Below are positions 1 to 64,000 of a DNA stretch of 64,000 nt, piece after piece. The stretch comes from Bacteroidota bacterium (GTDB lineage: Bacteria; Bacteroidota; JABWAT01). Each line of letters starts with the position of its first letter. Position 1 is the stretch's first letter. The notes below the pieces were generated by a model that searched no databases, was not told the origin of the DNA, and saw only the letters and a program-made list of their open reading frames with translations. The position numbers were made by a program, and so were the translations under genes. The DNA lies in contig JAIUNL010000016.1 in NCBI GenBank assembly GCA_020161835.1, positions 1 through 64,000 on the forward strand. The letters are read 5' to 3'.

Positions 1-67
1 CTCCCTTCTTCAGACGGGCTGCTGCTGTCTTCTTAAATGCTTCAAAATCAAACGGTTGCTTTTCCAT
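1..67 (-). CDS. Transposase N-terminus, possibly IS256/mutator family (partial)
   Basis: The first 22 codons of a minus-strand gene are visible; the rest lies beyond the window edge. The peptide starts MEKQPFDFEAFKKTAAARLK. An AAAGGA ribosome binding site sits about nine bases upstream of the ATG. A short start with a PFDFEAFK-like stretch recalls IS256-type (mutator) transposases, but 22 residues cannot prove this. If correct, an insertion sequence end should lie between here and about position 130, next to the PEGA-FISUMP gene at 318. Confidence 0.4.
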   Translation of the reverse strand, partial: MEKQPFDFEAFKKTAAARLKKG

Positions 68-274
68 GTGTTGTTGTCCTTTCTTTTTACGAAGTTCGGA
101 CTTTGACACACTTTATTGAACACTCTCGACTTCCCACCCCAGCATGTCGATAATTTCATCATTATTTTTGTTCTTTAGTGAGAAGGGCACCTCTAACTTT
201 TTCAACCAGAGACATCTCACCTGACGATGTCATGACCAGTCAAAGAAAAACCGAGCTTGATTCCCATCCGTTTA

Positions 275-317
275 TTGGATATTTTTTATTTTCTTTGAAT
301 TTTGCTCAGGTTACCAA
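275..317 (+). promoter_or_regulatory. Leader shared with the paralogue at 27630
   Basis: These 43 bases directly before the ATG of the 318 gene match the 43 bases before the ATG of the paralogue at 27630 at 40 positions by eye. The block is T-rich and contains TTTGAATTTTGCTCAGG, with the CAGG region near the usual ribosome binding position. The duplication therefore carried promoter or translation signals along with the coding region. I cannot place an exact promoter. Confidence 0.55.
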
Positions 318-2180
318 ATGAAATTCTACCTTATCGCCTTAACGCTTATTTTTCCGTCCCTCCTTTTTTCCCAGTCCCTCAAGGAATTTGACCTTCAGGA
401 AATGAGTGAGCAGCAGATTCCGGTTTTTGTTGAACATCCCAACGAAGCAGCACTCATTTTTTATACCGCCATCAACGGGTTTACTGTCCAGTCTAGTACA
501 GGTGGTATTGTTAAAATTGAAAGTGAAACCTCTAAAGTTATTGTATTTGTGAAACCTGAACGGCAGATTTTGACCTTAAAGGCTCCAGGCTTTTTTGAGA
601 AAAAACTGGTGATGGAATCCCTTTCTTCCAAAGAGGCTAAATTTTACAAATTGAATCAGATTGAAGTCGCCTACAGTCCTGAAAAGGGAAGTTTTCTAAT
701 TAACACTGACCCGGAAGGTTGCATGCTGAAAATTGACGGAATGCCATCTTTTAAGCAATTCACCCCATTTGAACTATATGATTACGAAGCAAAAAAATAC
801 CGGATTAGTTTGGTGAAGCCTGATTATTTCCCAATAGACACCCTGATTGAAATCAGGAGGGGGTTAAAACAATCCAAGATGTTCAGACTCAGAGTCATGT
901 TCGGGATAATTTCCTTAAAGGCACCCGCTCCTGTTAAGGTTAAAATAAATGATCTGGAACTTGATGTGGGCAACGAGTTTATGAATCAAAAACTCAGAGA
1001 AGGTGAGTATCTGCTTACCGTAAATGATTTCAGGTTTGATCCCTATCAGGAAACGTTCAGAATTCAGGCCGGCGAGATGAAAGTTGATGAATTACCGTTA
1101 GTAAAACGGGTTGGATTTTTGAAGTTCAACCATGCTGATGCGTTAGAGTTTAGTGTTAACGGGAAGGCGATGGATAAAAAGCCCGGGATGCAGGTAATTG
1201 AGTTTTATGAAGGAAATTTTGAGTTACAGATAAAGCGCGCTGGGTTTCAACCCGTATCCTTTCCCTTTTCTATAAAAAAAGGAGCAATTGTTTCCTTTGA
1301 ACCTGTATTTAAATCTGTCCTTATCCCGATTACAATTACAACACAGCCGGAAGGGGCAACGGTCACTCTTTTCAGAAACGGTGAACCTCAGGTTCTTGGC
1401 TTCACTCCCCTTAAAGATGAGTTGACAGTTGGCAAAGTTGAATTTCTGGTAAGAAATGCTGGTTACCACGATTTTAAGTTTTCTGCCGAAATTGAGGAGG
1501 GAAAGCCTTTTACCCGTTCAATTGATTTGCAAGAAATAAAATCAAAGTTTAGCACCGCAGAAGTGGAAAAAAGTAAACCTGTTATTTATCCAACCGGCCA
1601 GCTTTTTGATATTTGCGGAAATTTTTACCAAACGGTTGTTATCGGGGATCAGGAATGGACCGTCGAGAATTTGAGAACAACCAAATTCAATGATGGAACA
1701 GAAATACAGAAAATTACTGACGGAAACGAGTGGAAAAACGACAGAACCGGTGCATATTGCACTTATAATAACAGAGGCGAGTTTGCTGATTCAGTCGGAC
1801 TCCTGTATAATTATTTCGCAGTTGAAACAGGTGAACTTGCGCCGGAAAATGGTGGCTGGCGGGTACCAACTGAAGCAGACTGGGAAAAATTAATCCTCGC
1901 GGCAGGAGGAGATTCGGCTGCCTTGAACCTGAAATCCAAGCTCGGTTGGCCAGGAAAAGGAAACGGAACCAATAATTTTGGATTTTCAGGTCTTCCTGGG
2001 GGCTGGCGAAGCAGCAATTCGTTTTTTCATTATGGCAAAACAGGAAACTGGTGGACAGCAACTGAAAGTAATTCTGAAATGAGCAAGGTGGTGATCATGG
2101 ACTATCGTTTCAGTGCCGTTGAAAAAGACAGCTACCCTAAATTTAATGGTTTCTCGATCCGTTTAGTCAGGGATCGGTGA
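318..2180 (+). CDS. Secreted PEGA-repeat protein with C-terminal FISUMP domain
   Basis: The 620-residue protein has a signal peptide (about residues 1-19, ending FSQ). A roughly 95-residue N-terminal domain follows, with the signature DLQEMSEQQIPVFVEHPNEA that recurs in all large paralogues here. PEGA-like beta domains are recognisable near residues 126-178 (DPEGCMLKIDG) and 340-393 (QPEGATVTLFRNG), with two related modules between them. A FISUMP domain starts near residue 428 (VVIGDQEWTVENLRTTKFND) and ends FSIRLVRDR. PEGA domains are usually surface or cell-wall modules, and FISUMP domains are lectin-fold-like surface domains. Export and a surface role are inferred; no enzymatic motif is visible. 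It is the most divergent FISUMP copy in the set (NWWTATES instead of NWWSS), and it lies 25 kb from the main cluster. Confidence 0.8.
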   Translation: MKFYLIALTLIFPSLLFSQSLKEFDLQEMSEQQIPVFVEHPNEAALIFYTAINGFTVQSSTGGIVKIESETSKVIVFVKPERQILTLKAPGFFEKKLVMESLSSKEAKFYKLNQIEVAYSPEKGSFLINTDPEGCMLKIDGMPSFKQFTPFELYDYEAKKYRISLVKPDYFPIDTLIEIRRGLKQSKMFRLRVMFGIISLKAPAPVKVKINDLELDVGNEFMNQKLREGEYLLTVNDFRFDPYQETFRIQAGEMKVDELPLVKRVGFLKFNHADALEFSVNGKAMDKKPGMQVIEFYEGNFELQIKRAGFQPVSFPFSIKKGAIVSFEPVFKSVLIPITITTQPEGATVTLFRNGEPQVLGFTPLKDELTVGKVEFLVRNAGYHDFKFSAEIEEGKPFTRSIDLQEIKSKFSTAEVEKSKPVIYPTGQLFDICGNFYQTVVIGDQEWTVENLRTTKFNDGTEIQKITDGNEWKNDRTGAYCTYNNRGEFADSVGLLYNYFAVETGELAPENGGWRVPTEADWEKLILAAGGDSAALNLKSKLGWPGKGNGTNNFGFSGLPGGWRSSNSFFHYGKTGNWWTATESNSEMSKVVIMDYRFSAVEKDSYPKFNGFSIRLVRDR

Positions 2181-2427
2181 TCTCTTTATAGAATTATTTT
2201 GCGATAAGTACCGGAAAGTGGTGTTTTTCGCAAATATTCTCCCCGAACAAAATCTAAAGCATATCCATTTCCCGATAAAACTTGCAGTTAGGAAACCGCA
2301 CAATGGGCGATTGAAAAGCTCTTTGAAAGATCAAAATTAATAAAGTTCTAAGTTAGCAAATTTGGCATTACCCTTAACCTTGATTAATATTGAAAATACC
2401 GAATTATAAAATCGATGGAATCTACCA

Positions 2428-4515
2428 ATGAAAAATCCTTCCATATTCTACAGTAACTTATTCATTTTATTGTTGTTCCTTTTGCCGTTTTCCTGCAAAG
2501 AAGCACCTTCTGATGCTCCCGAGTTGGTTTCAAAAATTACCGGAAAAGTAACAGATGGAAAAACCAACTCCCCGTTAACCGGAGTTCAAATTACGACCAA
2601 CCCCGTTACATCCTCCGTGATAACCGGACAAGATGGAAATTATACCATTTCAGGCGTTTCTACTGGACAATATGTCGTTACTGCTAAAAAAAGCGGATAT
2701 AATGACAATACAACAAATGTAAATGTGGTAGAAGGTAAAACTGTAAATGCTGATATCCAGCTTATTGAAGAAGGATCAGAATTACAGGTTTCAACATTGA
2801 CACTCGATTATGATACAGGACTTACCAACTTAACTTTCACCATAACCAATAAAACTAAAGTGGGTACCGTAACCTGGCAGGCTGAAGCCAACCAACCCTG
2901 GGTAACGGTTTCACCAAAGAATGGAACCACAACGTCTGAAAGTGATGTCATTTCAGTTTCAATATCCAGAACAGATCTGGCTTACGGTAATTATTCAGGC
3001 CTGATCAGCGTAAGTTCTGACTATGGCTCAAAACAAATCAGTGTGGTAATGGTGGTTCAAAACCCAAGTGCACCCCAATTAAGCGTGATTCCGACAACGG
3101 TTGATTTTGGAACTGCAAACAACAATCAAATTATTTCAGTAAAAAACACCGGGACGGGAAACCTGAACTGGACAGCAAGTGCCAGTGTGAGCTGGATTTT
3201 GGTTTCTAAAACCTCAGGAACGACAACTTCGAACAGCCCGACAAATCTCACCGTATCAGTTAATAAATCAGGTCTTACTGCAAATAATTACGAAGGGTTA
3301 CTCCTTTTCGAATCAAATGGTGGAAACCAATCCATTTTGGTAAAAATGGCCGTTGAATCTGGAACATTGAATGCTCCCACGCTTCAGTTAATTGGAACAC
3401 CTTCCAAAACCAGTATTGGTATAGGGTGGACCAAAATCACGGATTCCAATTTTGGACAATACAAAATCTTTCGGTCTATTATTCCTGGGGTTACTGAAAG
3501 CTCCACTCTGGTTACCACCGTAACCCAAAGTGACGCTAATACCTTTACTGACAACAATCTGAGTAATGGAACCGCTTATTACTACCGGGTCTTTGTTTAC
3601 AACAAAGCAGGTGTTGGTAGTGGCAGTAATGAAGTCAGCGCCTCGACCCAAAAACAATTAGGAACGTGGGTTGCAACCACTACAATACCAAATGTCTCTT
3701 ATAGTTACTTAACACCAAACTCACTTTTTGCACTTTCAGAAACTGATGTCTGGTTCGTGTTCAGTAATGAAATCTGGCACTATAACGGTACATCCTGGAG
3801 TAAGAATTTTACAATTACTGGTGGAAGTCTAGGATCCGTATGGGCAATTAACTCCAACCTTGTTTATGCTATTGGTTCATCAGGAACAATCTATAAATAT
3901 AATGGGGTGACCTGGTCAAAAGTCACGACAACTGTAATTGGAACAAGTAATCTCTATGACATGGTTGCGACTTCTGACAAAGATATTTGGGTAAGTGGAT
4001 ATAGCGCTTTTTTCCATTTTGATGGAACAACGTGGACTAAATTTTCAGTTTCTGCATCTTATATTGTAGACATGGATATAATTTCCTCAGATAACATTTG
4101 GGCGACAGATAATGGCGGCACGATTTTTAAATACAATAGCGTAGGATGGGCTTTAATAGAGGGTATTAATAAAACTTATTTTTCCACAATTCAAGCCATC
4201 TCAAATAATGATGTATGGGTATCAAATAATTATCAACGTTCAGGATTATTTCATTATGATGGCAATTCCTTTTCGGGTGATTATAAGCTTTCATCAGGGT
4301 CGACTTATAGTGAAAGGAATACAATTGAAATGATTTCAAGTAATGAGGGCTGGTCATCATTTAGTGATTATACAAAATTATCTTATTTCGATGGCAACCA
4401 ATGGTCTGATGTGACATCCCCAATATCAAGTTCAGTTTATTGTATCAAAATGCTCAATAGCAAAAACGGCTGGGCAGTTGGTGGTGGCGGGCAAATTTTG
4501 AGGTATAAAGAATGA
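2428..4515 (+). CDS. Lipoprotein with carboxypeptidase-regulatory-like, BACON, FN3 and propeller-like regions
   Basis: The 695-residue protein has a hydrophobic signal peptide and a lipobox-like LLPFSC, so the mature N-terminus is probably the lipidated Cys23. Residues about 37-115 are a carboxypeptidase-regulatory-like domain (GKVTDGKTNSPLTGVQITT). Two BACON-like beta domains follow (about 118-210 and 215-312; note WVTVSPKNGTT and WILVSKTSGTT). Residues about 320-405 form a fibronectin type III domain. The C-terminal third repeats short blocks with the pattern NDVW...G...YNG..W, which suggests a beta-propeller. BACON domains are common in Bacteroidota extracellular binding proteins, so a surface binding role is the likely inference. 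Its stop codon overlaps the next start (ATGA), so the pair is co-translated. Confidence 0.75.
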   Translation: MKNPSIFYSNLFILLLFLLPFSCKEAPSDAPELVSKITGKVTDGKTNSPLTGVQITTNPVTSSVITGQDGNYTISGVSTGQYVVTAKKSGYNDNTTNVNVVEGKTVNADIQLIEEGSELQVSTLTLDYDTGLTNLTFTITNKTKVGTVTWQAEANQPWVTVSPKNGTTTSESDVISVSISRTDLAYGNYSGLISVSSDYGSKQISVVMVVQNPSAPQLSVIPTTVDFGTANNNQIISVKNTGTGNLNWTASASVSWILVSKTSGTTTSNSPTNLTVSVNKSGLTANNYEGLLLFESNGGNQSILVKMAVESGTLNAPTLQLIGTPSKTSIGIGWTKITDSNFGQYKIFRSIIPGVTESSTLVTTVTQSDANTFTDNNLSNGTAYYYRVFVYNKAGVGSGSNEVSASTQKQLGTWVATTTIPNVSYSYLTPNSLFALSETDVWFVFSNEIWHYNGTSWSKNFTITGGSLGSVWAINSNLVYAIGSSGTIYKYNGVTWSKVTTTVIGTSNLYDMVATSDKDIWVSGYSAFFHFDGTTWTKFSVSASYIVDMDIISSDNIWATDNGGTIFKYNSVGWALIEGINKTYFSTIQAISNNDVWVSNNYQRSGLFHYDGNSFSGDYKLSSGSTYSERNTIEMISSNEGWSSFSDYTKLSYFDGNQWSDVTSPISSSVYCIKMLNSKNGWAVGGGGQILRYKE

Positions 4516-5297
4516 GAACCAAGTTCATATTTTTTCTGATTAGTTTTTCGTCACTTTGTCTGGCACAACCCATTTGGGTTTCAAGGGTACCAGAAGGATT
4601 TGAAAATAATTACTTTACGGGAAGAGGGGTAAGTTCAACTTCGCTGGTTGAGGCAGAACAGGCTGCCTTGGTTAACGCTGTTTCAGAAGCTATTCAAAAT
4701 AAATCGATAACGATTCAGGTGAATAAATCTCTTCATTCTGTCACAAGAGAAACAACTAATGATTTTTATCAGGCAGATGAACTGGTTAAAGAAATCAATA
4801 TTTATGGAGAATCTCAAACCCTTACTGGCTTAAAACGGGTTGAAACCTACTATGAAAACAACAGGGGTCTTTATGAAGCCTGGGTTTTGATTTCATTTCC
4901 TAAGATAAATCCAACCGAACCACCCACAACATCCAGCCAAATATGGAGATCTTTTCTGTTACCGGGTTGGGGTCAGATTCACACCAACCAAACCTGGAAA
5001 GGATTATTTTTTACCGTTGCAACCTTGTCAGGGGTGACAGGTGGGGTCGTTTTTGATCAGTTAAGCAAAGACTCAAAAATTAAAGCTTCAGGATCCCGTA
5101 CTCAGGCAAGACGTGATTTTTTCAATGATGAAACCAAGAACTTCAATACAATAAGTAAAATTGCATTTATTTCTGCCGGTGTACTTTATATCTGGAATGT
5201 TACCGATGCAATTACAGTAAAACCAGATGAATGGCTGTATGTGGATCTAAAGCTTGAAGGAAACAAATGGGTTGCAGGGATTACGGTTCAGTTTTGA
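4512..5297 (+). CDS. Secreted LPP20-like protein with DUF5683-like region
   Basis: The 261-residue protein has a signal peptide ending in CLAQ. Residues about 20-130 resemble LPP20-type domains, which begin with a W-V..VP..F...YFTG pattern and contain Ala-rich segments such as AEQAALVNAVSEA. Residues about 145 onward carry the SFLLPGWGQIHTNQTWKG motif typical of DUF5683, plus a hydrophobic stretch near 165-180 and another near 215-230, so the C-terminus is probably membrane-associated. The start overlaps the stop of the upstream lipoprotein by four bases. The function is unknown. Other LPP20-like proteins lie at 32365 and 33220, suggesting a shared theme with the PEGA-FISUMP genes. Confidence 0.65.
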   Translation: MRTKFIFFLISFSSLCLAQPIWVSRVPEGFENNYFTGRGVSSTSLVEAEQAALVNAVSEAIQNKSITIQVNKSLHSVTRETTNDFYQADELVKEINIYGESQTLTGLKRVETYYENNRGLYEAWVLISFPKINPTEPPTTSSQIWRSFLLPGWGQIHTNQTWKGLFFTVATLSGVTGGVVFDQLSKDSKIKASGSRTQARRDFFNDETKNFNTISKIAFISAGVLYIWNVTDAITVKPDEWLYVDLKLEGNKWVAGITVQF

Positions 5298-5599
5298 AAG
5301 TTTGTTTTTTAACCAACACAAAAGATGTGTCTTAACCACCTTTTTAATATACCTACAGCTCCTGCTTCTCTATCAACTTCTTCTTGTTTTTCTTAAAATT
5401 TCTACTTTAATCTGAAAAAATAAAATACGTTTGATAAATCAAAAGCCCTCCGGGTGAATACTTACGAATGCTTTGAAATGGGTGTTAAATTTACCAGGGA
5501 AGGAATTGATACATTATTTTTAAAAATTGGTATGCAGAACCGTTGACACTGTTTAGAAAAACCAGTATGATTCCACTGTATAAAATTTCAGGGGAAAAG
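5298..5599. other. Intergenic, no feature recognised
   Basis: About 300 AT-rich bases separate the LPP20-like gene from the unknown gene upstream of the iterons. I see no hairpin, repeat or short gene worth calling. The downstream frame is open from a TTG at 5543, so part of this stretch could be coding if a more upstream start is used. Confidence 0.4.
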
Positions 5600-6154
5600 A
5601 TGATTAGAAAACAAGAACGTCCGGAATTACTTCCAGGGGACTGTAAATACGACGAAAATATTAAGGCTCAGATTCGCTCTTATAAGGTTTATAAGGATGA
5701 TTTATTTCTTCAATATTTTCTTGGATTTGAGCAAATTGCTCTATATCACCACGAGAAACCTTCCTTTTCATTTTATGAGGATGGTATATTAAAAATTGTC
5801 ACACTAAACGGAATGCTCCGGTCAATTTACATGTCAAAATCTGAGGAAAAGGATGAATCCATTAAATTCTCAAAAGAATTAATAGACAAAATTCGCTACA
5901 ATGTTATTCTGGCCTCATTGTATCAAGTTTTCCAGAGGGATAATGGGGGACTGGCTTATCATAAGGATTCCTGTTTTGCAGCTTTAAAAGGAATTGGGTT
6001 CGATTTTTCATTGTGTTATTCCCATGGGAAAATATACGACCAAATCGTACTGGATTTCGCAAGACATATTAGAATAATACTCAATCCAATAACTGTACGT
6101 GTTCCCAGATTCGAAAATGATATCCAAAATAGGTTTGTACCCCTCCTGAATTAA
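5600..6154 (+). CDS. Hypothetical protein upstream of the plasmid origin
   Basis: I do not recognise this 184-residue protein. It is charged and soluble-looking, without a signal peptide or membrane segment. I chose the ATG at 5600 because AGGGGAAAAG lies just before it. An in-frame ATG at 5567 and a TTG at 5543 are possible but have no ribosome binding site. A Cys and several aromatic residues lie in the middle (KDSCFAALKGIGFDFSLCYS). It sits directly before the iteron array and Rep gene, in the same orientation, so a plasmid maintenance role is possible but unproven. Confidence 0.55.
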   Translation: MIRKQERPELLPGDCKYDENIKAQIRSYKVYKDDLFLQYFLGFEQIALYHHEKPSFSFYEDGILKIVTLNGMLRSIYMSKSEEKDESIKFSKELIDKIRYNVILASLYQVFQRDNGGLAYHKDSCFAALKGIGFDFSLCYSHGKIYDQIVLDFARHIRIILNPITVRVPRFENDIQNRFVPLLN

Positions 6155-6250
6155 ATTAGAATCCCGTATACTCTCTTTTAATTATATTTAAATCTTTTAT
6201 ATCTTTTAAGTGGGCTGTAAACCATATAATAATAATAACATGCGATGAAA

Positions 6251-6661
6251 TCAGGTGTGTTTCTTTGGTGCCATCCGGTGTGCCTGTTAGGTGAAACAGG
6301 TGTGTGAGTCTGGTGATAAAAGGTGTAAAGATTAGGTGTTGGTGTAAAGATTAGGTGTTTCGAAAAAGGGTTAAAACTGCGAAAAGGTGTAGAAAATAGG
6401 TGCCTGTTATATGTCCAGGTGTGAAGATTGGGTGTTTAGGTGTAGAGAATAGGTGCTAAAAGAGTATAATGAACCCCGATTACACCTAAAGATTACACCT
6501 GCTGGCCTGAAAACGACCCGAAAAGCACCAGTTAACACCTTATTTATACACCATAGCACCTAAAATATACACCGACTTACACCAAATTTGGGGAACAACT
6601 CGAGTTTAATGGCAATTTTAAAATACCTCACGAGTAATTGCACCTAAAGTACACACCTTTC
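6251..6661. repeat. Iteron array at a plasmid replication origin
   Basis: About 400 bases before the Rep gene are packed with the pentamer GGTGT (or GGTGC) and its complement. The clearest units are pairs such as AGGTGTAAAGATTAGGTGT at 6321-6338, with near copies at 6341, 6385, 6417 and 6438. The two half-sites lie about 13 bases apart start to start. All copies up to about 6457 read on the plus strand. From about 6480 to 6660 the same motif appears on the minus strand (ACACCT, CACC). The array therefore converges on an AT-rich centre near 6460-6480. Iterons bound by Rep_3 initiators are the known explanation for such arrays next to rep genes. Confidence 0.8.
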
Positions 6662-6712
6662 TTTTTTGGAAATCTACTTTCAGAATAATTTCAAATTTGT
6701 TACCTTTTATCA

Positions 6713-7735
6713 ATGGAAAAAGCAGAAAAAATTCAGAAGTTTAAAAATGCCGTTGTTGTTAGAAAGGCCAATGACCTTGCAACTGCAGATTTTTTATACA
6801 AAGAAAGCCTGGATGAGGTCACGAGTCGGTTATCTGTAACTGAAATGAAGCTTTTAGATCTGATGATTTCCAAAACAGAAGCTGTTGATGATGGTGATGC
6901 AAGGTCGGTAACCGTAAAAGAATTTGCCAGATCCTTCGATATTAACAGTCAGAATATTTATACCATTGTCCGAAGCGCTGCCATTAACTTCAGTACGTCT
7001 GTAATTGAAATCAAAGATGGCCTGGATGGTGGTAAAGATTCCTTCCACCGTATCAATATTTTCTCGGAGATCAGTTACCTGAGCCGGGAAGGAATGATGA
7101 TTTACCGGTTCAATCAATCCATTCTTCCGCTTATATCCAACCTGAGAAGCAAATATTACTCTTATTCACTGGATCAGATCAAAAACCTGAAATCCCAGGC
7201 ATCCATCCGGCTGTTCAATATGCTGAGTCAGTGGAAAAACATGAGCCATGTTAAGTTCCGGGTTGATAACATGATCAGAATCATGTGTACCGAGAATATT
7301 CCGTACAAGGAGTTTAAAAGGGCTTACCTCAACAAAGCGGTTGATGAAATCAATTTGAAGACCAGCATGGAAACTTCCTTTCTGGAAGAAAAAAAGGGAA
7401 ATAAAGTTGTTTCGCTTTTCTTTTCAATAAAGGAGAAAAAACCTTCAGCATCTACCGATCAACCGATGTCGCCTTATCCTGATCATCGGGTTGAGGGAAA
7501 GCTGGTATCTGAGGCTATCCGCACGCAAATCGATCAGATTGAGCTTGTCAGATACTTTCATAAATGTATCAATGATGAAGAACATTTTTTTGTCAAGGAT
7601 ATGATTGCTGCAAAGTATGGACCTCTGTATGAGTTTTCCGCAAACGATATTCTCGGGATTCTCGAAAAAAACCCGATGGTTCGTGGAATATTGATTCCGT
7701 ATTTAAGAGCAAACGGCGTCAATCTGGAGTATTAG
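6713..7735 (+). CDS. Plasmid replication initiator, Rep_3 superfamily
   Basis: This 340-residue protein matches the Rep_3 (RepB/RepE-like) layout of two winged-helix domains. The first spans about residues 30-140 and starts LSVTEMKLLDLMISK. The second spans about 145-240 and contains YSLDQIKNLKSQASIRLFNMLSQWKN, a characteristic stretch where the recognition helix lies. A 100-residue tail of unknown role follows. Such proteins bind iterons and open the origin, and as dimers often repress their own promoter. The iteron array immediately upstream supports both roles. No partition gene lies directly downstream; parA is 3 kb away on the other strand. The protein is somewhat longer than typical members (about 250-330 residues). 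Confidence 0.88.
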   Translation: MEKAEKIQKFKNAVVVRKANDLATADFLYKESLDEVTSRLSVTEMKLLDLMISKTEAVDDGDARSVTVKEFARSFDINSQNIYTIVRSAAINFSTSVIEIKDGLDGGKDSFHRINIFSEISYLSREGMMIYRFNQSILPLISNLRSKYYSYSLDQIKNLKSQASIRLFNMLSQWKNMSHVKFRVDNMIRIMCTENIPYKEFKRAYLNKAVDEINLKTSMETSFLEEKKGNKVVSLFFSIKEKKPSASTDQPMSPYPDHRVEGKLVSEAIRTQIDQIELVRYFHKCINDEEHFFVKDMIAAKYGPLYEFSANDILGILEKNPMVRGILIPYLRANGVNLEY

Positions 7736-7800
7736 TCAGATATTTAATGCGTATATAATATATCTTATGTAAAGTAGTGTAGAATACATTCCTTTTGGTC

Positions 7801-7830
7801 ATAATACCTCTGAACACAAGGAGGTATTAT
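7801..7830 (+). promoter_or_regulatory. Perfect inverted repeat covering the ribosome binding site
   Basis: ATAATACCTC (7801-7810) and GAGGTATTAT (7821-7830) are perfect 10-base complements with a 10-base loop, ending directly before the ATG at 7831. The right arm contains the AAGGAGG ribosome binding site. In RNA the hairpin would hide the binding site; as DNA it could be a dimeric repressor operator. Either reading implies tight control of the small gene that follows. Confidence 0.75.
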
Positions 7831-8082
7831 ATGAATGTCCGGCATATTCGATTTGCTATTATTGATTTGTCCCAGTTATTGATCGTTGTATATCCGCAGT
7901 ACTGGATTCTGATCATTGTTGTTGCCGTTTTTGCGGATAACTTCAAAGAGATGTCGCTGCGGGAAATACGATTCAGGTATAAGCTTTTAAATGCAGAGTT
8001 AGATTCCCACCCAACAGTAAAACCGGCTATTGATTCTTACGTTCGAAAGATGAAAAGTAAAAAGCACAACCCCTTTTTTTAA
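7831..8082 (+). CDS. Small membrane-associated protein, unknown
   Basis: The 83-residue protein begins MNVRHIRFAI after a strong AAGGAGG site. I chose this start over the GTG at 7795 for that reason. Residues about 8-38 are strongly hydrophobic (LLIVVYPQYWILIIVVAVFA), enough for one membrane span. The basic C-terminus ends KMKSKKHNPFF and is probably cytoplasmic. It sits downstream of rep in the same direction. A copy-number, toxin-like or membrane-anchoring role is possible, but nothing identifies it. Confidence 0.6.
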   Translation: MNVRHIRFAIIDLSQLLIVVYPQYWILIIVVAVFADNFKEMSLREIRFRYKLLNAELDSHPTVKPAIDSYVRKMKSKKHNPFF

Positions 8083-8512
8083 ACTTACCTCTCTATTTTC
8101 TCCTCTTTTTTTACGCTTGTTGACTGCGACCGATTGGTTAGTAAGTTGTCTGAAAAGTTCATCTTTGGATTAGGATAACCATGGCTGCAATTTATTGCTG
8201 ATGTCGAACGGAACATAAAAGCCAATTTCTAAATTGAGGTCGGCCGAATGGCATAATCGGATTCTCTAACCGCTTTTCTTTTACTAACACTTCCCTTCCC
8301 TTTTGTCTTTACCAAAATTATATATTCCATGACCTGGTCTTGGATCCACATGTGGTTAGGGATAGAAATGGGCTTTATTCCAAAGAAATTCAAAACCAAT
8401 TATTAATCAAGCCCGCCTCACCGTCAGTAAACGCCATTCTTCACCTGATTGAAATTCCGGTTGGATGATAGAACGTCGATTTATTGTAGGGCATAAAGAT
8501 CGCGGAGCAATC
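8083..8512. other. Intergenic before tnpB, no clear element end
   Basis: About 430 bases without a convincing gene. I looked for the left end of an IS200/IS605-type element and saw no clear hairpin like the one downstream of tnpB. The tnpB frame is open from an ATG at 8465, but the family-like start is at 8513. Confidence 0.4.
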
Positions 8513-9613
8513 ATGTTCAGAGGTTACAAATACAGAATATATCCAAATTGTGCACAAGCTGCTGTATTAAATCAGATGTTTGGAAACGCAAGATTTGTCT
8601 TTAATTGGGCCTTGATGATGAATCTCAACAACCTTCAGACCGAACAAAGAACCCTGTCACCCTTTTTAATTATGAAGGAGCTCACGCGGTTAAAAGAGAT
8701 ACCCGGATATGAATGGCTCAACGTATCAGTCATTCAAAGTTTACAGCAATCCATTGTAAATCAGAGCAATGCTTTCAAGCGGTTTCAGAAAAATAAGTCA
8801 GGGTTTCCGAAGTTTAAAAGCTGGCATAATCCCAGGTGCAGAGTTGGGTTTCCACAGAATACCAGAATTGATTTCAACGGGAACAAGATTTCAGTTTTAA
8901 AGTTAGGATGGATAAAGGCAAGAATCAGCAGGGGATTTAATGGCAAGATTAAGTCATCAGTCATTGAAAAAACACCGGCCGGAAAGTACTTCATATCATT
9001 GACTGTTGAGTTCCCAAATCCAATCGTAAAACAAAAGGCCATTAACCCTTCAACATCAGTTGGTATTGATACCGGTATGAAAACATTTGCAACGTTTTCT
9101 GATGGACGAATTATTGAGAACCCCAGGCATATCCATGCTCATAGGAAAAGACTTAGCATTCTTCACAGGAGGGTAAATAGCAAAATCATAGGAAGTGCCA
9201 ACAGGATCAAGGCAATTAGAGTCCTTGCAGTTCTTCATTCAACGATTGCTAACAGGCGGACTGACTTCCTGCATAAAGTGACGACGGATCTTGCCAGAAA
9301 TTATGAGACCGTAGTTTGCGAAGATCTGGATCTGCCAGCGATAATTCAGAAGTCTTATTTTTCCAGGGGTTTTTCTGATCTTGGGCTTGGGCAGTTTTAT
9401 GTACTGCTGAAATACAAGGTTGAACAACGGGGAGGAAACTTCATCAAGATTGGTCGTTTTAAACCCTCATCTAAAATGTGTTATTGTGGGCATATCGAAC
9501 ACGGTTTAAAATTGTCTGAAAGGAAGTGGACATGTAAACAATGTGGCTCAGTTAACGAGAGGGATTTACTTGCAGCAAAGAACATCCTGAAATACGGAAT
9601 GTCAATATATTGA
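8513..9613 (+). CDS. tnpB: TnpB, RNA-guided transposon-associated endonuclease (no TnpA)
   Basis: The 366-residue protein starts MFRGYKYRIYPN, the usual TnpB opening, preceded by GGAG. The RuvC-like catalytic acidic residues are visible: Asp186 (VGIDTGMKTFATFSDG), Glu270 (VVCEDLDLP) and Asp351 (NERDLLAAKNIL). A zinc-ribbon lies at residues 323-344, but the first knuckle reads CYC instead of the usual CxxC, with CKQC as the second. TnpB proteins cut DNA guided by an omega RNA made from the transposon right end; cleavage activity here is inferred from family. No Y1 transposase (tnpA) is adjacent, so this is a TnpB-only (IS1341-like) element that would need a transposase in trans. Confidence 0.9.
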   Translation: MFRGYKYRIYPNCAQAAVLNQMFGNARFVFNWALMMNLNNLQTEQRTLSPFLIMKELTRLKEIPGYEWLNVSVIQSLQQSIVNQSNAFKRFQKNKSGFPKFKSWHNPRCRVGFPQNTRIDFNGNKISVLKLGWIKARISRGFNGKIKSSVIEKTPAGKYFISLTVEFPNPIVKQKAINPSTSVGIDTGMKTFATFSDGRIIENPRHIHAHRKRLSILHRRVNSKIIGSANRIKAIRVLAVLHSTIANRRTDFLHKVTTDLARNYETVVCEDLDLPAIIQKSYFSRGFSDLGLGQFYVLLKYKVEQRGGNFIKIGRFKPSSKMCYCGHIEHGLKLSERKWTCKQCGSVNERDLLAAKNILKYGMSIY

Positions 9614-9708
9614 CAAATACACGGCTGGAGCGGCCGGGTGTGCCTGTGGAGATACTGTTAAAAACAGATTTTTTGAAGCAGGAATTATCGAAAGATAAAG
9701 TTCAATAT

Positions 9709-9750
9709 CTATGAATTATCATAGTTTACCCATGATTTGTAATCATGGGT
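9709..9750 (+). mobile_element. Subterminal hairpins, probable right end of the TnpB element
   Basis: Two adjacent inverted repeats lie about 100 bases after the tnpB stop. CTATGA(atta)TCATAG spans 9709-9724. ACCCATGATT(tgt)AATCATGGGT spans 9728-9750 and is a perfect 10-base stem with a 3-base loop. IS200/IS605-family ends carry such hairpins, and the omega RNA runs through the same region. The exact end, and hence the guide sequence, cannot be fixed without a second copy or an empty site. Confidence 0.55.
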
Positions 9751-9864
9751 GTAAATCAGGTTATTTAACGTGCTGGTCGATTTTGGAGAGATTCGTACGC
9801 AAGTAGGGATAAAATTTACCGGCACGTTTTAACCTGATTCTATAATTGACTCAATTCAAACGGC

Positions 9865-10233
9865 TTAGGAAACCTGAATTGATTTTTTAATGTATTCAAT
9901 GACAACTTTCTCCAGTACGGGCTTCACTTTTGCCATCGGAGTTTGTTTCAACGCCCACATTTTTATCTTCATGTAATCTTCATGTGGGATATCCAAAGTG
10001 ATACGAATCGGAGCCTGATTGATTGTTACTGCAGGAACAACTTCTTCTGTTTTTTTAGCTCTTCCCTTCCCTTCCCTGCTTTCTTCCTGAACTTTTTCAT
10101 TCAAAGTTTCAATCAGGGTTTCAGCAGATGCAACTTTCTCATCAAGCGGTGTTTGCTTTGGGAATCCAAGGGTAGCCATTCCGGTCGTTTTACCAGCTTT
10201 TTTTACAGGTTCAGTTTCGGTTGTCTTTCCCAT
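9865..10233 (-). CDS. Ribbon-helix-helix partner of ParA
   Basis: The 122-residue protein has a charged, Lys/Glu-rich N-terminal half and a C-terminal region, RITLDIPHEDYMKIKMWALK followed by a second helix ending VVIEYIKK. This fits a ribbon-helix-helix DNA-binding fold. The frame is open further upstream, but the ATG at 10233 lies one base after the parA stop codon, which fits translational coupling. Small proteins of this type act as the centromere-binding ParB/ParG partner in type Ib partition systems and often repress the par operon. Confidence 0.72.
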   Translation of the reverse strand: MGKTTETEPVKKAGKTTGMATLGFPKQTPLDEKVASAETLIETLNEKVQEESREGKGRAKKTEEVVPAVTINQAPIRITLDIPHEDYMKIKMWALKQTPMAKVKPVLEKVVIEYIKKSIQVS

Positions 10234-10234
10234 T

Positions 10235-10873
10235 TTATTTAGTCTCCATTGATTTATTGATTTCCAGGATGACGTTTGCAAATTCGTTGGCGGCAATCGG
10301 GTCTGTATACTCAGTAACGCCGAGTCCGGATGCAAGGCATTCTTTAAATGCCACCCGATTGCCCAATTTGGACTCCAGAATCGTAAACGGCATCTCACTG
10401 ATGACTTTCACCGTCTCGCGGCTGATAACGTTCCTGAAGTCAAATTCGTTGGGTAAAACGAAGGTCTTAATATTTTGGTTAACTGCGGTTGCCACATTGT
10501 AGGCTTCCATGAATTTTCCGGTTGCCCAAACATCCAGTGGACTTGGTTTAATTGGGATAATAGCAACATCCGTTATGGCCAGAATCGCTGAGGTTAACGG
10601 GTCCACACTGGGAGTTCCGTCAATTACAATCAGGTCATATTCCTTCTGGAAAACCCTGATGTTTTTTAGCAGGGCTTTGCTTTCCCTGATTGCCACGGTT
10701 GGAATATTCAATTGCTCGGATCCCCGAACCCCAAACCATGAGACAGCATTGGCGTTGGCGTCTGAGTCAATCAGCAGAACCCTGTATCCTGAGTGCCTTA
10801 AATAAACGGCAGTATTTATGGCAACGGTGGTCTTCCCTACCCCACCCTTCAATGAAACTGTTGAAAAAATCAT
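10235..10873 (-). CDS. parA: ParA-family partition ATPase
   Basis: The 212-residue protein has the deviant Walker A motif KGGVGKTT at residues 9-16. A LLIDSDANAN stretch follows near 33-44, then a Walker B-like DLIVIDGTP near residue 80. The length matches the short ParA proteins (about 200-220 residues, no N-terminal DNA-binding domain) of type Ib systems. These pair with a small ribbon-helix-helix protein, exactly the gene that follows. ParA forms ATP-dependent patterns on the nucleoid to position plasmids. The pair is divergent from tnpB and is likely transcribed from the promoter near 10900. Confidence 0.9.
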   Translation of the reverse strand: MIFSTVSLKGGVGKTTVAINTAVYLRHSGYRVLLIDSDANANAVSWFGVRGSEQLNIPTVAIRESKALLKNIRVFQKEYDLIVIDGTPSVDPLTSAILAITDVAIIPIKPSPLDVWATGKFMEAYNVATAVNQNIKTFVLPNEFDFRNVISRETVKVISEMPFTILESKLGNRVAFKECLASGLGVTEYTDPIAANEFANVILEINKSMETK

Positions 10874-10894
10874 GCTTACCTCATTGTTGACTTA

Positions 10895-10902
10895 CAAATA
10901 TA
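10895..10902 (-). promoter_or_regulatory. Probable parA promoter, -7 element
   Basis: On the minus strand TATATTTG matches the Bacteroidota -7 consensus TAnnTTTG, about 22 bases before the parA ATG. I see no clear TTTG about 20 bases further upstream, only TTGCG-like sequence, so the call rests on one half. Confidence 0.4.
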
Positions 10903-11140
10903 AGTAAATAAACGATAAAGCACGCAAGCAAGCGTGTAAGTGATACTACAAATGCATGTGTGATGTTACAAATACAGCAACATATATATGAATGTGTGCA
11001 CGTATATGCATGCACATAATGTAACGTGTGCAGTATAAATCAAGGCATTAATAGCACGTGCTAACGTGGCAATACTTATACATTGCATTAAGTATATAAG
11101 TATTAAATATTATAGGAACTAATCTGAATAGTCTGGCTTC
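10903..11140. other. Region upstream of parA with short repeats, possible centromere
   Basis: This AT-rich stretch is full of short alternating purine-pyrimidine runs and imperfect repeats. Examples are TACAAAT near 10946 and 10967 (as well as in the parA promoter), and pieces such as GCACGTGCTAACGTG near 11055. In type Ib partition loci the centromere often lies just upstream of parA, so this is the best candidate for a parC/parS site here. I cannot define a single repeat unit. Confidence 0.35.
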
Positions 11141-11144
11141 AATA

Positions 11145-11879
11145 AACCGGCACGCGTGCCGGTTGCAGGATTGCAAAGAAAATAACTATCCTAATTGTCA
11201 TAACTTACATATCCAAAGTTATAGTCGATCCCCGGTCTAAAAGTTACCCAATTAGACTCTAAAGGTTGTCGGTGAATGAAGTGAAAAAAAGTGATTTGAA
11301 ATGAAATAACACTAGCATTTCAGCGGACTTTTCCAGAACTCTGTTTGCAAGGATAAAGTAATGAATTCTCAGAATTGCCTCAAAAAAAAATGTCTCAGTC
11401 AAGATAACAGTAAGCGAGCAATTGACAGTGCAGAGTTACGATTTCGTCTCAAGAGTTAGTAAAAAACACTGTCAGTTGCTTGTTTTTGATTTTTGAGGAA
11501 TTGAAAAAGCTCAAAAAGGGCGATTTTAATGTTCGAAAAATATTTTTTTATTGTTTATCAGGGGGGAAATCGCAGTTAGAGTATATATAAATGCGGTTTT
11601 GCTCGGACTAACTATTTCCAAAAAGTACCTTGAATTATTAAGATTGCAGTTTTCTGCAGACAGAAAGTAAAAAAGTCAGTGAGCTAAAAGGGGAAAGAAA
11701 ATCCTGGATCCAGCAGATAATTTACTCGGTTGAGAAGGAGATCATATTCTGCGCAGGGTACGCAAAAATTTAATCAATTCCCTGAACAGAAATCTTAACG
11801 ATGAATCTTAGAAAAAGTACAGAACACCCGTCCTTATTTTTGTGAAGCAACAGAAGCAGAACAGGCACGCGTGCCGGTT
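11145..11879. repeat. Palindrome-bounded noncoding element, copy 1
   Basis: About 735 bases bounded by two copies of the palindrome AACCGGCACGCGTGCCGGTT (11145-11164 perfect; 11860-11879 with one mismatch). The inside is homologous along nearly its full length to 19417-20158 and has no long reading frame. The most conserved block, near 11632-11700, contains GATTGCAGTTTTCTGCAGAC (a hairpin with a TTTT loop). Other paired segments are GAGCAATTGACAGTG (about 11414) with CACTGTCAGTTGCTT (about 11468), and GCGATTT (about 11520) with AAATCGC (about 11567). The combination suggests a structured RNA or a nonautonomous mobile unit rather than a gene. Confidence 0.75.
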
Positions 11880-12235
11880 TATTGTCTTTCGGATCAATAG
11901 TATTGAATCAGTCAGGGAATCCCACCTATAAAGTATATTAATTTTTAGAGGACTATGACTTGAACAATCCAAAACTATTTAAGGTTACCAATTTAATTCA
12001 TTGACAAAAAGAAAATTTGGGGAATGAATGCTAATAAAACATAAACCTCAGGTTTTCTCCTTGTGTTCATTTACAAAAAGAAAGACTTAATCGAAAGTTA
12101 ATTACTTAATTTTGACCTTGGGTTGATTTTATGAAAACAGATATATATAATGGCATTTTAATAATATTGTAATATATCACTCCCTTCCTATGCAAATTTC
12201 TTTTGATTATTGCAAACAAAGTATTTGAGGTAATT

Positions 12236-15079
12236 ATGCGATTTTTTAGCACGCTTCTTTTTCTTTTTCTTTTACCTCTTTTTGGTAATACGCAAGGTTT
12301 AAAATTACCATACCCTATCATTTTTGTTCATGGTTTGGATAGTGACTACAAAACATGGGAAGAAATGATGTATTATATGAAGTTTAATTTCGGAGTAACA
12401 TCTTATAACTCAGGAGAAAGTGTTCTTCATTTTATTCCAAATGCCTACGGAAACTTAAGGAGTATAGAAGGGCCGGATGGAATATATGGCACCACTGATG
12501 ATGACGTCCTTTTTTTAACATTAGACGATAACGGAAATACTGTAAATACGATTAGTAATGGTAATTTATACCTTGTTAATTTTAAAAATTTCTGGAATAA
12601 GGATGCTGAAAACCCAAGAATAAAAATTCTGGATGGAGGAAGCCCTACGTTTGGGGGTATAGGAGAATCTGATGGAAATGAGTCAGCTATTATTAAGCAA
12701 GGGTATGCACTAAAAATTGCTATTAATAAAGTATTAGCAGCAACAGGGGCTGAAAGAGTAATTTTAGTTGGACACTCCATGGGTGGTTTAGCTATAAGGG
12801 AATATTTACAGCGAACTGATGAAAATGGATCTCCTAAATGGTGGGTTAATAAGGAAGATATTAGTGAAGGACACAAAGTTGCAAAAGTTGTAACAATTGG
12901 GACACCACATCTTGGGTCAAATTTGTTTGAGAATTTATCCATTTATGGAAAAAAATCAAATAGTGATAAAAACCCTTTAAAAACAAATATCCCTGATGTG
13001 AATTTATTTAGTGAAGCAATCCGGGATTTGCGTTACAATTATAATGACTTAGGGTTACAAGGCAGATATCTTTTTGGAGGAACGGAGAATGCTGGAGATT
13101 GGTATACCTTTGGCTTTCATAATTTTGATGTAAATTGTGATGGTGATCAATTGGATCTCGTTGTTGGTATAAATGAAGGTGAAGATGGTACAATTGATAA
13201 CCCTTCTATGAAATTACCAGTTACAAACATTAATTATATATGGATTACCTCCGATGATCACACCTGGGTTTATGAAAATGGTGGTGATTGGGTAGTAAAT
13301 CTCCATAGACAGTGGCTACATAAAAACAACAAATCATATCCACTCAATATATCAGACACCTTGTTAACCGATAAAGCACATTGGAATGAAACAAGTGATT
13401 GTTTAACTCTATTAAGAGGAATTGATGAACCTGAATTAAAAGAGTCCGCTTTTCCTATTCAATTAGGAGTTCGATATAGCGGAAATATTACTCCAAAATA
13501 TTCAGGAATAAACATTGATACTGATTGTTTTAAATTTAGTTTAACTAAGAACACTCACCTTTCGTTTTTTTTAAATAAATTCAATCCGGAAGAAGAAAAT
13601 GCAGGGTTAACAGGTTTTGAAATATTGAAATATTTAAATAACGAAATTGTTTACAAAGCAACTTTAATTGATGGGTCTTTTTCAGATTCTCTTCCTGCCA
13701 TAATCCCAAGCGGGGACTATGTACTTAAAATCTTAGGTTCAAGCGAAAATAAAACAGGGATTGGCGGATATATTTTCGAAGTTAAAGAAAAGTCTTCAAC
13801 TTACGAGCCGAACAATACCCAGGCCGAGGGAACGCTGATAGCAGTAGGTCTTGATGGACAGACGCATCAGATCGAGAATGGGAATGATGTGGACTGGTTG
13901 AAGTTTAATGCAGTAGCGGGGTATGGCTACCGGATCCAGCTTTTGGAGGAGACGGGAGTAAATGTAGAGACCCGTTTATACAATGAGCAGGGTAGTCAGA
14001 TTGGTGGTGCCTGGGGAGAAGACGGCTGGATACTGAGTCCGGTGAACGGTCAACTTTACATAAGGGTATCCCGTTCTTCATATTCAGCGGATATGGGGTA
14101 CTACCGTATCCGGGTTATCCCCTCGTTCTGGAACACAAGTCCGTCGCTGAGCTGGGATGAGTGGATGGAACCGAACAACAGTGAAAAGGAAGCTTTTCCC
14201 GTTTCTGCTCCGGGTCAAGTAATAGAGGGTAAATTTGATGGGTCAAATCCTTCCGACTGGATCCAAATTAAACCTCAAGTAAATAATATTTACACTATTA
14301 CTATTTTAGAAGAATCAGGCGTTGATGTGCGTTTTAATATATTCTATGCTACAAATTCCCAAATGTCATACTCAGCAATAAAAACGGGAATAAACAGTTC
14401 ATACGATTTCACACCTTTGGTTAGTGGAACCTACCTGCTTCAATTTTATCAGAATGGCAACAATATTGGGAAATATTCTTATTCAATATCTGGCGGAGTG
14501 CTTCCTGTTGAATTATCTGAAATGAAGTGTTTCCAAACTGGAAATCATGTCATGTTACGATGGACAACAATAAGTGAAACCAATAATGCCGGCTTTGAAA
14601 TTGAGATTTTCGATTCAAGTCTTTCAACACCAGATTGGAAAAAGGTGGGTTATGTTTCAGGTCTCGGTACAACAACCCAGGAGGTGAAATATGAGTTTTC
14701 GTACAAACTGACTGGGAAACAAAATAGATTGGATCTGCGTTTGGTTCAATTAGATTTGGATGGAACCAGAAAAATGCTAAGGGAAATTGAATTCAAGGTA
14801 GATGAACATGAAAATGTTTTTTTTGGTGCCCTATATCCAAATCCTACCAATGGCAGCATTACAATTCCATTTTATTTTCCTGAAAGATCAGCTATAGAAA
14901 TAAAAGTAATAAATATACTGGGACAAGTTATAAAAACAACACAATTAGGGGTTGAAAAAGGGTATTCAGAATATCAATTTCATGACCCAGTCATTTCTTC
15001 AGGTACTTACTTTATTATCGCTACTGAATTGGGTTCAAAAAAAGTACTATCAAAACAGAAAATTGTGTTTATTAATTAA
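12236..15079 (+). CDS. Secreted alpha/beta-hydrolase (lipase-like) with PPC-like modules and T9SS sorting domain
   Basis: The 947-residue protein starts at ATG 12236, preceded by GAGG; the open frame begins earlier at a TTG without such a site. A signal peptide covers about residues 1-20. The hydrolase domain has the oxyanion region IIFVHGLDSDY (residues 28-38) and the nucleophile elbow GHSMGG with Ser181. The catalytic Asp and His are probably within DLVVGINEGEDG and SDDHTW. Beta modules similar to pre-peptidase C-terminal domains follow (YEPNNTQAEG and MEPNNSEKEA starts). A domain beginning PVELSEMKC precedes the end of the protein. The last 85 residues (YPNPTNGSITI ... GTYFIIA) are a type A T9SS sorting signal, so export through the outer membrane is expected. 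Substrate is unknown. Confidence 0.82.
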   Translation: MRFFSTLLFLFLLPLFGNTQGLKLPYPIIFVHGLDSDYKTWEEMMYYMKFNFGVTSYNSGESVLHFIPNAYGNLRSIEGPDGIYGTTDDDVLFLTLDDNGNTVNTISNGNLYLVNFKNFWNKDAENPRIKILDGGSPTFGGIGESDGNESAIIKQGYALKIAINKVLAATGAERVILVGHSMGGLAIREYLQRTDENGSPKWWVNKEDISEGHKVAKVVTIGTPHLGSNLFENLSIYGKKSNSDKNPLKTNIPDVNLFSEAIRDLRYNYNDLGLQGRYLFGGTENAGDWYTFGFHNFDVNCDGDQLDLVVGINEGEDGTIDNPSMKLPVTNINYIWITSDDHTWVYENGGDWVVNLHRQWLHKNNKSYPLNISDTLLTDKAHWNETSDCLTLLRGIDEPELKESAFPIQLGVRYSGNITPKYSGINIDTDCFKFSLTKNTHLSFFLNKFNPEEENAGLTGFEILKYLNNEIVYKATLIDGSFSDSLPAIIPSGDYVLKILGSSENKTGIGGYIFEVKEKSSTYEPNNTQAEGTLIAVGLDGQTHQIENGNDVDWLKFNAVAGYGYRIQLLEETGVNVETRLYNEQGSQIGGAWGEDGWILSPVNGQLYIRVSRSSYSADMGYYRIRVIPSFWNTSPSLSWDEWMEPNNSEKEAFPVSAPGQVIEGKFDGSNPSDWIQIKPQVNNIYTITILEESGVDVRFNIFYATNSQMSYSAIKTGINSSYDFTPLVSGTYLLQFYQNGNNIGKYSYSISGGVLPVELSEMKCFQTGNHVMLRWTTISETNNAGFEIEIFDSSLSTPDWKKVGYVSGLGTTTQEVKYEFSYKLTGKQNRLDLRLVQLDLDGTRKMLREIEFKVDEHENVFFGALYPNPTNGSITIPFYFPERSAIEIKVINILGQVIKTTQLGVEKGYSEYQFHDPVISSGTYFIIATELGSKKVLSKQKIVFIN

Positions 15080-15136
15080 GAAAACAAGAATAATTGGTAA
15101 GATTGTTGGGATATTACTTCGGTAGTTAAATAAAAT

Positions 15137-15160
15137 TACAATCCTGCTTGCAGGATTGTA
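15137..15160 (+). terminator. Hairpin downstream of the lipase gene
   Basis: TACAATCCTGC and GCAGGATTGTA are perfect 11-base complements separated by TT, about 57 bases after the lipase stop. The stem is strong, but no run of T follows it, so it may be a terminator or an RNA-stabilising hairpin. Confidence 0.5.
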
Positions 15161-15476
15161 TCGAAGACTTTGAATTCTATTTATCAGCTGGAGTATTATT
15201 ATCCATCCATCTTTTAGGATAGATGAATTCGTCGAAGAAGGATTTTTAATGTCAATATACGTTTTTACTTGTCCGCTGGTAAGCCGAATTCCCATCCCAA
15301 ACAAAGTAATTGTGAGAGATTCAACAGTATACCTTGAGAGCACCCACATAATTAACATGAAATTAATTATGTGACACTAAACTAGTGATGCGCTTTGTAA
15401 ACCCCTGAATCATTTAATGGCAATACTATTCCATTGTTGAACGAACCAATCTGTTCCTTATCCATTTGAGTTCTTT
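15161..15476. other. Intergenic, no gene seen
   Basis: An AT-rich stretch between the lipase gene and the convergent membrane-protein gene. A minus-strand frame of about 100 codons exists here, but it overlaps the lipase end and shows no recognisable domain or ribosome binding site, so I do not call it. Confidence 0.4.
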
Positions 15477-16121
15477 TCAGACTGTTTTAGGGTCAGATTG
15501 ACTTTGTGTATTTTGACCAATCAGGCTTGTTACCAAGTCGCCCACTCTCTGGACTTCTTTTAATCCAAATTTTGGTGTCTCTTTTACCGCAAAGCCTACC
15601 ATACCTCTCGGACAATCCACAGAAACAAAAACGAAACCATAATTTGTATACTCAATCATCATTAAAACATACACAACCAATAGTACAAATGCTCCGATTA
15701 GTAACAATGGCATCATTATTGAAAATAATAAGGTTATTACTGTACAAATTCCAATAAATATTGCATTCCAAAGAAGCAGAAACGGCTTTAATCTGCCGAA
15801 TTTAACAGACCTGATATCATTGTATGAGATATCATAATTTAAATAACCGTGCTTTGGTATTCTGATTTCAATGTGATCTTTCATGAATATCATTTTGGGA
15901 GGGTTGCGGTTATATTTTGGTGCAGGAACAAACACAACTTCACATGGAGCACTTTCGGATTCAGGTGCACCAAAATTTACTGTCTCAAGCAAAACCATAG
16001 AAAAAGGCTTTGGTGCTTTTAAAGGGGGTTTTACATTTTGTGAAATAATGAATCCAATGATAAAATAAATTAAACCAAAAATTATTTCTGATATAAATAT
16101 AACCTTTAAAACATTTTCCAC
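15477..16121 (-). CDS. Membrane protein, unknown
   Basis: The 214-residue protein begins at a GTG with AAAGGA upstream. It has an N-terminal membrane span (about residues 7-27) and a soluble loop of about 85 residues containing KMIFMKDHIEIRIPKHGYL. A hydrophobic hairpin follows at about 115-160, then a soluble C-terminus. The layout resembles small bacterial proteins with a PH-like beta domain between membrane segments, but I do not recognise a named family. It is the last of a minus-strand run (17069-17374, 16321-16776, this gene) separated by gaps of 200-300 bases, so the genes are probably not one tight operon. Confidence 0.6.
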   Translation of the reverse strand: MENVLKVIFISEIIFGLIYFIIGFIISQNVKPPLKAPKPFSMVLLETVNFGAPESESAPCEVVFVPAPKYNRNPPKMIFMKDHIEIRIPKHGYLNYDISYNDIRSVKFGRLKPFLLLWNAIFIGICTVITLLFSIMMPLLLIGAFVLLVVYVLMMIEYTNYGFVFVSVDCPRGMVGFAVKETPKFGLKEVQRVGDLVTSLIGQNTQSQSDPKTV

Positions 16122-16320
16122 TACAACATTTTCCTTTTAAATAATTGTTAAAAGATTGAGTCAACTCCGAAAAGTATTTTTCCATAGAAGTGGCCTTTAT
16201 TGTTATTCTGAGTTCCAAAAATCACAAAAAAGTGGGCTTTCGGTTTGGACATAAGATAAGAATTTCCAAAGTCGCAAAAATTGTTATGGAGACAACACAT
16301 TTTATAAAGTTCTACACATC

Positions 16321-16776
16321 CTAACCCAAATCTTTATTAACTTCATCTGCTGCTTTTCTTCTATACAGCTCATGTTGAACTGCTTCGTGTACACACTTTT
16401 TATTAACTGGATTCAAATAGGTTCCTAAGGATTTTGCAACAACCAATGCAGCAGGAATTCCAATTATTGAGATAAAAAGAAGTGCAACCTGAAACACTGC
16501 ACCAATTGCAAAAAGCAACCCAAACGGCAAGTAAATGACCATTACGATGGTTGAATAAACTTTCCAAGCTTTATTTTGTTCGACATTGAGATCTGACTTA
16601 CTTACCATTGCTTTGCCAAATGGCCAAAACAAAAATTTACCGTATTCCATTAGCCCGAGACCAATAGGGGCTGCTACGACGGTAATTGTTAATAGCAAAC
16701 CAAGCAAAAATACCAGGATTGCATTAATAAATCCTAAAAAAGGAACGTGCCAAAGAATATTACCAAGCGTTTTCAC
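16321..16776 (-). CDS. YccF-family inner membrane protein
   Basis: The 151-residue protein starts at GTG 16776 after GGGAG. It shows the YccF pattern: TLGNILWHVPF at the N-terminus, a hydrophobic stretch with TVVAAPIGLG, then KFLFWPFGKAMV. A second hydrophobic half (VIYLPFGLLFAIGAVFQVALLF) follows. YccF proteins are small multi-span membrane proteins of unknown function. A charged tail of about 30 residues follows the last span. A damaged copy lies 800 bases upstream on the same strand (17572-18013). Confidence 0.75.
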   Translation of the reverse strand: MKTLGNILWHVPFLGFINAILVFLLGLLLTITVVAAPIGLGLMEYGKFLFWPFGKAMVSKSDLNVEQNKAWKVYSTIVMVIYLPFGLLFAIGAVFQVALLFISIIGIPAALVVAKSLGTYLNPVNKKCVHEAVQHELYRRKAADEVNKDLG

Positions 16777-16929
16777 AGCTTTAACTCCCAGTTTCTATGA
16801 AATTATTTTTTCTTTTTTTGCCAGTAACATTTTGGAATAAACACTGCTATCACAGAATAAAGTTATATTGTGAGTCTTTTATTTCCGCATTTTTAATACC
16901 AATGTGCACCTCAAAAAACTTATTATTTT

Positions 16930-17045
16930 CCTTAAAATGGATGAACTTCGCAGAACTACGTTAGCCCAATCCCCGAAAGTATTCGGGGCAGGCTAATTCG
17001 AGGATGACATTGTTGAGGTTTAAGAGGTGCTCTGAACGTTACACC
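16930..17045 (+). repeat. Dispersed repeat, copy in plus orientation
   Basis: Two blocks here recur in reverse orientation at 22206-22380: GAACTTCGCAGAACTACGTT near 16943 and GAGGATGACATTGTTGAGG near 16999. Between them copy 1 has the hairpin CCCCGAA(agta)TTCGGGG at 16971-16988, enclosed by TAGCC/GGCTA. The other copy has a different inverted repeat at that place. It looks like a short nonautonomous repeat with a variable middle. Confidence 0.55.
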
Positions 17046-17068
17046 GAAATTCCAAGGAATCACTTATA

Positions 17069-17374
17069 TTAAATTTCCTTTTCTTCATTTATTTGTTCTG
17101 GTTGTTGTGATTTTATATCAGAGTCATTTGAAGATTTTCCATCACGACGTAGTGAAATACCCCCCATTATTAATAAAACCAAGCCAACCAAGAACAGTGG
17201 CACACTTAAAACTACAGCCCAATTTGCAATTATTGGCATCATGCCACCATATCCAAATGCACTCGAAAACATTGCATTTGGATTCATTTTAAAATAGATA
17301 TATCCTGAAATATATAATATTACTGAAAGACCAGACACAATAATACCAATTCTTAATATCTTTTTACTGTTCAT
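17069..17374 (-). CDS. Small two-span membrane protein, unknown
   Basis: The 101-residue protein starts at ATG 17374 with AGAGGATC upstream. Two membrane spans are clear (about residues 7-28 and 47-72), separated by a short loop rich in Met, Gly and Ala. The C-terminus after MGGISLRRDGK is hydrophilic. I do not recognise the family. It lies between the intact and the damaged yccF copies. Confidence 0.55.
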   Translation of the reverse strand: MNSKKILRIGIIVSGLSVILYISGYIYFKMNPNAMFSSAFGYGGMMPIIANWAVVLSVPLFLVGLVLLIMGGISLRRDGKSSNDSDIKSQQPEQINEEKEI

Positions 17375-17571
17375 TTTTGATCCTCTTTTCTAATAGTTGA
17401 TTATATTTTTAATGCCTCAACAAAACTGATTTAAATATTCATTATCCATGATTAACCTCTATCTGAGGTGGTCCACTACAATAGAAAGTCGCAATTGGAA
17501 ATTATGGTGAGGTAATTAAGATACCATTTTTTGGCTTAATCGTATAAATTAAAAATAAAATTACCACCCCC

Positions 17572-18013
17572 TTATCCCAAGTGTTTATTAACTTCATTTG
17601 CTACTTTTCCTCTATCCTGCTCATGTTAAACTGCTTCATGCACACACTTTTTATTAACTGGATTCAAATAGGTTCCTAAAGATTTTGCAACAACCAATGC
17701 GACAGGAATTCCAATTAAATTGTTAAAAAGAAGTGAAACCTGAAACACTGCACCAATTGCAAAAAGCAACCCAAACGGCAAGTAAATGACAATTGCGATG
17801 GTTGAATAAATTTTCCATGCTTTATTTTGGTCAACATTACGATCTGCCACACTTACCATTGCTTTGCCAAATAGCCAAAGCAAAAACTTACCGTAGTCCA
17901 TAAGGCCGAGACCAACAGGGGCGCTACAAAGGTAATTGCTAATAATAAACCAGAATTGCACTTTAAAACCCAAAAAAGCGGAAGTGCCAAAGAATTTTTC
18001 CAAGCGTCTTCCT
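17572..18013 (-). pseudogene. Damaged second copy of the YccF-family gene
   Basis: This stretch matches the yccF gene at 16321-16776 almost end to end. Three lesions are visible. The GTG start has become AGG (18013-18011). The frame is disrupted shortly after the KILWHF start, before the APVGLGLMDYGKF segment. A CAA codon has become TAA (at HEAV, about 17630), cutting off the last 20 residues. The longest remaining frame (17626-18003) still covers the core. This is most simply a tandem duplication followed by decay. Confidence 0.72.
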
Positions 18014-18456
18014 AGCTAAAACCTCCTATTTTTATGAATAGAATCTTTCGTTTTTGTATTCCTCTACCCAGTTTATGAGCAAGGTTCAAATTATTCTCTG
18101 TTTCTTGGAGAAACATAAAATCAAAAATAAACAAGCTAAACATTAAGAAAAGCGACACATAACAGCAATATGATTACAAATATTGTCGTATGTTAATTAT
18201 ATGATCAAAAAAAATAATTTCAGTATTTAAAATCAAACACCGGGTGGTCAATACAGCTCGTTGTGTAACTTGAAGGGGCGGAAGAAATTTAAACTTGTGC
18301 CCACAACATATTGTTTCTGAAAAAGACAAAAGTTATTCCCAATGGGAACATTATGGGTTACATCTGTTCACATCACTTCGGAATATTAAAATACTACCAC
18401 TCTCCCAAGAGGCTTCTATATGAACCCCAAACGTGGGTTGGTGTAACCCCTAAAGT
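18014..18456. other. Intergenic, no feature recognised
   Basis: About 440 AT-rich bases between the yccF pseudogene and the next minus-strand frame. I see no strong hairpin, repeat or short gene. Confidence 0.4.
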
Positions 18457-18873
18457 TTACACCACCAATTGCTGATACTTTTTCTTCGCCCAGTTATATA
18501 ATTTGTACTGTTCGCTGACCAAAAGATCCATCAGACCCAGGTAGTCAGCAGCTGCAAGTTCGATTGAAAAATCAGCACACTTTTTAATCAGCTCGTAAAT
18601 TCCGGAATTATTCCTAATCACAATTTCGTTTTTCATCTCCTTTAATAACCCTGACTGATAAAGGTAACCCGGAAGGGAAGGAGTGTCTGTTTTTGTTTCA
18701 TGTAGAGTTAGATCAAAGGAATTCCGGTGAAACCTTCTAATCGCACGGACTACTTCCAATTCCATCCGACAAAACCAGAAACAAAGCCTTTTCATCTTCA
18801 TCATATCAGATGAAATGTGAATCTCCATTCTTATTTTTAGTTTCCGGTTTGATTGATTTTGAAGCAATTTCAA
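18457..18873 (-). CDS. Hypothetical protein
   Basis: A 138-residue frame; an internal Met at 18828 (MEIHISSDMMKMK) may be the real start. The protein is helical-looking and charged, with a possible Cys-containing core (RLCFWFCRMELEVVRAIRRFH) and a C-terminal ADYLGLMDLLVSEQYKLYNW. No family is recognised. It stands alone at the edge of the gene-poor palindrome region and could be an orphan accessory gene. Confidence 0.4.
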   Translation of the reverse strand: MKLLQNQSNRKLKIRMEIHISSDMMKMKRLCFWFCRMELEVVRAIRRFHRNSFDLTLHETKTDTPSLPGYLYQSGLLKEMKNEIVIRNNSGIYELIKKCADFSIELAAADYLGLMDLLVSEQYKLYNWAKKKYQQLVV

Positions 18874-19416
18874 ATGGGTTCATATTTCCTCTGATCAGGA
18901 TATTTCAATAAATACTTCTAAATATTCCGTTTGATAAGGATTATTTGATCATCAAATTTTTTCTTACGATAGTTTCTTTTTCAGTCTGTACGGAAACAAA
19001 GCAAACACCACTGGCTGAATTATCAATCTGAACCGGATAGTGAATAATCCCTTTTTCTTCTTCAGCCGTTTTCGAGTTAACCAGTTGACCCAGTAAACTA
19101 AAGACAAAAAGGGAATCCCGTGATCAGTTTGACGGAAGGTAGGAGGCGCTATTACGGTTCCAAGGTGATTATCATAAGCCCAGGCAAACCCGGTGTAATC
19201 AGACATTCCTGCTCCCAAACAGTTCTGAACTACATCATTGGTAATGAAGGCATTCTGATTGGGGATACCAACCATGGACCAGAAGAACTTCACTGTAATT
19301 GCAGTGGTTTTACCCAATTTGTTTTGTTTGGGATATGAGGGAAGAGTAGGAAAGTCCGATTTATAAAAACTGAGATTCAGGTTTAATTGAATCCCATCTT
19401 TTTGAAGTTAAACCAA

Positions 19417-20158
19417 AACCGGCACGAGTGCCGGTTCATTTTTTCCGGATTGGCAAGAAAAGAACTAACCTGGTTATTACAACAGGCGTATCCAAAGTTA
19501 CAGTCAATCCCCGGTCTGAAAGTTACCCATACAGGCATTAAAACGTATCGGTGAATGAAGTGAAAAAAAGTGTTTTGAAATGAAATAAAACGAACATTTC
19601 AGAGGCCTTTTTCAGATCTCAGTTTGCATGGATGAAGTAATAAATTCGCAGAATTGAGTTTGTAAAAATTGTCTCAGTCAAGGTAACAGTAAGCGAGCAA
19701 TTGACATCGAATAGTTACGATTTTGGGTAGAGACACACAAAAAAACGCTGTCAGTTGCTCTGTTTTGATTTTTGAAGAACTGAAAAAGCTCAAAAAGGGC
19801 GATTTTAATCATGGAAAAATATGAAAATATTTTTTATCAGGGGGTAAATCGCAGTCAGGGTGTATCTAAATGCGGTTTTGTAAAAAGTGTGTCTCGTCAA
19901 AAAGTGGCTTGAATTATTAAGATTGCAGTTTTCTGCAGACAGAAAGTTAAAAAGTCAGTGAGCTGAAAGGGGAGAGAAAATCATGCAAAAATATCCGGAT
20001 CAGATGAGTTTCAAATTCCTCCTCAATTGCGCATTAATTCCATCAAATTCCTGAGGTAAAGGCTGGTAGGTGACAATGAGAAAAGATGAGAAAAAGTACG
20101 GAACCCATAAACCAATTGTTATGAAAACCCGGTAGAAAAACCGGCACCCGTGCCGGTT
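19417..20158. repeat. Palindrome-bounded noncoding element, copy 2
   Basis: This is the second copy of the element at 11145-11879, bounded by AACCGGCACGAGTGCCGGTT (19417-19436) and AACCGGCACCCGTGCCGGTT (20139-20158). Similarity starts just after the left palindrome (GGATTGGCAAGAAAA) and runs to near the right one (GAGAAAAAGTAC). The block TTGAATTATTAAGATTGCAG and the hairpin after it are identical to copy 1. The stem GAGCAATTGACATCG with CGCTGTCAGTTGCTC keeps pairing: a T-A pair in copy 1 is C-G here, although one neighbouring pair is lost. The element has no reading frame. Confidence 0.75.
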
Positions 20159-20436
20159 TTGTTAAAAATCACCAAACGGACACCATGGTGAAATTCTTTA
20201 CCAGGATTTATTCCCACTAACAGAAGGGTTTTCCATTTCAGGTGTATCCTTTTGGTGTGAAAATGAGCCAGTTTAAAAATCATCTGATGGCGGCACCCAT
20301 TCTTTTTATCACTTTTAACCGTCCATTTATGTGGGTGGTGATAGGTTTACTTGGAATGAACCAGATCCAATAGGAGAAGTGCTCAGAGTAATAGCTTTTG
20401 AGACCAGTCTGGTTTTGCAGTGAAATGGGCTTTCTC

Positions 20437-20456
20437 CACCGGCACTTGTGCCGGTT
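20437..20456. repeat. Palindrome of the AACCGGCAC family
   Basis: CACCGGCACTTGTGCCGGTT, an 18-base core palindrome apart from the central TT. It is followed by GCCTTTTTGTCTTT, which is similar to the flank of the copy at 21661. It lies about 280 bases after the right border of element copy 2. Confidence 0.7.
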
Positions 20457-21660
20457 GCCTTTTTGTCTTTGCAATTGAATTGCATTGGTATTGTTTCTGG
20501 CCATTTGCAAGGAATCTTTGCAGGAACCAACCATTTCACCATGTTTTACCTACCAACCTATCCCAGCCAATGACCCGTCATTTAATACCTTGTTGAAGTT
20601 TCCAATTTGGATTGATCCAGTATTGTCTTTCATGTACTGGTTGTTTCCCTGCATGGGCTAATGGATTAAAAATGGCCATCATTGAGCTTATGCTTTGGTA
20701 GGATTGCCTTCCTTTTCCATTTTTCATTCAACTTTCCACCCAAAATGATGCACTATTACATGCAGATTAAACGGTATAAAAGTAAAAATACCTCTCAGAA
20801 TGGCTTCTAACGCAGAAAACGGCTAGAAATAATTGCGACAGGCGTAAATTCGGCAACATTTTTTCTCTCTTATCTTAGTATTGGTATTTGTATTGGTAAT
20901 TTGAATTGAAAATATCCTAAACTATAACTAGTCTATATTATCCTTTACGAACAGGAGCATATTGGAAGCGGAGAGGTAAGGGAAGTCCAATATTGCACTG
21001 AGAATACCCAAGAAATACGACTGGAAGTGAGAGAGGGGATTGAAGCATATCCCGGTTCAGCTACTGTAAAACAATACAGCGCAGGAGGAGGCACTCTGAT
21101 TCTGATGTTCAATAAAATCCAGTAAATTCAATGGGAAGTGACCAATTTCTGATTTTGGAACCTTCCTTTTCCAGTCAACGACAACGCGCTTGCTCTGTAA
21201 ACTGCCCTCTGCGCCAATCCTAAATACTGAATAAACGTATAGTGGTGTCCATCATATTTTGCCCTTCAGTTGGCCATTCTGTTCGAAATTTGGCTATTCA
21301 CCAAGGGTTAGCCATAAACAACTGAACATAATTACAGCAATTCTATAGTTTTTGACCCCAAAATCCCTGAATTCAGTACCTTTTTGGGTTCCATACTGTA
21401 ATGAGTTGCCAATTTGGATTCCCATGGATCTTTCGTTTAACCAAACGCCATGGCAGCTTGAGTTGTAGAAATGTCCGTGACCAATAGACTGGCCATGGTT
21501 TAATTATCTTTCCTGGGTGGCCACGTATTCTTTTTAGTTTCGACCTGCCAGCGGCGAGGTTGGAGCTTCATGATCGGGCAGCAGATTTAAACCATCCGGA
21601 GAAAAGTTCAACTTTTTTTTGAAGTAACAAGTGTTGGACTCGTTCAAAGGAAGTGTCCAT

Positions 21661-21678
21661 ACCGGCACGCGTGCCGGT
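21661..21678. repeat. Palindrome of the AACCGGCAC family
   Basis: ACCGGCACGCGTGCCGGT, a perfect 18-base palindrome identical in its core to the one at 11145. It is followed by TGCCTTTCTTTTTCCC, a T-rich flank shared with the 20437 copy. Confidence 0.75.
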
Positions 21679-22205
21679 TGCCTTTCTTTTTCCCATTATT
21701 CGGCAATCCGATTGGTCTTGAGTGATCTCTCTGGTTATGGGCTGATTGGAACCGGCAAGAGTGGAAGGTGTCGGGGCATTATTCTTTGCAGAATTTGCTC
21801 TTTTTCCCCAAAATACCGCCCAAAATGGAGCATCTTTCTGTGTCAATTTTCCAAAATACCCCCCAGAATTGATTCTGAAGCACATATCACCAAAAAAAGT
21901 TGTAATACACTGCATTAAATCACCAACTAATCAGTTGTCTTTTAATTCAATAAGACAAGTACTCTTGGATTAATGAATTAGAAGAGATACGATTACGTAT
22001 TAATATCCTATACTAATAACTATACTATATTCGCGCGCGTGAGCGAATTCCACAAACCCAGAGGGAGGAGTACCGGAACCAAAGCAAGGGATCCGATTCC
22101 GGCATGGAGAAAAGCCCGGAATTCCCGCATTGGAAATAAGGAAATTAAAAGGCCGCACGCTCAAAACCTGATTGCTTAGCATAATTGAATGAAAATGAAA
22201 GAGGT

Positions 22206-22380
22206 TCATTTTTTTGTAGTTTCTGGGCACCTCTAAAAACCTCAGCAAATGTCATCCTCTCCAGGGTTCGTTTACAAACCACGGATCCGGTGAACCCTGG
22301 AAACTTGTTGAACCCGTGCTTCAGCTTGGGAGTGGGTTAACGTAGTTCAGCGTAGCTCATCCATTATGAGGTAAAAAAAG
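22206..22380 (-). repeat. Dispersed repeat, copy in minus orientation
   Basis: Reverse-complement similarity to 16930-17045: outer blocks GAGGATGACATTTGCTGAGG and GAACTACGTTAACCC (read on the minus strand) are shared. In the middle this copy has its own inverted repeat, CCAGGGTTC (22261) with GAACCCTGG (22292), instead of the CCCCGAA hairpin. Confidence 0.5.
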
Positions 22381-22698
22381 GTTTTTAGGGAGGCCCTTCT
22401 GCTTTTGAGCAAAGCGACACAAATTTTTCCAAATGGCTATTGTGTTAAAAGGGGCATCTGTGGCAATCCAGACTACTGAATAAACGTATAGTAGTTCTGT
22501 GACCCGTTTTGCCCGCCAGGTGGCAAGTGAGCTCCAAATTTGCCCATTCACCGGGTGTTCACATCTGACACCAAAACATTTTCATGCAATTTTGCGGATT
22601 TCACACCAAAATTACCCGTTTTACTCTGGATTTCTTATCCTGATTGATACCGACTGAGACTCGAACAGGTGTAAACTTTTGGTGTGAATCTGAGCCAC

Positions 22699-22722
22699 AA
22701 AACCGGCACCGGTGCCGGTTTT
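22699..22722. repeat. Longest palindrome of the AACCGGCAC family
   Basis: A perfect 24-base palindrome: the consensus AACCGGCACCGGTGCCGGTT extended by AA and TT on the two sides. It lies about 180 bases before the antitoxin start. With the degenerate copy at 24817 it brackets the AbiE-like gene pair. Confidence 0.75.
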
Positions 22723-22830
22723 GGTTGGACCAGCAATCAAGCAAGCACAAATTATCTGGAAAATTCTTTTCTTTACAGGCCATGATTCCAGCAAGAAGCT
22801 GTACCCAACATTTGCCACTTTCTCAATTTA

Positions 22831-22862
22831 TTGTCATTTGTTTGCTTTTCTTATTATCTTTG
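22831..22862 (+). promoter_or_regulatory. Probable promoter of the AbiE-like pair
   Basis: TATCTTTG at 22855-22862 matches the Bacteroidota -7 element TAnnTTTG. A TTG at 22831-22833 lies 21 bases upstream, in the range for the -33 element. Transcription would start about 30 bases before the ATG at 22899. Confidence 0.45.
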
Positions 22863-22898
22863 AAATTAAAAACAGGACAAAAGTTGGCAAAAAATTGG

Positions 22899-23639
22899 AT
22901 GACTGAACAGGTTAAAAAGGAGTTCAGGGAAAGGGAATCCTTTTCCAGAGAGGAGCTTTTCTCCTTTTTCAGGAAGTTTGAACCTGATCTGAAAGAAACA
23001 ACTTTCAGGTGGAGAATATACGATTTAAAGAACCGGAAAGTAATTACATCCATTTCAAAAAGACTTTTTACACTTATATTTAAGCCGGTATTCAAACCCG
23101 ATAGTGGTGAAATTGAAAGGAACCTCTTTTCAAAAATAGAAAACCGGTTTCCAACTCTTAAATTCTGCGTTTGGTCAACCAAAATCGTCAATGAGTTAAT
23201 GCTTCACATTCCTGCCAGGCCCATTATCATTTTAATGGTTGAGAAGGAAGCGTTAGAACCTGTTTATGACTTTCTTAAGGAACAAAATTTCGGGAATCTT
23301 TTCATTCAACCTGAAGAGAAGGAAATTGAGCGATATATTTTCGAAAGTGAATCAGCAATCATTCTTAACCCTTTGGTTTCAAAATCCCCGATTCAGAAAG
23401 TAAACAGGGTGACAACAACCACACTTGAAAAGCTGATAGTCGATTTGTACTCTGACAAACTCTTATTTGCCTCCTTTCAGGGCAACGAGTTGGCGTACCT
23501 TATCAATACTGCCTTTAACCGCTATTCAATCGACTTTACAAAACTTTTTCACTATGCAAAGAGAAGAAATAAAGAAATTGACCTGTTGCAATTTTTATCA
23601 GATAAGACAGACATCCCAAAGAATATTTTAAATGATTGA
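22899..23639 (+). CDS. AbiEi-like antitoxin
   Basis: The 246-residue protein starts MTEQVKKEFRERESFSREEL. I chose this ATG because it follows the promoter and gives a typical N-terminal winged helix (FRKFEPDLKETTFRWRIYDLKNR, about residues 24-47). The frame is open much further upstream, but that part would translate the palindrome and looks noncoding. The rest (VWSTKIVNELMLHIPARP, then ILNPLVSKSPIQKV) fits the antitoxin family found with AbiEii proteins. Its end overlaps the toxin gene by eight bases. AbiEi antitoxins block the AbiEii enzyme without stable complex formation (type IV) and repress their own promoter, often through inverted repeats. Confidence 0.75.
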   Translation: MTEQVKKEFRERESFSREELFSFFRKFEPDLKETTFRWRIYDLKNRKVITSISKRLFTLIFKPVFKPDSGEIERNLFSKIENRFPTLKFCVWSTKIVNELMLHIPARPIIILMVEKEALEPVYDFLKEQNFGNLFIQPEEKEIERYIFESESAIILNPLVSKSPIQKVNRVTTTTLEKLIVDLYSDKLLFASFQGNELAYLINTAFNRYSIDFTKLFHYAKRRNKEIDLLQFLSDKTDIPKNILND

Positions 23640-24747
23640 CATAACCTCGCTTTCAACTGAGTGGATAACCGGGAAAAGAATACTGTACAGCAAAGATCCC
23701 AGTCTGATGGAAAGCATGATTTTTGCTTTGTATTTGCTGGAACAGTTGGCACTAACAGAATTAGCATTTGTTTTTAAAGGCGGAACGAGTTTAATTCTGT
23801 TGATGAAAGAACCAAAACGATTTTCAGTGGACATCGACATAATTGTCAACCCAGAAATCAACAGAACTAACTTAGAAACCTATTTATCAAAAATAAGTGC
23901 ATCAAGTGCATTTATAAGAATGGAATTGGATGAAAGACGGAGCTATCAGGGAAAAATCCCGAAGGCTCACTACAGGTTCATCTACAATTCAAATTTTCCA
24001 AACCGGAATCAGGAGGGGAAGATAATTTCTAATCCGGAAAGAGAAATATTACTCGATATTCTTTTTGCTGAAAACCACTATCCAACACTAATTGACATTC
24101 CATTGGAAACGGATTGGCTCCTGCAGGTTGGTAACCCTGTAACCATCAAAACACCCGACATTAATTCAATTTTGGGTGATAAGCTTACCGCATTTGCTCC
24201 CAACACGACAGGTGTTCCTTATGGAAAAGGAAAAGAAAAGGAAATTTTGAAGCAACTTTTTGATGTGAGTTGCTTATTTCACCTGGTTACAGATCTTGGA
24301 GTCTTCAAAGCATCATTTCTGGCATCTGCGAAAGGAGAAATCGAATACAGACCTGAAAGAAAAATTGAATCTGTTAATCAGGTTCTGAACGATATCATTG
24401 AAACTGCTTTATTGATCGCAAAAAAGGACGTCCACATGACAATGGACGAGAAGACAAAAGTTAATGAAATCATAAAAGGTATTAACCAATTCCGCAATTT
24501 TGTATTTATGGGAAAATTTAATGTTTTAGAAGCACAGGTTGCAGGTTCAAAAGCTGCGTACCTATCTGCCGTTATCCTGATGGACTATAAAGGGGAGCTC
24601 AGGAGATTCAGTGAAGAATTGCAACTAACTGATTATCTGATTACCAATCCAGACTATAATTTCCTGAACAAAAGACTGAAATTTGTAGCGAAGGGAGAAG
24701 CCCTTTATTATTGGTTTCATACCATTAATTTACTCTTTCCCGCTTAA
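23632..24747 (+). CDS. AbiEii-family nucleotidyltransferase toxin
   Basis: The 371-residue protein carries the nucleotidyltransferase signature of AbiEii: FKGGTSLILLM at residues 48-58, then SVDIDI with Asp67 and Asp69. REILLDILFAE and DINSILGDKLTAFAP follow, corresponding to later conserved motifs. Such toxins modify tRNA or other RNA and cause growth arrest during phage infection, or stabilise plasmids. All catalytic features I can check look intact. The gene overlaps the antitoxin by eight bases, so the pair is translated together. Its location between two CCGGCAC-type palindromes suggests it moved as a unit. Confidence 0.85.
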   Translation: MIDITSLSTEWITGKRILYSKDPSLMESMIFALYLLEQLALTELAFVFKGGTSLILLMKEPKRFSVDIDIIVNPEINRTNLETYLSKISASSAFIRMELDERRSYQGKIPKAHYRFIYNSNFPNRNQEGKIISNPEREILLDILFAENHYPTLIDIPLETDWLLQVGNPVTIKTPDINSILGDKLTAFAPNTTGVPYGKGKEKEILKQLFDVSCLFHLVTDLGVFKASFLASAKGEIEYRPERKIESVNQVLNDIIETALLIAKKDVHMTMDEKTKVNEIIKGINQFRNFVFMGKFNVLEAQVAGSKAAYLSAVILMDYKGELRRFSEELQLTDYLITNPDYNFLNKRLKFVAKGEALYYWFHTINLLFPA

Positions 24748-24816
24748 TAAATAAAGAAACCCCCGAAACCGAACATCTCATTTCGAAAAAATCGAATGAA
24801 AGCTGACATCGCGACA

Positions 24817-24836
24817 CCATTGCACGAGTGCCAGTT
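24817..24836. repeat. Degenerate palindrome of the AACCGGCAC family
   Basis: CCATTGCACGAGTGCCAGTT keeps the GCAC..GTGCC core of the palindrome family but has several substitutions. It lies about 70 bases after the AbiEii stop and marks the right side of that module. Confidence 0.45.
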
Positions 24837-24916
24837 TTGTGTTTTCTAATCTCCCTTTAGTTTTATTTATTGTAAAAGTATGCTACCTTAACTTTCTTTC
24901 AGAAGCAGGAGCCAAC

Positions 24917-25729
24917 ATGATTTCAAAACTAGGGATTTTCATACTTCTTTTTTCCACCGGGACGGCGATTGCTCAATCGGATACCCTTTATTTTGACCTG
25001 CAAAATTCAATGGATGAAGCGGTTGAACTTTCCACGATTTCAGAAATAACCTTTTCAGCCGGATCAGACAGTCTGTTTCTCACCGATACCGGACTGCAAA
25101 AAACAGGCTATCTGCTTTCTGATATTGCCCAACTCTCCTTCGCAAAACCCCCGGGATATACCGTGCCGGTTGAACTGACAACTTTCTCGGGAAGATTTGC
25201 TGATGGTAAAGTCATTTTATCCTGGGCAACCGTCACTGAAACCAATAACTATGGTTTTGAAATTGAAAAGCGGACAGCAGGTTCATGGGCTAAAATTGGA
25301 TTTAAGTCCGGCAAAGGTACATCGAAGGAGCGGATTGACTACCAATTCGATTATCCGACAACGGAATCCAGCCTTCAGTTCAGGCTCAAACAACTCGATA
25401 CAGATGGTTCCTTTACCTATTCTTCAATTCTCTCGGTGGAGTTAAATCCCGTCACTTTTTCCGTGCAGCAAAACTACCCGAATCCGTTCAACCCTTCAAC
25501 AACAATTTCCTATCAATTGCCCCAAAAGGGAAATGTAACCCTGACCGTTTTTGATCTGAACGGAAGGGAAATCACCCAAATTTTTAACGGAGTCGAAGAA
25601 CCCGGCAAACAGGTAAAGGTCTGGAATGGAAAATCTTCTGACGGAAGTATGGTTTCTTCGGGAGTCTATTTTCTAACCATCAAGTATCAGGATAAAGTTC
25701 TGGTCAAGAAAATGGTTTTGGCGAAGTGA
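24917..25729 (+). CDS. Small secreted protein with T9SS-type C-terminal sorting domain
   Basis: The 270-residue protein starts at ATG 24917 after AGCAGGAG and has a signal peptide ending in AIAQ. Residues about 20-80 are a short beta region (two ISEITF/DIAQLSF repeats). Next comes a domain starting PVELTTFSG with SWATVTETNNYGFEIEK, which commonly precedes T9SS signals. The end, QNYPNPFNPSTTISYQLPQK to YQDKVLVKKMVLAK, is a type A sorting domain. Similar small proteins often sit next to FISUMP genes. Here the following gene shares the DSIKVSDI-type N-terminal region. Confidence 0.75.
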   Translation: MISKLGIFILLFSTGTAIAQSDTLYFDLQNSMDEAVELSTISEITFSAGSDSLFLTDTGLQKTGYLLSDIAQLSFAKPPGYTVPVELTTFSGRFADGKVILSWATVTETNNYGFEIEKRTAGSWAKIGFKSGKGTSKERIDYQFDYPTTESSLQFRLKQLDTDGSFTYSSILSVELNPVTFSVQQNYPNPFNPSTTISYQLPQKGNVTLTVFDLNGREITQIFNGVEEPGKQVKVWNGKSSDGSMVSSGVYFLTIKYQDKVLVKKMVLAK

Positions 25730-25758
25730 GAAATTTTAATTATTAGATGGGAAGTCAA

Positions 25759-26514
25759 ATGAAAAAACTAACAATCCTCTCAATTCTGATTCTTTCTGGT
25801 TCCATCTCCTTTTCCCAGACCAAATGGATGGTTACAAACAAAAAATCAGGGGCAGCTGATTCTATCAAGGTTTCTGATATACAGAATATTGTTTTTCGAA
25901 CTGGCGAAAGCGCGGTATCAAATACGGTCACTGACATTGATGGTAACATTTACCACACTGTTAAAATTGGTACCCAAGAATGGACCGTCGAAAATTTAAG
26001 AACAACCCGGTATAATGATGGAACATATATTTCAAATGTAACAAGCAATTCAACTTGGACAACAACCACAACTGAGGCCTTTTGCTATTATGAAAACAAT
26101 GTATCAACGGCACCAATGTATGGGTGTCTTTATAATTGGTACTCAGTAAACACTGGCAAGCTGGCTCCGGTAACGGGTGGGTGGAGGGTTCCAACAGATG
26201 CCGATTGGTCAACACTGGCCACTTTTTTGGGTGGGGCATCTATTGCAGGAGCACCACTTAAATCAAAAATGGGTTGGTCGGCTGGCGGGAATGGTACAGA
26301 TGATTTTGGATTTTTTGCCTTACCAGCAGGTGCAAGAATTCATACTAACGGTTCTTTCGCCTATTTAAGTCAATATGCAAATTGGTGGAGCTCAACTTCA
26401 ATGGATACAGAAACTGCCTGGGACCGATTTACCAGCTTTGAGGACTCAGTATTAACCAGAGGAAATGGTAGTAAAAAACTTGGACTTTCTATTCGTCTTG
26501 TCAGGGACCTTTAA
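25759..26514 (+). CDS. Secreted FISUMP-domain protein
   Basis: The 251-residue protein starts MKKLTILSI; a slightly earlier in-frame ATG at 25747 is less likely. Signal peptide to about residue 19 (SFSQ). A short segment KWMVTNKKSGAADSIKVSDI resembles the T9SS-linked protein just upstream. The FISUMP domain occupies about residues 55-251 (VKIGTQEWTVENLRTTRYND to LSIRLVRDL). Its C-terminal part (FGFFALPAGARIHTNG) differs strongly from its neighbours. It starts 29 bases after the upstream gene and is followed 12 bases later by a similar gene, so the three are probably one operon. Confidence 0.82.
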   Translation: MKKLTILSILILSGSISFSQTKWMVTNKKSGAADSIKVSDIQNIVFRTGESAVSNTVTDIDGNIYHTVKIGTQEWTVENLRTTRYNDGTYISNVTSNSTWTTTTTEAFCYYENNVSTAPMYGCLYNWYSVNTGKLAPVTGGWRVPTDADWSTLATFLGGASIAGAPLKSKMGWSAGGNGTDDFGFFALPAGARIHTNGSFAYLSQYANWWSSTSMDTETAWDRFTSFEDSVLTRGNGSKKLGLSIRLVRDL

Positions 26515-26526
26515 AAATAATCTATT

Positions 26527-27270
26527 ATGAAAAACCTACTCACACTTTCAATATTTCTTCTCCTTTTTTCAACTTCCTTTTCCCAGACTAACTGGATGGT
26601 TATTGATAAAAAAAATGGAGGAAAGGATACCGTGTCTGTTGGGCAGATCAACAACATCACCTTTTTCCAATTGGCTAATTCAGTAAATGACATTGATGGT
26701 AATTTGTACCATACTGTGATTATTGGTAATCAGGAATGGACAGTTGAGAACCTCAGAGCAACCCATTTCAATGATGGAACACCAATTCCGAAGGTAACTG
26801 ATGGTGCTGTATGGACACAGCAGACTACCGGGGCAATGTGTGCCTACCAAAACAACGAAGGTAACGTTGAGACCTATGGCTATCTGTATAATGGTTTTTG
26901 TACAAGTTCCGGAAAATTGGCTCCGGTGAATGGTGGCTGGAGAGTTCCGACTTCAGCAGACTGGGCTACCCTTGTCGATTATATCGGGGGATCTGCAGAT
27001 GCAGGTTTAAAACTTAAAGCAACTTTCAGTTGGGCAAATGGTGGAAATGGCAATGATGTCTACGGCTTCAAAGCGTTTGGAGGCGGATATCGGTATTCTA
27101 TGACCGGCGCGTTCAGTAATCAGGGACTATATGGTTACTGGTGGAGTTCAACAAAGTATGCAATGAACGGATCTTATAACTTGATTTTATTTAAGCACCA
27201 AAATGAGTCTCAGATTAATGGAAATGACAAAAGAGATGGTTACTCTGTCCGGTTTGTCAGGGATCTTTAG
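26527..27270 (+). CDS. Secreted FISUMP-domain protein, paralogue of the preceding gene
   Basis: The 247-residue protein has the same plan as the upstream gene: signal peptide (to about residue 19), a short NWMVIDKKNGGKDTVSVG segment, and a FISUMP domain from VIIGNQEWTVENLRATHFND to YSVRFVRDL. The end of the domain reads GFKAFGGGYRYSMTGA, so the usual SALPGG block is partly lost. The two genes are clearly a tandem duplication. Confidence 0.82.
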   Translation: MKNLLTLSIFLLLFSTSFSQTNWMVIDKKNGGKDTVSVGQINNITFFQLANSVNDIDGNLYHTVIIGNQEWTVENLRATHFNDGTPIPKVTDGAVWTQQTTGAMCAYQNNEGNVETYGYLYNGFCTSSGKLAPVNGGWRVPTSADWATLVDYIGGSADAGLKLKATFSWANGGNGNDVYGFKAFGGGYRYSMTGAFSNQGLYGYWWSSTKYAMNGSYNLILFKHQNESQINGNDKRDGYSVRFVRDL

Positions 27271-27586
27271 CCTATTTGACCAAACCGTAACTCGTTGAGA
27301 GGATGTAGGAGGAGGGGCATAATTAAGGGCACGGAGCCGGCGAAATGAAGAGTTCCGAAATACTTTTACCTTTGAATAAAAGTACAGAAAAACCCTCCAC
27401 AAAACCTGCTTATATCCAGCTATGGCTGAAAAGTAACTGAGATAACAAATCCGTTTATGAAAAAAAGCCCGGGACAACAATACCGGCTCATTTCAAAAGA
27501 TGAAGCGTTTTGAATTGCCCAGTATAACCTGAAACCGATTTTGAGTGTGGGGTAGGATGGGGAATCGTTTGATTATTTTCCGTCAA
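27271..27586. other. Intergenic gap between FISUMP operons
   Basis: About 315 bases without a gene. An AT-only inverted repeat TACTTTTA (27361) with TAAAAGTA (27377) could be a weak terminator. The shared leader of the next gene starts at 27587. Confidence 0.4.
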
Positions 27587-27629
27587 TTGGATATTTTTTA
27601 TTCTCTTTGAATTTTGCTCAGGTCACAAA
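27587..27629 (+). promoter_or_regulatory. Leader shared with the paralogue at 318
   Basis: These 43 bases match 275-317 at 40 positions. They lie directly before the ATG and carry the same TTTGAATTTTGCTCAGG. None of the other PEGA paralogues has this leader, because they are internal operon genes or start after other sequence. Confidence 0.55.
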
Positions 27630-29696
27630 ATGAAATTCTACCTTATCGCCTTATCCCTTCTGATTTCCGGCCTGAGTTCAGCCCAGACACTTAAAGAATT
27701 CGACCTTCAGGAGATGAGTGAGCAGCAAATTCCCGTCTTTGTTGAACATCCCAACGAAGCAGCACTCATTTTTTACACAGCAATCAACGGGTTCACGGTT
27801 CAGTCTAACACGGGTGGGATTGTTAAAATCGAAAGTGAAGCTACCAAAGTAACGGTATTTCTAAAACCCGAACGCCAGATTCTAACGCTTAAAGCTCCCG
27901 GATTTATTGAGAAAAAACTGCCGGTTGAAACTCTTTCTGCAAAGCAAACAAAGTTTTACAGGGTAAATGGGAAAGAAGAAAGCTACAGTTCCGATAAAGG
28001 AAGTTATCAGATCAACACGGTTCCTGATGGCGTCATGCTAAAAATTGATGGCATTCCTTCCTTCCGTGAATTAACGCCCTTTGATCTGAAGGAGTTTGAA
28101 GCAAAAAAATATAGACTTAATCTGACAAAGCCCGATTACTACCCGTTAGATACACTCATTGAAATCAGACAGGGAATAAAGCAAAGTGGTGTTTTTAAAC
28201 TCCGGTCGATGTATGGTACGCTTTCAATCAAAACGCCGGTTGCTGTTAAGGCTAATCTAAATGACCAGACTTTGGATGTTGGTCCCGAACTGAATAACCA
28301 ACGATTAAGGGATGGTGTATATACGCTTACGGTAAATGATCCCCGGTTTTTCCCATATACAGAAAACATAACCATTTTATCTGGTCAAACAGCCATCAAA
28401 GAAATCCCTTTAAAATCTGTTTTTGGAACCCTGATTTTAAAATCCGCTATACCGGTTAAAGTGAAAATCAATGACCGATCAGAGGACATTGGATCGGAAC
28501 CCAAAACATTTTCCCTCAAAATCGGAGATTATACTCTATCAGTAAACGACCCGAGAGTTGATTCCTGGACTGAAAAAGTAGCTATTGGTTCAGGGGAAAC
28601 CAAAACCCTTGACTTACCCCTGGTAAAACGGGTGGGTTACCTTCAAATTCTTCATGCGGATGGGTTTACCCTGACTGTTGGCAGGGAAACCAAATCCAAG
28701 AAACCAGGTACCCAGCTCATTGAATTTTTTGAAGGCAGTTATTTGGCAGAAGTAAAACGACCTGGATTTCAGCCGGTTTTTTTTCCTTTTACCATAAAAA
28801 AAGGCGAAGTGATTAATTGGGAACCGGCATTTCAGGATGTTTCTGTACTCGTAAAACTTCAATCGGATCCTGAAGGTGCAACCGTTCAATATACCCGGAA
28901 TGGTGAGACCAAGCTTCTGGGGTTTACTCCGCTTGAAGAACAAATGGCTGTTGGTGAAGTTGAATTTCTTTTTAAACGTGATGGATATAAAGATTACCAA
29001 TTCAAAGCAACATTTGAGGAAGGAAAACCATTTTCAAGGAAAATAAATCTGGCGAATCCCGATGAATTTAATGTTAAAAATCTGAACAAAAAACCCATCG
29101 ACAAACCTGGTACATTAACTTACAATGGCTTCACCTACACAACTGTTTTAATTGGCAAACAGGAGTGGACGGTTGAAAACCTAAGAACAACTAAATACAA
29201 TGACGGAACACAGATTAAAAATTTAACAAAAAGCCCAGAGTGGACAAAAACAACCTCTGGTGCCTATTGTGCTTATGACGATAAAGAAAACAATGTGGAG
29301 AATTACGGATACTTATATAATTGGTATGCGGTAAATACTAGAAAATTAGCTCCTGATGGTTGGCGAGTACCATCGAATGATGACTGGGATTTACTGATGA
29401 CATCAGTTGGTGGAAGTTTAGTTGCTGGAAATAAATTAAAAGCAAAATCCGGGTGGTTTAATAATAGAAATTGTGCGGATGACTACGGATTCTGTGCCCT
29501 ACCAGGAGGCTACTGTAGCGACTTCAATGGAGCATTTCTCGGCCTAGGTAACTATGGAAACTGGTGGAGTTCGACTGTTTCCAATGAGAGTAACGCTTGG
29601 AGTCGCTACATAAACTACGATTACTCCAATGTGAGCAGGAACGTCGACGATAAAAAAAGTGGTTTTTCTGTTCGCCTTGTAAGAGATGTTCAATAA
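27630..29696 (+). CDS. Secreted PEGA-FISUMP protein with an extra repeat module
   Basis: The 688-residue protein has a signal peptide (to about residue 19), the conserved EMSEQQIPVFVEHPNEAA domain, PEGA-like repeats and a C-terminal FISUMP domain (from about residue 490). It is 68 residues longer than the copy at 318 because the middle module is duplicated. One copy starts YGTLSIKTPVAVKANLNDQ and the next FGTLILKSAIPVKVKINDR. The last 65 residues (from GFCALPGGYCSDFNGAF, DNA 29487-29693) are the hypervariable-looking part, with NWWSS and FSVRLVRD fixed. The stop overlaps the next start by one base (TAATG). Confidence 0.85.
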   Translation: MKFYLIALSLLISGLSSAQTLKEFDLQEMSEQQIPVFVEHPNEAALIFYTAINGFTVQSNTGGIVKIESEATKVTVFLKPERQILTLKAPGFIEKKLPVETLSAKQTKFYRVNGKEESYSSDKGSYQINTVPDGVMLKIDGIPSFRELTPFDLKEFEAKKYRLNLTKPDYYPLDTLIEIRQGIKQSGVFKLRSMYGTLSIKTPVAVKANLNDQTLDVGPELNNQRLRDGVYTLTVNDPRFFPYTENITILSGQTAIKEIPLKSVFGTLILKSAIPVKVKINDRSEDIGSEPKTFSLKIGDYTLSVNDPRVDSWTEKVAIGSGETKTLDLPLVKRVGYLQILHADGFTLTVGRETKSKKPGTQLIEFFEGSYLAEVKRPGFQPVFFPFTIKKGEVINWEPAFQDVSVLVKLQSDPEGATVQYTRNGETKLLGFTPLEEQMAVGEVEFLFKRDGYKDYQFKATFEEGKPFSRKINLANPDEFNVKNLNKKPIDKPGTLTYNGFTYTTVLIGKQEWTVENLRTTKYNDGTQIKNLTKSPEWTKTTSGAYCAYDDKENNVENYGYLYNWYAVNTRKLAPDGWRVPSNDDWDLLMTSVGGSLVAGNKLKAKSGWFNNRNCADDYGFCALPGGYCSDFNGAFLGLGNYGNWWSSTVSNESNAWSRYINYDYSNVSRNVDDKKSGFSVRLVRDVQ

Positions 29697-31534
29697 TGAA
29701 AAAACTACTTTTCCTATCACTCCTTTTTCTCCCAACTCTCCTCTTTTCCCAGACACTTAAAGAATTCGACCTGCAGGAAATGAGCGAGCAACAGATTCCG
29801 GTTTTTGTTGAACATCCCAACGAAGCAGCACTCATTTTTTACACCGCCATAAATGGGTTCACTGTTGAATCCAACACTGGAGGCGTCGTAAGTACCCAAA
29901 GTGAAGGTTCAAAGTTTACCGCATTTCTTAAACCCGAACGCCAGATTTTAACTCTTAAAGCTCCCGGCTTTATTGAGAAGAAAATGGCGTTAGAGAATAT
30001 GTCTGCCAAACAGGCAAAATTTTACCGGGTGAATGAACAGGAAAATACCTACACCACTGAAACCGGTTTCTTCAAAGTTCAAACCCAGCCTGAAGGAGCA
30101 TTGATGAAAATTGAAGGATTCCCAACCTTCAAACAATGGACTCCGTGTGAACTAAAGGACTTTAAAGCGGGAAAATACCGGATTAACCTGACCAAACCTG
30201 ATTATTACCCGCTTGATACTTTGATTGAAATCAGGCCGGGGATGAAGCAAAACGGACTTTTTATATTAAAAAGTATGTACGGCACCTTGTCAATCATGGC
30301 CAGTTTACCAGTAAAAGTAAAAGTTGGTAACCAAACCATTGATGCCAGTACGGATCTCACTAATCTTCGGCTCAGGGATGGGTCTTATGATCTCTCAGTG
30401 AACGATCCCCGTTTTGATCCGTACCGGGAAACGGTTTTTGTCGAATCGGGCAAAACCAAAATTCTGGATCTGCCTTTGGTAAAGCGAGCTGGGTTCTTGC
30501 AGATCATGCATGCAGAGGGATTTGACGTAGCAGTTAACGGGGAAACCCGTATCAAAAAACCGGGAACCCAGCTTCTTGAGTTTTTTGAAGGTAGTTACCG
30601 TGCAGAAATAAAACGACCCGGGTTTCAGCCAGTGACCTTTTCATTTACGATTAAAAAGGGCGATGTAATAAACTGGGAACCTGTATTTACAGCAGTTACA
30701 GTTAAAGTAAAACTGGAAACTGATCCGGCCGGAGCAATGGTTTCGTTGATTCGAAATGGGGAAGAAGAACCTTTGGGATTTACTCCACTTGAAGAACAAA
30801 TTGCTGTTGGGGATGTAGAATTTCTTGTTAAACGGGACGGATATAAGGATTACCAGTTCAAGGCCACACTTGAGGAAGGAAAACCTTTCCAAAGAACAAT
30901 TAACCTTGTAAACCCAACACTCGGTAATTACAAAGCTATAAGCGGAATCAAATACGGATCTCTGGAATACAATGGGTTCACATATAAAACTGTAGTCATT
31001 GGCAATCAGGAATGGACTATTGAGAATTTGCGGACAACCCGATACAACGACGGGACTTCAATTCCCAAAATAACCGGTACCAATGACTGGGCAAACGATA
31101 GAAAAGGCGCCTATTGTGCGTATGACAACGATGAAAGTAAGGTTGCCTCTTATGGATATTTGTACAACTGGCATGCAGTGAATACAGGAAAACTGGCTCC
31201 AAAAGCCGGTGGCTGGCGGGTACCAACGGATGCAGACTGGACGAAATTAACTGATTATGTTGGAAGCAATGCCGGAAGGGAATTGAGAGCAAAGACAGGT
31301 TGGTCGAGAAACACAGGAACAGATAACTTCGGCTTCAGCGCCCTTCCGGGTGGTTACCGTAACTACTATGGATACTTCAACAGCTTTGGCGGCAGCGGCA
31401 ACTGGTGGAGTTCCTCTGCCTACGATACAGATGACGTCTGGACCCGCGGCATGAACTACAATAGCACCGACGTGCTCAGAAATTACGACAATAATAGATT
31501 CGGGTTTTCTGTTCTTCTGGTCAGGGATATGTGA
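29696..31534 (+). CDS. Secreted PEGA-FISUMP protein
   Basis: The 612-residue protein starts MKKLLFLSLLFLPTLLFSQ (signal peptide). It has the shared N-terminal domain, PEGA-like modules with QPEGALMKIEG and DPAGAMVSLIRNG, and a FISUMP domain from VVIGNQEWTIENLRTTRYND. In the final segment (DNA 31331-31531) 15 of the 16 codons between the PGG and WW blocks end in C or T. The end reads FSVLLVRDM, where most paralogues have FSVRLVRD. It is translationally coupled to the gene before it. Confidence 0.85.
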   Translation: MKKLLFLSLLFLPTLLFSQTLKEFDLQEMSEQQIPVFVEHPNEAALIFYTAINGFTVESNTGGVVSTQSEGSKFTAFLKPERQILTLKAPGFIEKKMALENMSAKQAKFYRVNEQENTYTTETGFFKVQTQPEGALMKIEGFPTFKQWTPCELKDFKAGKYRINLTKPDYYPLDTLIEIRPGMKQNGLFILKSMYGTLSIMASLPVKVKVGNQTIDASTDLTNLRLRDGSYDLSVNDPRFDPYRETVFVESGKTKILDLPLVKRAGFLQIMHAEGFDVAVNGETRIKKPGTQLLEFFEGSYRAEIKRPGFQPVTFSFTIKKGDVINWEPVFTAVTVKVKLETDPAGAMVSLIRNGEEEPLGFTPLEEQIAVGDVEFLVKRDGYKDYQFKATLEEGKPFQRTINLVNPTLGNYKAISGIKYGSLEYNGFTYKTVVIGNQEWTIENLRTTRYNDGTSIPKITGTNDWANDRKGAYCAYDNDESKVASYGYLYNWHAVNTGKLAPKAGGWRVPTDADWTKLTDYVGSNAGRELRAKTGWSRNTGTDNFGFSALPGGYRNYYGYFNSFGGSGNWWSSSAYDTDDVWTRGMNYNSTDVLRNYDNNRFGFSVLLVRDM

Positions 31535-31633
31535 CTAACCCGTTGCGGTGGCTTCGAGTGTGCTTCGACAGTTCGGCAAGCTCAATTACCACCAGCTCAG
31601 CAACCACCTCAGCGGTTACTTAATCTCTTCTTT

Positions 31634-32368
31634 TTATTTCAAATTCTCAATTTTCTTCACTCTCACCCAGACCAATGCTGTTTTGTACTGGGTATTTACC
31701 CACCGACCCAGAACGGTGATTCCTGTTAAACGGTGATTAAACCGGAGCCGGGTAACGCCTTCAAGATCATCTTTCATCTCAGACCGGTTTAAAATCTTTA
31801 CTTCAGCTAATTCAAGCTGATAATGTTGAACGGCTGCCAGAATGGCCCGGTCTTCAGCTACCCGCCAGGCATCATTTTCATTGTATTTGATGGTAAAACT
31901 TCCAACTCCGTAAAAAAAGTCCTCATCATGCCAGGCAGTAGAGTCCGTCCAGGATTGTTTTGGGTAGGTTGTCAGTTTTTGCCAGTCAAAAATTCCGGCA
32001 GTATCCGGTGAAAAAGAATATAATTCAATATATTCATTTTGAAACTGATTGGTGCCAAACCGGTCAATACTTACCAATTTGGGTTGAATGGAATCTGCCA
32101 GTGGGGATGAAAACTCAAACTGGTAATCAGAATTCCGCCTGTCATCCGGATTTTTAGATTGATGATTCCAGTACTCAACATTGCCTGTTAATCCTGCAGA
32201 AGTGAAAACACTCCATCTCACCGAGGCATCATAGTTGGGAGTAGTTGTCTGGTAAGAATAACCGGTGATGCAGGGAAGGGAGTCGGGTGGGAAGAAAAAC
32301 CAACGGGGATATTTTCCGGTATCCCCGCTGGAAGTTAAAATCTGAAAGAGAGCAAGAAGCAGAATCAA
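31634..32368 (-). CDS. Hypothetical exported protein, second gene of a minus-strand pair
   Basis: The 244-residue protein starts at a TTG that overlaps the stop of the LPP20-like gene (CCTTGATT), so it is coupled to that gene. The N-terminus is short and hydrophobic (MILLLALFQILTSS), a possible signal peptide. The body has the pattern EDRAILAAVQHYQLELAEVK followed by beta segments ending ALVWVRVKKIENL, which resembles LPP20/FlgT-like folds where an Ala-rich helix precedes strands. I do not recognise the family with certainty. The pair points away from the plus-strand operon. Confidence 0.6.
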   Translation of the reverse strand: MILLLALFQILTSSGDTGKYPRWFFFPPDSLPCITGYSYQTTTPNYDASVRWSVFTSAGLTGNVEYWNHQSKNPDDRRNSDYQFEFSSPLADSIQPKLVSIDRFGTNQFQNEYIELYSFSPDTAGIFDWQKLTTYPKQSWTDSTAWHDEDFFYGVGSFTIKYNENDAWRVAEDRAILAAVQHYQLELAEVKILNRSEMKDDLEGVTRLRFNHRLTGITVLGRWVNTQYKTALVWVRVKKIENLK

Positions 32369-32961
32369 GGTTTGGCTTTGCCTGCTTCGTATTCTTTAAC
32401 TTCATTATTCAATTCTTCGTAAGCTTTTGAAGCCCGGAAACGTTCATAAAGAAGAGGTTGGTTTTTCATTTCATCATTAAGTGATTGAACCAATGCTTTT
32501 GGGGAGATAATCTGAATAACACCGGCTCTTACCTTTTTGTCATCCATTTCAAGATATTTTGTCTTTTTGGTAATCACACCTTTCATAACCTGAACGGCAA
32601 TTTGTTTGGTTGCCTGTGAATAAGCTTCATTGATTTCTGCCTTTTCATTGCTCGAAATTTCCTCAGAAAACTTTTTGCGTAAGTCAGAAACCTTTAGTTC
32701 AAGGGCCTGGGCCAATTTACCATTGGCATCCATGATGGCTTTTTCTTTTGCCAGATCCTGACGGCTGCTAACCCCTTCACCTAACGAGGCAACAACCCCG
32801 TCTTCAGTATAATTATTGACCATTTCCTGTAAATCACCAAATGGATCATCCATCACTTTGCTGATTTCATTGCTGGGTTGGGCAGGTCCCGAGCTGCCGC
32901 AGGAATAAAACAGACCAAAAGACAAGACAAGGACTGCAAGTGCTGACAGACGAAGTTTCAT
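32365..32961 (-). CDS. LPP20-like lipoprotein
   Basis: The 198-residue protein has a lipoprotein signal ending LFYSCGSS (Cys21). The rest resembles the LPP20 family: VASLGEGVSSRQDLAKEKAI is the typical G-G-S-....-A..KA.. stretch, followed by long helices and VRAGVIQIISPK. LPP20 proteins are outer-membrane lipoproteins of unclear function in Gram-negative bacteria. Another LPP20-like protein lies at 4512. It is co-transcribed with the gene at 31634. Confidence 0.7.
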   Translation of the reverse strand: MKLRLSALAVLVLSFGLFYSCGSSGPAQPSNEISKVMDDPFGDLQEMVNNYTEDGVVASLGEGVSSRQDLAKEKAIMDANGKLAQALELKVSDLRKKFSEEISSNEKAEINEAYSQATKQIAVQVMKGVITKKTKYLEMDDKKVRAGVIQIISPKALVQSLNDEMKNQPLLYERFRASKAYEELNNEVKEYEAGKAKP

Positions 32962-33219
32962 TGAGCTACCTTTCTGGTTATTGAACTTATTACTTTGGTC
33001 ATGTCAATATAATGAAAATTATTTTACTGAAGAAACCAAGGTTTATTAATTTCCGGTTATAAATTCGGAATCTTTCTAAAAGGCACAGTTTAAACCATAC
33101 TACGGCCTGACTTTGTTTTTCTGGATTAGGGAAAAGAAGCTCAACCGGTTGATTTTAAACAGTATTTAAGGTAAAATTGGTTTTTGGTATTAAGTTGGTT
33201 TTAAGGAGTAATTGAAAAA

Positions 33220-34743
33220 ATGATGCCCGTAGTAAAAATTGTTTTAATTACAACGAGTCTGGGATTGTTTTTTTCTGCCTCCCTGATGGCTCAGACTGAA
33301 CTTGAAATCCGTACCGGTGATTACCTGACTGGAGAGGCTTTCATCGTTGACGGAAATGAAGCATCCGCCAAAGAGATGGCCAAGAAAGATCTTGTTCAAT
33401 CCATCTTCCAAACAGTTGTCATGAATCAGGTTTATGAAATCAATGAAAATAATAATTCCATTTCTGACAAACTGAATATCAATCTGGAATCGTTTTCGAG
33501 CATTAATCTGGGTGGAATCCGGTTTTTATCCTACAAGAACAAAGAAGACAAACCCGTCATGAAAGCCTTCATTTCTGTTGAAGATTATCAGGCATCAGTA
33601 AAGAAATCAGCAGATGAAACTGTTTCTATTTTAAAAACGGCAGATCAAACAGAAAAAACAAATGGACTGGCAGATGCTTCATTGCTTTATTATGACGCCT
33701 GGTTAAAAACTTTTTCTGTTCCTGATCTGATCCGGTATAAACCTGCAGATTCACCTGATACGGTTATTGCCAAAACCTATATCCGGAAAAAACTAACCGA
33801 CTTTCTCAATGGCATCAAAATTGAAAATGCCGGAATAGCTGAAGAAATGGAAGCTCATTATACGGCCCAGGTCAGGGGTTGGTACAGCGGGAAGCTTGTT
33901 AGGAATCTGAGAATCGCCTCAAGGGATCCGTCAATTGATGCTAAACCAATTATTGATGGTTCAGGTAAACTGCATATTCACAGAATACCCGGTTCACCCA
34001 CCGAAACCATTGAATTGATTTTACTTCCGCCTTTACCTGAAAATGATCAGGCGGCGGCAAGAATTGAAGCAACCAATTCACTTCTTGCGTCCAGAAAAAT
34101 TGATATTGACTATCTGCCCATCATTGCCATGGATTTCAGAATAGATGGAAAATCTGACGGGTATCTTGATTTTACTCCACAGATCCGGAATTTCAGCATC
34201 AGCAAACTGGAATGGGATTTCGGAGATGGTTATCAGGCCATTGAACCCAGACCTTCACATAAATTTGAAAAAAATGCCACTTACAAAGTTACCCTGACTG
34301 TAAATGGTGAGTACAAAGTCATCAAGGAAATTGATCAGACCGGAAAGGTTTTTTCTTCAAAGCGAACATTGGAACCCAGAAAAACCCCGCACCCTGACAA
34401 GCCCATTGAACTTTTCCCTTCACCTACACCCTCTTCTGGCATGGCAAAAGGAAATACTTTCCAGAAAGTTAAAAAGGATCTTGCTGCATTGTCGGATGGG
34501 GATCTCCTGTTCGACTATCTGAATTCAGCAAAAAATACAGGCCGGCTCACTTTCGGCAAAGAATCTCAATTTATCAGACCCGATGATTGCCTGATTGCTG
34601 CTGTTGACAGTAAAACCAGGCAGGTGCTCGCTGTTCTTGAAAAGCAGGGTACAGGTTGGGTGAACCAAAAAAATAATCAGGAAATCAGATCGGTCTCAGA
34701 CCAGTTTAAAGGACAAATTGTTATATGGGTACAGGTTTTTTAA
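33220..34743 (+). CDS. Secreted LPP20-like protein with PKD domain
   Basis: The 507-residue protein starts at ATG 33220 after AAGGAG and has a signal peptide ending LMAQ. Residues about 22-125 show the LPP20-like pattern (GEAFIVDGNEASAKEMAKKD). A PKD-like domain lies at about 305-370 (LEWDFGDGYQAIEPRPSH). The C-terminal 100 residues include a charged linker with PHPDKPIELFPSP and a small domain ending GQIVIWVQVF. The next gene starts inside its last codons. A role in the cell envelope is inferred from the domains only. Confidence 0.65.
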   Translation: MMPVVKIVLITTSLGLFFSASLMAQTELEIRTGDYLTGEAFIVDGNEASAKEMAKKDLVQSIFQTVVMNQVYEINENNNSISDKLNINLESFSSINLGGIRFLSYKNKEDKPVMKAFISVEDYQASVKKSADETVSILKTADQTEKTNGLADASLLYYDAWLKTFSVPDLIRYKPADSPDTVIAKTYIRKKLTDFLNGIKIENAGIAEEMEAHYTAQVRGWYSGKLVRNLRIASRDPSIDAKPIIDGSGKLHIHRIPGSPTETIELILLPPLPENDQAAARIEATNSLLASRKIDIDYLPIIAMDFRIDGKSDGYLDFTPQIRNFSISKLEWDFGDGYQAIEPRPSHKFEKNATYKVTLTVNGEYKVIKEIDQTGKVFSSKRTLEPRKTPHPDKPIELFPSPTPSSGMAKGNTFQKVKKDLAALSDGDLLFDYLNSAKNTGRLTFGKESQFIRPDDCLIAAVDSKTRQVLAVLEKQGTGWVNQKNNQEIRSVSDQFKGQIVIWVQVF

Positions 34744-35702
34744 AAAATTCAATTCTGGCTGGTTTCATTCTGAGTCTGGCTTCTTTAAGTTTTGCACAAA
34801 ATAAAGTTGCGCTGAAAATTAAACATTTCAGTAACACTTCAGCCCGGGTAAAAGCAGAAGAAGTGTCCAACCGCCTTCTGAATGAAATCAATGAGGCTTA
34901 CGCAACAAAGCGTGCACCCAATTTTTCAGATCCGTCTATTCCGGACACAGCAAGAAATAATATTCAGGCGATTTGGGATAACAAACCGTTTATTTGTCCG
35001 GAACCCCAGTTGTTTCTTTCTGCAGTCAGGCGGATGAATGGTGAATTTGAAGTGAGAGGAATTCCGCTTCTGTTTGGCAAAGCGGATGATCCGGATAAAT
35101 CGTTTGAGGAAGGATTGCTGGTCTTTTCTTCGGATGGAAGTCTTCAGAACTTTTATCTTGGGTTACCAGAGCATCAATATAAACAGGTTATGGCCGGGCT
35201 GGATATCCAGGATCTGAGACGGCGCCAGATTATTCTGGATTTTGTTGAAAACTTCAGAACATCTTACAACCGGAAGGATATTCAGTTTCTGGAAAAGGTC
35301 TTTAGTGATAATGCCCTGATTATTGTGGGTCACGTGGTCAAAGAAACCAAAACCGATGCTGAATTCATGAATAAAAGCCTCACATCCCAGAAGGTTGAAC
35401 TTCTGCGGCTGAACAAAAGGCAATATCTTGACGGACTGACAAAGGTTTTCACAAAGAATGCCTTTATCAAAATTGGGTTTGATGATATTCAGATTTACCA
35501 GCATAAAAGCAAATCCGATTTTTATGGAGTTAACCTGCTCCAGCGCTGGACGTCTTCGGGATACTCAGACAGCGGGTATCTATTTCTGCTGATCGACTTC
35601 CGGAATGAAAAAGAACCTTTGGTTTGGGTGAGATCCTGGCAACCCACCGAGTTTACAAAGAAAGAAGAAGTACTCTCCCTCGATCAGTTTATTCTGCAGT
35701 AG
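34725..35702 (+). CDS. Secreted protein with SnoaL/NTF2-like domain
   Basis: The 325-residue protein has a signal peptide ending SFAQ and overlaps the PKD-protein gene by 19 bases. Residues about 170-320 look like a nuclear-transport-factor-2/SnoaL-like fold: IILDFVENFRTSYNRKDIQF, then LEKVFSDNALIIVGHVV, and a strand-rich end with GYLFLLIDFRNEKEP. The first half is of unknown fold. No enzyme activity can be assigned; this fold is used for both catalysis and binding. Confidence 0.65.
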   Translation: MGTGFLKNSILAGFILSLASLSFAQNKVALKIKHFSNTSARVKAEEVSNRLLNEINEAYATKRAPNFSDPSIPDTARNNIQAIWDNKPFICPEPQLFLSAVRRMNGEFEVRGIPLLFGKADDPDKSFEEGLLVFSSDGSLQNFYLGLPEHQYKQVMAGLDIQDLRRRQIILDFVENFRTSYNRKDIQFLEKVFSDNALIIVGHVVKETKTDAEFMNKSLTSQKVELLRLNKRQYLDGLTKVFTKNAFIKIGFDDIQIYQHKSKSDFYGVNLLQRWTSSGYSDSGYLFLLIDFRNEKEPLVWVRSWQPTEFTKKEEVLSLDQFILQ

Positions 35703-35789
35703 GGGTGGGGGTACATTTTTTACCACAAAGAACACGAAACTGGAAAATGAACCTAAAGAAATTTGGTTTTGATTTAAGATTTCGATAGT

Positions 35790-35831
35790 CCCCCTTTGAA
35801 GGGGGCGTTCGTCCCTGTTTTCGGACGAACG
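35790..35831. terminator. Paired hairpins after the PKD/SnoaL operon
   Basis: CCCCC(tttgaa)GGGGG at about 35790-35805 and CGTTCGTCC(ctgttttc)GGACGAACG at 35806-35831 lie about 90 bases after the operon stop. They are strong stems without a T-run, so they may end transcription or be a repeat. Confidence 0.5.
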
Positions 35832-35906
35832 GGGGATGTTCCGGAATGCAGGACGAAATAGCAAAATTCTTTTGGGTTAAAACCCAAGCCTTTTAAATTC
35901 TATCTT

Positions 35907-35976
35907 CCGTCAGCTAAAGTAGACGGCAAAAAAAGGGATTTATATCATAATAATTGCCGTCTGCTTTAGCTGACGG
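35907..35976. repeat. Long inverted repeat
   Basis: Arms 35907-35929 and 35954-35976 (CCGTCAGCTAAAGTAGACGG and its complement, 23 bases with one mismatch) enclose 24 AT-rich bases. Such CCGTCAGCTAAAG sequences look like a genomic palindromic repeat or the core of a miniature element rather than a terminator. Confidence 0.5.
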
Positions 35977-36112
35977 ATCTGAAATGCTTGATTGCAAAAA
36001 TCGTCCGGGCAATTAATTAAGGAAAATCACAATCTTAATTCCGGACGAAACAGGAAAAACTCTACAACAGATTCTATTTTTTTACTTTAAACATCAAATC
36101 TTAAATCCTGAT

Positions 36113-37966
36113 ATGAAAACCCTGCTCTTTCTATCACTCCTCTTCCTCCCAACTCTTCTCCTCTCCCAAACCCTAAGGGAATTTGACCTGCTGGAAATGA
36201 GTGAACAGCAAATTCCGGTTTTTATTGACCATCCAAATGAAGGGGCGATTGTTTTTTATACTGCGATTTCTGGTTTCACTATTGAATCCAGCACCGCGGG
36301 AGTAGTTAGCACACAAAGCGACGGTTCCAAATACAGTGCGTTTCTCAAACCCGAACGCCAGATTTTAACCTTGAAGGCCCCCGGTTTTATGGAGAAGAAA
36401 CTTTCAATAGACAACCTTTCTGCCAAACAGGCAAAGTTTTACCGGGTGAATCCGAAAGAGGAAAAATATAGTTCTGAAAAAGGCAGTTACCAGATTAACA
36501 GTGACCCATCCGGAGTCCTGTTGACTATTGAAGGATATCCTGGGTTTAAAGAATTTACCCCTTTTGAGTTGAAGGATTATGAAGCAAGAAAATACAAAAT
36601 TACACTTGCCAAACCTGGGTTTTACACGCTGGACACCTTGATAGAAATAAGAACCGGAATACGCCAGAGCAGTTTTTACAAAATCAGATCTCAGTTTGGG
36701 TTATTGTCCCTGAAAGCACCTCTGAATGTCAGTGTTAAAATCAATAACCAGAGTGTAGAGGTTGGTCCGGATTATGTGAACCAGAAGTTGAAAGATGGTG
36801 TCTATACCCTTGTTGTCAATGATTCCCGGTTTGACCCGTATCATGAAACGGTTACCGTTGGTTCAGGCGAAACAAGATTACTGGAATTGCCTTTGGTAAA
36901 ACGGGTTGGAGTTCTTCAGATAGATCATTCCGATGCTTTTGAGGTTTCAGTAAATGGAACAGTATACACTAAAAAAGCGGGTATTCAGTTGCTTGAATTC
37001 TTCGAGGGAAGTTATCAGGCGAAAATTAAACGGACAGGATTTGCATCAGTTGAGTTTTCTTTCGTCATTCAAAAAGGAAAGATAGTATCCTGGACTCCTG
37101 TGTTTAAACCCATCCTGGTACAGGTAAAGCTGACAAGCGAACCTGAAGGTGCGTCTGTTGTTTTAATCAGAAATGGTGAAAAAAAGGTTCTGGGTTTCAC
37201 CCCAATAGAAGAACAGATTTCAGCCGGTGAAGTTGAATTTTTATTTTCAAGTGACGGATTTACTGATTATAAGTTTAAAGAAACAGTGGTGGAAGGAAAA
37301 CCACTAACCCGAAAAATAAATTTATCTGATCTTTCAGCAAAAAACCAACCAGGAATCAGCCCAAAAGGTGTTGAAACCGTAATCGATAGTGATGGGAATG
37401 TATATCATACCGTTAAAATTGGCACACAGGAATGGACAGTTGAAAATTTACGGACCACGAAATACAATGATGGAACTCCAATTGCTAAAATTACTGATCA
37501 ATCAACCTGGGCGAACCGAACAACTGAAGCATATTGTGCCTATGACAACAATGAAAATAACGTAACCAAATACGGTTATTTGTATAACTGGTACGTTGTG
37601 AATACCGGTAAACTGGCACCAGAAACCGGTGGCTGGCGTGTACCCACAGATGACGACTGGGATAAATTGATGACAGCTGTTGGCGGAAGTTCAGCTGAGG
37701 GAACAAAGCTTAAATCTAAAACAGGGTGGAATAGGGGCGGAAATGGCACAGATGACTATGGTTTCAGCGCCCTCCCGGGTGGTGGCCGGGGCTACAATGG
37801 AGGCTTCAGTAATGTTGGCTATTACGGCAACTGGTGGAGTTCGAAACCTGACGATACTTATTACTCTTGGAACCGCGGCATTAACTTCGATGACTCCGAG
37901 GTGTCTAGAGGCACTGGCAATAATAGGGATGGCTTTTCAGTCCGTCTTGTAAGGGATATTCAATAA
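36113..37966 (+). CDS. Secreted PEGA-FISUMP protein, first gene of the large operon
   Basis: The 617-residue protein has a signal peptide (to LLSQ), the conserved domain EMSEQQIPVFIDHPNEGA, PEGA-like modules (SDPSGVLLTIEG; EPEGASVVLIRNG) and a FISUMP domain from VKIGTQEWTVENLRTTKYND. Hypervariable-looking end: DNA 37760-37963, fixed blocks SALPGG, NWWSS and FSVRLVRD. It starts a run of nine genes with one-base (TAATG) or four-base (ATGA) overlaps or short gaps. A promoter for the run should lie in the 400-base gap before it. Confidence 0.85.
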   Translation: MKTLLFLSLLFLPTLLLSQTLREFDLLEMSEQQIPVFIDHPNEGAIVFYTAISGFTIESSTAGVVSTQSDGSKYSAFLKPERQILTLKAPGFMEKKLSIDNLSAKQAKFYRVNPKEEKYSSEKGSYQINSDPSGVLLTIEGYPGFKEFTPFELKDYEARKYKITLAKPGFYTLDTLIEIRTGIRQSSFYKIRSQFGLLSLKAPLNVSVKINNQSVEVGPDYVNQKLKDGVYTLVVNDSRFDPYHETVTVGSGETRLLELPLVKRVGVLQIDHSDAFEVSVNGTVYTKKAGIQLLEFFEGSYQAKIKRTGFASVEFSFVIQKGKIVSWTPVFKPILVQVKLTSEPEGASVVLIRNGEKKVLGFTPIEEQISAGEVEFLFSSDGFTDYKFKETVVEGKPLTRKINLSDLSAKNQPGISPKGVETVIDSDGNVYHTVKIGTQEWTVENLRTTKYNDGTPIAKITDQSTWANRTTEAYCAYDNNENNVTKYGYLYNWYVVNTGKLAPETGGWRVPTDDDWDKLMTAVGGSSAEGTKLKSKTGWNRGGNGTDDYGFSALPGGGRGYNGGFSNVGYYGNWWSSKPDDTYYSWNRGINFDDSEVSRGTGNNRDGFSVRLVRDIQ

Positions 37967-39723
37967 TGAAAAAATTCATAAGCACCGTACTGCTTTTCCT
38001 CCCAACCCTCCTCCTTTCCCAGACTCTCCGGGAATTCGATCTGCAGGAAATGAGTGAACAACAGATTCCTATATTTGTTGATCATCCTAATGAAGCTGCT
38101 ATTGTTTTTTATACGGCTATTAATGGATTTACCGTTGAATCGAATAAAGGTGGAGTAGTCAATACCCAAAGCGAAGGTTCAAAATTCACCGCATTTATCC
38201 GACCTGAATATCAGATTCTAACACTAAAAGCACCTGGGTTCATTGAGAAAAAACTGGTGATAGAAAATCTCTCTGCCAAACAGGCTAAATTTTACAGGTT
38301 AAACCCCTCACAGTCATCCTATGCTCCGGGAAAAGGGAATTTTCTTGTCACGACAGATCCCGCCGGGTGTTTTTTCACTATTGACGGTAATCCTGATTTT
38401 AAGGTGTTTACTCCATTTGAACTTAACGGTTATGAAGCAAAAAAATATAGGATAAAACTGACCAAACCCGATTTTTATGATTTGGATACAACCATTGAAA
38501 TTCATGAAGGGAAAAGCCTGAGTGGTTTGTTTAAGCCTGTTCCCAAATTTGGAACCTTATCTCTCAAAGCACCATTGGCGGTTTATATAAGAGTGAATGA
38601 CAAGATTGATACAATAGGCCCTGAATTCAAAAGCAAAAAACTTCCGGATGGGACCTATGTACTAAAAGTTACGGATCCCCGGTTTGATGACTTTGAAATG
38701 ACTGTAAAATTAAATCCGGGTGAAAAAAAAGTGATTGACTTACCTCTGGTAAGAAAGATTGGATATATCGAAATTGACCATCCTGAAGGGTTTGATTTCA
38801 AAATAGATCAAGTATCCTACCAAAAAAATCCCGGATCTCAAATATTCGAATTAAAACCGGGTGAGTATACCATACAACTAAAAAAACCAGGTTTTGAGCT
38901 GATAACTTATTCGTTTACCATCACAAAAGGGGAAGTCATAAACTGGACCCCCACATTTAAAAGAAAAATGGTTAGCTATAGTCTGATAACTGTTCCTGCT
39001 GGTGCTTCTGTCATCTTCTCTCCTCAGAATGGAAAGCCAATAACTTTAGGGTTTACACCCCTTCAAGGACAGTTACCTGTTGGCACAGGCGAGTTTTTAA
39101 TCAGAAAAGAAGGTGTTCCTGACAATAAATTTATAGCTGTTCTTGAAGAGGATGTACCGTACAATAAAACTCTTTCCTTACAACCACCACCGGTGGAAAT
39201 TCAAAAACCAAATCAATTAAAAAGTGAAAAAGCACGAAACTCCTTTTATGCGGGCTGGGTAAATACAGCGTTCACTCAAAAGGATTTTTCATCTCTTGAG
39301 AAAAGCGATTCAATTACCCGTTCTCCGGTTGGAGTTGGCCTTGGCTTCAGAAAATGGTTTGGATCGGATGGCAATTTTGTCGTGGATGCCCAGGCGTATA
39401 TGCTGCAATCAGTGAAAACTAAATTTAAGGCGCCGGTTGATCAATTATATATTGGGGGGTTGTCACTTGCCAGCGGGTATGCACTCTCCGCTGGACAAAA
39501 CCGGTTGACAGGACTTGTTGGGTATAGTTTGACCAATTTGGGTGAGAGTTTATTTGGGTTAAAAAAACGAGAGACCTTAACAACACACCAGGTGTTTGCT
39601 GGTGCAGGTGTTGACTTTACGTTCGGACAGGTTTGCCTTACTCTTGAATACCGCCATGCCTTTTTGGCAAGTAAAAGCAGACTCTTTACACAGATTCAGT
39701 CTTCAATCGGTTGGGCGTTTTAA
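37966..39723 (+). CDS. PEGA-repeat protein with C-terminal outer-membrane barrel
   Basis: The 585-residue protein shares the signal peptide, N-terminal domain and PEGA modules with its neighbours up to about residue 400. It then switches to a region of about 165 residues (from NSFYAGWVNTAFTQKDF) with alternating hydrophobic strands, ending SSIGWAF. A terminal aromatic residue and amphipathic strands are typical of an outer-membrane beta-barrel. The FISUMP domain is absent. This suggests an outer-membrane anchor or docking partner for the FISUMP proteins encoded on both sides. Confidence 0.8.
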   Translation: MKKFISTVLLFLPTLLLSQTLREFDLQEMSEQQIPIFVDHPNEAAIVFYTAINGFTVESNKGGVVNTQSEGSKFTAFIRPEYQILTLKAPGFIEKKLVIENLSAKQAKFYRLNPSQSSYAPGKGNFLVTTDPAGCFFTIDGNPDFKVFTPFELNGYEAKKYRIKLTKPDFYDLDTTIEIHEGKSLSGLFKPVPKFGTLSLKAPLAVYIRVNDKIDTIGPEFKSKKLPDGTYVLKVTDPRFDDFEMTVKLNPGEKKVIDLPLVRKIGYIEIDHPEGFDFKIDQVSYQKNPGSQIFELKPGEYTIQLKKPGFELITYSFTITKGEVINWTPTFKRKMVSYSLITVPAGASVIFSPQNGKPITLGFTPLQGQLPVGTGEFLIRKEGVPDNKFIAVLEEDVPYNKTLSLQPPPVEIQKPNQLKSEKARNSFYAGWVNTAFTQKDFSSLEKSDSITRSPVGVGLGFRKWFGSDGNFVVDAQAYMLQSVKTKFKAPVDQLYIGGLSLASGYALSAGQNRLTGLVGYSLTNLGESLFGLKKRETLTTHQVFAGAGVDFTFGQVCLTLEYRHAFLASKSRLFTQIQSSIGWAF

Positions 39724-39725
39724 TC

Positions 39726-42700
39726 GTGGAAACCAACTCAAAAGGAAAACCGGTAAATTTAATTTATCTTTTTTTGGGATTGATTTTCCTATCCTGCTCC
39801 CCCGAAAATGACAAAATTGAAACCTTATTTGGTGAGGAAGGTAATTCACAAAAAGAGGAAATTAAAAACGGTACTCTTACCTATAATGGGTACACCTATA
39901 AAACGGTTGTAATTGGCGATCAGGAATGGCTGGCTGAGAATCTTCGGACGACATCTTATAATGATGGTACTTCAATTGCCAATATTACAGATAATACGGC
40001 TTGGGCCGGCACCAATAATGGTGCAATGTGTGCCTTTAATAATGACCAGAATAATGTTTCAATTTATGGTTATTTATATAACTGGCATGCAGTTAATACT
40101 GGGAAATTAGCACCTGCAGGCTGGAGGGTTCCGACTGATAATGATTGGGTTTTGTTATTTGATCATCTTGGTGGTTTAAATGAATCGGGTGGCAAATTAA
40201 AGGAAGTTGGCACTACCCATTGGGGGAGTCCAAATGTTGGAGCAACAAATGAAGTCAACTTTTCATCGCTTCCAGGTGGACTTCGGGGCTGGGATTCTGG
40301 ATGGTTTTTATATACAGGAAACTTAGCCTCTTTTTGGTCATCAACTTCAGCAAATACACCGGATGGCGATGCGTGGAGTTATTTTCTTAATTATGACCAG
40401 AAAACGGTGTTAAGAAGTGCAAATCGATTTCGATATGGTTACAGTGTTCGCCTTGTCATGAATAGGGGAGCGCAAGTTAATAATCCTCCGACTGAACCAT
40501 CACTTCCTTTACCTGTAAATGAGTCTATCAGCCAATCGATCTCACTTTCGCTAGGCTGGTCATGCAGTGACCCCGATGGAGATTCTCTAACCTATGATGT
40601 TTACCTCGGAACAAACTCAAGTCCGACTACTATTGTTTCTGCAAATCAAACCGCAAAAAACTTTTCCCCTGCCGGGTTAACAACCAACACCACCTATTAT
40701 TGGAAAATCGTAGCTAAGGACAGCAGAGGTGGAACGACAACCGGACCAGTATGGAATTTTAAAACCGAATTAGCTAATAACCCACCGTCAATACCATCAA
40801 ATCCGTCGCCTCCTTCAGATCTGACAACACTTCAGCCCACAACGGTTTCTTTGAGCTGGTCATGCAGTGATCCTGATGGAGATGCCCTGACTTACGATGT
40901 TTATTTTGGAACAAACTCAAGTCCGACTACTATTGTTTCAGCAAATCAAACCGCAAAAAACTTTACTCCAACTGGCTTGACAAATAACACCATTTATTAT
41001 TGGAAAATCGTTGCCAAAGACAGCAGAGGTGAAAGTACAACCGGAGTAGTTTGGAATTTTAAAACTGAATTATCGCCAAATAATCCTCCGGTGACACCCT
41101 CCAATCCATCACCGGCATCTAATCTCACAACTCTTCAGCCCATAACTGTTTCTTTGAGCTGGTCATGTAGCGATCCCGATGGAGATGCCGTAACCTATAA
41201 TGTTTATTTTGGAACAAACTCAAGTCCGACTACTATTGTTTCAGCAAATCAAACCGCAAAAAACTTTTTACCAGCCGGGTTAACAACCAACACAATTTAC
41301 TATTGGAAAATTGTTGCAAAAGACAGCAGGGGTGGAAGTACAACCGGACCCGTTTGGCAGTTTAAAACTGAATTACCGCCAAATAATCCTCCGGTAGCAC
41401 CGTCAAATCCGTCTCCGGCTTCAAATCTGATATCACTTCAGCCCACAACAGTTTCTTTAAGCTGGTCATGCAGTGATCCTGATGGAGATGCCCTGACTTA
41501 CGATGTTTATTTTGGAACAAACTCAAGTCCTACTACTATTGTTTCAGCAAATCAAACCGCAAAAAACTTTTTACCAGCCGGTTTGACAACCAACACAATA
41601 TACTATTGGAAAATTGTTGCCAATGACAGTAAAGGTGCAACGACAACCGGGCCCGTCTGGAATTTTAAAACTGAATTACCGCCAAATAATCCTCCGGTCT
41701 CACCGTCAAATCCGTCGCCGGCTTCAAACCTCACAACGCTTCAGCCCATAACTGTTTCTTTGAGCTGGTCATGTAGCGATCCCGATGGAGATGCCGTAAC
41801 CTATGATGTTTATTTTGGGACAAGCTCAAGTCCGACTACTATTGTTTCTGCAAATCAAACCGCAAAAACCTTTACGCCTTCCGGTTTGACAAATAACACA
41901 ATTTACTATTGGAAAATCGTTGCTAAAGACAGCAGAGGTGGAAGTACAACCGGACCCGTTTGGCAGTTTAAAACTGAATTACCGCCAAATAATCCTCCGG
42001 TGACACCATCTAATCCGTCGCCTCCTTCATACCTCATGTTGCTTCAGCCCACAACGGTTTCTTTGAGCTGGTCATGCAGTGATCCCGATGGAGATGCCCT
42101 GACTTATGATGTTTACTTCGGAACAAGCTCAACACCAACGACAATCGTTTCCGCAAACCAGACAACCAAAACCTTTACGCCTACCGGTTTGACAAATAAC
42201 ACCGTTTATTATTGGAAAATTGTTGCCAAAGACAGTAAAGGCGGAGCAACCACAGGACCCGTCTGGAATTTTAAAACTGAATTACCACCAAATCACCCAC
42301 CGGTGGCACCATCAAATCCATCACCTGCTTCAAATCTCACAACCATGCAGCCAACAACTGTTTCTTTGAGCTGGTCATGCAGTGATCAGGATGGAGATGC
42401 CCTGACTTACGATGTTTATATTGGGACAAGCTCAAGTCCAAATGTTATTGTTTCAACCAATCAAAGTTCAAAGAATTATTCTACTTCAGAATTGTCACTC
42501 AACACTACATACTATTGGAAGGTAGTTGCAAAAGATGGCAAAGGTGGAACGACAACCGGTGCAGTTTGGCAGTTTAAAACAGTTCTCAATTATGATTTCA
42601 CTTTTGATGGTCACCTTTACAAAACAGTTGTGATTGGCACTCAGGTCTGGACTGTGGAAAATCTGCAAACCACGAAATACAACGATGGAACTTCAATAGA

Positions 42701-43181
42701 CAAAATCACCGATAATACGGACTGGGTAAATTTAACAAGTGGCGCCTTTTGTGCTTATAATAATACCGAAAGCAGGGTTTCCACATACGGGTATTTATAT
42801 AATTTTTATGCGGTAAACACAGGAAAACTGGCTCCTACAACCGGAGGGTGGCGGGTCCCGACCGATGCAGACTGGGATAAACTGACTAATTATGTTGGTG
42901 GAAGTTTAACGGCCGGAACCAAATTAAAGGCAAAAACGGGTTGGAATGGTAGTGGAAACGGTACGGATAATTATGGTTTCAGCGCCCTTCCTGGTGGTTA
43001 CCGTGGCGTCGGTCTTGGTATATTTTACTCCAGTGGTAATGACGGCAGATGGTGGAGTTCTGCGTCTTCCGGTTCCAACGACGCATGGTACCGATCCATG
43101 TATTACACTCTTTTTGACGTGTTCAGGAGCTACGATAGTTACAAAAGCGGCTTCTCCGTTCGTCTGGTCAGGGACAAATAA
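39726..43181 (+). CDS. Lipoprotein with two FISUMP domains and seven FN3-like repeats
   Basis: The protein (about 1,151 residues) starts at GTG 39726, three bases after the upstream stop; a TTG at 39711 is the alternative. The lipobox is FLGLIFLSC. A first FISUMP domain (VVIGDQEWLAENLRTTSYND to YSVRLVMNR) is followed by seven FN3-like repeats of about 100 residues, each beginning NNPP or NHPP and containing SCSDPDGDALTYDVYFGT and YYWKIVAKDS. A second FISUMP domain ends the protein (hypervariable-looking DNA 42975-43178). The repeats probably form a rigid stalk holding the terminal domain away from the membrane. Confidence 0.85.
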   Translation: METNSKGKPVNLIYLFLGLIFLSCSPENDKIETLFGEEGNSQKEEIKNGTLTYNGYTYKTVVIGDQEWLAENLRTTSYNDGTSIANITDNTAWAGTNNGAMCAFNNDQNNVSIYGYLYNWHAVNTGKLAPAGWRVPTDNDWVLLFDHLGGLNESGGKLKEVGTTHWGSPNVGATNEVNFSSLPGGLRGWDSGWFLYTGNLASFWSSTSANTPDGDAWSYFLNYDQKTVLRSANRFRYGYSVRLVMNRGAQVNNPPTEPSLPLPVNESISQSISLSLGWSCSDPDGDSLTYDVYLGTNSSPTTIVSANQTAKNFSPAGLTTNTTYYWKIVAKDSRGGTTTGPVWNFKTELANNPPSIPSNPSPPSDLTTLQPTTVSLSWSCSDPDGDALTYDVYFGTNSSPTTIVSANQTAKNFTPTGLTNNTIYYWKIVAKDSRGESTTGVVWNFKTELSPNNPPVTPSNPSPASNLTTLQPITVSLSWSCSDPDGDAVTYNVYFGTNSSPTTIVSANQTAKNFLPAGLTTNTIYYWKIVAKDSRGGSTTGPVWQFKTELPPNNPPVAPSNPSPASNLISLQPTTVSLSWSCSDPDGDALTYDVYFGTNSSPTTIVSANQTAKNFLPAGLTTNTIYYWKIVANDSKGATTTGPVWNFKTELPPNNPPVSPSNPSPASNLTTLQPITVSLSWSCSDPDGDAVTYDVYFGTSSSPTTIVSANQTAKTFTPSGLTNNTIYYWKIVAKDSRGGSTTGPVWQFKTELPPNNPPVTPSNPSPPSYLMLLQPTTVSLSWSCSDPDGDALTYDVYFGTSSTPTTIVSANQTTKTFTPTGLTNNTVYYWKIVAKDSKGGATTGPVWNFKTELPPNHPPVAPSNPSPASNLTTMQPTTVSLSWSCSDQDGDALTYDVYIGTSSSPNVIVSTNQSSKNYSTSELSLNTTYYWKVVAKDGKGGTTTGAVWQFKTVLNYDFTFDGHLYKTVVIGTQVWTVENLQTTKYNDGTSIDKITDNTDWVNLTSGAFCAYNNTESRVSTYGYLYNFYAVNTGKLAPTTGGWRVPTDADWDKLTNYVGGSLTAGTKLKAKTGWNGSGNGTDNYGFSALPGGYRGVGLGIFYSSGNDGRWWSSASSGSNDAWYRSMYYTLFDVFRSYDSYKSGFSVRLVRDK
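40479..42588 (+). repeat. Seven tandem FN3-like coding repeats
   Basis: Seven copies of a roughly 300-base unit. Long stretches are near-identical between units, for example GATGGAGATGCCCTGACTTA and AACTCAAGTCCGACTACTAT. Copy number differs among the paralogous genes (1, 3, 7, 9), as expected if slippage or recombination changes the stalk length. Confidence 0.85.
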
Positions 43182-43253
43182 TTTATGTGGTTCCCATTTT
43201 CTCAAGCCAAAGTTTTGATAGTCCCTTTATACTCGCAAACAAAAGAGAAATGT

Positions 43254-44882
43254 ATGCTTGAATTTAAACTGAACTTGAGTTTGTGCAGCACAAAAAACCT
43301 CCTCAAATATTCACTTTTTGTTGGTTTATACTTTACGATTTTATCTTGTTCTCCCGAAAATGATAAAATTGAAACCTTATTTGGTGAGGAAAGCAATTCC
43401 AGTAAAAACGGTACTCTAACCTATAATGGGTACACCTATAAAACGGTAGTAATAGGTGATCAGGAATGGCTTGCTGAAAATCTTAGGACGACAACTTATA
43501 ATGATGGTACTTCAATTGTAAATATTACAGATAATACGGCTTGGGCCGGCAGCAATAATGGTGCAATTTGTGCCTTTAATAATGACCAGAATAATTCTTC
43601 AATTTATGGTTATTTATATAACTGGAATGCAGTTAATACTGGGAAATTAGCACCTGCAGGCTGGAGGGTTCCGAATGATAATGATTGGACCAGATTAACC
43701 GATTATGTTGGTGGTGAATCCACTGCTGGTAAAACGCTAAAAGCCAAAACAGGTTGGATTGCTGGGGCTCTGGGTGATGATAACTATGGTTTCAGCGCCC
43801 TTCCGGGAGGATACCGTTCCGCCACTGGAAGTTTCGACAATGTTGGATACTACGGCTACTGGTGGAGTTCATCGCCCACCGTTGCAAATGGCGCATGGAT
43901 CCGTCAGATGGGTCTCGATCGAAGTGTGTACAGATATGACAAATCTTCCAGGAACGGGTTCTCTGTCCGGTTTGTTCGGACTATAGGAACGCAAGTTAAC
44001 AACCCTCCCATGGCACCCTCAAATCCGTCACCTGCTTCAAATCTCACAACCCTGATGCCAACAACTGTTTCTTTGAGCTGGTCATGCAGCGATCCTGATG
44101 GAGATGCTGTAACCTATGATGTTTACTTTGGAACCAACTCAAGTCCAACTACTATTGTTTCTGCAAACCAGACAACCAAAACCTTTAAGCCATCCATTTT
44201 GACTACCAACACCATATACTATTGGAAAATTGTTGCCAAAGACAGCAGAGGTGGAAGTACAACCGGGGCAGTCTGGCAGTTTAAAACTATTTCTGGTTAT
44301 GATTTCACATTTGATGGTCATTTATACAAAACGGTTGTGATTGGCACTCAGGTCTGGACTGTTGAAAATCTGCAAACTACGAAATACAATGACGGGTCTG
44401 CAATAACCAAAATACCTGATAGCGCGAACTGGGCTACCGCGTCGAGCGGTGCCTTTTGTGCACATGGCAACAATGAAATTAATGTGGTCACATATGGTTA
44501 TTTGTATAATTGGTTTGCAGTAAACACAGGGAAACTTGCACCTCCAGGATGGAGGGTACCGACAGATGCAGACTGGACAAAACTAACCGATTATTTGGGT
44601 GGGGTTACCACCGCTGGAACCAAACTAAAGGCAAGGAGTGGGTGGAATAGTAGTGGAAATGGCACAGATGATTACGGCTTCAGCGCCCTTCCAGGTGGCT
44701 TCCGTATCTATGGCGGTGATTTCTACAGTCTTGGTTATTATGGCGCTTGGTGGAGTTCTTCAGATTTTGATTCTGAGCGGTCCATATACCGTGAGTTGGG
44801 ATTTGATGGCGCCCACGTGAACAAAGATAGTTACTATTTTGGAGGCGCCTTCTCCATCCGTCTGGTCAGGGATGTTCAATAA
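43254..44882 (+). CDS. Lipoprotein with two FISUMP domains and one FN3-like repeat
   Basis: I chose ATG 43254 (542 residues) because it gives a good lipoprotein signal ending LYFTILSC; the frame is open from 43185. Its first FISUMP domain is nearly identical at its start to that of the preceding gene (VVIGDQEWLAENLRTTTYND) but has a different end (GYRSATGSFDNVGYYG, DNA 43798-43980). One FN3-like repeat follows, then a second FISUMP domain with its own variable end (DNA 44676-44878). It looks like a shortened duplicate of the preceding gene. It overlaps the next start by one base. Confidence 0.82.
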   Translation: MLEFKLNLSLCSTKNLLKYSLFVGLYFTILSCSPENDKIETLFGEESNSSKNGTLTYNGYTYKTVVIGDQEWLAENLRTTTYNDGTSIVNITDNTAWAGSNNGAICAFNNDQNNSSIYGYLYNWNAVNTGKLAPAGWRVPNDNDWTRLTDYVGGESTAGKTLKAKTGWIAGALGDDNYGFSALPGGYRSATGSFDNVGYYGYWWSSSPTVANGAWIRQMGLDRSVYRYDKSSRNGFSVRFVRTIGTQVNNPPMAPSNPSPASNLTTLMPTTVSLSWSCSDPDGDAVTYDVYFGTNSSPTTIVSANQTTKTFKPSILTTNTIYYWKIVAKDSRGGSTTGAVWQFKTISGYDFTFDGHLYKTVVIGTQVWTVENLQTTKYNDGSAITKIPDSANWATASSGAFCAHGNNEINVVTYGYLYNWFAVNTGKLAPPGWRVPTDADWTKLTDYLGGVTTAGTKLKARSGWNSSGNGTDDYGFSALPGGFRIYGGDFYSLGYYGAWWSSSDFDSERSIYRELGFDGAHVNKDSYYFGGAFSIRLVRDVQ

Positions 44883-46633
44883 TGAAAAAACTACTATTTC
44901 ATATCGTATTTTTCTTCCCATCACTCCTCCTATCCCAAACCCTCAAAGAATTTGATCTTCAGGAGATGAGTGAACAGCAGATTCCCGTTTTTATAGACCA
45001 TCCAAATGAAGCAGCACTGGTTATTTATACCGCAATCACCGGGTTCACCATTGAGTCCAACAATGGCGGAATTGTTAAAGTAGAAAGTGAAGCGACCAAG
45101 GTAACGGTTTTCCTCAAACCCGAACGTCAGATTTTAACCCTTAAAGCCCCGGGTTTTATTGAGAAAAAACTTTCAATTGAAAACCTTTCAGCCAAACAGG
45201 CAACGTTTTACCGGGTAAACGGAACGGAGGGGATTTACACAACTGAAACCGGTCTTTATTCAATTCAGAGTATGCCTGCAGGAGCTCTTTTGAAGATAGA
45301 AGGGATTCCAACCTTTAAACAATTAACTCCTTTTGAACTGAAGGACTTTAAAGCCGGAAAATACCGGATTAATCTCACCAAGCCCGATTATTACTCTTTG
45401 GATACGTTAATTGAAATCCGCTCCGGAATGAAACAAAGCGGACTTTTTGAGATGAAAAGTATGTACGGCACGGTTTCAATACGGACAGTCCTGCCGGTAA
45501 AAGTAAAACTGGGTGACCAAACCATTGATGCCGGGCCTGATTTGAGTAATCTGAGACTTCGGGATGGCAAGTATGAATTAACTGTGAATGACTCCCGGTT
45601 TGATTTGTACAATGAAACGATTCTTGTGGAATCTGGTAAAACCAAAATTCTGGATCTCCCCTTAGTTAAAAGAGCGGGTTTTTTACAGATCATGCACCCA
45701 GATGAATTTGATTTTAAAGTGAACGGCGAAACTCAATTCAAAAAACCAGGAACCCACCTTTTTGAATTTTTTGAAGGGCGTTACGAAGCAGAAATAAAGC
45801 GACCCGGGTTTCAGCTGGTAACTTTTTCATTTATAATAAAAAAAGGGGAAGTGGTAAACTGGGAACCTGTTTTCACTGCTGCCACAGTAAAAGTAAACCT
45901 GGAAACTGAACCGTCGGGCGCTACCGTTCTCTTAAATAGAGGTTCAGAGCAGGAAGTCTTGGGCTTCACACCGCTTGAGGAACAAATTGCAGTTGGTGAG
46001 GTCGAATTTCTGATCAGGAAAGAGGGAGCTGAGGATTACCAGTTTGAAACAACACTTGAAGAAGGTAAAGCCTTTTCACGGAAGATAGATCTTGGTAATC
46101 TTGATCAAAATGGACAGGAAGAGCCCGAGTTAAGGTCGGCATCGGCCCTTTTATATGCAGGCTGGAGCAATGTCTGGTTCGCTTCTGATAACTTTAAGAC
46201 CTTGGAAAAAGACGGAGAAATTAAAAGAACTCCAGTGGGTCTGGCATTGGGATACAGGCGATGGATTGGGGAAGGGAATTTCTTTTTTGCAGATGGGATG
46301 GCTTTTATACTTCAGCCGGTAAAAACCAATCTGGATGCTCCGGCAGATCACCTTTTTTTGAGTGGGCTTTCACTTGCTGCAGGATGGAATCCGATGGGAA
46401 TTTCATGGGTAAGGCCACAAGTTTCCTTGGGTTGGGGTTTCGTTAATTTCGGCGAAGAAGCCTTTATCTTTCAGTCTGGGGAGGCGTTAAGTATTCGTCA
46501 ATTGTTCTGGGGTATCGGAATAGATTTTCTTTTTGAAGAGTATGGTTTTGGCCTTGAGTTTCGGCGGTCTCTGGATCCAATTGGGGACCGGACGATAAAC
46601 CAGATTCAACTCAGAGGAGGAATTGGTTTATGA
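44882..46633 (+). CDS. PEGA-repeat protein with C-terminal outer-membrane barrel
   Basis: The 583-residue protein is a paralogue of the one at 37966. It has the signal peptide, the EMSEQQIPVFIDHPNEAA domain and PEGA-like modules (MPAGALLKIEG; EPSGATVLLNRGS). Its barrel-like end starts ALLYAGWSNVWFASDNF and closes with NQIQLRGGIGL. It has no FISUMP domain. The next gene, a FISUMP lipoprotein, overlaps it by four bases, as at 37966 and 50048, so barrel and lipoprotein are probably made together. Confidence 0.8.
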   Translation: MKKLLFHIVFFFPSLLLSQTLKEFDLQEMSEQQIPVFIDHPNEAALVIYTAITGFTIESNNGGIVKVESEATKVTVFLKPERQILTLKAPGFIEKKLSIENLSAKQATFYRVNGTEGIYTTETGLYSIQSMPAGALLKIEGIPTFKQLTPFELKDFKAGKYRINLTKPDYYSLDTLIEIRSGMKQSGLFEMKSMYGTVSIRTVLPVKVKLGDQTIDAGPDLSNLRLRDGKYELTVNDSRFDLYNETILVESGKTKILDLPLVKRAGFLQIMHPDEFDFKVNGETQFKKPGTHLFEFFEGRYEAEIKRPGFQLVTFSFIIKKGEVVNWEPVFTAATVKVNLETEPSGATVLLNRGSEQEVLGFTPLEEQIAVGEVEFLIRKEGAEDYQFETTLEEGKAFSRKIDLGNLDQNGQEEPELRSASALLYAGWSNVWFASDNFKTLEKDGEIKRTPVGLALGYRRWIGEGNFFFADGMAFILQPVKTNLDAPADHLFLSGLSLAAGWNPMGISWVRPQVSLGWGFVNFGEEAFIFQSGEALSIRQLFWGIGIDFLFEEYGFGLEFRRSLDPIGDRTINQIQLRGGIGL

Positions 46634-48219
46634 AAAGGAATTTTTCGCCACTGCTCATCTTACTGGTGTCAGGCCTGTTAGGTTGTTCTGAGAAAAGCAG
46701 TCTATTGGAAGGTCTTTTGACAAATAATGCCCCTGATGCTCCTGAAGTTTATTCTCCTGCAAATGGTTCAACGGGGAAATCAACAACCATTGTTTTAAGC
46801 TGGACAGGTAATGATCCGGATGGGGATGTTCTGACCTATAATGTTTACTTTGGAACAAGTCCCGCAACAATTCAAATTGTCTCATCTGGTAAAAAAGAGG
46901 ATTATTTAGAAATTAGAAACCTTGCCCATAACACCACTTATTACTGGAAAATTATAGCAAAAGACAATAAGGGGGCTTCAACGGAAAGTCTGGTTTGGTC
47001 GTTTAAAACAGGTGACCTGCCCAATTTGGCACCTTCAGCACCTTCCAATCCGAATCCGGCCTCAAATCTGACCATCCTTCAGCCAACAGTTCTGGCCATA
47101 AGTTGGTCATGCGATGACCCGAATGGGGATCCATTAACCTATGATGTTTACTTCGGAACAAGCCCATCTCCGGATTTATTTTTTATTGTTTCGGTCAATC
47201 AGACTGAAAAAAGTTACACTCCTTCGGGTTTAACAACCAACACCACTTACTACTGGAAAATAGTTGCAAAAGACGATAAAGGGGCTAGCACAATAGGGCA
47301 GCTTTGGCAGTTTATTACGGTACCTCCACCAAATAACCCGCCATTAGCACCATTCAATCCATCTCCCGCCTCAAATCTTAGCACACTGCAAACCACAACG
47401 GTTTCATTAACCTGGTCTTGCAATGATCCCGATGGAGATGCATTAACCTATGATGTTTACTTTGGGACCAATTCATCACCAAATATAATGGTTTCCTCAA
47501 ATCAAACTGAAAAAAGTTACTCCCCTTCAGCGTTGACCAGAAATACCAACTATTATTGGAAAATTGTTGCCAAGGACGGCAAAGGTGGAATGACAATAGG
47601 TTCAGTCTGGAATTTTAAGACCAACCAAAGTTATGATTTCACTTTTGATGGTCACCTTTATAAAACCGTTGTGATTGGTAATCTGGTCTGGACGGTTGAA
47701 AATCTGCAGACCACCAAATATATTGACGAGACATTGATAGCCAAAATTACTGATAACTCAACCTGGAGCACTTCGACAGGTGGTGCATATTGTGTTTATG
47801 ATAACAATGAAACTAATGTAGCCACTTATGGTTATCTGTACAACTGGCATGCAGTTAATACTGGTAAACTTGCACCTGCAGGCTGGCGAGTACCAACAGA
47901 TGCAGACTGGACCAAACTTGAAACAGAAGTTGGAGGGTCTGCAAATGCTGGTACCAAACTAAAAGCAACTTCCGGTTGGAAAAACAACGGAAATGGAACT
48001 GATTTCTATGGGTTCAGCGCCCTTCCGGGTGGTGCACGCGAATTCGATGGAGTCTTCGGAATTCTGGGCGATTACGGAGTCTGGTGGAGTTCTACTCCTT
48101 TCGGTACGAATAGCGCCTGGTACCGGATGATTGGTTCCGGTTTCGTCAATGTGGTAAGGTTCGACTACAATAAGAGAAATGGGTTTTCTGTTCGCCTGGT
48201 CAGGGATGTTCAAGAATGA
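46630..48219 (+). CDS. Lipoprotein with three FN3-like repeats and a FISUMP domain
   Basis: The 529-residue protein has a lipobox LLGCSEKSS (Cys19). Three FN3-like repeats (starts NNAPDAPEVY, NLAPSAPSNP, NNPPLAPFNP) are followed by a C-terminal FISUMP domain (VVIGNLVWTVENLQTTKY). The hypervariable-looking end is DNA 48010-48215. Compared with the other FN3 lipoproteins it lacks the first FISUMP domain. Confidence 0.83.
   Translation: MKRNFSPLLILLVSGLLGCSEKSSLLEGLLTNNAPDAPEVYSPANGSTGKSTTIVLSWTGNDPDGDVLTYNVYFGTSPATIQIVSSGKKEDYLEIRNLAHNTTYYWKIIAKDNKGASTESLVWSFKTGDLPNLAPSAPSNPNPASNLTILQPTVLAISWSCDDPNGDPLTYDVYFGTSPSPDLFFIVSVNQTEKSYTPSGLTTNTTYYWKIVAKDDKGASTIGQLWQFITVPPPNNPPLAPFNPSPASNLSTLQTTTVSLTWSCNDPDGDALTYDVYFGTNSSPNIMVSSNQTEKSYSPSALTRNTNYYWKIVAKDGKGGMTIGSVWNFKTNQSYDFTFDGHLYKTVVIGNLVWTVENLQTTKYIDETLIAKITDNSTWSTSTGGAYCVYDNNETNVATYGYLYNWHAVNTGKLAPAGWRVPTDADWTKLETEVGGSANAGTKLKATSGWKNNGNGTDFYGFSALPGGAREFDGVFGILGDYGVWWSSTPFGTNSAWYRMIGSGFVNVVRFDYNKRNGFSVRLVRDVQE
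46723..47625 (+). repeat. Three tandem FN3-like coding repeats
   Basis: Three copies of the roughly 300-base unit found in the neighbouring lipoprotein genes. They are more diverged from one another than the units at 40479, which suggests an older array. Confidence 0.75.
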
Positions 48220-50048
48220 AAAAACTACTCCTTCTCCCAATCCTTTTCCTTCCATCCCTCCTCTTTTCCCAAGTCCTAAAGGAATTTGACCTTCAGGAAA
48301 TGAGTGAGCAGCAGATTCCCGTCTTTGTTGAACATCCAAATGAATCCGCATTGATTTTCTACACAGCCATAAATGGATTTACGGTTCAGTCTAACACGGG
48401 TGGGATTGTTAAAATCGAAAGTGAAGCGACCAAAGTAACCGTTTTTCTAAAACCTGAACGGCAAATCCTGACATTAAAAGCACCCGGGTTTATCGAGAAA
48501 AAGCACCTGATTGAATCCATTTCAGCCAAACAGACCAAATTTTTCCGTTTAAATGAACTTGAAAGTTCAAACACCATTGAAACGGGCTCTTACAAAATTC
48601 AGACCCAACCTGAAGGAGTATTATTGAAAATAGAAGGGATTTCTGACTTCAAAAAGTTTACTCCGTTCGAATTGTTGGATTACAGGGCCGGAAAATACCG
48701 GATTTTTCTAACCAAACCGGATTATTACCCCCTTGATACTTTAATTGAGATCCGGCCAGGAATGAAACAGAACGTACTATTTGAGCTTAGAAGCATGTAT
48801 GGTACACTTTCACTACGTACTGACCTGCCAGTAAAAGTAAAAGTTGGTGGCCAGATCCTGGATGCTGGACCTGAACAAAGTAGTTTGCGGCTCAGGGATG
48901 GGAATTATGAGTTATCCGTGACTGATTCACGTTTTGATCCGTATCGTGAAAAGGTTCTTGTAGAGTCGGGTAAAACCAAAATTCTGGATTTACAACTGAT
49001 TAAACGATCTGGGTTTTTACAGATCATGCATGAAGATGGATTTGACGTTTTAGTAAACGGGGAAACCCGGATTAAAAAACCGGGAACCCAGCTGCTCGAA
49101 TTTTTTGAAGGAAATTACGAGATTGCAGTTAAAAGGCCAGGATTTCGGCCGGCCAATTTTCCCTTTTCAATTAAAAAAGGGGACATTATTAACTGGGAAC
49201 CCATTTTTAAACCGGTTACTGTTTTGATGAAACTTAATACAGATCCTGCAGGTGCTTTGGTAACCATTTACAGAAAGGGAGAAGAAGAAACGATTGGTTT
49301 TTCACCGTTTGAGGAGGCAATTTCTGTTGGTGAAATCGAAATTCTTCTCAAGAAAGAAGGATTTAATGATTACAGGTTTATTGTAAATCTTGAGGAGGAG
49401 AAACCTTATTCTAAAACAATTAATTTGGCGAATCCCCTGAAAGATGAATTTAAGGTGATCAACGGAATCCGTCATGGCACTTTAGACTACAATGGGTACA
49501 CCTACAAAACGGTTATTATTGGCAAGCAGGAATGGCTGGCTGAAAATCTAAGAACGACTCGTTATAATGACGGAACCTCAATTTTGAATATTGAAACAAG
49601 CAGTAATTGGTCAACGACTTCGAATGGCGCTTATTGTTCTTACAACCAGGATCAGAGAAATGCAGAAAAGTATGGGTATTTGTACAATTGGCATGCAGTA
49701 AATTCAGGAAAATTAGCTCCAATGGGTTGGCGGGTTCCAAGTGATGAAGATTGGACTATTCTTGAAAATGCTGTCGGTGGAAGTGGAAGGAAGTTAAAGG
49801 CAAAATCAGGATGGAGCATATTAAGTAATGACGAATTCGGTTTTGGTGCTCTTCCCGGTGGCAACCGTGATAATGAATTTGGTTCCTTTGGAAATCTTGG
49901 GATAATTGGTGATTGGTGGAGTTCAACTTCCACCAATAATATCTTTGCCATTGACAGAAGTCTGAGCAGAAATAACGACAGTGTTGGAAGATTCAATAAT
50001 AAACTAAACAACGGCTTCTCCGTCCGTCTTCTTAGAGATGTTCAGTGA
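48216..50048 (+). CDS. Secreted PEGA-FISUMP protein
   Basis: The 610-residue protein has the signal peptide, the EMSEQQIPVFVEHPNESA domain, PEGA-like modules and a FISUMP domain from VIIGKQEWLAENLRTTRYND. The variable end (DNA 49839-50044) starts GFGALPGGNRDNEFG and is rich in Asn (RNNDSVGRFNNKLNNG). That composition is what an AAC/AAT-rich template would give. It overlaps the genes on both sides. Confidence 0.84.
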   Translation: MKKLLLLPILFLPSLLFSQVLKEFDLQEMSEQQIPVFVEHPNESALIFYTAINGFTVQSNTGGIVKIESEATKVTVFLKPERQILTLKAPGFIEKKHLIESISAKQTKFFRLNELESSNTIETGSYKIQTQPEGVLLKIEGISDFKKFTPFELLDYRAGKYRIFLTKPDYYPLDTLIEIRPGMKQNVLFELRSMYGTLSLRTDLPVKVKVGGQILDAGPEQSSLRLRDGNYELSVTDSRFDPYREKVLVESGKTKILDLQLIKRSGFLQIMHEDGFDVLVNGETRIKKPGTQLLEFFEGNYEIAVKRPGFRPANFPFSIKKGDIINWEPIFKPVTVLMKLNTDPAGALVTIYRKGEEETIGFSPFEEAISVGEIEILLKKEGFNDYRFIVNLEEEKPYSKTINLANPLKDEFKVINGIRHGTLDYNGYTYKTVIIGKQEWLAENLRTTRYNDGTSILNIETSSNWSTTSNGAYCSYNQDQRNAEKYGYLYNWHAVNSGKLAPMGWRVPSDEDWTILENAVGGSGRKLKAKSGWSILSNDEFGFGALPGGNRDNEFGSFGNLGIIGDWWSSTSTNNIFAIDRSLSRNNDSVGRFNNKLNNGFSVRLLRDVQ

Positions 50049-51823
50049 TGAAAAAACTACTATTCCTTTCTCTCCTTCTTCTCCCAGCCCTCCTCTTTTC
50101 CCAGACTCTCCGGGAATTTGATCTGCAGGAAATGAGTGAACAGCAGATTCCCGTTTTTGTTGATCATCCCAATGAAGCCGCTTTAGTCATTTATACCGCA
50201 ATCAACGGATTCACGATTGAGTCGAACACAGCCGGAATTGTTAAAATTGAAAGTGAAGCTACCAAGGTCACCGTTTTCCTAAAACCCGAAAGGCAGATTC
50301 TGACTTTAAAAGCCCCAGGTTTTATTGAGAAAAAACTGTCAATGGAAAATCTCTCCGCGAAACAGACCAAATTTTACCGGTTGAACGGTAGTGAGGATGT
50401 TTATCAGCCTGAAAACGGCTATGCGAAAATCAATACAGACCCGGCCGGATGTCAGTTACTCATTACCGGTATACCGGGATTTAAGGAAAAAACTCCATTT
50501 GAATTGAGTGGTTTTGAAGCCAAAAAATACCGAATAACTCTGACTAAGCCCGAATATTTTCCTCTGGATACCCTTATTGAGATCAAAGCCGGACTCAGGC
50601 AGAATCTCATGTTCCGGCTCAAATCAAAATTTGCAACTCTATCCCTCAAGACACCTGAGCAGGTTACCGTTAAAATAAGCGGAAATGGCGAACTGATTGT
50701 TGGTCCTGTTTACGTGCCCAAAAAACTTCCGATCGGAACCTATACGATTGAAGTCAGTGACCCCAGATTTGAACCATTCACGAAAGAAATCAAACTTGAA
50801 TCAGGGGCAACCGAAATAATTGATTTGCCACTTGTCAAAAAAACCGGATTTCTTCAAATCAATCATCAAGATCAGTTTACAATAAAGGTGAACGGAGAAA
50901 GTTACATAAAAAATTCTGATCCGTTCTTGATTGAGTTTTTGGAGGGAAGTTATATTTCGACTGTAAAACGTTCAGGATATAAACCGGTTACTTTTAATTT
51001 TGACATCAAAAAAGGGGGAGTCATATCCTGGGCACCTGACTTTTTACCTGAGATGGCAACGGTGAAAATAAATTCGAATCCGGAAGGTGCTGAAGTAACT
51101 TTGGTAAGAGGGGGTAAGGAAAAATTTCTTGGCTTTACTCCGGTTCAGGAACAAATTCAGATTGGCGCTTTTCAGTTACTCATAAAAAAAGAAGGTTTTC
51201 TTGATCAAAACGTGACCGGCGTTTTGAAGGATGGAGAACTTATTGATAGAACCATCCGGCTGGTTCCTGTTGAACAGGTTGAAGAGAAAAGTAATATTCT
51301 GGCAGAATCTGGTGAACCTTTATCCCAGCCTCGCCATCTGTTTTATGGGGCCTGGATCAATACCTGGTTTGCAACTCCTGAATTCATAGCACTTGAAGAG
51401 GAAGGTACAATAAGCCGTTCGCCACTTGGCTTTGGGCTGGGTTACCGGCAGTATTTAGGAGTAACTGAATCATGGATTTTCGATGCCCAGGTTTTCTTTA
51501 GTCAGTCGGTGAAAACAACCTTTAATTCCCCTACTGATCAGCTTTATCTAGGCGGACTTTCCCTGGGGTTTGGATGGAATCCGTTTACATTCGGCTACCT
51601 CAAACCAACTCTACTGGCTGGTTATAGTTTGGTGAACTTTGGACAAAATGCCTTTGCTTTCCCAACGGGAGAATACCTGATCACTCATCAGGGGTTTGTG
51701 GGGCTGGGTTTTGATCTGATGTTTGAACACATTGTACTGGGTACAGAGTTTAGAAGGTCTGTTTTTGCATCCGGCGGAAGAAATACCAACCAGATTCAGT
51801 TTCGGGCGGGGTACGGATTATGA
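50048..51823 (+). CDS. PEGA-repeat protein with C-terminal outer-membrane barrel
   Basis: The 591-residue protein starts MKKLLFLSLLLLPALLFSQ. It overlaps the preceding stop by one base (TGATG). PEGA-like modules include DPAGCQLLITG and NPEGAEVTLVRGG. The barrel-like end begins HLFYGAWINTWFATPEF and closes NQIQFRAGYGL, clearly homologous to those at 37966 and 44882. It overlaps the following lipoprotein gene by four bases. Confidence 0.8.
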   Translation: MKKLLFLSLLLLPALLFSQTLREFDLQEMSEQQIPVFVDHPNEAALVIYTAINGFTIESNTAGIVKIESEATKVTVFLKPERQILTLKAPGFIEKKLSMENLSAKQTKFYRLNGSEDVYQPENGYAKINTDPAGCQLLITGIPGFKEKTPFELSGFEAKKYRITLTKPEYFPLDTLIEIKAGLRQNLMFRLKSKFATLSLKTPEQVTVKISGNGELIVGPVYVPKKLPIGTYTIEVSDPRFEPFTKEIKLESGATEIIDLPLVKKTGFLQINHQDQFTIKVNGESYIKNSDPFLIEFLEGSYISTVKRSGYKPVTFNFDIKKGGVISWAPDFLPEMATVKINSNPEGAEVTLVRGGKEKFLGFTPVQEQIQIGAFQLLIKKEGFLDQNVTGVLKDGELIDRTIRLVPVEQVEEKSNILAESGEPLSQPRHLFYGAWINTWFATPEFIALEEEGTISRSPLGFGLGYRQYLGVTESWIFDAQVFFSQSVKTTFNSPTDQLYLGGLSLGFGWNPFTFGYLKPTLLAGYSLVNFGQNAFAFPTGEYLITHQGFVGLGFDLMFEHIVLGTEFRRSVFASGGRNTNQIQFRAGYGL

Positions 51824-54800
51824 AAAAAAGTCATATTTTTTATCTGCTAGCTTTTGTTCTGCTTCTGCTTACTTGCAAGGATGAAAACAATCTGATCGAA
51901 AGTCAGGTTTTTTCTGAATCTCCTGTTGTAAAAGAAACGAAAACCGCAAAAAGTATCACCCGGATTTCTGCTGTCTCGGGCGGAACTATTTCCACTACGA
52001 AGGGAAAGACGCTGATTTCCCGGGGTGTTTGCTGGGGAGTTACGGCAGCTCCCACTTTCGAACAAAATCATACTTCTGACGGAAAAGAACGGGGTGATTT
52101 TACAAGTTCGATAACCGGCCTTAACCCAAAAACTCTTTACCATGTTAGGGCCTATGCCCAAACTTCAGATGAACTTGTTTACGGACCGGAACTGACTTTT
52201 GAAACCCTGCCAAATAACACACCTGCACCACCGACGGTACCATCTCCGGCTTCAGGAGCAACAGGAATTACGGCATCCCCTAACTTAGGCTGGACGGCAT
52301 CTGATCCTGATGGAGATCCCTTGACGTATACAGTTTATTTTGGTACAAACAGCACGCCATCAACTATAATTGCAACGAACCAAAGTCCGAATTCAATTTC
52401 CCGTAGCAATCTGGCGGGCAACACCAGGTACTATTGGAAGATCAATGCAAAAGACACATTTGGTGCATCTTCAACCAGCCCAATCTGGTCTTTTACCACT
52501 GGAACGGTTAACAATCCGCCAACAACACCATCAAATCCGTCTCCAGCTTCAAATTTAACTTCGCTACAACCTACAAACGTTCAGCTAAACTGGACTAGCA
52601 CTGATCCTGATGGAGATCTTCTGACCTATGATGTTTATTTTGGATTAAACTCAAATCCATCTGCTATTGTTTCTGCTAATCAAACCACACAAAACTTTTC
52701 ACCTTCAGGTTTGACAGCCAACACTATTTATTATTGGAAAATTGTTGCTAAAGACAGCAAAGGCGGAACAACAACAGGACTAATCTGGCAGTTTAAAACT
52801 GAATTACCGGCAAATAATCCTCCAGTGACACCATCAAATCCGTCTCCAGCTTCAAATTTAACCACCTTGCAACCAACAAACGTTCAAATAAACTGGTCAT
52901 GCAGTGATCCGGATGGGGATGCCTTGACTTATGATGTATATTTTGGAACTAACTCAAGTCCGACTACTATTGTTTCTGCAAATCAAACCACACAAAACTT
53001 TTCACCTTCCGATTTGACAGTCAACACCATTTATTATTGGAAAATCGTAGCCAAAGACAGCAAAGGCGGAACAACAACAGGACCAATCTGGCAGTTTCAA
53101 ACTGGATTACCACCAAACAAACCTCCGGTGGCACCATCAAATCCGTCACCGGCTTCAAATTTTTTAATCTTGCAAAAGTTAACGGTTACATTAACCTGGT
53201 CCTGTAGTGATCCGGATGGAGATGCCCTGACTTACGATGTTTATTTCGGAACGAGCTCAACACCTTCAGTAATAGTTTCTGCTAATCAGACTGCAAGTAA
53301 CTATACTTGTTCTGGTTTGACAAATAATACTGTATATTATTGGAAAATTATTGCAAAGGACAGTAGGGGTGCAATAACAGATGGTTCAGCGTGGCAGTTC
53401 AAAACTGAATTATTTAACAACCCACCTGACGCACCGTCAAGTCCTTCACCAGCTACCGGCACAACTGATGTTACAACTTCAACTTCCCTTTCATGGGTGT
53501 GCAGTGACCCTGATGGCAATGTTTTAACGTATAATGTTTTGCTTGGTACCAATTCATATCCAACAACAATAGTTTCTGAAAATCAAACATCTCAAAACTA
53601 TACACCGTCTGGATTGAACTACAACACAACTTACTTCTGGAAAATTGTTGCAAAAGACAGTAAGAATGCAATTAAAGAAAGTGCAATTTGGAGTTTTACA
53701 ACAATACCTGAACCAAATCACCCACCAGGAATACCTACAGGCCCACTTCCTATAAATGGGTCAATAAATCGACCCTTAGCCCTTGATATAAGCTGGTCAT
53801 GCAGCGATCCGGATGGGGATGCCCTGACTTATGATGTTTATTTCGGAACCAGTTCAGAACCTTCTGTTATCGTTTCAGCAAATCAGACTGCCCAAAATTA
53901 TACTCCTTTGGGTTTAACAACCAACACAACTTACTATTGGAAAATTATTGCAAAAGATGGCAAAAATGCCCCGACAGAAGGTCCCGTCTGGCAGTTTATG
54001 ACTTTAGTGGCTCTAAATAATCCGCCTTTGGTACCATCAAGTCCAACTCCATTTTCTAATCTGACCACACTTCAACCGACAAGTGTTCGGTTAAGTTGGG
54101 AGTGTAGTGATCCGGATGGAGATGCTCTGACGTATGATGTTTATTTTGGAACAAATTCAACGGCACCTATTCTTGTTTCGGCAAATCAAACGGCTCAAGA
54201 TTTTACGCCCATCGGTTTAACAACAAACACCATTTACTTTTGGAAAATAGTTGCCAAAGACAGCAGGGGAGGAATTACAACCGGATCTGTATGGCAGTTT
54301 AAAACTGAATTACCACCAAACAATCCTCCATTGATGCCGTCAAATCCATCGCCGGCTTCAAATCTGACAACCCTGCAACCCACAACGGTTTCATTAAGCT
54401 GGTCATGCAGTGATCAGGATGGAGATGCCCTGACTTATGATGTTTACTTCGGAACAAGCTCAAGTCCAACTTCTATTGTTTCTGAAAACCAAACTGCAAA
54501 AAGCTTTGAACATTCTGGATTAACATATAACACAACCTATTATTGGAAAATTGTTGCTAAAGACAGCAGGGGAGGAAGTACAACTGGACCGATCTGGCAG
54601 TTTAAAACTGAATTACCACCAAACAATCCTCCGGTGGCACCATCAAATCCAATTCCGGCATCAGATCTGACAACACTTCAGCCCACAACTGTTTCTTTGA
54701 GCTGGTCATGCAGTGATCCGGAGGGAGATGCCCTGACTTACGATGTTTATTTCGGAACGAGTCCAACTCCGTCGGTTATTGTTTCAACCAATCAAACTTC

Positions 54801-55506
54801 AAGTAATTTTGCAACTTCAGATTTGACACTAAACACTACCTACTTTTGGAAAATAGTTGCCAATGACGGCAGAAATGCCCCGACAGAAGGACCGGTTTGG
54901 CAGTTTAAAACAATTCTCAATTATGATTTCACTTTTGATGGTCACCTTTACAAAACAGTTGTAATTGGCTCTCAGGTCTGGACGGTGGAAAATTTGCGGA
55001 CAACCAAGTTCAATGATGGAACGGCAATACCCTATATTACAGGTAACTCCTGGGATTGGGTTCATTCGACAAATGGTGCATTTTGTGAGTATGATTTTGA
55101 TGGGGGGAATGGGAATTCCTATGGATATCTGTATAATTGGTATGCGGTTAATACCGGGAAACTAGCTCCCTTATCAGAAAGTTGGAGGGTGCCAAGCGAT
55201 GAAGATTGGACCAAATTAACTGAATATGTTGGTGGAAGTTCTATTGCTGGAAACAAGTTAAAGGCAAAAAGCGGTTGGGATTTAGATACAGGTACAGATG
55301 ACTATGGCTTTCGTGCCCTTCCGGGTGGCTACCGTGACTACAACTTCGGACTTTTTCATGAAATTGGTAACACAGGCGCATATTGGAGTTCTTCTGGAAG
55401 TAACAGTGCGTGGTGCCGCTACTTTTATTCTGGTTCACCCAATGTAAGCAGACAAATGTACCCAAGTAGTGGCGGCTTTTCCGTTCGTCTTGTCAGGGAT
55501 TTATGA
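51820..55506 (+). CDS. Lipoprotein with nine FN3-like repeats and a FISUMP domain
   Basis: The 1,228-residue protein has a lipobox LLLLTCKDE. Residues about 40-128 form a different beta domain with ISRGVCWGVT and YHVRAYAQTS, common in Bacteroidota surface proteins. Nine FN3-like repeats of about 100 residues follow (DNA 52213-54912), then a FISUMP domain (VVIGSQVWTVENLRTTKFND) whose end (DNA 55306-55503) reads GYRDYNFGLFHEIGN and AYWSSSGS, with a change from WWSS. It is the last gene of the operon; a hairpin follows at 55531. Confidence 0.85.
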   Translation: MKKSHIFYLLAFVLLLLTCKDENNLIESQVFSESPVVKETKTAKSITRISAVSGGTISTTKGKTLISRGVCWGVTAAPTFEQNHTSDGKERGDFTSSITGLNPKTLYHVRAYAQTSDELVYGPELTFETLPNNTPAPPTVPSPASGATGITASPNLGWTASDPDGDPLTYTVYFGTNSTPSTIIATNQSPNSISRSNLAGNTRYYWKINAKDTFGASSTSPIWSFTTGTVNNPPTTPSNPSPASNLTSLQPTNVQLNWTSTDPDGDLLTYDVYFGLNSNPSAIVSANQTTQNFSPSGLTANTIYYWKIVAKDSKGGTTTGLIWQFKTELPANNPPVTPSNPSPASNLTTLQPTNVQINWSCSDPDGDALTYDVYFGTNSSPTTIVSANQTTQNFSPSDLTVNTIYYWKIVAKDSKGGTTTGPIWQFQTGLPPNKPPVAPSNPSPASNFLILQKLTVTLTWSCSDPDGDALTYDVYFGTSSTPSVIVSANQTASNYTCSGLTNNTVYYWKIIAKDSRGAITDGSAWQFKTELFNNPPDAPSSPSPATGTTDVTTSTSLSWVCSDPDGNVLTYNVLLGTNSYPTTIVSENQTSQNYTPSGLNYNTTYFWKIVAKDSKNAIKESAIWSFTTIPEPNHPPGIPTGPLPINGSINRPLALDISWSCSDPDGDALTYDVYFGTSSEPSVIVSANQTAQNYTPLGLTTNTTYYWKIIAKDGKNAPTEGPVWQFMTLVALNNPPLVPSSPTPFSNLTTLQPTSVRLSWECSDPDGDALTYDVYFGTNSTAPILVSANQTAQDFTPIGLTTNTIYFWKIVAKDSRGGITTGSVWQFKTELPPNNPPLMPSNPSPASNLTTLQPTTVSLSWSCSDQDGDALTYDVYFGTSSSPTSIVSENQTAKSFEHSGLTYNTTYYWKIVAKDSRGGSTTGPIWQFKTELPPNNPPVAPSNPIPASDLTTLQPTTVSLSWSCSDPEGDALTYDVYFGTSPTPSVIVSTNQTSSNFATSDLTLNTTYFWKIVANDGRNAPTEGPVWQFKTILNYDFTFDGHLYKTVVIGSQVWTVENLRTTKFNDGTAIPYITGNSWDWVHSTNGAFCEYDFDGGNGNSYGYLYNWYAVNTGKLAPLSESWRVPSDEDWTKLTEYVGGSSIAGNKLKAKSGWDLDTGTDDYGFRALPGGYRDYNFGLFHEIGNTGAYWSSSGSNSAWCRYFYSGSPNVSRQMYPSSGGFSVRLVRDL
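52213..54912 (+). repeat. Nine tandem FN3-like coding repeats
   Basis: Nine roughly 300-base units of the same family as those at 40479 and 46723. Identity is uneven: several units share long exact blocks (GATCCGGATGGGGATGCC), while units 5 and 6 are more diverged. Confidence 0.83.
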
Positions 55507-55530
55507 TCCAAAAAGTTCGCTTAAAAAGGT

Positions 55531-55565
55531 ACACTCAGAATTGATTGATGGTCAATCCTGAGTGT
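55531..55565. terminator. Hairpin between convergent genes
   Basis: ACACTCAG (55531-55538) pairs with CTGAGTGT (55558-55565), and the inner part ATTGA/TCAAT extends the stem. It lies 25 bases after the operon end and overlaps the end of the minus-strand gene at 55552. It probably acts as a terminator in both directions. Confidence 0.55.
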
Positions 55566-55758
55566 AAGTTGTGAACTCAGACGTATTTTTTAAATTCCTG
55601 TAGAATTTCACTTCCTCTTCTTGCTGAGCTTGCCTGAATATCATCCGCTTCTTTTTCTTAGGGGAATAATGAAAAAGGAAGTATAAAGCCCACAAACCTA
55701 TTCCAAGACCATAGATTAAAGCTAAGACTGCCCAAAGTCCAATATGAACCGGAAACAT
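55552..55758 (-). CDS. Small single-span membrane protein
   Basis: A 68-residue frame with one strong membrane span (about residues 7-29, IGLWAVLALIYGLGIGLWAL) followed by the basic KKKKR stop-transfer sequence and a charged tail. No family recognised. It converges on the large surface-protein operon. Short length makes the call uncertain, but the topology is coherent. Confidence 0.5.
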   Translation of the reverse strand: MFPVHIGLWAVLALIYGLGIGLWALYFLFHYSPKKKKRMIFRQAQQEEEVKFYRNLKNTSEFTTYTQD

Positions 55759-56231
55759 TTTTGGATAGTTCGGGATGGGTAAGTTATTAAACTCACTTTC
55801 AAGTTTCTTTACCTCGCTTATATTTTGGGGATCAAGTCTCTGTAAAATGACAACTTTACAGTTCGTTCTGTGTTGGTAGCCTGGTAAATTGAAACACCAC
55901 GTCTTTCCAGTTAATAATCGACGGTCTTGATCTCTTGTGTCCCCAACAGATTCCAGTGGAACAATTCCGTAAAATTAATCCGAAACTGCTCATATTTCGG
56001 ATTATCCTGAATGGAAAGGCTATCCCTTCTACCTATCTAACATCCTGCTCTAACATGAAATTATTTAAAAACAAGCTCCGACAACATTAAGACTGGCGAC
56101 ATAGAATGGCATGTTATTTACTGTTATTGTCGTTTTTTAATTTTATGCTAAAAAATAAATAATTAAAGTTTGCAAAAACAAACTCAACCGCTATCTTTAA
56201 TTGAGAAAAACAAACGTATCGGGCTTAATAA
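55759..56231. other. Intergenic, carries the promoter of the last operon
   Basis: About 470 bases without a gene. The last 60 bases hold the promoter called separately at 56169. Nothing else stands out. Confidence 0.45.
56169..56199 (+). promoter_or_regulatory. Bacteroidota-type promoter
   Basis: TTTG (56169-56172) and TATCTTTA (56192-56199) are separated by 19 bases, in the range for the Bacteroidota TTTG / TAnnTTTG promoter, with only the last base off consensus. The ATG at 56232 follows about 33 bases later. It would drive the tubulin-like operon. Confidence 0.6.
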
Positions 56232-57170
56232 ATGCTTTTGCTTCACTGGAACACCAACTCTTTTGATAAGCCATCTCTAACAAGAGTTGATTTTCTTCAC
56301 GGATTGTCACTGAGCTCTGCTTCGATATCAACATCAGCAGCTACCCTCTCTTCCAAGGGAAGGTTAAAATTAATGGAGCACCTGATTTTTGAGGCTCTAA
56401 AATTGCCGGAGCCTGATAATCTGGAGGTTTCATTTGATTTTTATTCCTTTTTCCCCGCAGGATACGGCTTAAAGAGCCTTGAAAGGTATACACAAAGATA
56501 TCATGGAAAAGTATGGCTAAAATTTTTCAGATATTCACGAAAAGACAAGATTCAATTAAAGGTGCCACCCTTCTTTTGGATTATGAATCCTTTCTTTTTT
56601 AACCTTTCTGAAAAACTTCCCGGAAAAACAGCCATGACTGTTTTGTTTAATTCAATTACTTCAGTTCTGTCACCCAAACAAATACCCTTGAATGATGGCT
56701 CATTTCTGCCGGCACTAAAATCTTATGAAATTATTGCCTTGAGTTCATCACCTGAAAAACTCTTTGCATTTTACCATGAAGTTTATGAGTCATTCATAAA
56801 TCATCTATCAGCCTTTCATGTTGAATTTATTGAAGAGATTTTTTCTATTTACCGGCTGAGTATTTTAAAAAAAGAAGGAAAAATTTCTTTAAAGATATTA
56901 GATCTGATTGATAAGTATTACTTACAGATAATTAAAGTCAAGAAGGATATCGCAAGTTCACAATATTACTTTGCCTGGCTTTATTCACAGTTAATTGAAC
57001 TTATCAGTTCAAAAGTTACGGGCTCTCAATCTAATGGTTATTCCTTTCAGAAAGATCGATATCTCAATTATGAATTCGAACGATATTTGAACAGTTATCA
57101 AGGCACAGAGCACAAAATCCGTTTTGTCAACAATGTACTTTCAACGGGTAAAAATGGAGGTTTCGCTTGA
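56232..57170 (+). CDS. Hypothetical protein, first gene of the cytoskeleton-like operon
   Basis: I do not recognise this 312-residue protein. It has no signal peptide. An aromatic-rich central part (FFWIMNPFFFNLSEK) is followed by long helices (about residues 165-290). Its place at the head of the operon, before the vWA-like lipoprotein and tubulin-like protein, suggests it is a cytoplasmic partner. The stop is 98 bases before the next start, so co-transcription is likely but not certain. Confidence 0.6.
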   Translation: MLLLHWNTNSFDKPSLTRVDFLHGLSLSSASISTSAATLSSKGRLKLMEHLIFEALKLPEPDNLEVSFDFYSFFPAGYGLKSLERYTQRYHGKVWLKFFRYSRKDKIQLKVPPFFWIMNPFFFNLSEKLPGKTAMTVLFNSITSVLSPKQIPLNDGSFLPALKSYEIIALSSSPEKLFAFYHEVYESFINHLSAFHVEFIEEIFSIYRLSILKKEGKISLKILDLIDKYYLQIIKVKKDIASSQYYFAWLYSQLIELISSKVTGSQSNGYSFQKDRYLNYEFERYLNSYQGTEHKIRFVNNVLSTGKNGGFA

Positions 57171-57268
57171 TCAATTCTGGTTTTTATAAAAAACCGAATC
57201 CATTGTCATTGTTCGGTTCAAACTGAATTTTTTTTCAATACCATCAATTGGGCGCTACAAAACAACAA

Positions 57269-58606
57269 ATGAGAAACATCATGTTATTTAATGCCACAAC
57301 AAGACACCTGATAGGTCTCATCTGCATCTCTTCATTCTTTGCATGCAGTTCTGATGATGATAAGGACGGGGTTCCGAACGAAAAAGACAAATGTCCGGGC
57401 ACTCCTATTGGTACTGTAGTAGATAAAAACGGATGTCCTGTTATCAGGGAAATTGGAAATGTTCATTTTTATATTGAAACATCTGCAAGTATGGGTGGGT
57501 ACTTTAAACAGGATGCTGATTTCAAAACGTTGATAACAGATATCTCAACCAAGATTGAGAAGAATATTAAGCCGTTGGATATTTGGTTTATTGCAGATTC
57601 TGCCACAAAATATGAGGGTAATTCACAAAAACTAAGCCGAGACATTGCTACAACCCGAATTGCTGACAAGAAAAGCTCTGAACTTCATGAAATTTTCAGT
57701 CAGATTGCTGAAAAAAATGACTCCAACGATGTTTCTATATTGATTTCAGATTGCATTCTTTCATTTCCCGATAGTGAAATAATGATGAATCGTGAAATCA
57801 ACAAACAGGAAGCGCCCAACTCTCTCAAGGGAAATATTTTTTCAACCTTTTCAGATATGCAAAAAAAGGGTATCGGTACCAGTGTCTATGCTTTTACCTC
57901 AAAATTCTATGGAACTTATTATAATTATCAGAATGGAAGATCCGATTTAAATGGTGCCAGACGCCCGTTCTACATGTGGGTAATTGGCGACAAAGAAGTT
58001 CTTAGAAAGTTTAATTCGCAACTAAAGGATATTTCCAGTTTTAGACCTGAGAAATCTCTTCACTTCGGAATATATGATGACCCGGTAACCACTTATAACA
58101 TTATCCCCCAAATTGAACGCAAAGGGAACTGGATGAAAACCGGTTCAGGCATAAAGGATATCGAAATTGTTGAAAGTGAGCCGATTACTTTTTGCGCAGT
58201 ACTTAACCTGGAGTCCCTCCCTGAATATTCAACAACAACCCAATACTTAAAAGAAAATCTTCAACTTGAGACAGTTGGTTGTCAGGCTGAGTTTGAGATC
58301 AGGGAAAAATCAACCCTTGACAAATCCAAACTAAAAAGTGAACAACAAATTGCATTATTTGAACAGGCTACGCATGCTTTGGTCTTCACTCTGACTGAAA
58401 TGTCGCTTTCAGAGGCAAAAATAAACCTAACCCTACCCTATAAATCTGATTTATGGTACTTAGACTGGTCATGCCTGGATGATAAGAATTTGTCTGGTAT
58501 TGACGGCAAAACTTTCGCATTCGAATACCTGGTTGCAGGTGTCAAAGAAGCTTACGAAACAAAGAACAAAAACTTCATTGATTTTTCAGTTACACTAAAT
58601 AAGTAG
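57269..58606 (+). CDS. Lipoprotein with TSP3-like motif and vWA-like region
   Basis: The 445-residue protein starts MRNIMLFNATTRH; a TTG at 57248 opens the frame but gives a poor signal. The lipobox ISSFFAC places the lipidated residue at Cys26. The next 30 residues (DDDKDGVPNEKDKCPGTPIG) match the calcium-binding thrombospondin type 3 motif seen in OmpA-family proteins. From about residue 58 the sequence VHFYIETSASMGGYF resembles a vWA fold, with ETSASM in place of the DxSxS metal site. ILISDCILSFP fits a later strand. It would tie the cytoplasmic partners to the envelope. The degenerate metal site is the main uncertainty. Confidence 0.65.
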   Translation: MRNIMLFNATTRHLIGLICISSFFACSSDDDKDGVPNEKDKCPGTPIGTVVDKNGCPVIREIGNVHFYIETSASMGGYFKQDADFKTLITDISTKIEKNIKPLDIWFIADSATKYEGNSQKLSRDIATTRIADKKSSELHEIFSQIAEKNDSNDVSILISDCILSFPDSEIMMNREINKQEAPNSLKGNIFSTFSDMQKKGIGTSVYAFTSKFYGTYYNYQNGRSDLNGARRPFYMWVIGDKEVLRKFNSQLKDISSFRPEKSLHFGIYDDPVTTYNIIPQIERKGNWMKTGSGIKDIEIVESEPITFCAVLNLESLPEYSTTTQYLKENLQLETVGCQAEFEIREKSTLDKSKLKSEQQIALFEQATHALVFTLTEMSLSEAKINLTLPYKSDLWYLDWSCLDDKNLSGIDGKTFAFEYLVAGVKEAYETKNKNFIDFSVTLNK

Positions 58607-58612
58607 ACAACT

Positions 58613-59011
58613 ATGAACATTACAATCGCGTTTTTTTCGATTTTTTCCTTCATTTATGAAATCATTATTGGGGAAAATTCAGACTTTCCGGAATACAGAG
58701 AGGGTATTTTTGACTCTGTTGGATTAATTACTTTAATTATTTCAGTTGCAATTTGCCTTTTGTTTTATGTGGGTCTTGGACGCTGGAAAGCACTCTGGTA
58801 TACGATGATTCATTGGGTTATAACCATTTTAATCGTTGCAAGTATCGGATTTGGATTTGCATTTTCACAGGCTAAAGGTGAGCTGGGAGATGTTGACAGT
58901 TACCTGATCCGGTTTGCAATATTCAATGCGATGTATGCTGCTCTTTACTTTATTGCATTTTCATTTCTTTTCAAAAACTTTTCAATTTTTTCTAAACGAA
59001 CACCAATCTAA
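58613..59011 (+). CDS. Small multi-span membrane protein
   Basis: The 132-residue protein has about four membrane segments (near residues 2-18, 35-55, 62-86 and 98-122) with short loops. It starts six bases after the vWA-like gene and ends six bases before the tubulin-like gene, so these three are surely co-transcribed. No family recognised. A membrane anchor linking the periplasmic lipoprotein and the cytoplasmic ATPases is the natural inference. Confidence 0.65.
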   Translation: MNITIAFFSIFSFIYEIIIGENSDFPEYREGIFDSVGLITLIISVAICLLFYVGLGRWKALWYTMIHWVITILIVASIGFGFAFSQAKGELGDVDSYLIRFAIFNAMYAALYFIAFSFLFKNFSIFSKRTPI

Positions 59012-59017
59012 ACTATT

Positions 59018-60493
59018 ATGAGAGTATTCATCTTTGGAATCGGCGGAACCGGATCACGCGTTCTGCGCTCACTTACCATGCTTTTGGCCAGTGGAGTTGA
59101 GTTTAAATCTGATAACCTTACGATTTATCCGGTTATCATTGACACAGATGCCCATAACGGGGATACATCACGCACAAGAGACCTTCTCAGAAGTTATCAT
59201 TCTCTGAGAAAGACGTTTGTTGGGAAAAATGTAACCTCTAAAAGTCCGTCCTTCTTTGCTACACCCATCCGGTCCTTTTCAAGGGTTGATTCAAGCGGCA
59301 CTCAGGATAATGGTGACCTGGATGTTCAATTCAACTTTCAAAATCAGGACAATACCTTCGCAAATTTTGTTAACTACAACGGTCTTAGTCCATTAAATAA
59401 AGATTTGATGGAGTTATTGTACAATGACTCACTGGATGACCATCCGGAACTCTACCTCAATTTAAGTGTTGGCTTTAAAGGAAATCCGAACATCGGGAGT
59501 ATTGTTTTTAATGACCTGATCTTTTCGCAGCAATTTAAAAACCTTGAAGCAAGTTATACGAATACAGACCGCATTTTTATTATCAGTTCAATTTTTGGCG
59601 GTACCGGTTCTTCCGGATTTCCGACTCTGGTCAAACTTATCAGGACTTCCAAAAACACCAACCTCGCAAAGACAAAAATTGGTGCGATTACGGTCATGCC
59701 GTACTTTAATGTAGAATCAAATGACAAGAGCGCCATTAATTCAGCAATTTTTGATACAAAAACAAAAGCTGCTTTATCATTTTATCATGCAGATTCTCAT
59801 CTGAAATCTGTAAATGCCTTATACTACATTGCTGATAAGGATCAGGGGGCAAGCCTTCCGAACGTCGAGGGTGGTGAGGGTCAGGTAAACAATGGTCACC
59901 TCATTGAGTTTCTTTCCTCTACGGCCATTGTAGATTTTATCAACAAAAATGATGACGAAATTGAGAATCCTGTTTGTTTTGAGTTTGGCACAGAAAATAA
60001 TGCAAACCCATTTAAAATTCAGGATCTCTGTGAGCAAACAAAAAAAGCATATATCACTCCATTTGTTAAGTTTGCATACGCTGCCAAGATTGCAACTGAC
60101 TTGATCCCTACGTTAAAAGATGAAGCATTTTATGGGCCTAAGGAATTAAATATTGAGGGAGCCGTTGGGGTTCCCAATGAATATAAACGGCTCATCACAT
60201 TTTTTAACGAATATAAAAAATGGAGTGCTGAAGAACTTAGTAATCCAAATAACGGCCGGGTATTCAGTTTATTCACATTTAATTCTTCGCATGACCATTT
60301 GAATAATCTTGTTCACGGAAAAACTATTAAATCAGGCTTCCTTGATTCAGGACTTTCAAAAAAAACGGTCGGTTCGTTTGTAACAAAAATATCTTTGTCT
60401 GAACCCAAAGATATGCCGATCGCTGAAAAGTATCTCACTACTCTCTATAAGGCATCTGAAGAGTGCCTGAAAACCTTAGGTCCACTTCCTTAA
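59018..60493 (+). CDS. Tubulin/FtsZ-superfamily protein
   Basis: The 491-residue protein begins MRVFIFGIGGTGSRVLRSL, a glycine-rich first loop like the T1 loop of FtsZ. Near residues 194-200 the sequence FGGTGSSGFPTLVKL matches the tubulin signature GGTGxG (T4 loop). Its length and spacing agree with tubulin-like bacterial proteins. GTP binding is expected; filament formation is unknown. Between the two loops the protein carries a roughly 60-residue insertion (KSPSFF to QDNTFANF). Makarova and Koonin (2010) described FtsZ-like families in predicted membrane-remodelling operons with vWA and OmpA-family proteins, and this context fits that idea. Confidence 0.75.
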   Translation: MRVFIFGIGGTGSRVLRSLTMLLASGVEFKSDNLTIYPVIIDTDAHNGDTSRTRDLLRSYHSLRKTFVGKNVTSKSPSFFATPIRSFSRVDSSGTQDNGDLDVQFNFQNQDNTFANFVNYNGLSPLNKDLMELLYNDSLDDHPELYLNLSVGFKGNPNIGSIVFNDLIFSQQFKNLEASYTNTDRIFIISSIFGGTGSSGFPTLVKLIRTSKNTNLAKTKIGAITVMPYFNVESNDKSAINSAIFDTKTKAALSFYHADSHLKSVNALYYIADKDQGASLPNVEGGEGQVNNGHLIEFLSSTAIVDFINKNDDEIENPVCFEFGTENNANPFKIQDLCEQTKKAYITPFVKFAYAAKIATDLIPTLKDEAFYGPKELNIEGAVGVPNEYKRLITFFNEYKKWSAEELSNPNNGRVFSLFTFNSSHDHLNNLVHGKTIKSGFLDSGLSKKTVGSFVTKISLSEPKDMPIAEKYLTTLYKASEECLKTLGPLP

Positions 60494-60507
60494 TTTAAGT
60501 AAAACAT

Positions 60508-63500
60508 ATGTCACATATTTTTAATTTTATACTAAGCCGCAATAAAAACATTTATGACTGGATGGCTTCTGACAGAATTGTTCCGGCCAGTTTAAAAGAT
60601 GTTGAAGATAAAACCAATATTTTATCTTCGTCTGTGGGTACCTCAATCCCAACACCAATGGCAAGAATGTACCTGTTCAAAACTGCATTTGAAATAGTTG
60701 CAGCACAGGTCAGGGAAGGGAAACCAGCAGATAAGAGCATTTATAATGGTCTGGTGTCAGAAGTTCTGGACTTGCTGGAGCTTCTATATAAGAGTGGTGC
60801 AGATGCAAGTAAGTTCAGATATCAAAAATGGGTTTTCGACAATACGCAGGGTGAAGATGAGCAAATAAGGAAGTTTTTTGGAAAAGATCACGGTCACATT
60901 CTATTGGCTGAATCTTTTAAACAAGCCTGTTTTTTTGATGCCCGACACCCCGAAGAGGCCAATCAACCCTTTAAAAATAAAATAGAAATTACCTTTATTT
61001 ACTATAAAGAAGCGAATAAAGAAATTCTTATGGGCGGGACCTCGCCTTTTACTTTTGTATTTACTACTCCAAACTTTAAACGAAAATTACGGGAAAAATC
61101 ATTTAAACCATTGGTTGGGCTTGTATCCAACGACATATTATTCGATTCAAATTATACACCCCTTCAAGACCGGGATCCATCATTCATAAAATATGTTGAA
61201 AGTCTTTCTGGATCTGAGGGGATCAGTAAATCATTTGAGGGCTTCCAGGAATATGTAACAAACAGTAAAAAAAGATTTGAAAATAAATTCTCCGGAAAGT
61301 CATCAACCCTAAAAGTAATTCACTTTGATGACACCCCGCTTTCTGTTTCTAACATCTCTTTAAAACATCTCAGTGCTGTTGACTACCAGGACACAATTCA
61401 CGAAACAAGTGACTTTAAAATTGTCTTGCCTGAAGACACTCATTATAAATTCGAGAAGTCAAGAAACCCCTTGTTTTTAATTGATAAAATGAGCTATGAT
61501 GGCCAATATTCTTCTCCCAACAGCCATTGGAATGCCAATACAAGGGTAAGTGAAAATGTATATGTTGAAACCGGCTTAAATGAAATTATGGAACGGGATC
61601 TCCCCGGCCTTGATGGTTTCAAATATCCATTCCTTGCACCGTTTGATTTTTTTGAACGTTGCCTGTTAAAACTGCCGGGATATGTTCTGAATGATGATCG
61701 ATTTGTAAGCCTGATACAAAATCAACCTTTTCTACTTCCGTTGAAGCCCATATTTTTCCATTTCTTCCCGATTGGAAAAGTGAAAGATTATGTCTCAATT
61801 GAAGTAAAAGAAGATCAAATTACCATCATATTAAAAATCCCTGTCTTTGGACCAACAAAAGGACTCCGCAATTTTATCTGTAAAAAAATATATGATGCAA
61901 CCAATACCATCACCTATTTTGGAATTCTGGGAATCTACCCTTTCACCAAGGCGCCAAAAAATGAAAAAAATCTTCTTTTCATTAATAAATATACTGTTGC
62001 GTCTTACGAGAAAACCAACGAGCCTGAAAAAATGGATTCACTTCGGTTTTTGAAGCAGGATGATTTTGAAAACCCGCTTTCAACAACACCTGTTACGAGG
62101 GCAACTTACACAGACATCAATACAAAAACGACCTATTATCAGGTTAACTCATCATTTGATATCATACAACTGAATTTCAAAAAAGATAACTCTGCCTGTG
62201 GCGGTCTTATTTTACCGAAATTTAAAGAAGTACAAACCGGAACCAATGAGTTTATCTATGCCATTGATTTTGGAACCTCAAACACACACGTTGAATACGC
62301 TCAATTTGTAAATGGAGCCATTACTGAAACACAGCCATTCACTATAACAGGTAAGGATGGTGATAACAGTCTTGATTTTATGCAAATGTTTCTGTTAAAT
62401 AAACCCAAAGAAGTCATACTGAATGATGGAGCAGATCATTATTTAGATTATGAACGAAGTATGGGTTTCAAAATAGATACTGCACGAAAGGCAACTCTTA
62501 GAGAATTTATTCCATTTCAAATTGGACCACAAAAATCAGCCTCAGTTAAATTTCCATTCCGAACAGCGACTTGTGAGAGTAATGCGTTCATTTCAAACCA
62601 GGCAAATAACCGTTTGTTTTTGGACGCAAATATTGGTTTCCATATCGATGACGATACTCTCATTGATAATATTCTGTACAAAACCAATTTGAAATGGTTA
62701 ATGGAAAGTTCCATCGCAGATCCTATAAACAAAAACAGAATCTCCCTGTTCTTCCGTCAGCTTATTCTCATGATCCGGACAAAAGTTCTTTTGGAAAATG
62801 GTGATTTGGGCAAGTTAAAACTTGCACTATCTTTTCCATTGAGTATGGGAGAAAGTCTTGAAGGAACACTTAAAAAATTATTTAAAGAGCAAATGAAAGA
62901 TTTGCTTAATGGTAATGAAGAATTAAAAGAGGTTACTGAATCTGTTGCTCCCTATTACCAGTTGAAATTTCTTGATATTAACATCCAGAATGATAGTTTC
63001 TGTAATATTGATATCGGTGGGGGGACAACTGATATCATTTTAATTGACAAAAACCCTGAAAACCCGAACAAGCTCACGGGCTATTGCTCATCCTTCAGGT
63101 TTGCAGGCAAACAACTATGGGGAAGTGGCAGCAACGAGTTTGCCCTGATGGAAAATGGCTTTGTCTATTACTACACCAGTTTCATTAAACGAATTGATGA
63201 AAACCTCTTCAACGAAATCCAGAAAGTTCTAAATGGTAAAACAAACAGAACCGAGGATGTGGTTGGGTTTTTATTCAGTAAAAAAGAGTACAAATTTTCA
63301 GAAATATTCTCTGAAAACCCGGAACTGAAGGTTGTTTTACTGATCCATTATTCAGCAATTCTGTATTACATAACCAGATTTGCAAAACAAAACAAGGTAA
63401 AATTACCCAGAACCATCAGTTTCTCTGGTAAGGGGAGCGAGTATCTTAACCTTTTATTTCCGTCAGACAATGATTTAAAAGGTTTTACTCAAAAGATTTT

Positions 63501-64000
63501 GGGCATATTCTCAAATGAAACGATCCGAAATGATTTTGAGATTAATCGTTCAAAGGAACCGAAGGTAATAACAGCCAAGGGAGCTGTGCATTTTGCAAGT
63601 GAAAATGTTAAAGTCGTTGATAATGAGTGGGCAATTGAATCATCTGCCCCTCATGCAAAAGAAAAAGTCCTGGATCCGATTAAGGACACCTTCATTGGTT
63701 CAGAAAGTGACAGCCCTACCGCAAAAAATCTGAATTATGGCGCTTTGAATTCTAACTCAGCACTATTCTCAGAGATTCTAAAAACTGAAGTCAACTTTTT
63801 AACTCTCCTTTTTGGTAATCCGGAGTTATGTGCAATTATCAACAAACGACTCCAGTTGCAGGATTTTTCTGCCTATAAAAGTTTTTTTATTCCAGAAAAT
63901 GGAAACATTCAGGGAGAGGGAAAGATCCGGGATAGTTTTCTTGCGACCTTTTCAACTCTGAATCTTTTAGAAAATATTGATAACTCGCCGTTTTTCTTTG
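60508..64000 (+). CDS. Large protein with actin/Hsp70-type ATPase region (C-terminus outside the window)
   Basis: At least 1,164 residues from ATG 60508, 14 bases after the tubulin-like gene, running off the window. The first ~570 residues have no recognised domain. The phosphate-1 loop AIDFGTSNTHVEY lies at residues 585-597. NIDIGGGTTDIILID at about 833-847 is the phosphate-2 motif, and ISFSGKGSEYLNLLF near 970 resembles the adenosine motif. These three define the actin/Hsp70/sugar-kinase ATPase fold. An actin-like ATPase next to a tubulin-like protein is notable. Substrate and partners are unknown, and the last gene of the operon may lie outside the window. Confidence 0.75.
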   Translation, partial: MSHIFNFILSRNKNIYDWMASDRIVPASLKDVEDKTNILSSSVGTSIPTPMARMYLFKTAFEIVAAQVREGKPADKSIYNGLVSEVLDLLELLYKSGADASKFRYQKWVFDNTQGEDEQIRKFFGKDHGHILLAESFKQACFFDARHPEEANQPFKNKIEITFIYYKEANKEILMGGTSPFTFVFTTPNFKRKLREKSFKPLVGLVSNDILFDSNYTPLQDRDPSFIKYVESLSGSEGISKSFEGFQEYVTNSKKRFENKFSGKSSTLKVIHFDDTPLSVSNISLKHLSAVDYQDTIHETSDFKIVLPEDTHYKFEKSRNPLFLIDKMSYDGQYSSPNSHWNANTRVSENVYVETGLNEIMERDLPGLDGFKYPFLAPFDFFERCLLKLPGYVLNDDRFVSLIQNQPFLLPLKPIFFHFFPIGKVKDYVSIEVKEDQITIILKIPVFGPTKGLRNFICKKIYDATNTITYFGILGIYPFTKAPKNEKNLLFINKYTVASYEKTNEPEKMDSLRFLKQDDFENPLSTTPVTRATYTDINTKTTYYQVNSSFDIIQLNFKKDNSACGGLILPKFKEVQTGTNEFIYAIDFGTSNTHVEYAQFVNGAITETQPFTITGKDGDNSLDFMQMFLLNKPKEVILNDGADHYLDYERSMGFKIDTARKATLREFIPFQIGPQKSASVKFPFRTATCESNAFISNQANNRLFLDANIGFHIDDDTLIDNILYKTNLKWLMESSIADPINKNRISLFFRQLILMIRTKVLLENGDLGKLKLALSFPLSMGESLEGTLKKLFKEQMKDLLNGNEELKEVTESVAPYYQLKFLDINIQNDSFCNIDIGGGTTDIILIDKNPENPNKLTGYCSSFRFAGKQLWGSGSNEFALMENGFVYYYTSFIKRIDENLFNEIQKVLNGKTNRTEDVVGFLFSKKEYKFSEIFSENPELKVVLLIHYSAILYYITRFAKQNKVKLPRTISFSGKGSEYLNLLFPSDNDLKGFTQKILGIFSNETIRNDFEINRSKEPKVITAKGAVHFASENVKVVDNEWAIESSAPHAKEKVLDPIKDTFIGSESDSPTAKNLNYGALNSNSALFSEILKTEVNFLTLLFGNPELCAIINKRLQLQDFSAYKSFFIPENGNIQGEGKIRDSFLATFSTLNLLENIDNSPFFF

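Follow-up and report, generated by a model that had tools for sequence, protein, structure and literature searches.

The question raised by this locus is whether the variable ends of its FISUMP domains (PF09603) were made by a diversity-generating retroelement (DGR), and whether such an element is still present. The window analysed here, a stretch of 64,000 nucleotides, corresponds to positions 1-64000 of contig C31 (124.6 kb) in an assembly of 4.4 Mb that consists of 36 contigs and is 94.4% complete (genome G000). This genome encodes 34 FISUMP domains, with 27 on C31 and 13 in the window, and the FISUMP array extends beyond the window on C31. From 27630 to 55506, PEGA-FISUMP proteins, FISUMP-free PEGA proteins and fn3-FISUMP proteins resembling lipoproteins alternate in a tandem array. 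The FISUMP-free PEGA proteins (at 37966, 44882 and 50045) differ at the C-terminal end, which may be a membrane barrel, and the N-terminus shared by the array proteins (TLREFDLQEMSEQQIPVF) is far better conserved than their ends.

The initial annotation had proposed nine FISUMP ends in the window as DGR targets. All nine are present where it placed them, and it is confirmed that fixed SALPGG, WWSS and FSVRLVRD blocks enclose free sequence. Its codon counts were also exact: between PGG and WW, 15 of 16 codons in the 29696 gene end in a pyrimidine (Y), with GGA as the sole exception, as do all 16 in the 43254 gene's second domain. An adenine-type DGR footprint is clear in seven of the nine ends, but is weak or decayed in the remaining two (49839-50044 and 55306-55503; Table 1). 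In the whole genome, about 14 of the 34 FISUMP domains carry this footprint after the SALPGG block, 13 of them on one contig. As is characteristic of DGR targets, the variable region (VR) lies close to the stop codon in most target genes; the exception is the 43254 gene, which also has an internal footprint-bearing FISUMP. The footprint is absent from the FISUMP domains at 1635, 25960, 26716 and 39906.

Table 1. FISUMP ends and control domains in the window. NNY, fraction of Y-ending codons; changes are relative to the reconstructed template (A-site counts partly circular, see text).
Feature	Position	Strand	Domain and protein	Measurements
Orphan VR	29484..29693	+	FISUMP 29145-29684, protein 27630-29696	NNY 0.96; C-ending z=3.4; template match E=1.7e-21
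Freshest orphan VR (copy 30992)	31331..31531	+	FISUMP 30992-31525 of 29696-31534 gene (two PEGA + FISUMP)	29/29 variable-column codons Y-ending; changed 26/67 A sites, 2/65 non-A first/second positions, 6/60 third bases; template match 81%, E=2.3e-48
Orphan VR	37757..37963	+	FISUMP 37412-37954, PEGA-type protein 36113-37966	NNY 0.96 vs 0.76 expected, z=3.4; changed 33/67 A sites, 2/65 non-A first/second positions
Orphan VR	42972..43178	+	C-terminal FISUMP 42627-43172 of 39711-43181 fn3-repeat protein	NNY 0.93, z=2.5; C-ending z=3.0
Orphan VR	43785..43980	+	First FISUMP (43446-43979) of 43185-44882 ORF	NNY 0.88, z=3.0
Orphan VR, partly decayed	44673..44878	+	Second FISUMP (44334-44870) of 43185-44882 ORF	27/60 third bases off template
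Orphan VR	48007..48215	+	FISUMP 47668-48204, fn3-type lipoprotein-like protein 46630-48219	Changed 39/67 A sites, 1/65 non-A first/second positions; template match E=4.8e-19
Weak or old FISUMP end	49839..50044	+		NNY 0.79 vs 0.76 expected; 35/61 third bases off template
Weak or old FISUMP end, residual C-ending bias	55303..55503	+		NNY z=0.1; C-ending z=2.8; 28/59 third bases off template
Two footprint-free FISUMP domains (internal negative controls)	25960..27261	+	25960-26505, 26716-27261	NNY z=0.8, -0.3
Footprint-free FISUMP	39906..40457	+	N-terminal domain of 39711 gene	NNY z=-0.2; C-ending z=-1.5

We compared codon choice with usage in neighbouring non-FISUMP coding sequence, conditioning the expectation on the residues encoded. 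In the variable columns after PGG, the C31 copies use Y-ending codons at a frequency of 0.78, where the residues they encode predict 0.69 (z=+7.7); among two-fold codons, the fraction ending in C is 0.53, versus 0.33 expected (z=+7.8). The variable columns in the N-terminal two thirds of the C31 domains, which served as a control, have neither excess (z=-1.1 for Y-ending and -2.7 for C-ending codons). FISUMP copies of a congener (G001) likewise have a Y-ending excess (z=5.5), and the seven copies elsewhere in G000, when pooled, do not (z=0.3). In two copies, 30992 and 85616, the Y-ending fraction is 1.00, as against 0.41-0.81 in FISUMP ends of other, unrelated genomes of the phylum.

Furthermore, the third bases behave as though they record a common source. 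Among 20 footprint copies (14 from G000 and 6 from G001), the third base is largely fixed in each variable column despite the varied residues, being mostly C, with T in columns 147, 153, 170, 184 and 199. When third bases were permuted within residue classes, chi2 fell to 31 +/- 8 from the observed 175 (z=18.4). Of the two controls, the N-terminal variable columns gave z=5.4, which is attributable to common ancestry, and the non-footprint copies gave z=0.2. For G001, the majority third bases of G000 gave the correct prediction in 34 of 41 cells with a residue unseen in the training column, compared with 8 of 17 upstream. Column-fixed third bases are what mutation at the adenines of AAC and AAT codons in a shared template should leave behind, and ordinary divergence would not be expected to produce them. 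A point against this account is that the WWSS serine codon (AGT/AGC) retains its A in every footprint copy, so that purifying selection has to be assumed at this position.

These patterns allowed a template of 204 bases to be reconstructed, with A at hypervariable first and second positions and the majority base elsewhere. The better copies have changed about 40-60% of its A sites and 2-12% of non-A first/second positions, a count with some circularity, as these copies also served to assign the A sites; the bases that replace A are more commonly G and T than C. As a non-circular check, we used the template as a query against 395 genomes of the phylum. Beyond the genus, its best match was in G155 (73% over 157 bases, E=1.8e-20), where a second place also matched (E=2.6e-12), and there were weaker matches in several genomes of family f8. 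On reading the loci, the G155 and f8 matches proved to be real DGR templates (TRs): those in G155 both adjoin Avd, FISUMP targets and truncated reverse transcriptases (RTs), and those in f8 are just upstream of DGR RTs.

The TR at one G155 locus, L188, was compared with the window copies. Its Asn columns coincide with the hypervariable columns of those copies (mean entropy 2.69 vs 0.97, p=6.6e-8), and in 20 of 22 columns its choice between AAC and AAT agrees with the third base that predominates among them (p=0.01). Within L188 itself, 26 of the 33 base mismatches between TR and VR are at a template A. The codon, memory and cross-species tests and this column match to a real TR thus agree that substitution in the VRs is adenine-limited.

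The two G155 loci (L188:6857-8770 and L187:203-3857) are FISUMP DGR cassettes with target, Avd, TR and truncated RT, and represent DGR decay at an intermediate stage. In L188, the FISUMP gene is followed by a bAvd gene (PF22296, 68 bits, above the cut-off), the TR and the start of a truncated RT. This RT was identified from its resemblance to the beginning of the RT of G184, a genome of f8; Pfam gives the truncated RT no score. In L187, an RT-like start comes after the TR and runs into a DDE transposase, and the Avd is pseudogene-like. In G184 itself, bAvd gene, TR and RT stand in succession, and the RT is full (RVT_1, 68 bits); the same RT layout is found in G070 and G303. The f8 DGRs (L190:4703-8622 in G184, and likewise L193 and L194) are apparently complete, with a pentapeptide-repeat-like target ending in a VR, bAvd, TR and RT, and their TR shares the reading frame of the RT. 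A FISUMP gene in another genome (L189:6804-7473 in G203), whose end continues in another frame as a frameshifted VR-like end, is possibly a decayed DGR target.

We also searched for the machinery in the genome that carries the array and in its congeners. The lack of an RT that the initial annotation reported for the window extends to the whole assembly, where the RVT_1 profile has no match at E<=10. A match on C33 to the G184 DGR RT protein is a chance one (E=0.08), with a stop inside and unrelated short ORFs. When G000 and G001 (98% complete) were searched for a noncoding template, using the reconstructed template and a real VR as queries, significant matches were found only in FISUMP coding ends. 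For bAvd, the best G000 protein scored 28.9 bits against a cut-off of 40, and was rejected as a 23S_rRNA_IVP four-helix protein (134.6 bits). The other Avd-like proteins of G000 are all below the bAvd cut-off, and the array-free genomes G002 and G003 have similar ones; accessory proteins other than bAvd are used by some DGRs. G002 and G003 each have one FISUMP and no template match. Pattern and protein scans of viral contigs found nothing near the template, and phage and plasmid collections yielded only distant, partial FISUMP matches and no close relative.

Two RTs in these relatives were considered as DGR enzymes and rejected. In G001, the sole RT is fused to Cas1 (RT-Cas1) and neighbours type III-like CRISPR genes; the RT of G003 has the same layout, next to Cas6- and Cas10-type genes. 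The fusion genes (L072:11321-13690 on G001:C74, which is Pfam-confirmed, and L081:4764-7139 on G003:C15) have Cas6- and Cas10/Csm-like neighbours, and no such fusion is present in G000.

The assembly therefore contains neither an RT nor an A-rich template copy, a combination that the initial annotation had named as refuting its own proposal, and a resident DGR is unsupported. With RT, TR and bAvd all missing, we regard the locus as a set of DGR-made variable regions, not as a DGR. What stands of the proposal is past diversification by a DGR, for which the codons, the third-base memory, the cross-species prediction and the real TRs all speak, together with its proviso that the ends could be older or trans-acting targets.

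It is thus probable that a former trans-acting FISUMP DGR rewrote many targets and that its cassette was then lost, with the orphan VRs now decaying. We infer the rewriting mechanism and the loss of the cassette in the following form. One or a few closely related templates, an error-prone RT and bAvd would once have acted in trans on many FISUMP genes of the genus. A noncoding template RNA of about 200 bases, rich in AAC and AAT, would have been copied into cDNA by the RT, with errors at adenines, and this product would have replaced the stretch from around FSALPGG to just before GFSVRLVRD in each target, thereby randomising some 30 codons of the presumed ligand-binding loop region. Most likely the cassette was subsequently lost, and the targets would have decayed by ordinary silent drift into copies of graded age. 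Such a loss is plausible, since both G155 cassettes have broken RTs beside their TRs and Treponema denticola isolates that lack RT and TR keep adenine-type DGR targets, which have been read as leftovers of lost DGRs (PMC4891356).

The silent differences among the copies bear on the timing of these events. The mismatch to the template at third bases is graded: it is 10% in copy 30992, 15-40% in most footprint copies and more than 70% in unrelated ones. As the initial annotation had observed, conserved codons differ silently between copies, which excludes a single recent rewriting from one template. Among better-preserved copies, selected on amino-acid-level sites, third-base divergence is 0.44 in the VR versus 0.52 upstream (p=0.001), or 0.48 versus 0.62 when only variable columns are counted (p=1e-4), and it increases again to 0.56 in the last ten codons, as expected from a rewritten block with both edges inside the gene. 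Over all copies, silent divergence in the VR and upstream does not differ; copies chosen on low third-base mismatch give a sharper contrast, but one that is circular and on which we do not rely. The divergence pattern indicates that rewriting was repeated and mostly old.

Outside the array, FISUMP orthologue pairs (on C26, C3 and C20, compared with G001) diverge by ordinary silent change, with no sign of ongoing mutagenesis. One such pair of orthologous genes (G000:C26:44837-45382 and G001:C83:15854-16399) is 96% identical, and all of its residue changes but one are in the C-terminal third (alignment columns 145-154, 194 and 198), with silent changes domain-wide, which hints at diversifying selection without the DGR codon pattern.

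It could be supposed that a DGR still acts in trans, either from an element missing in the assembly, such as a plasmid, a prophage or an unbinned contig, or through a polymerase unseen by RVT_1. Mobile elements are often lost in binning, and an assembly that is only 94.4% complete, in 36 contigs, leaves room for one; moreover, copy 30992 is near the template and the footprint is common to G001. However, a DGR-type RT, a template and bAvd were found in neither congeneric assembly (98% and 94% complete), the searched phage, plasmid and viral collections hold no close FISUMP relative, and even the freshest copy has 6 of 60 third bases mismatched to the consensus template, with most copies at 20-40%. 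We therefore consider continued action in trans unlikely. If true, it would amount to a live multi-target surface display in which a single template serves over a dozen lectin-like adhesins.

We give very little credence to an origin without any DGR, in which strong diversifying selection and gene conversion among paralogous C-type-lectin-like domains would have made codon positions 1 and 2 outpace silent change. The natural variability of FISUMP loops and the ease of recombination in a tandem array speak for it, as does the variation, without codon bias, of the same region in the footprint-free copies. Nevertheless, this account predicts neither the adenine-limited sites within mixed codons (the ATT, ACT, ATG and TAC columns), nor the excess of Y-ending and C-ending codons given the residues, nor a reconstructed template that matches real TRs upstream of RTs. 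Least credible of all is that the targets were imported ready-diversified by horizontal transfer from DGR-carrying relatives into a lineage that never had the machinery: such machinery is absent throughout the sampled family and related FISUMP DGRs are present in other families of the phylum, but in situ rewriting is a better fit to 13 footprint copies in one array, whose PEGA or fn3 N-terminal parts are like those of their neighbours, and to a third-base memory common to two species.

The number of orphan VRs, their graded decay and the recovery of a template from third bases make the locus an unusual case of a known kind. It shares with T. denticola (PMC4891356) orphan adenine-type VRs without RT or TR and multiple remote targets; there, however, the template is known from sister isolates, whereas here it was recovered from third bases, and here about 14 orphan VRs in FISUMP domains, 13 of them on one contig and most in one array, are in graded decay. 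The G155 cassettes, from another family of the same phylum, share with it a FISUMP target, and carry Avd and a TR whose Asn columns and third bases agree with the template reconstructed here; their TR and Avd still adjoin the target, and the RT is truncated in both. That FISUMP is a known DGR target domain, as the initial annotation held, is borne out by a survey of human microbiomes in which PF09603 (Fib_succ_major) is documented as a target in 9 proteins (PMC4159848); those targets were called through a set of RT, TR and VR, whereas no machinery is found in the present assembly.

The proteins encoded by the target genes are secreted or lipoprotein-like and have PEGA or fn3 stalks, which suggests surface display of variable domains with a presumed binding function. 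As to a C-type-lectin fold, an AlphaFold2 model was too poor for a fold search (mean pLDDT 44), and no sequence relative was found in the PDB.

DGR surveys generally begin from the RT, and genomes whose machinery has been lost or left unbinned are therefore missed. Here, codon third bases suffice to reveal the footprint, and a lost template could be rebuilt accurately enough to pick out related sequences in other families. With copies of graded age, it would be possible to measure how fast DGRs are gained and lost and how fast their targets decay, and to see for how long the binding diversity made by a DGR persists once its generator is gone.
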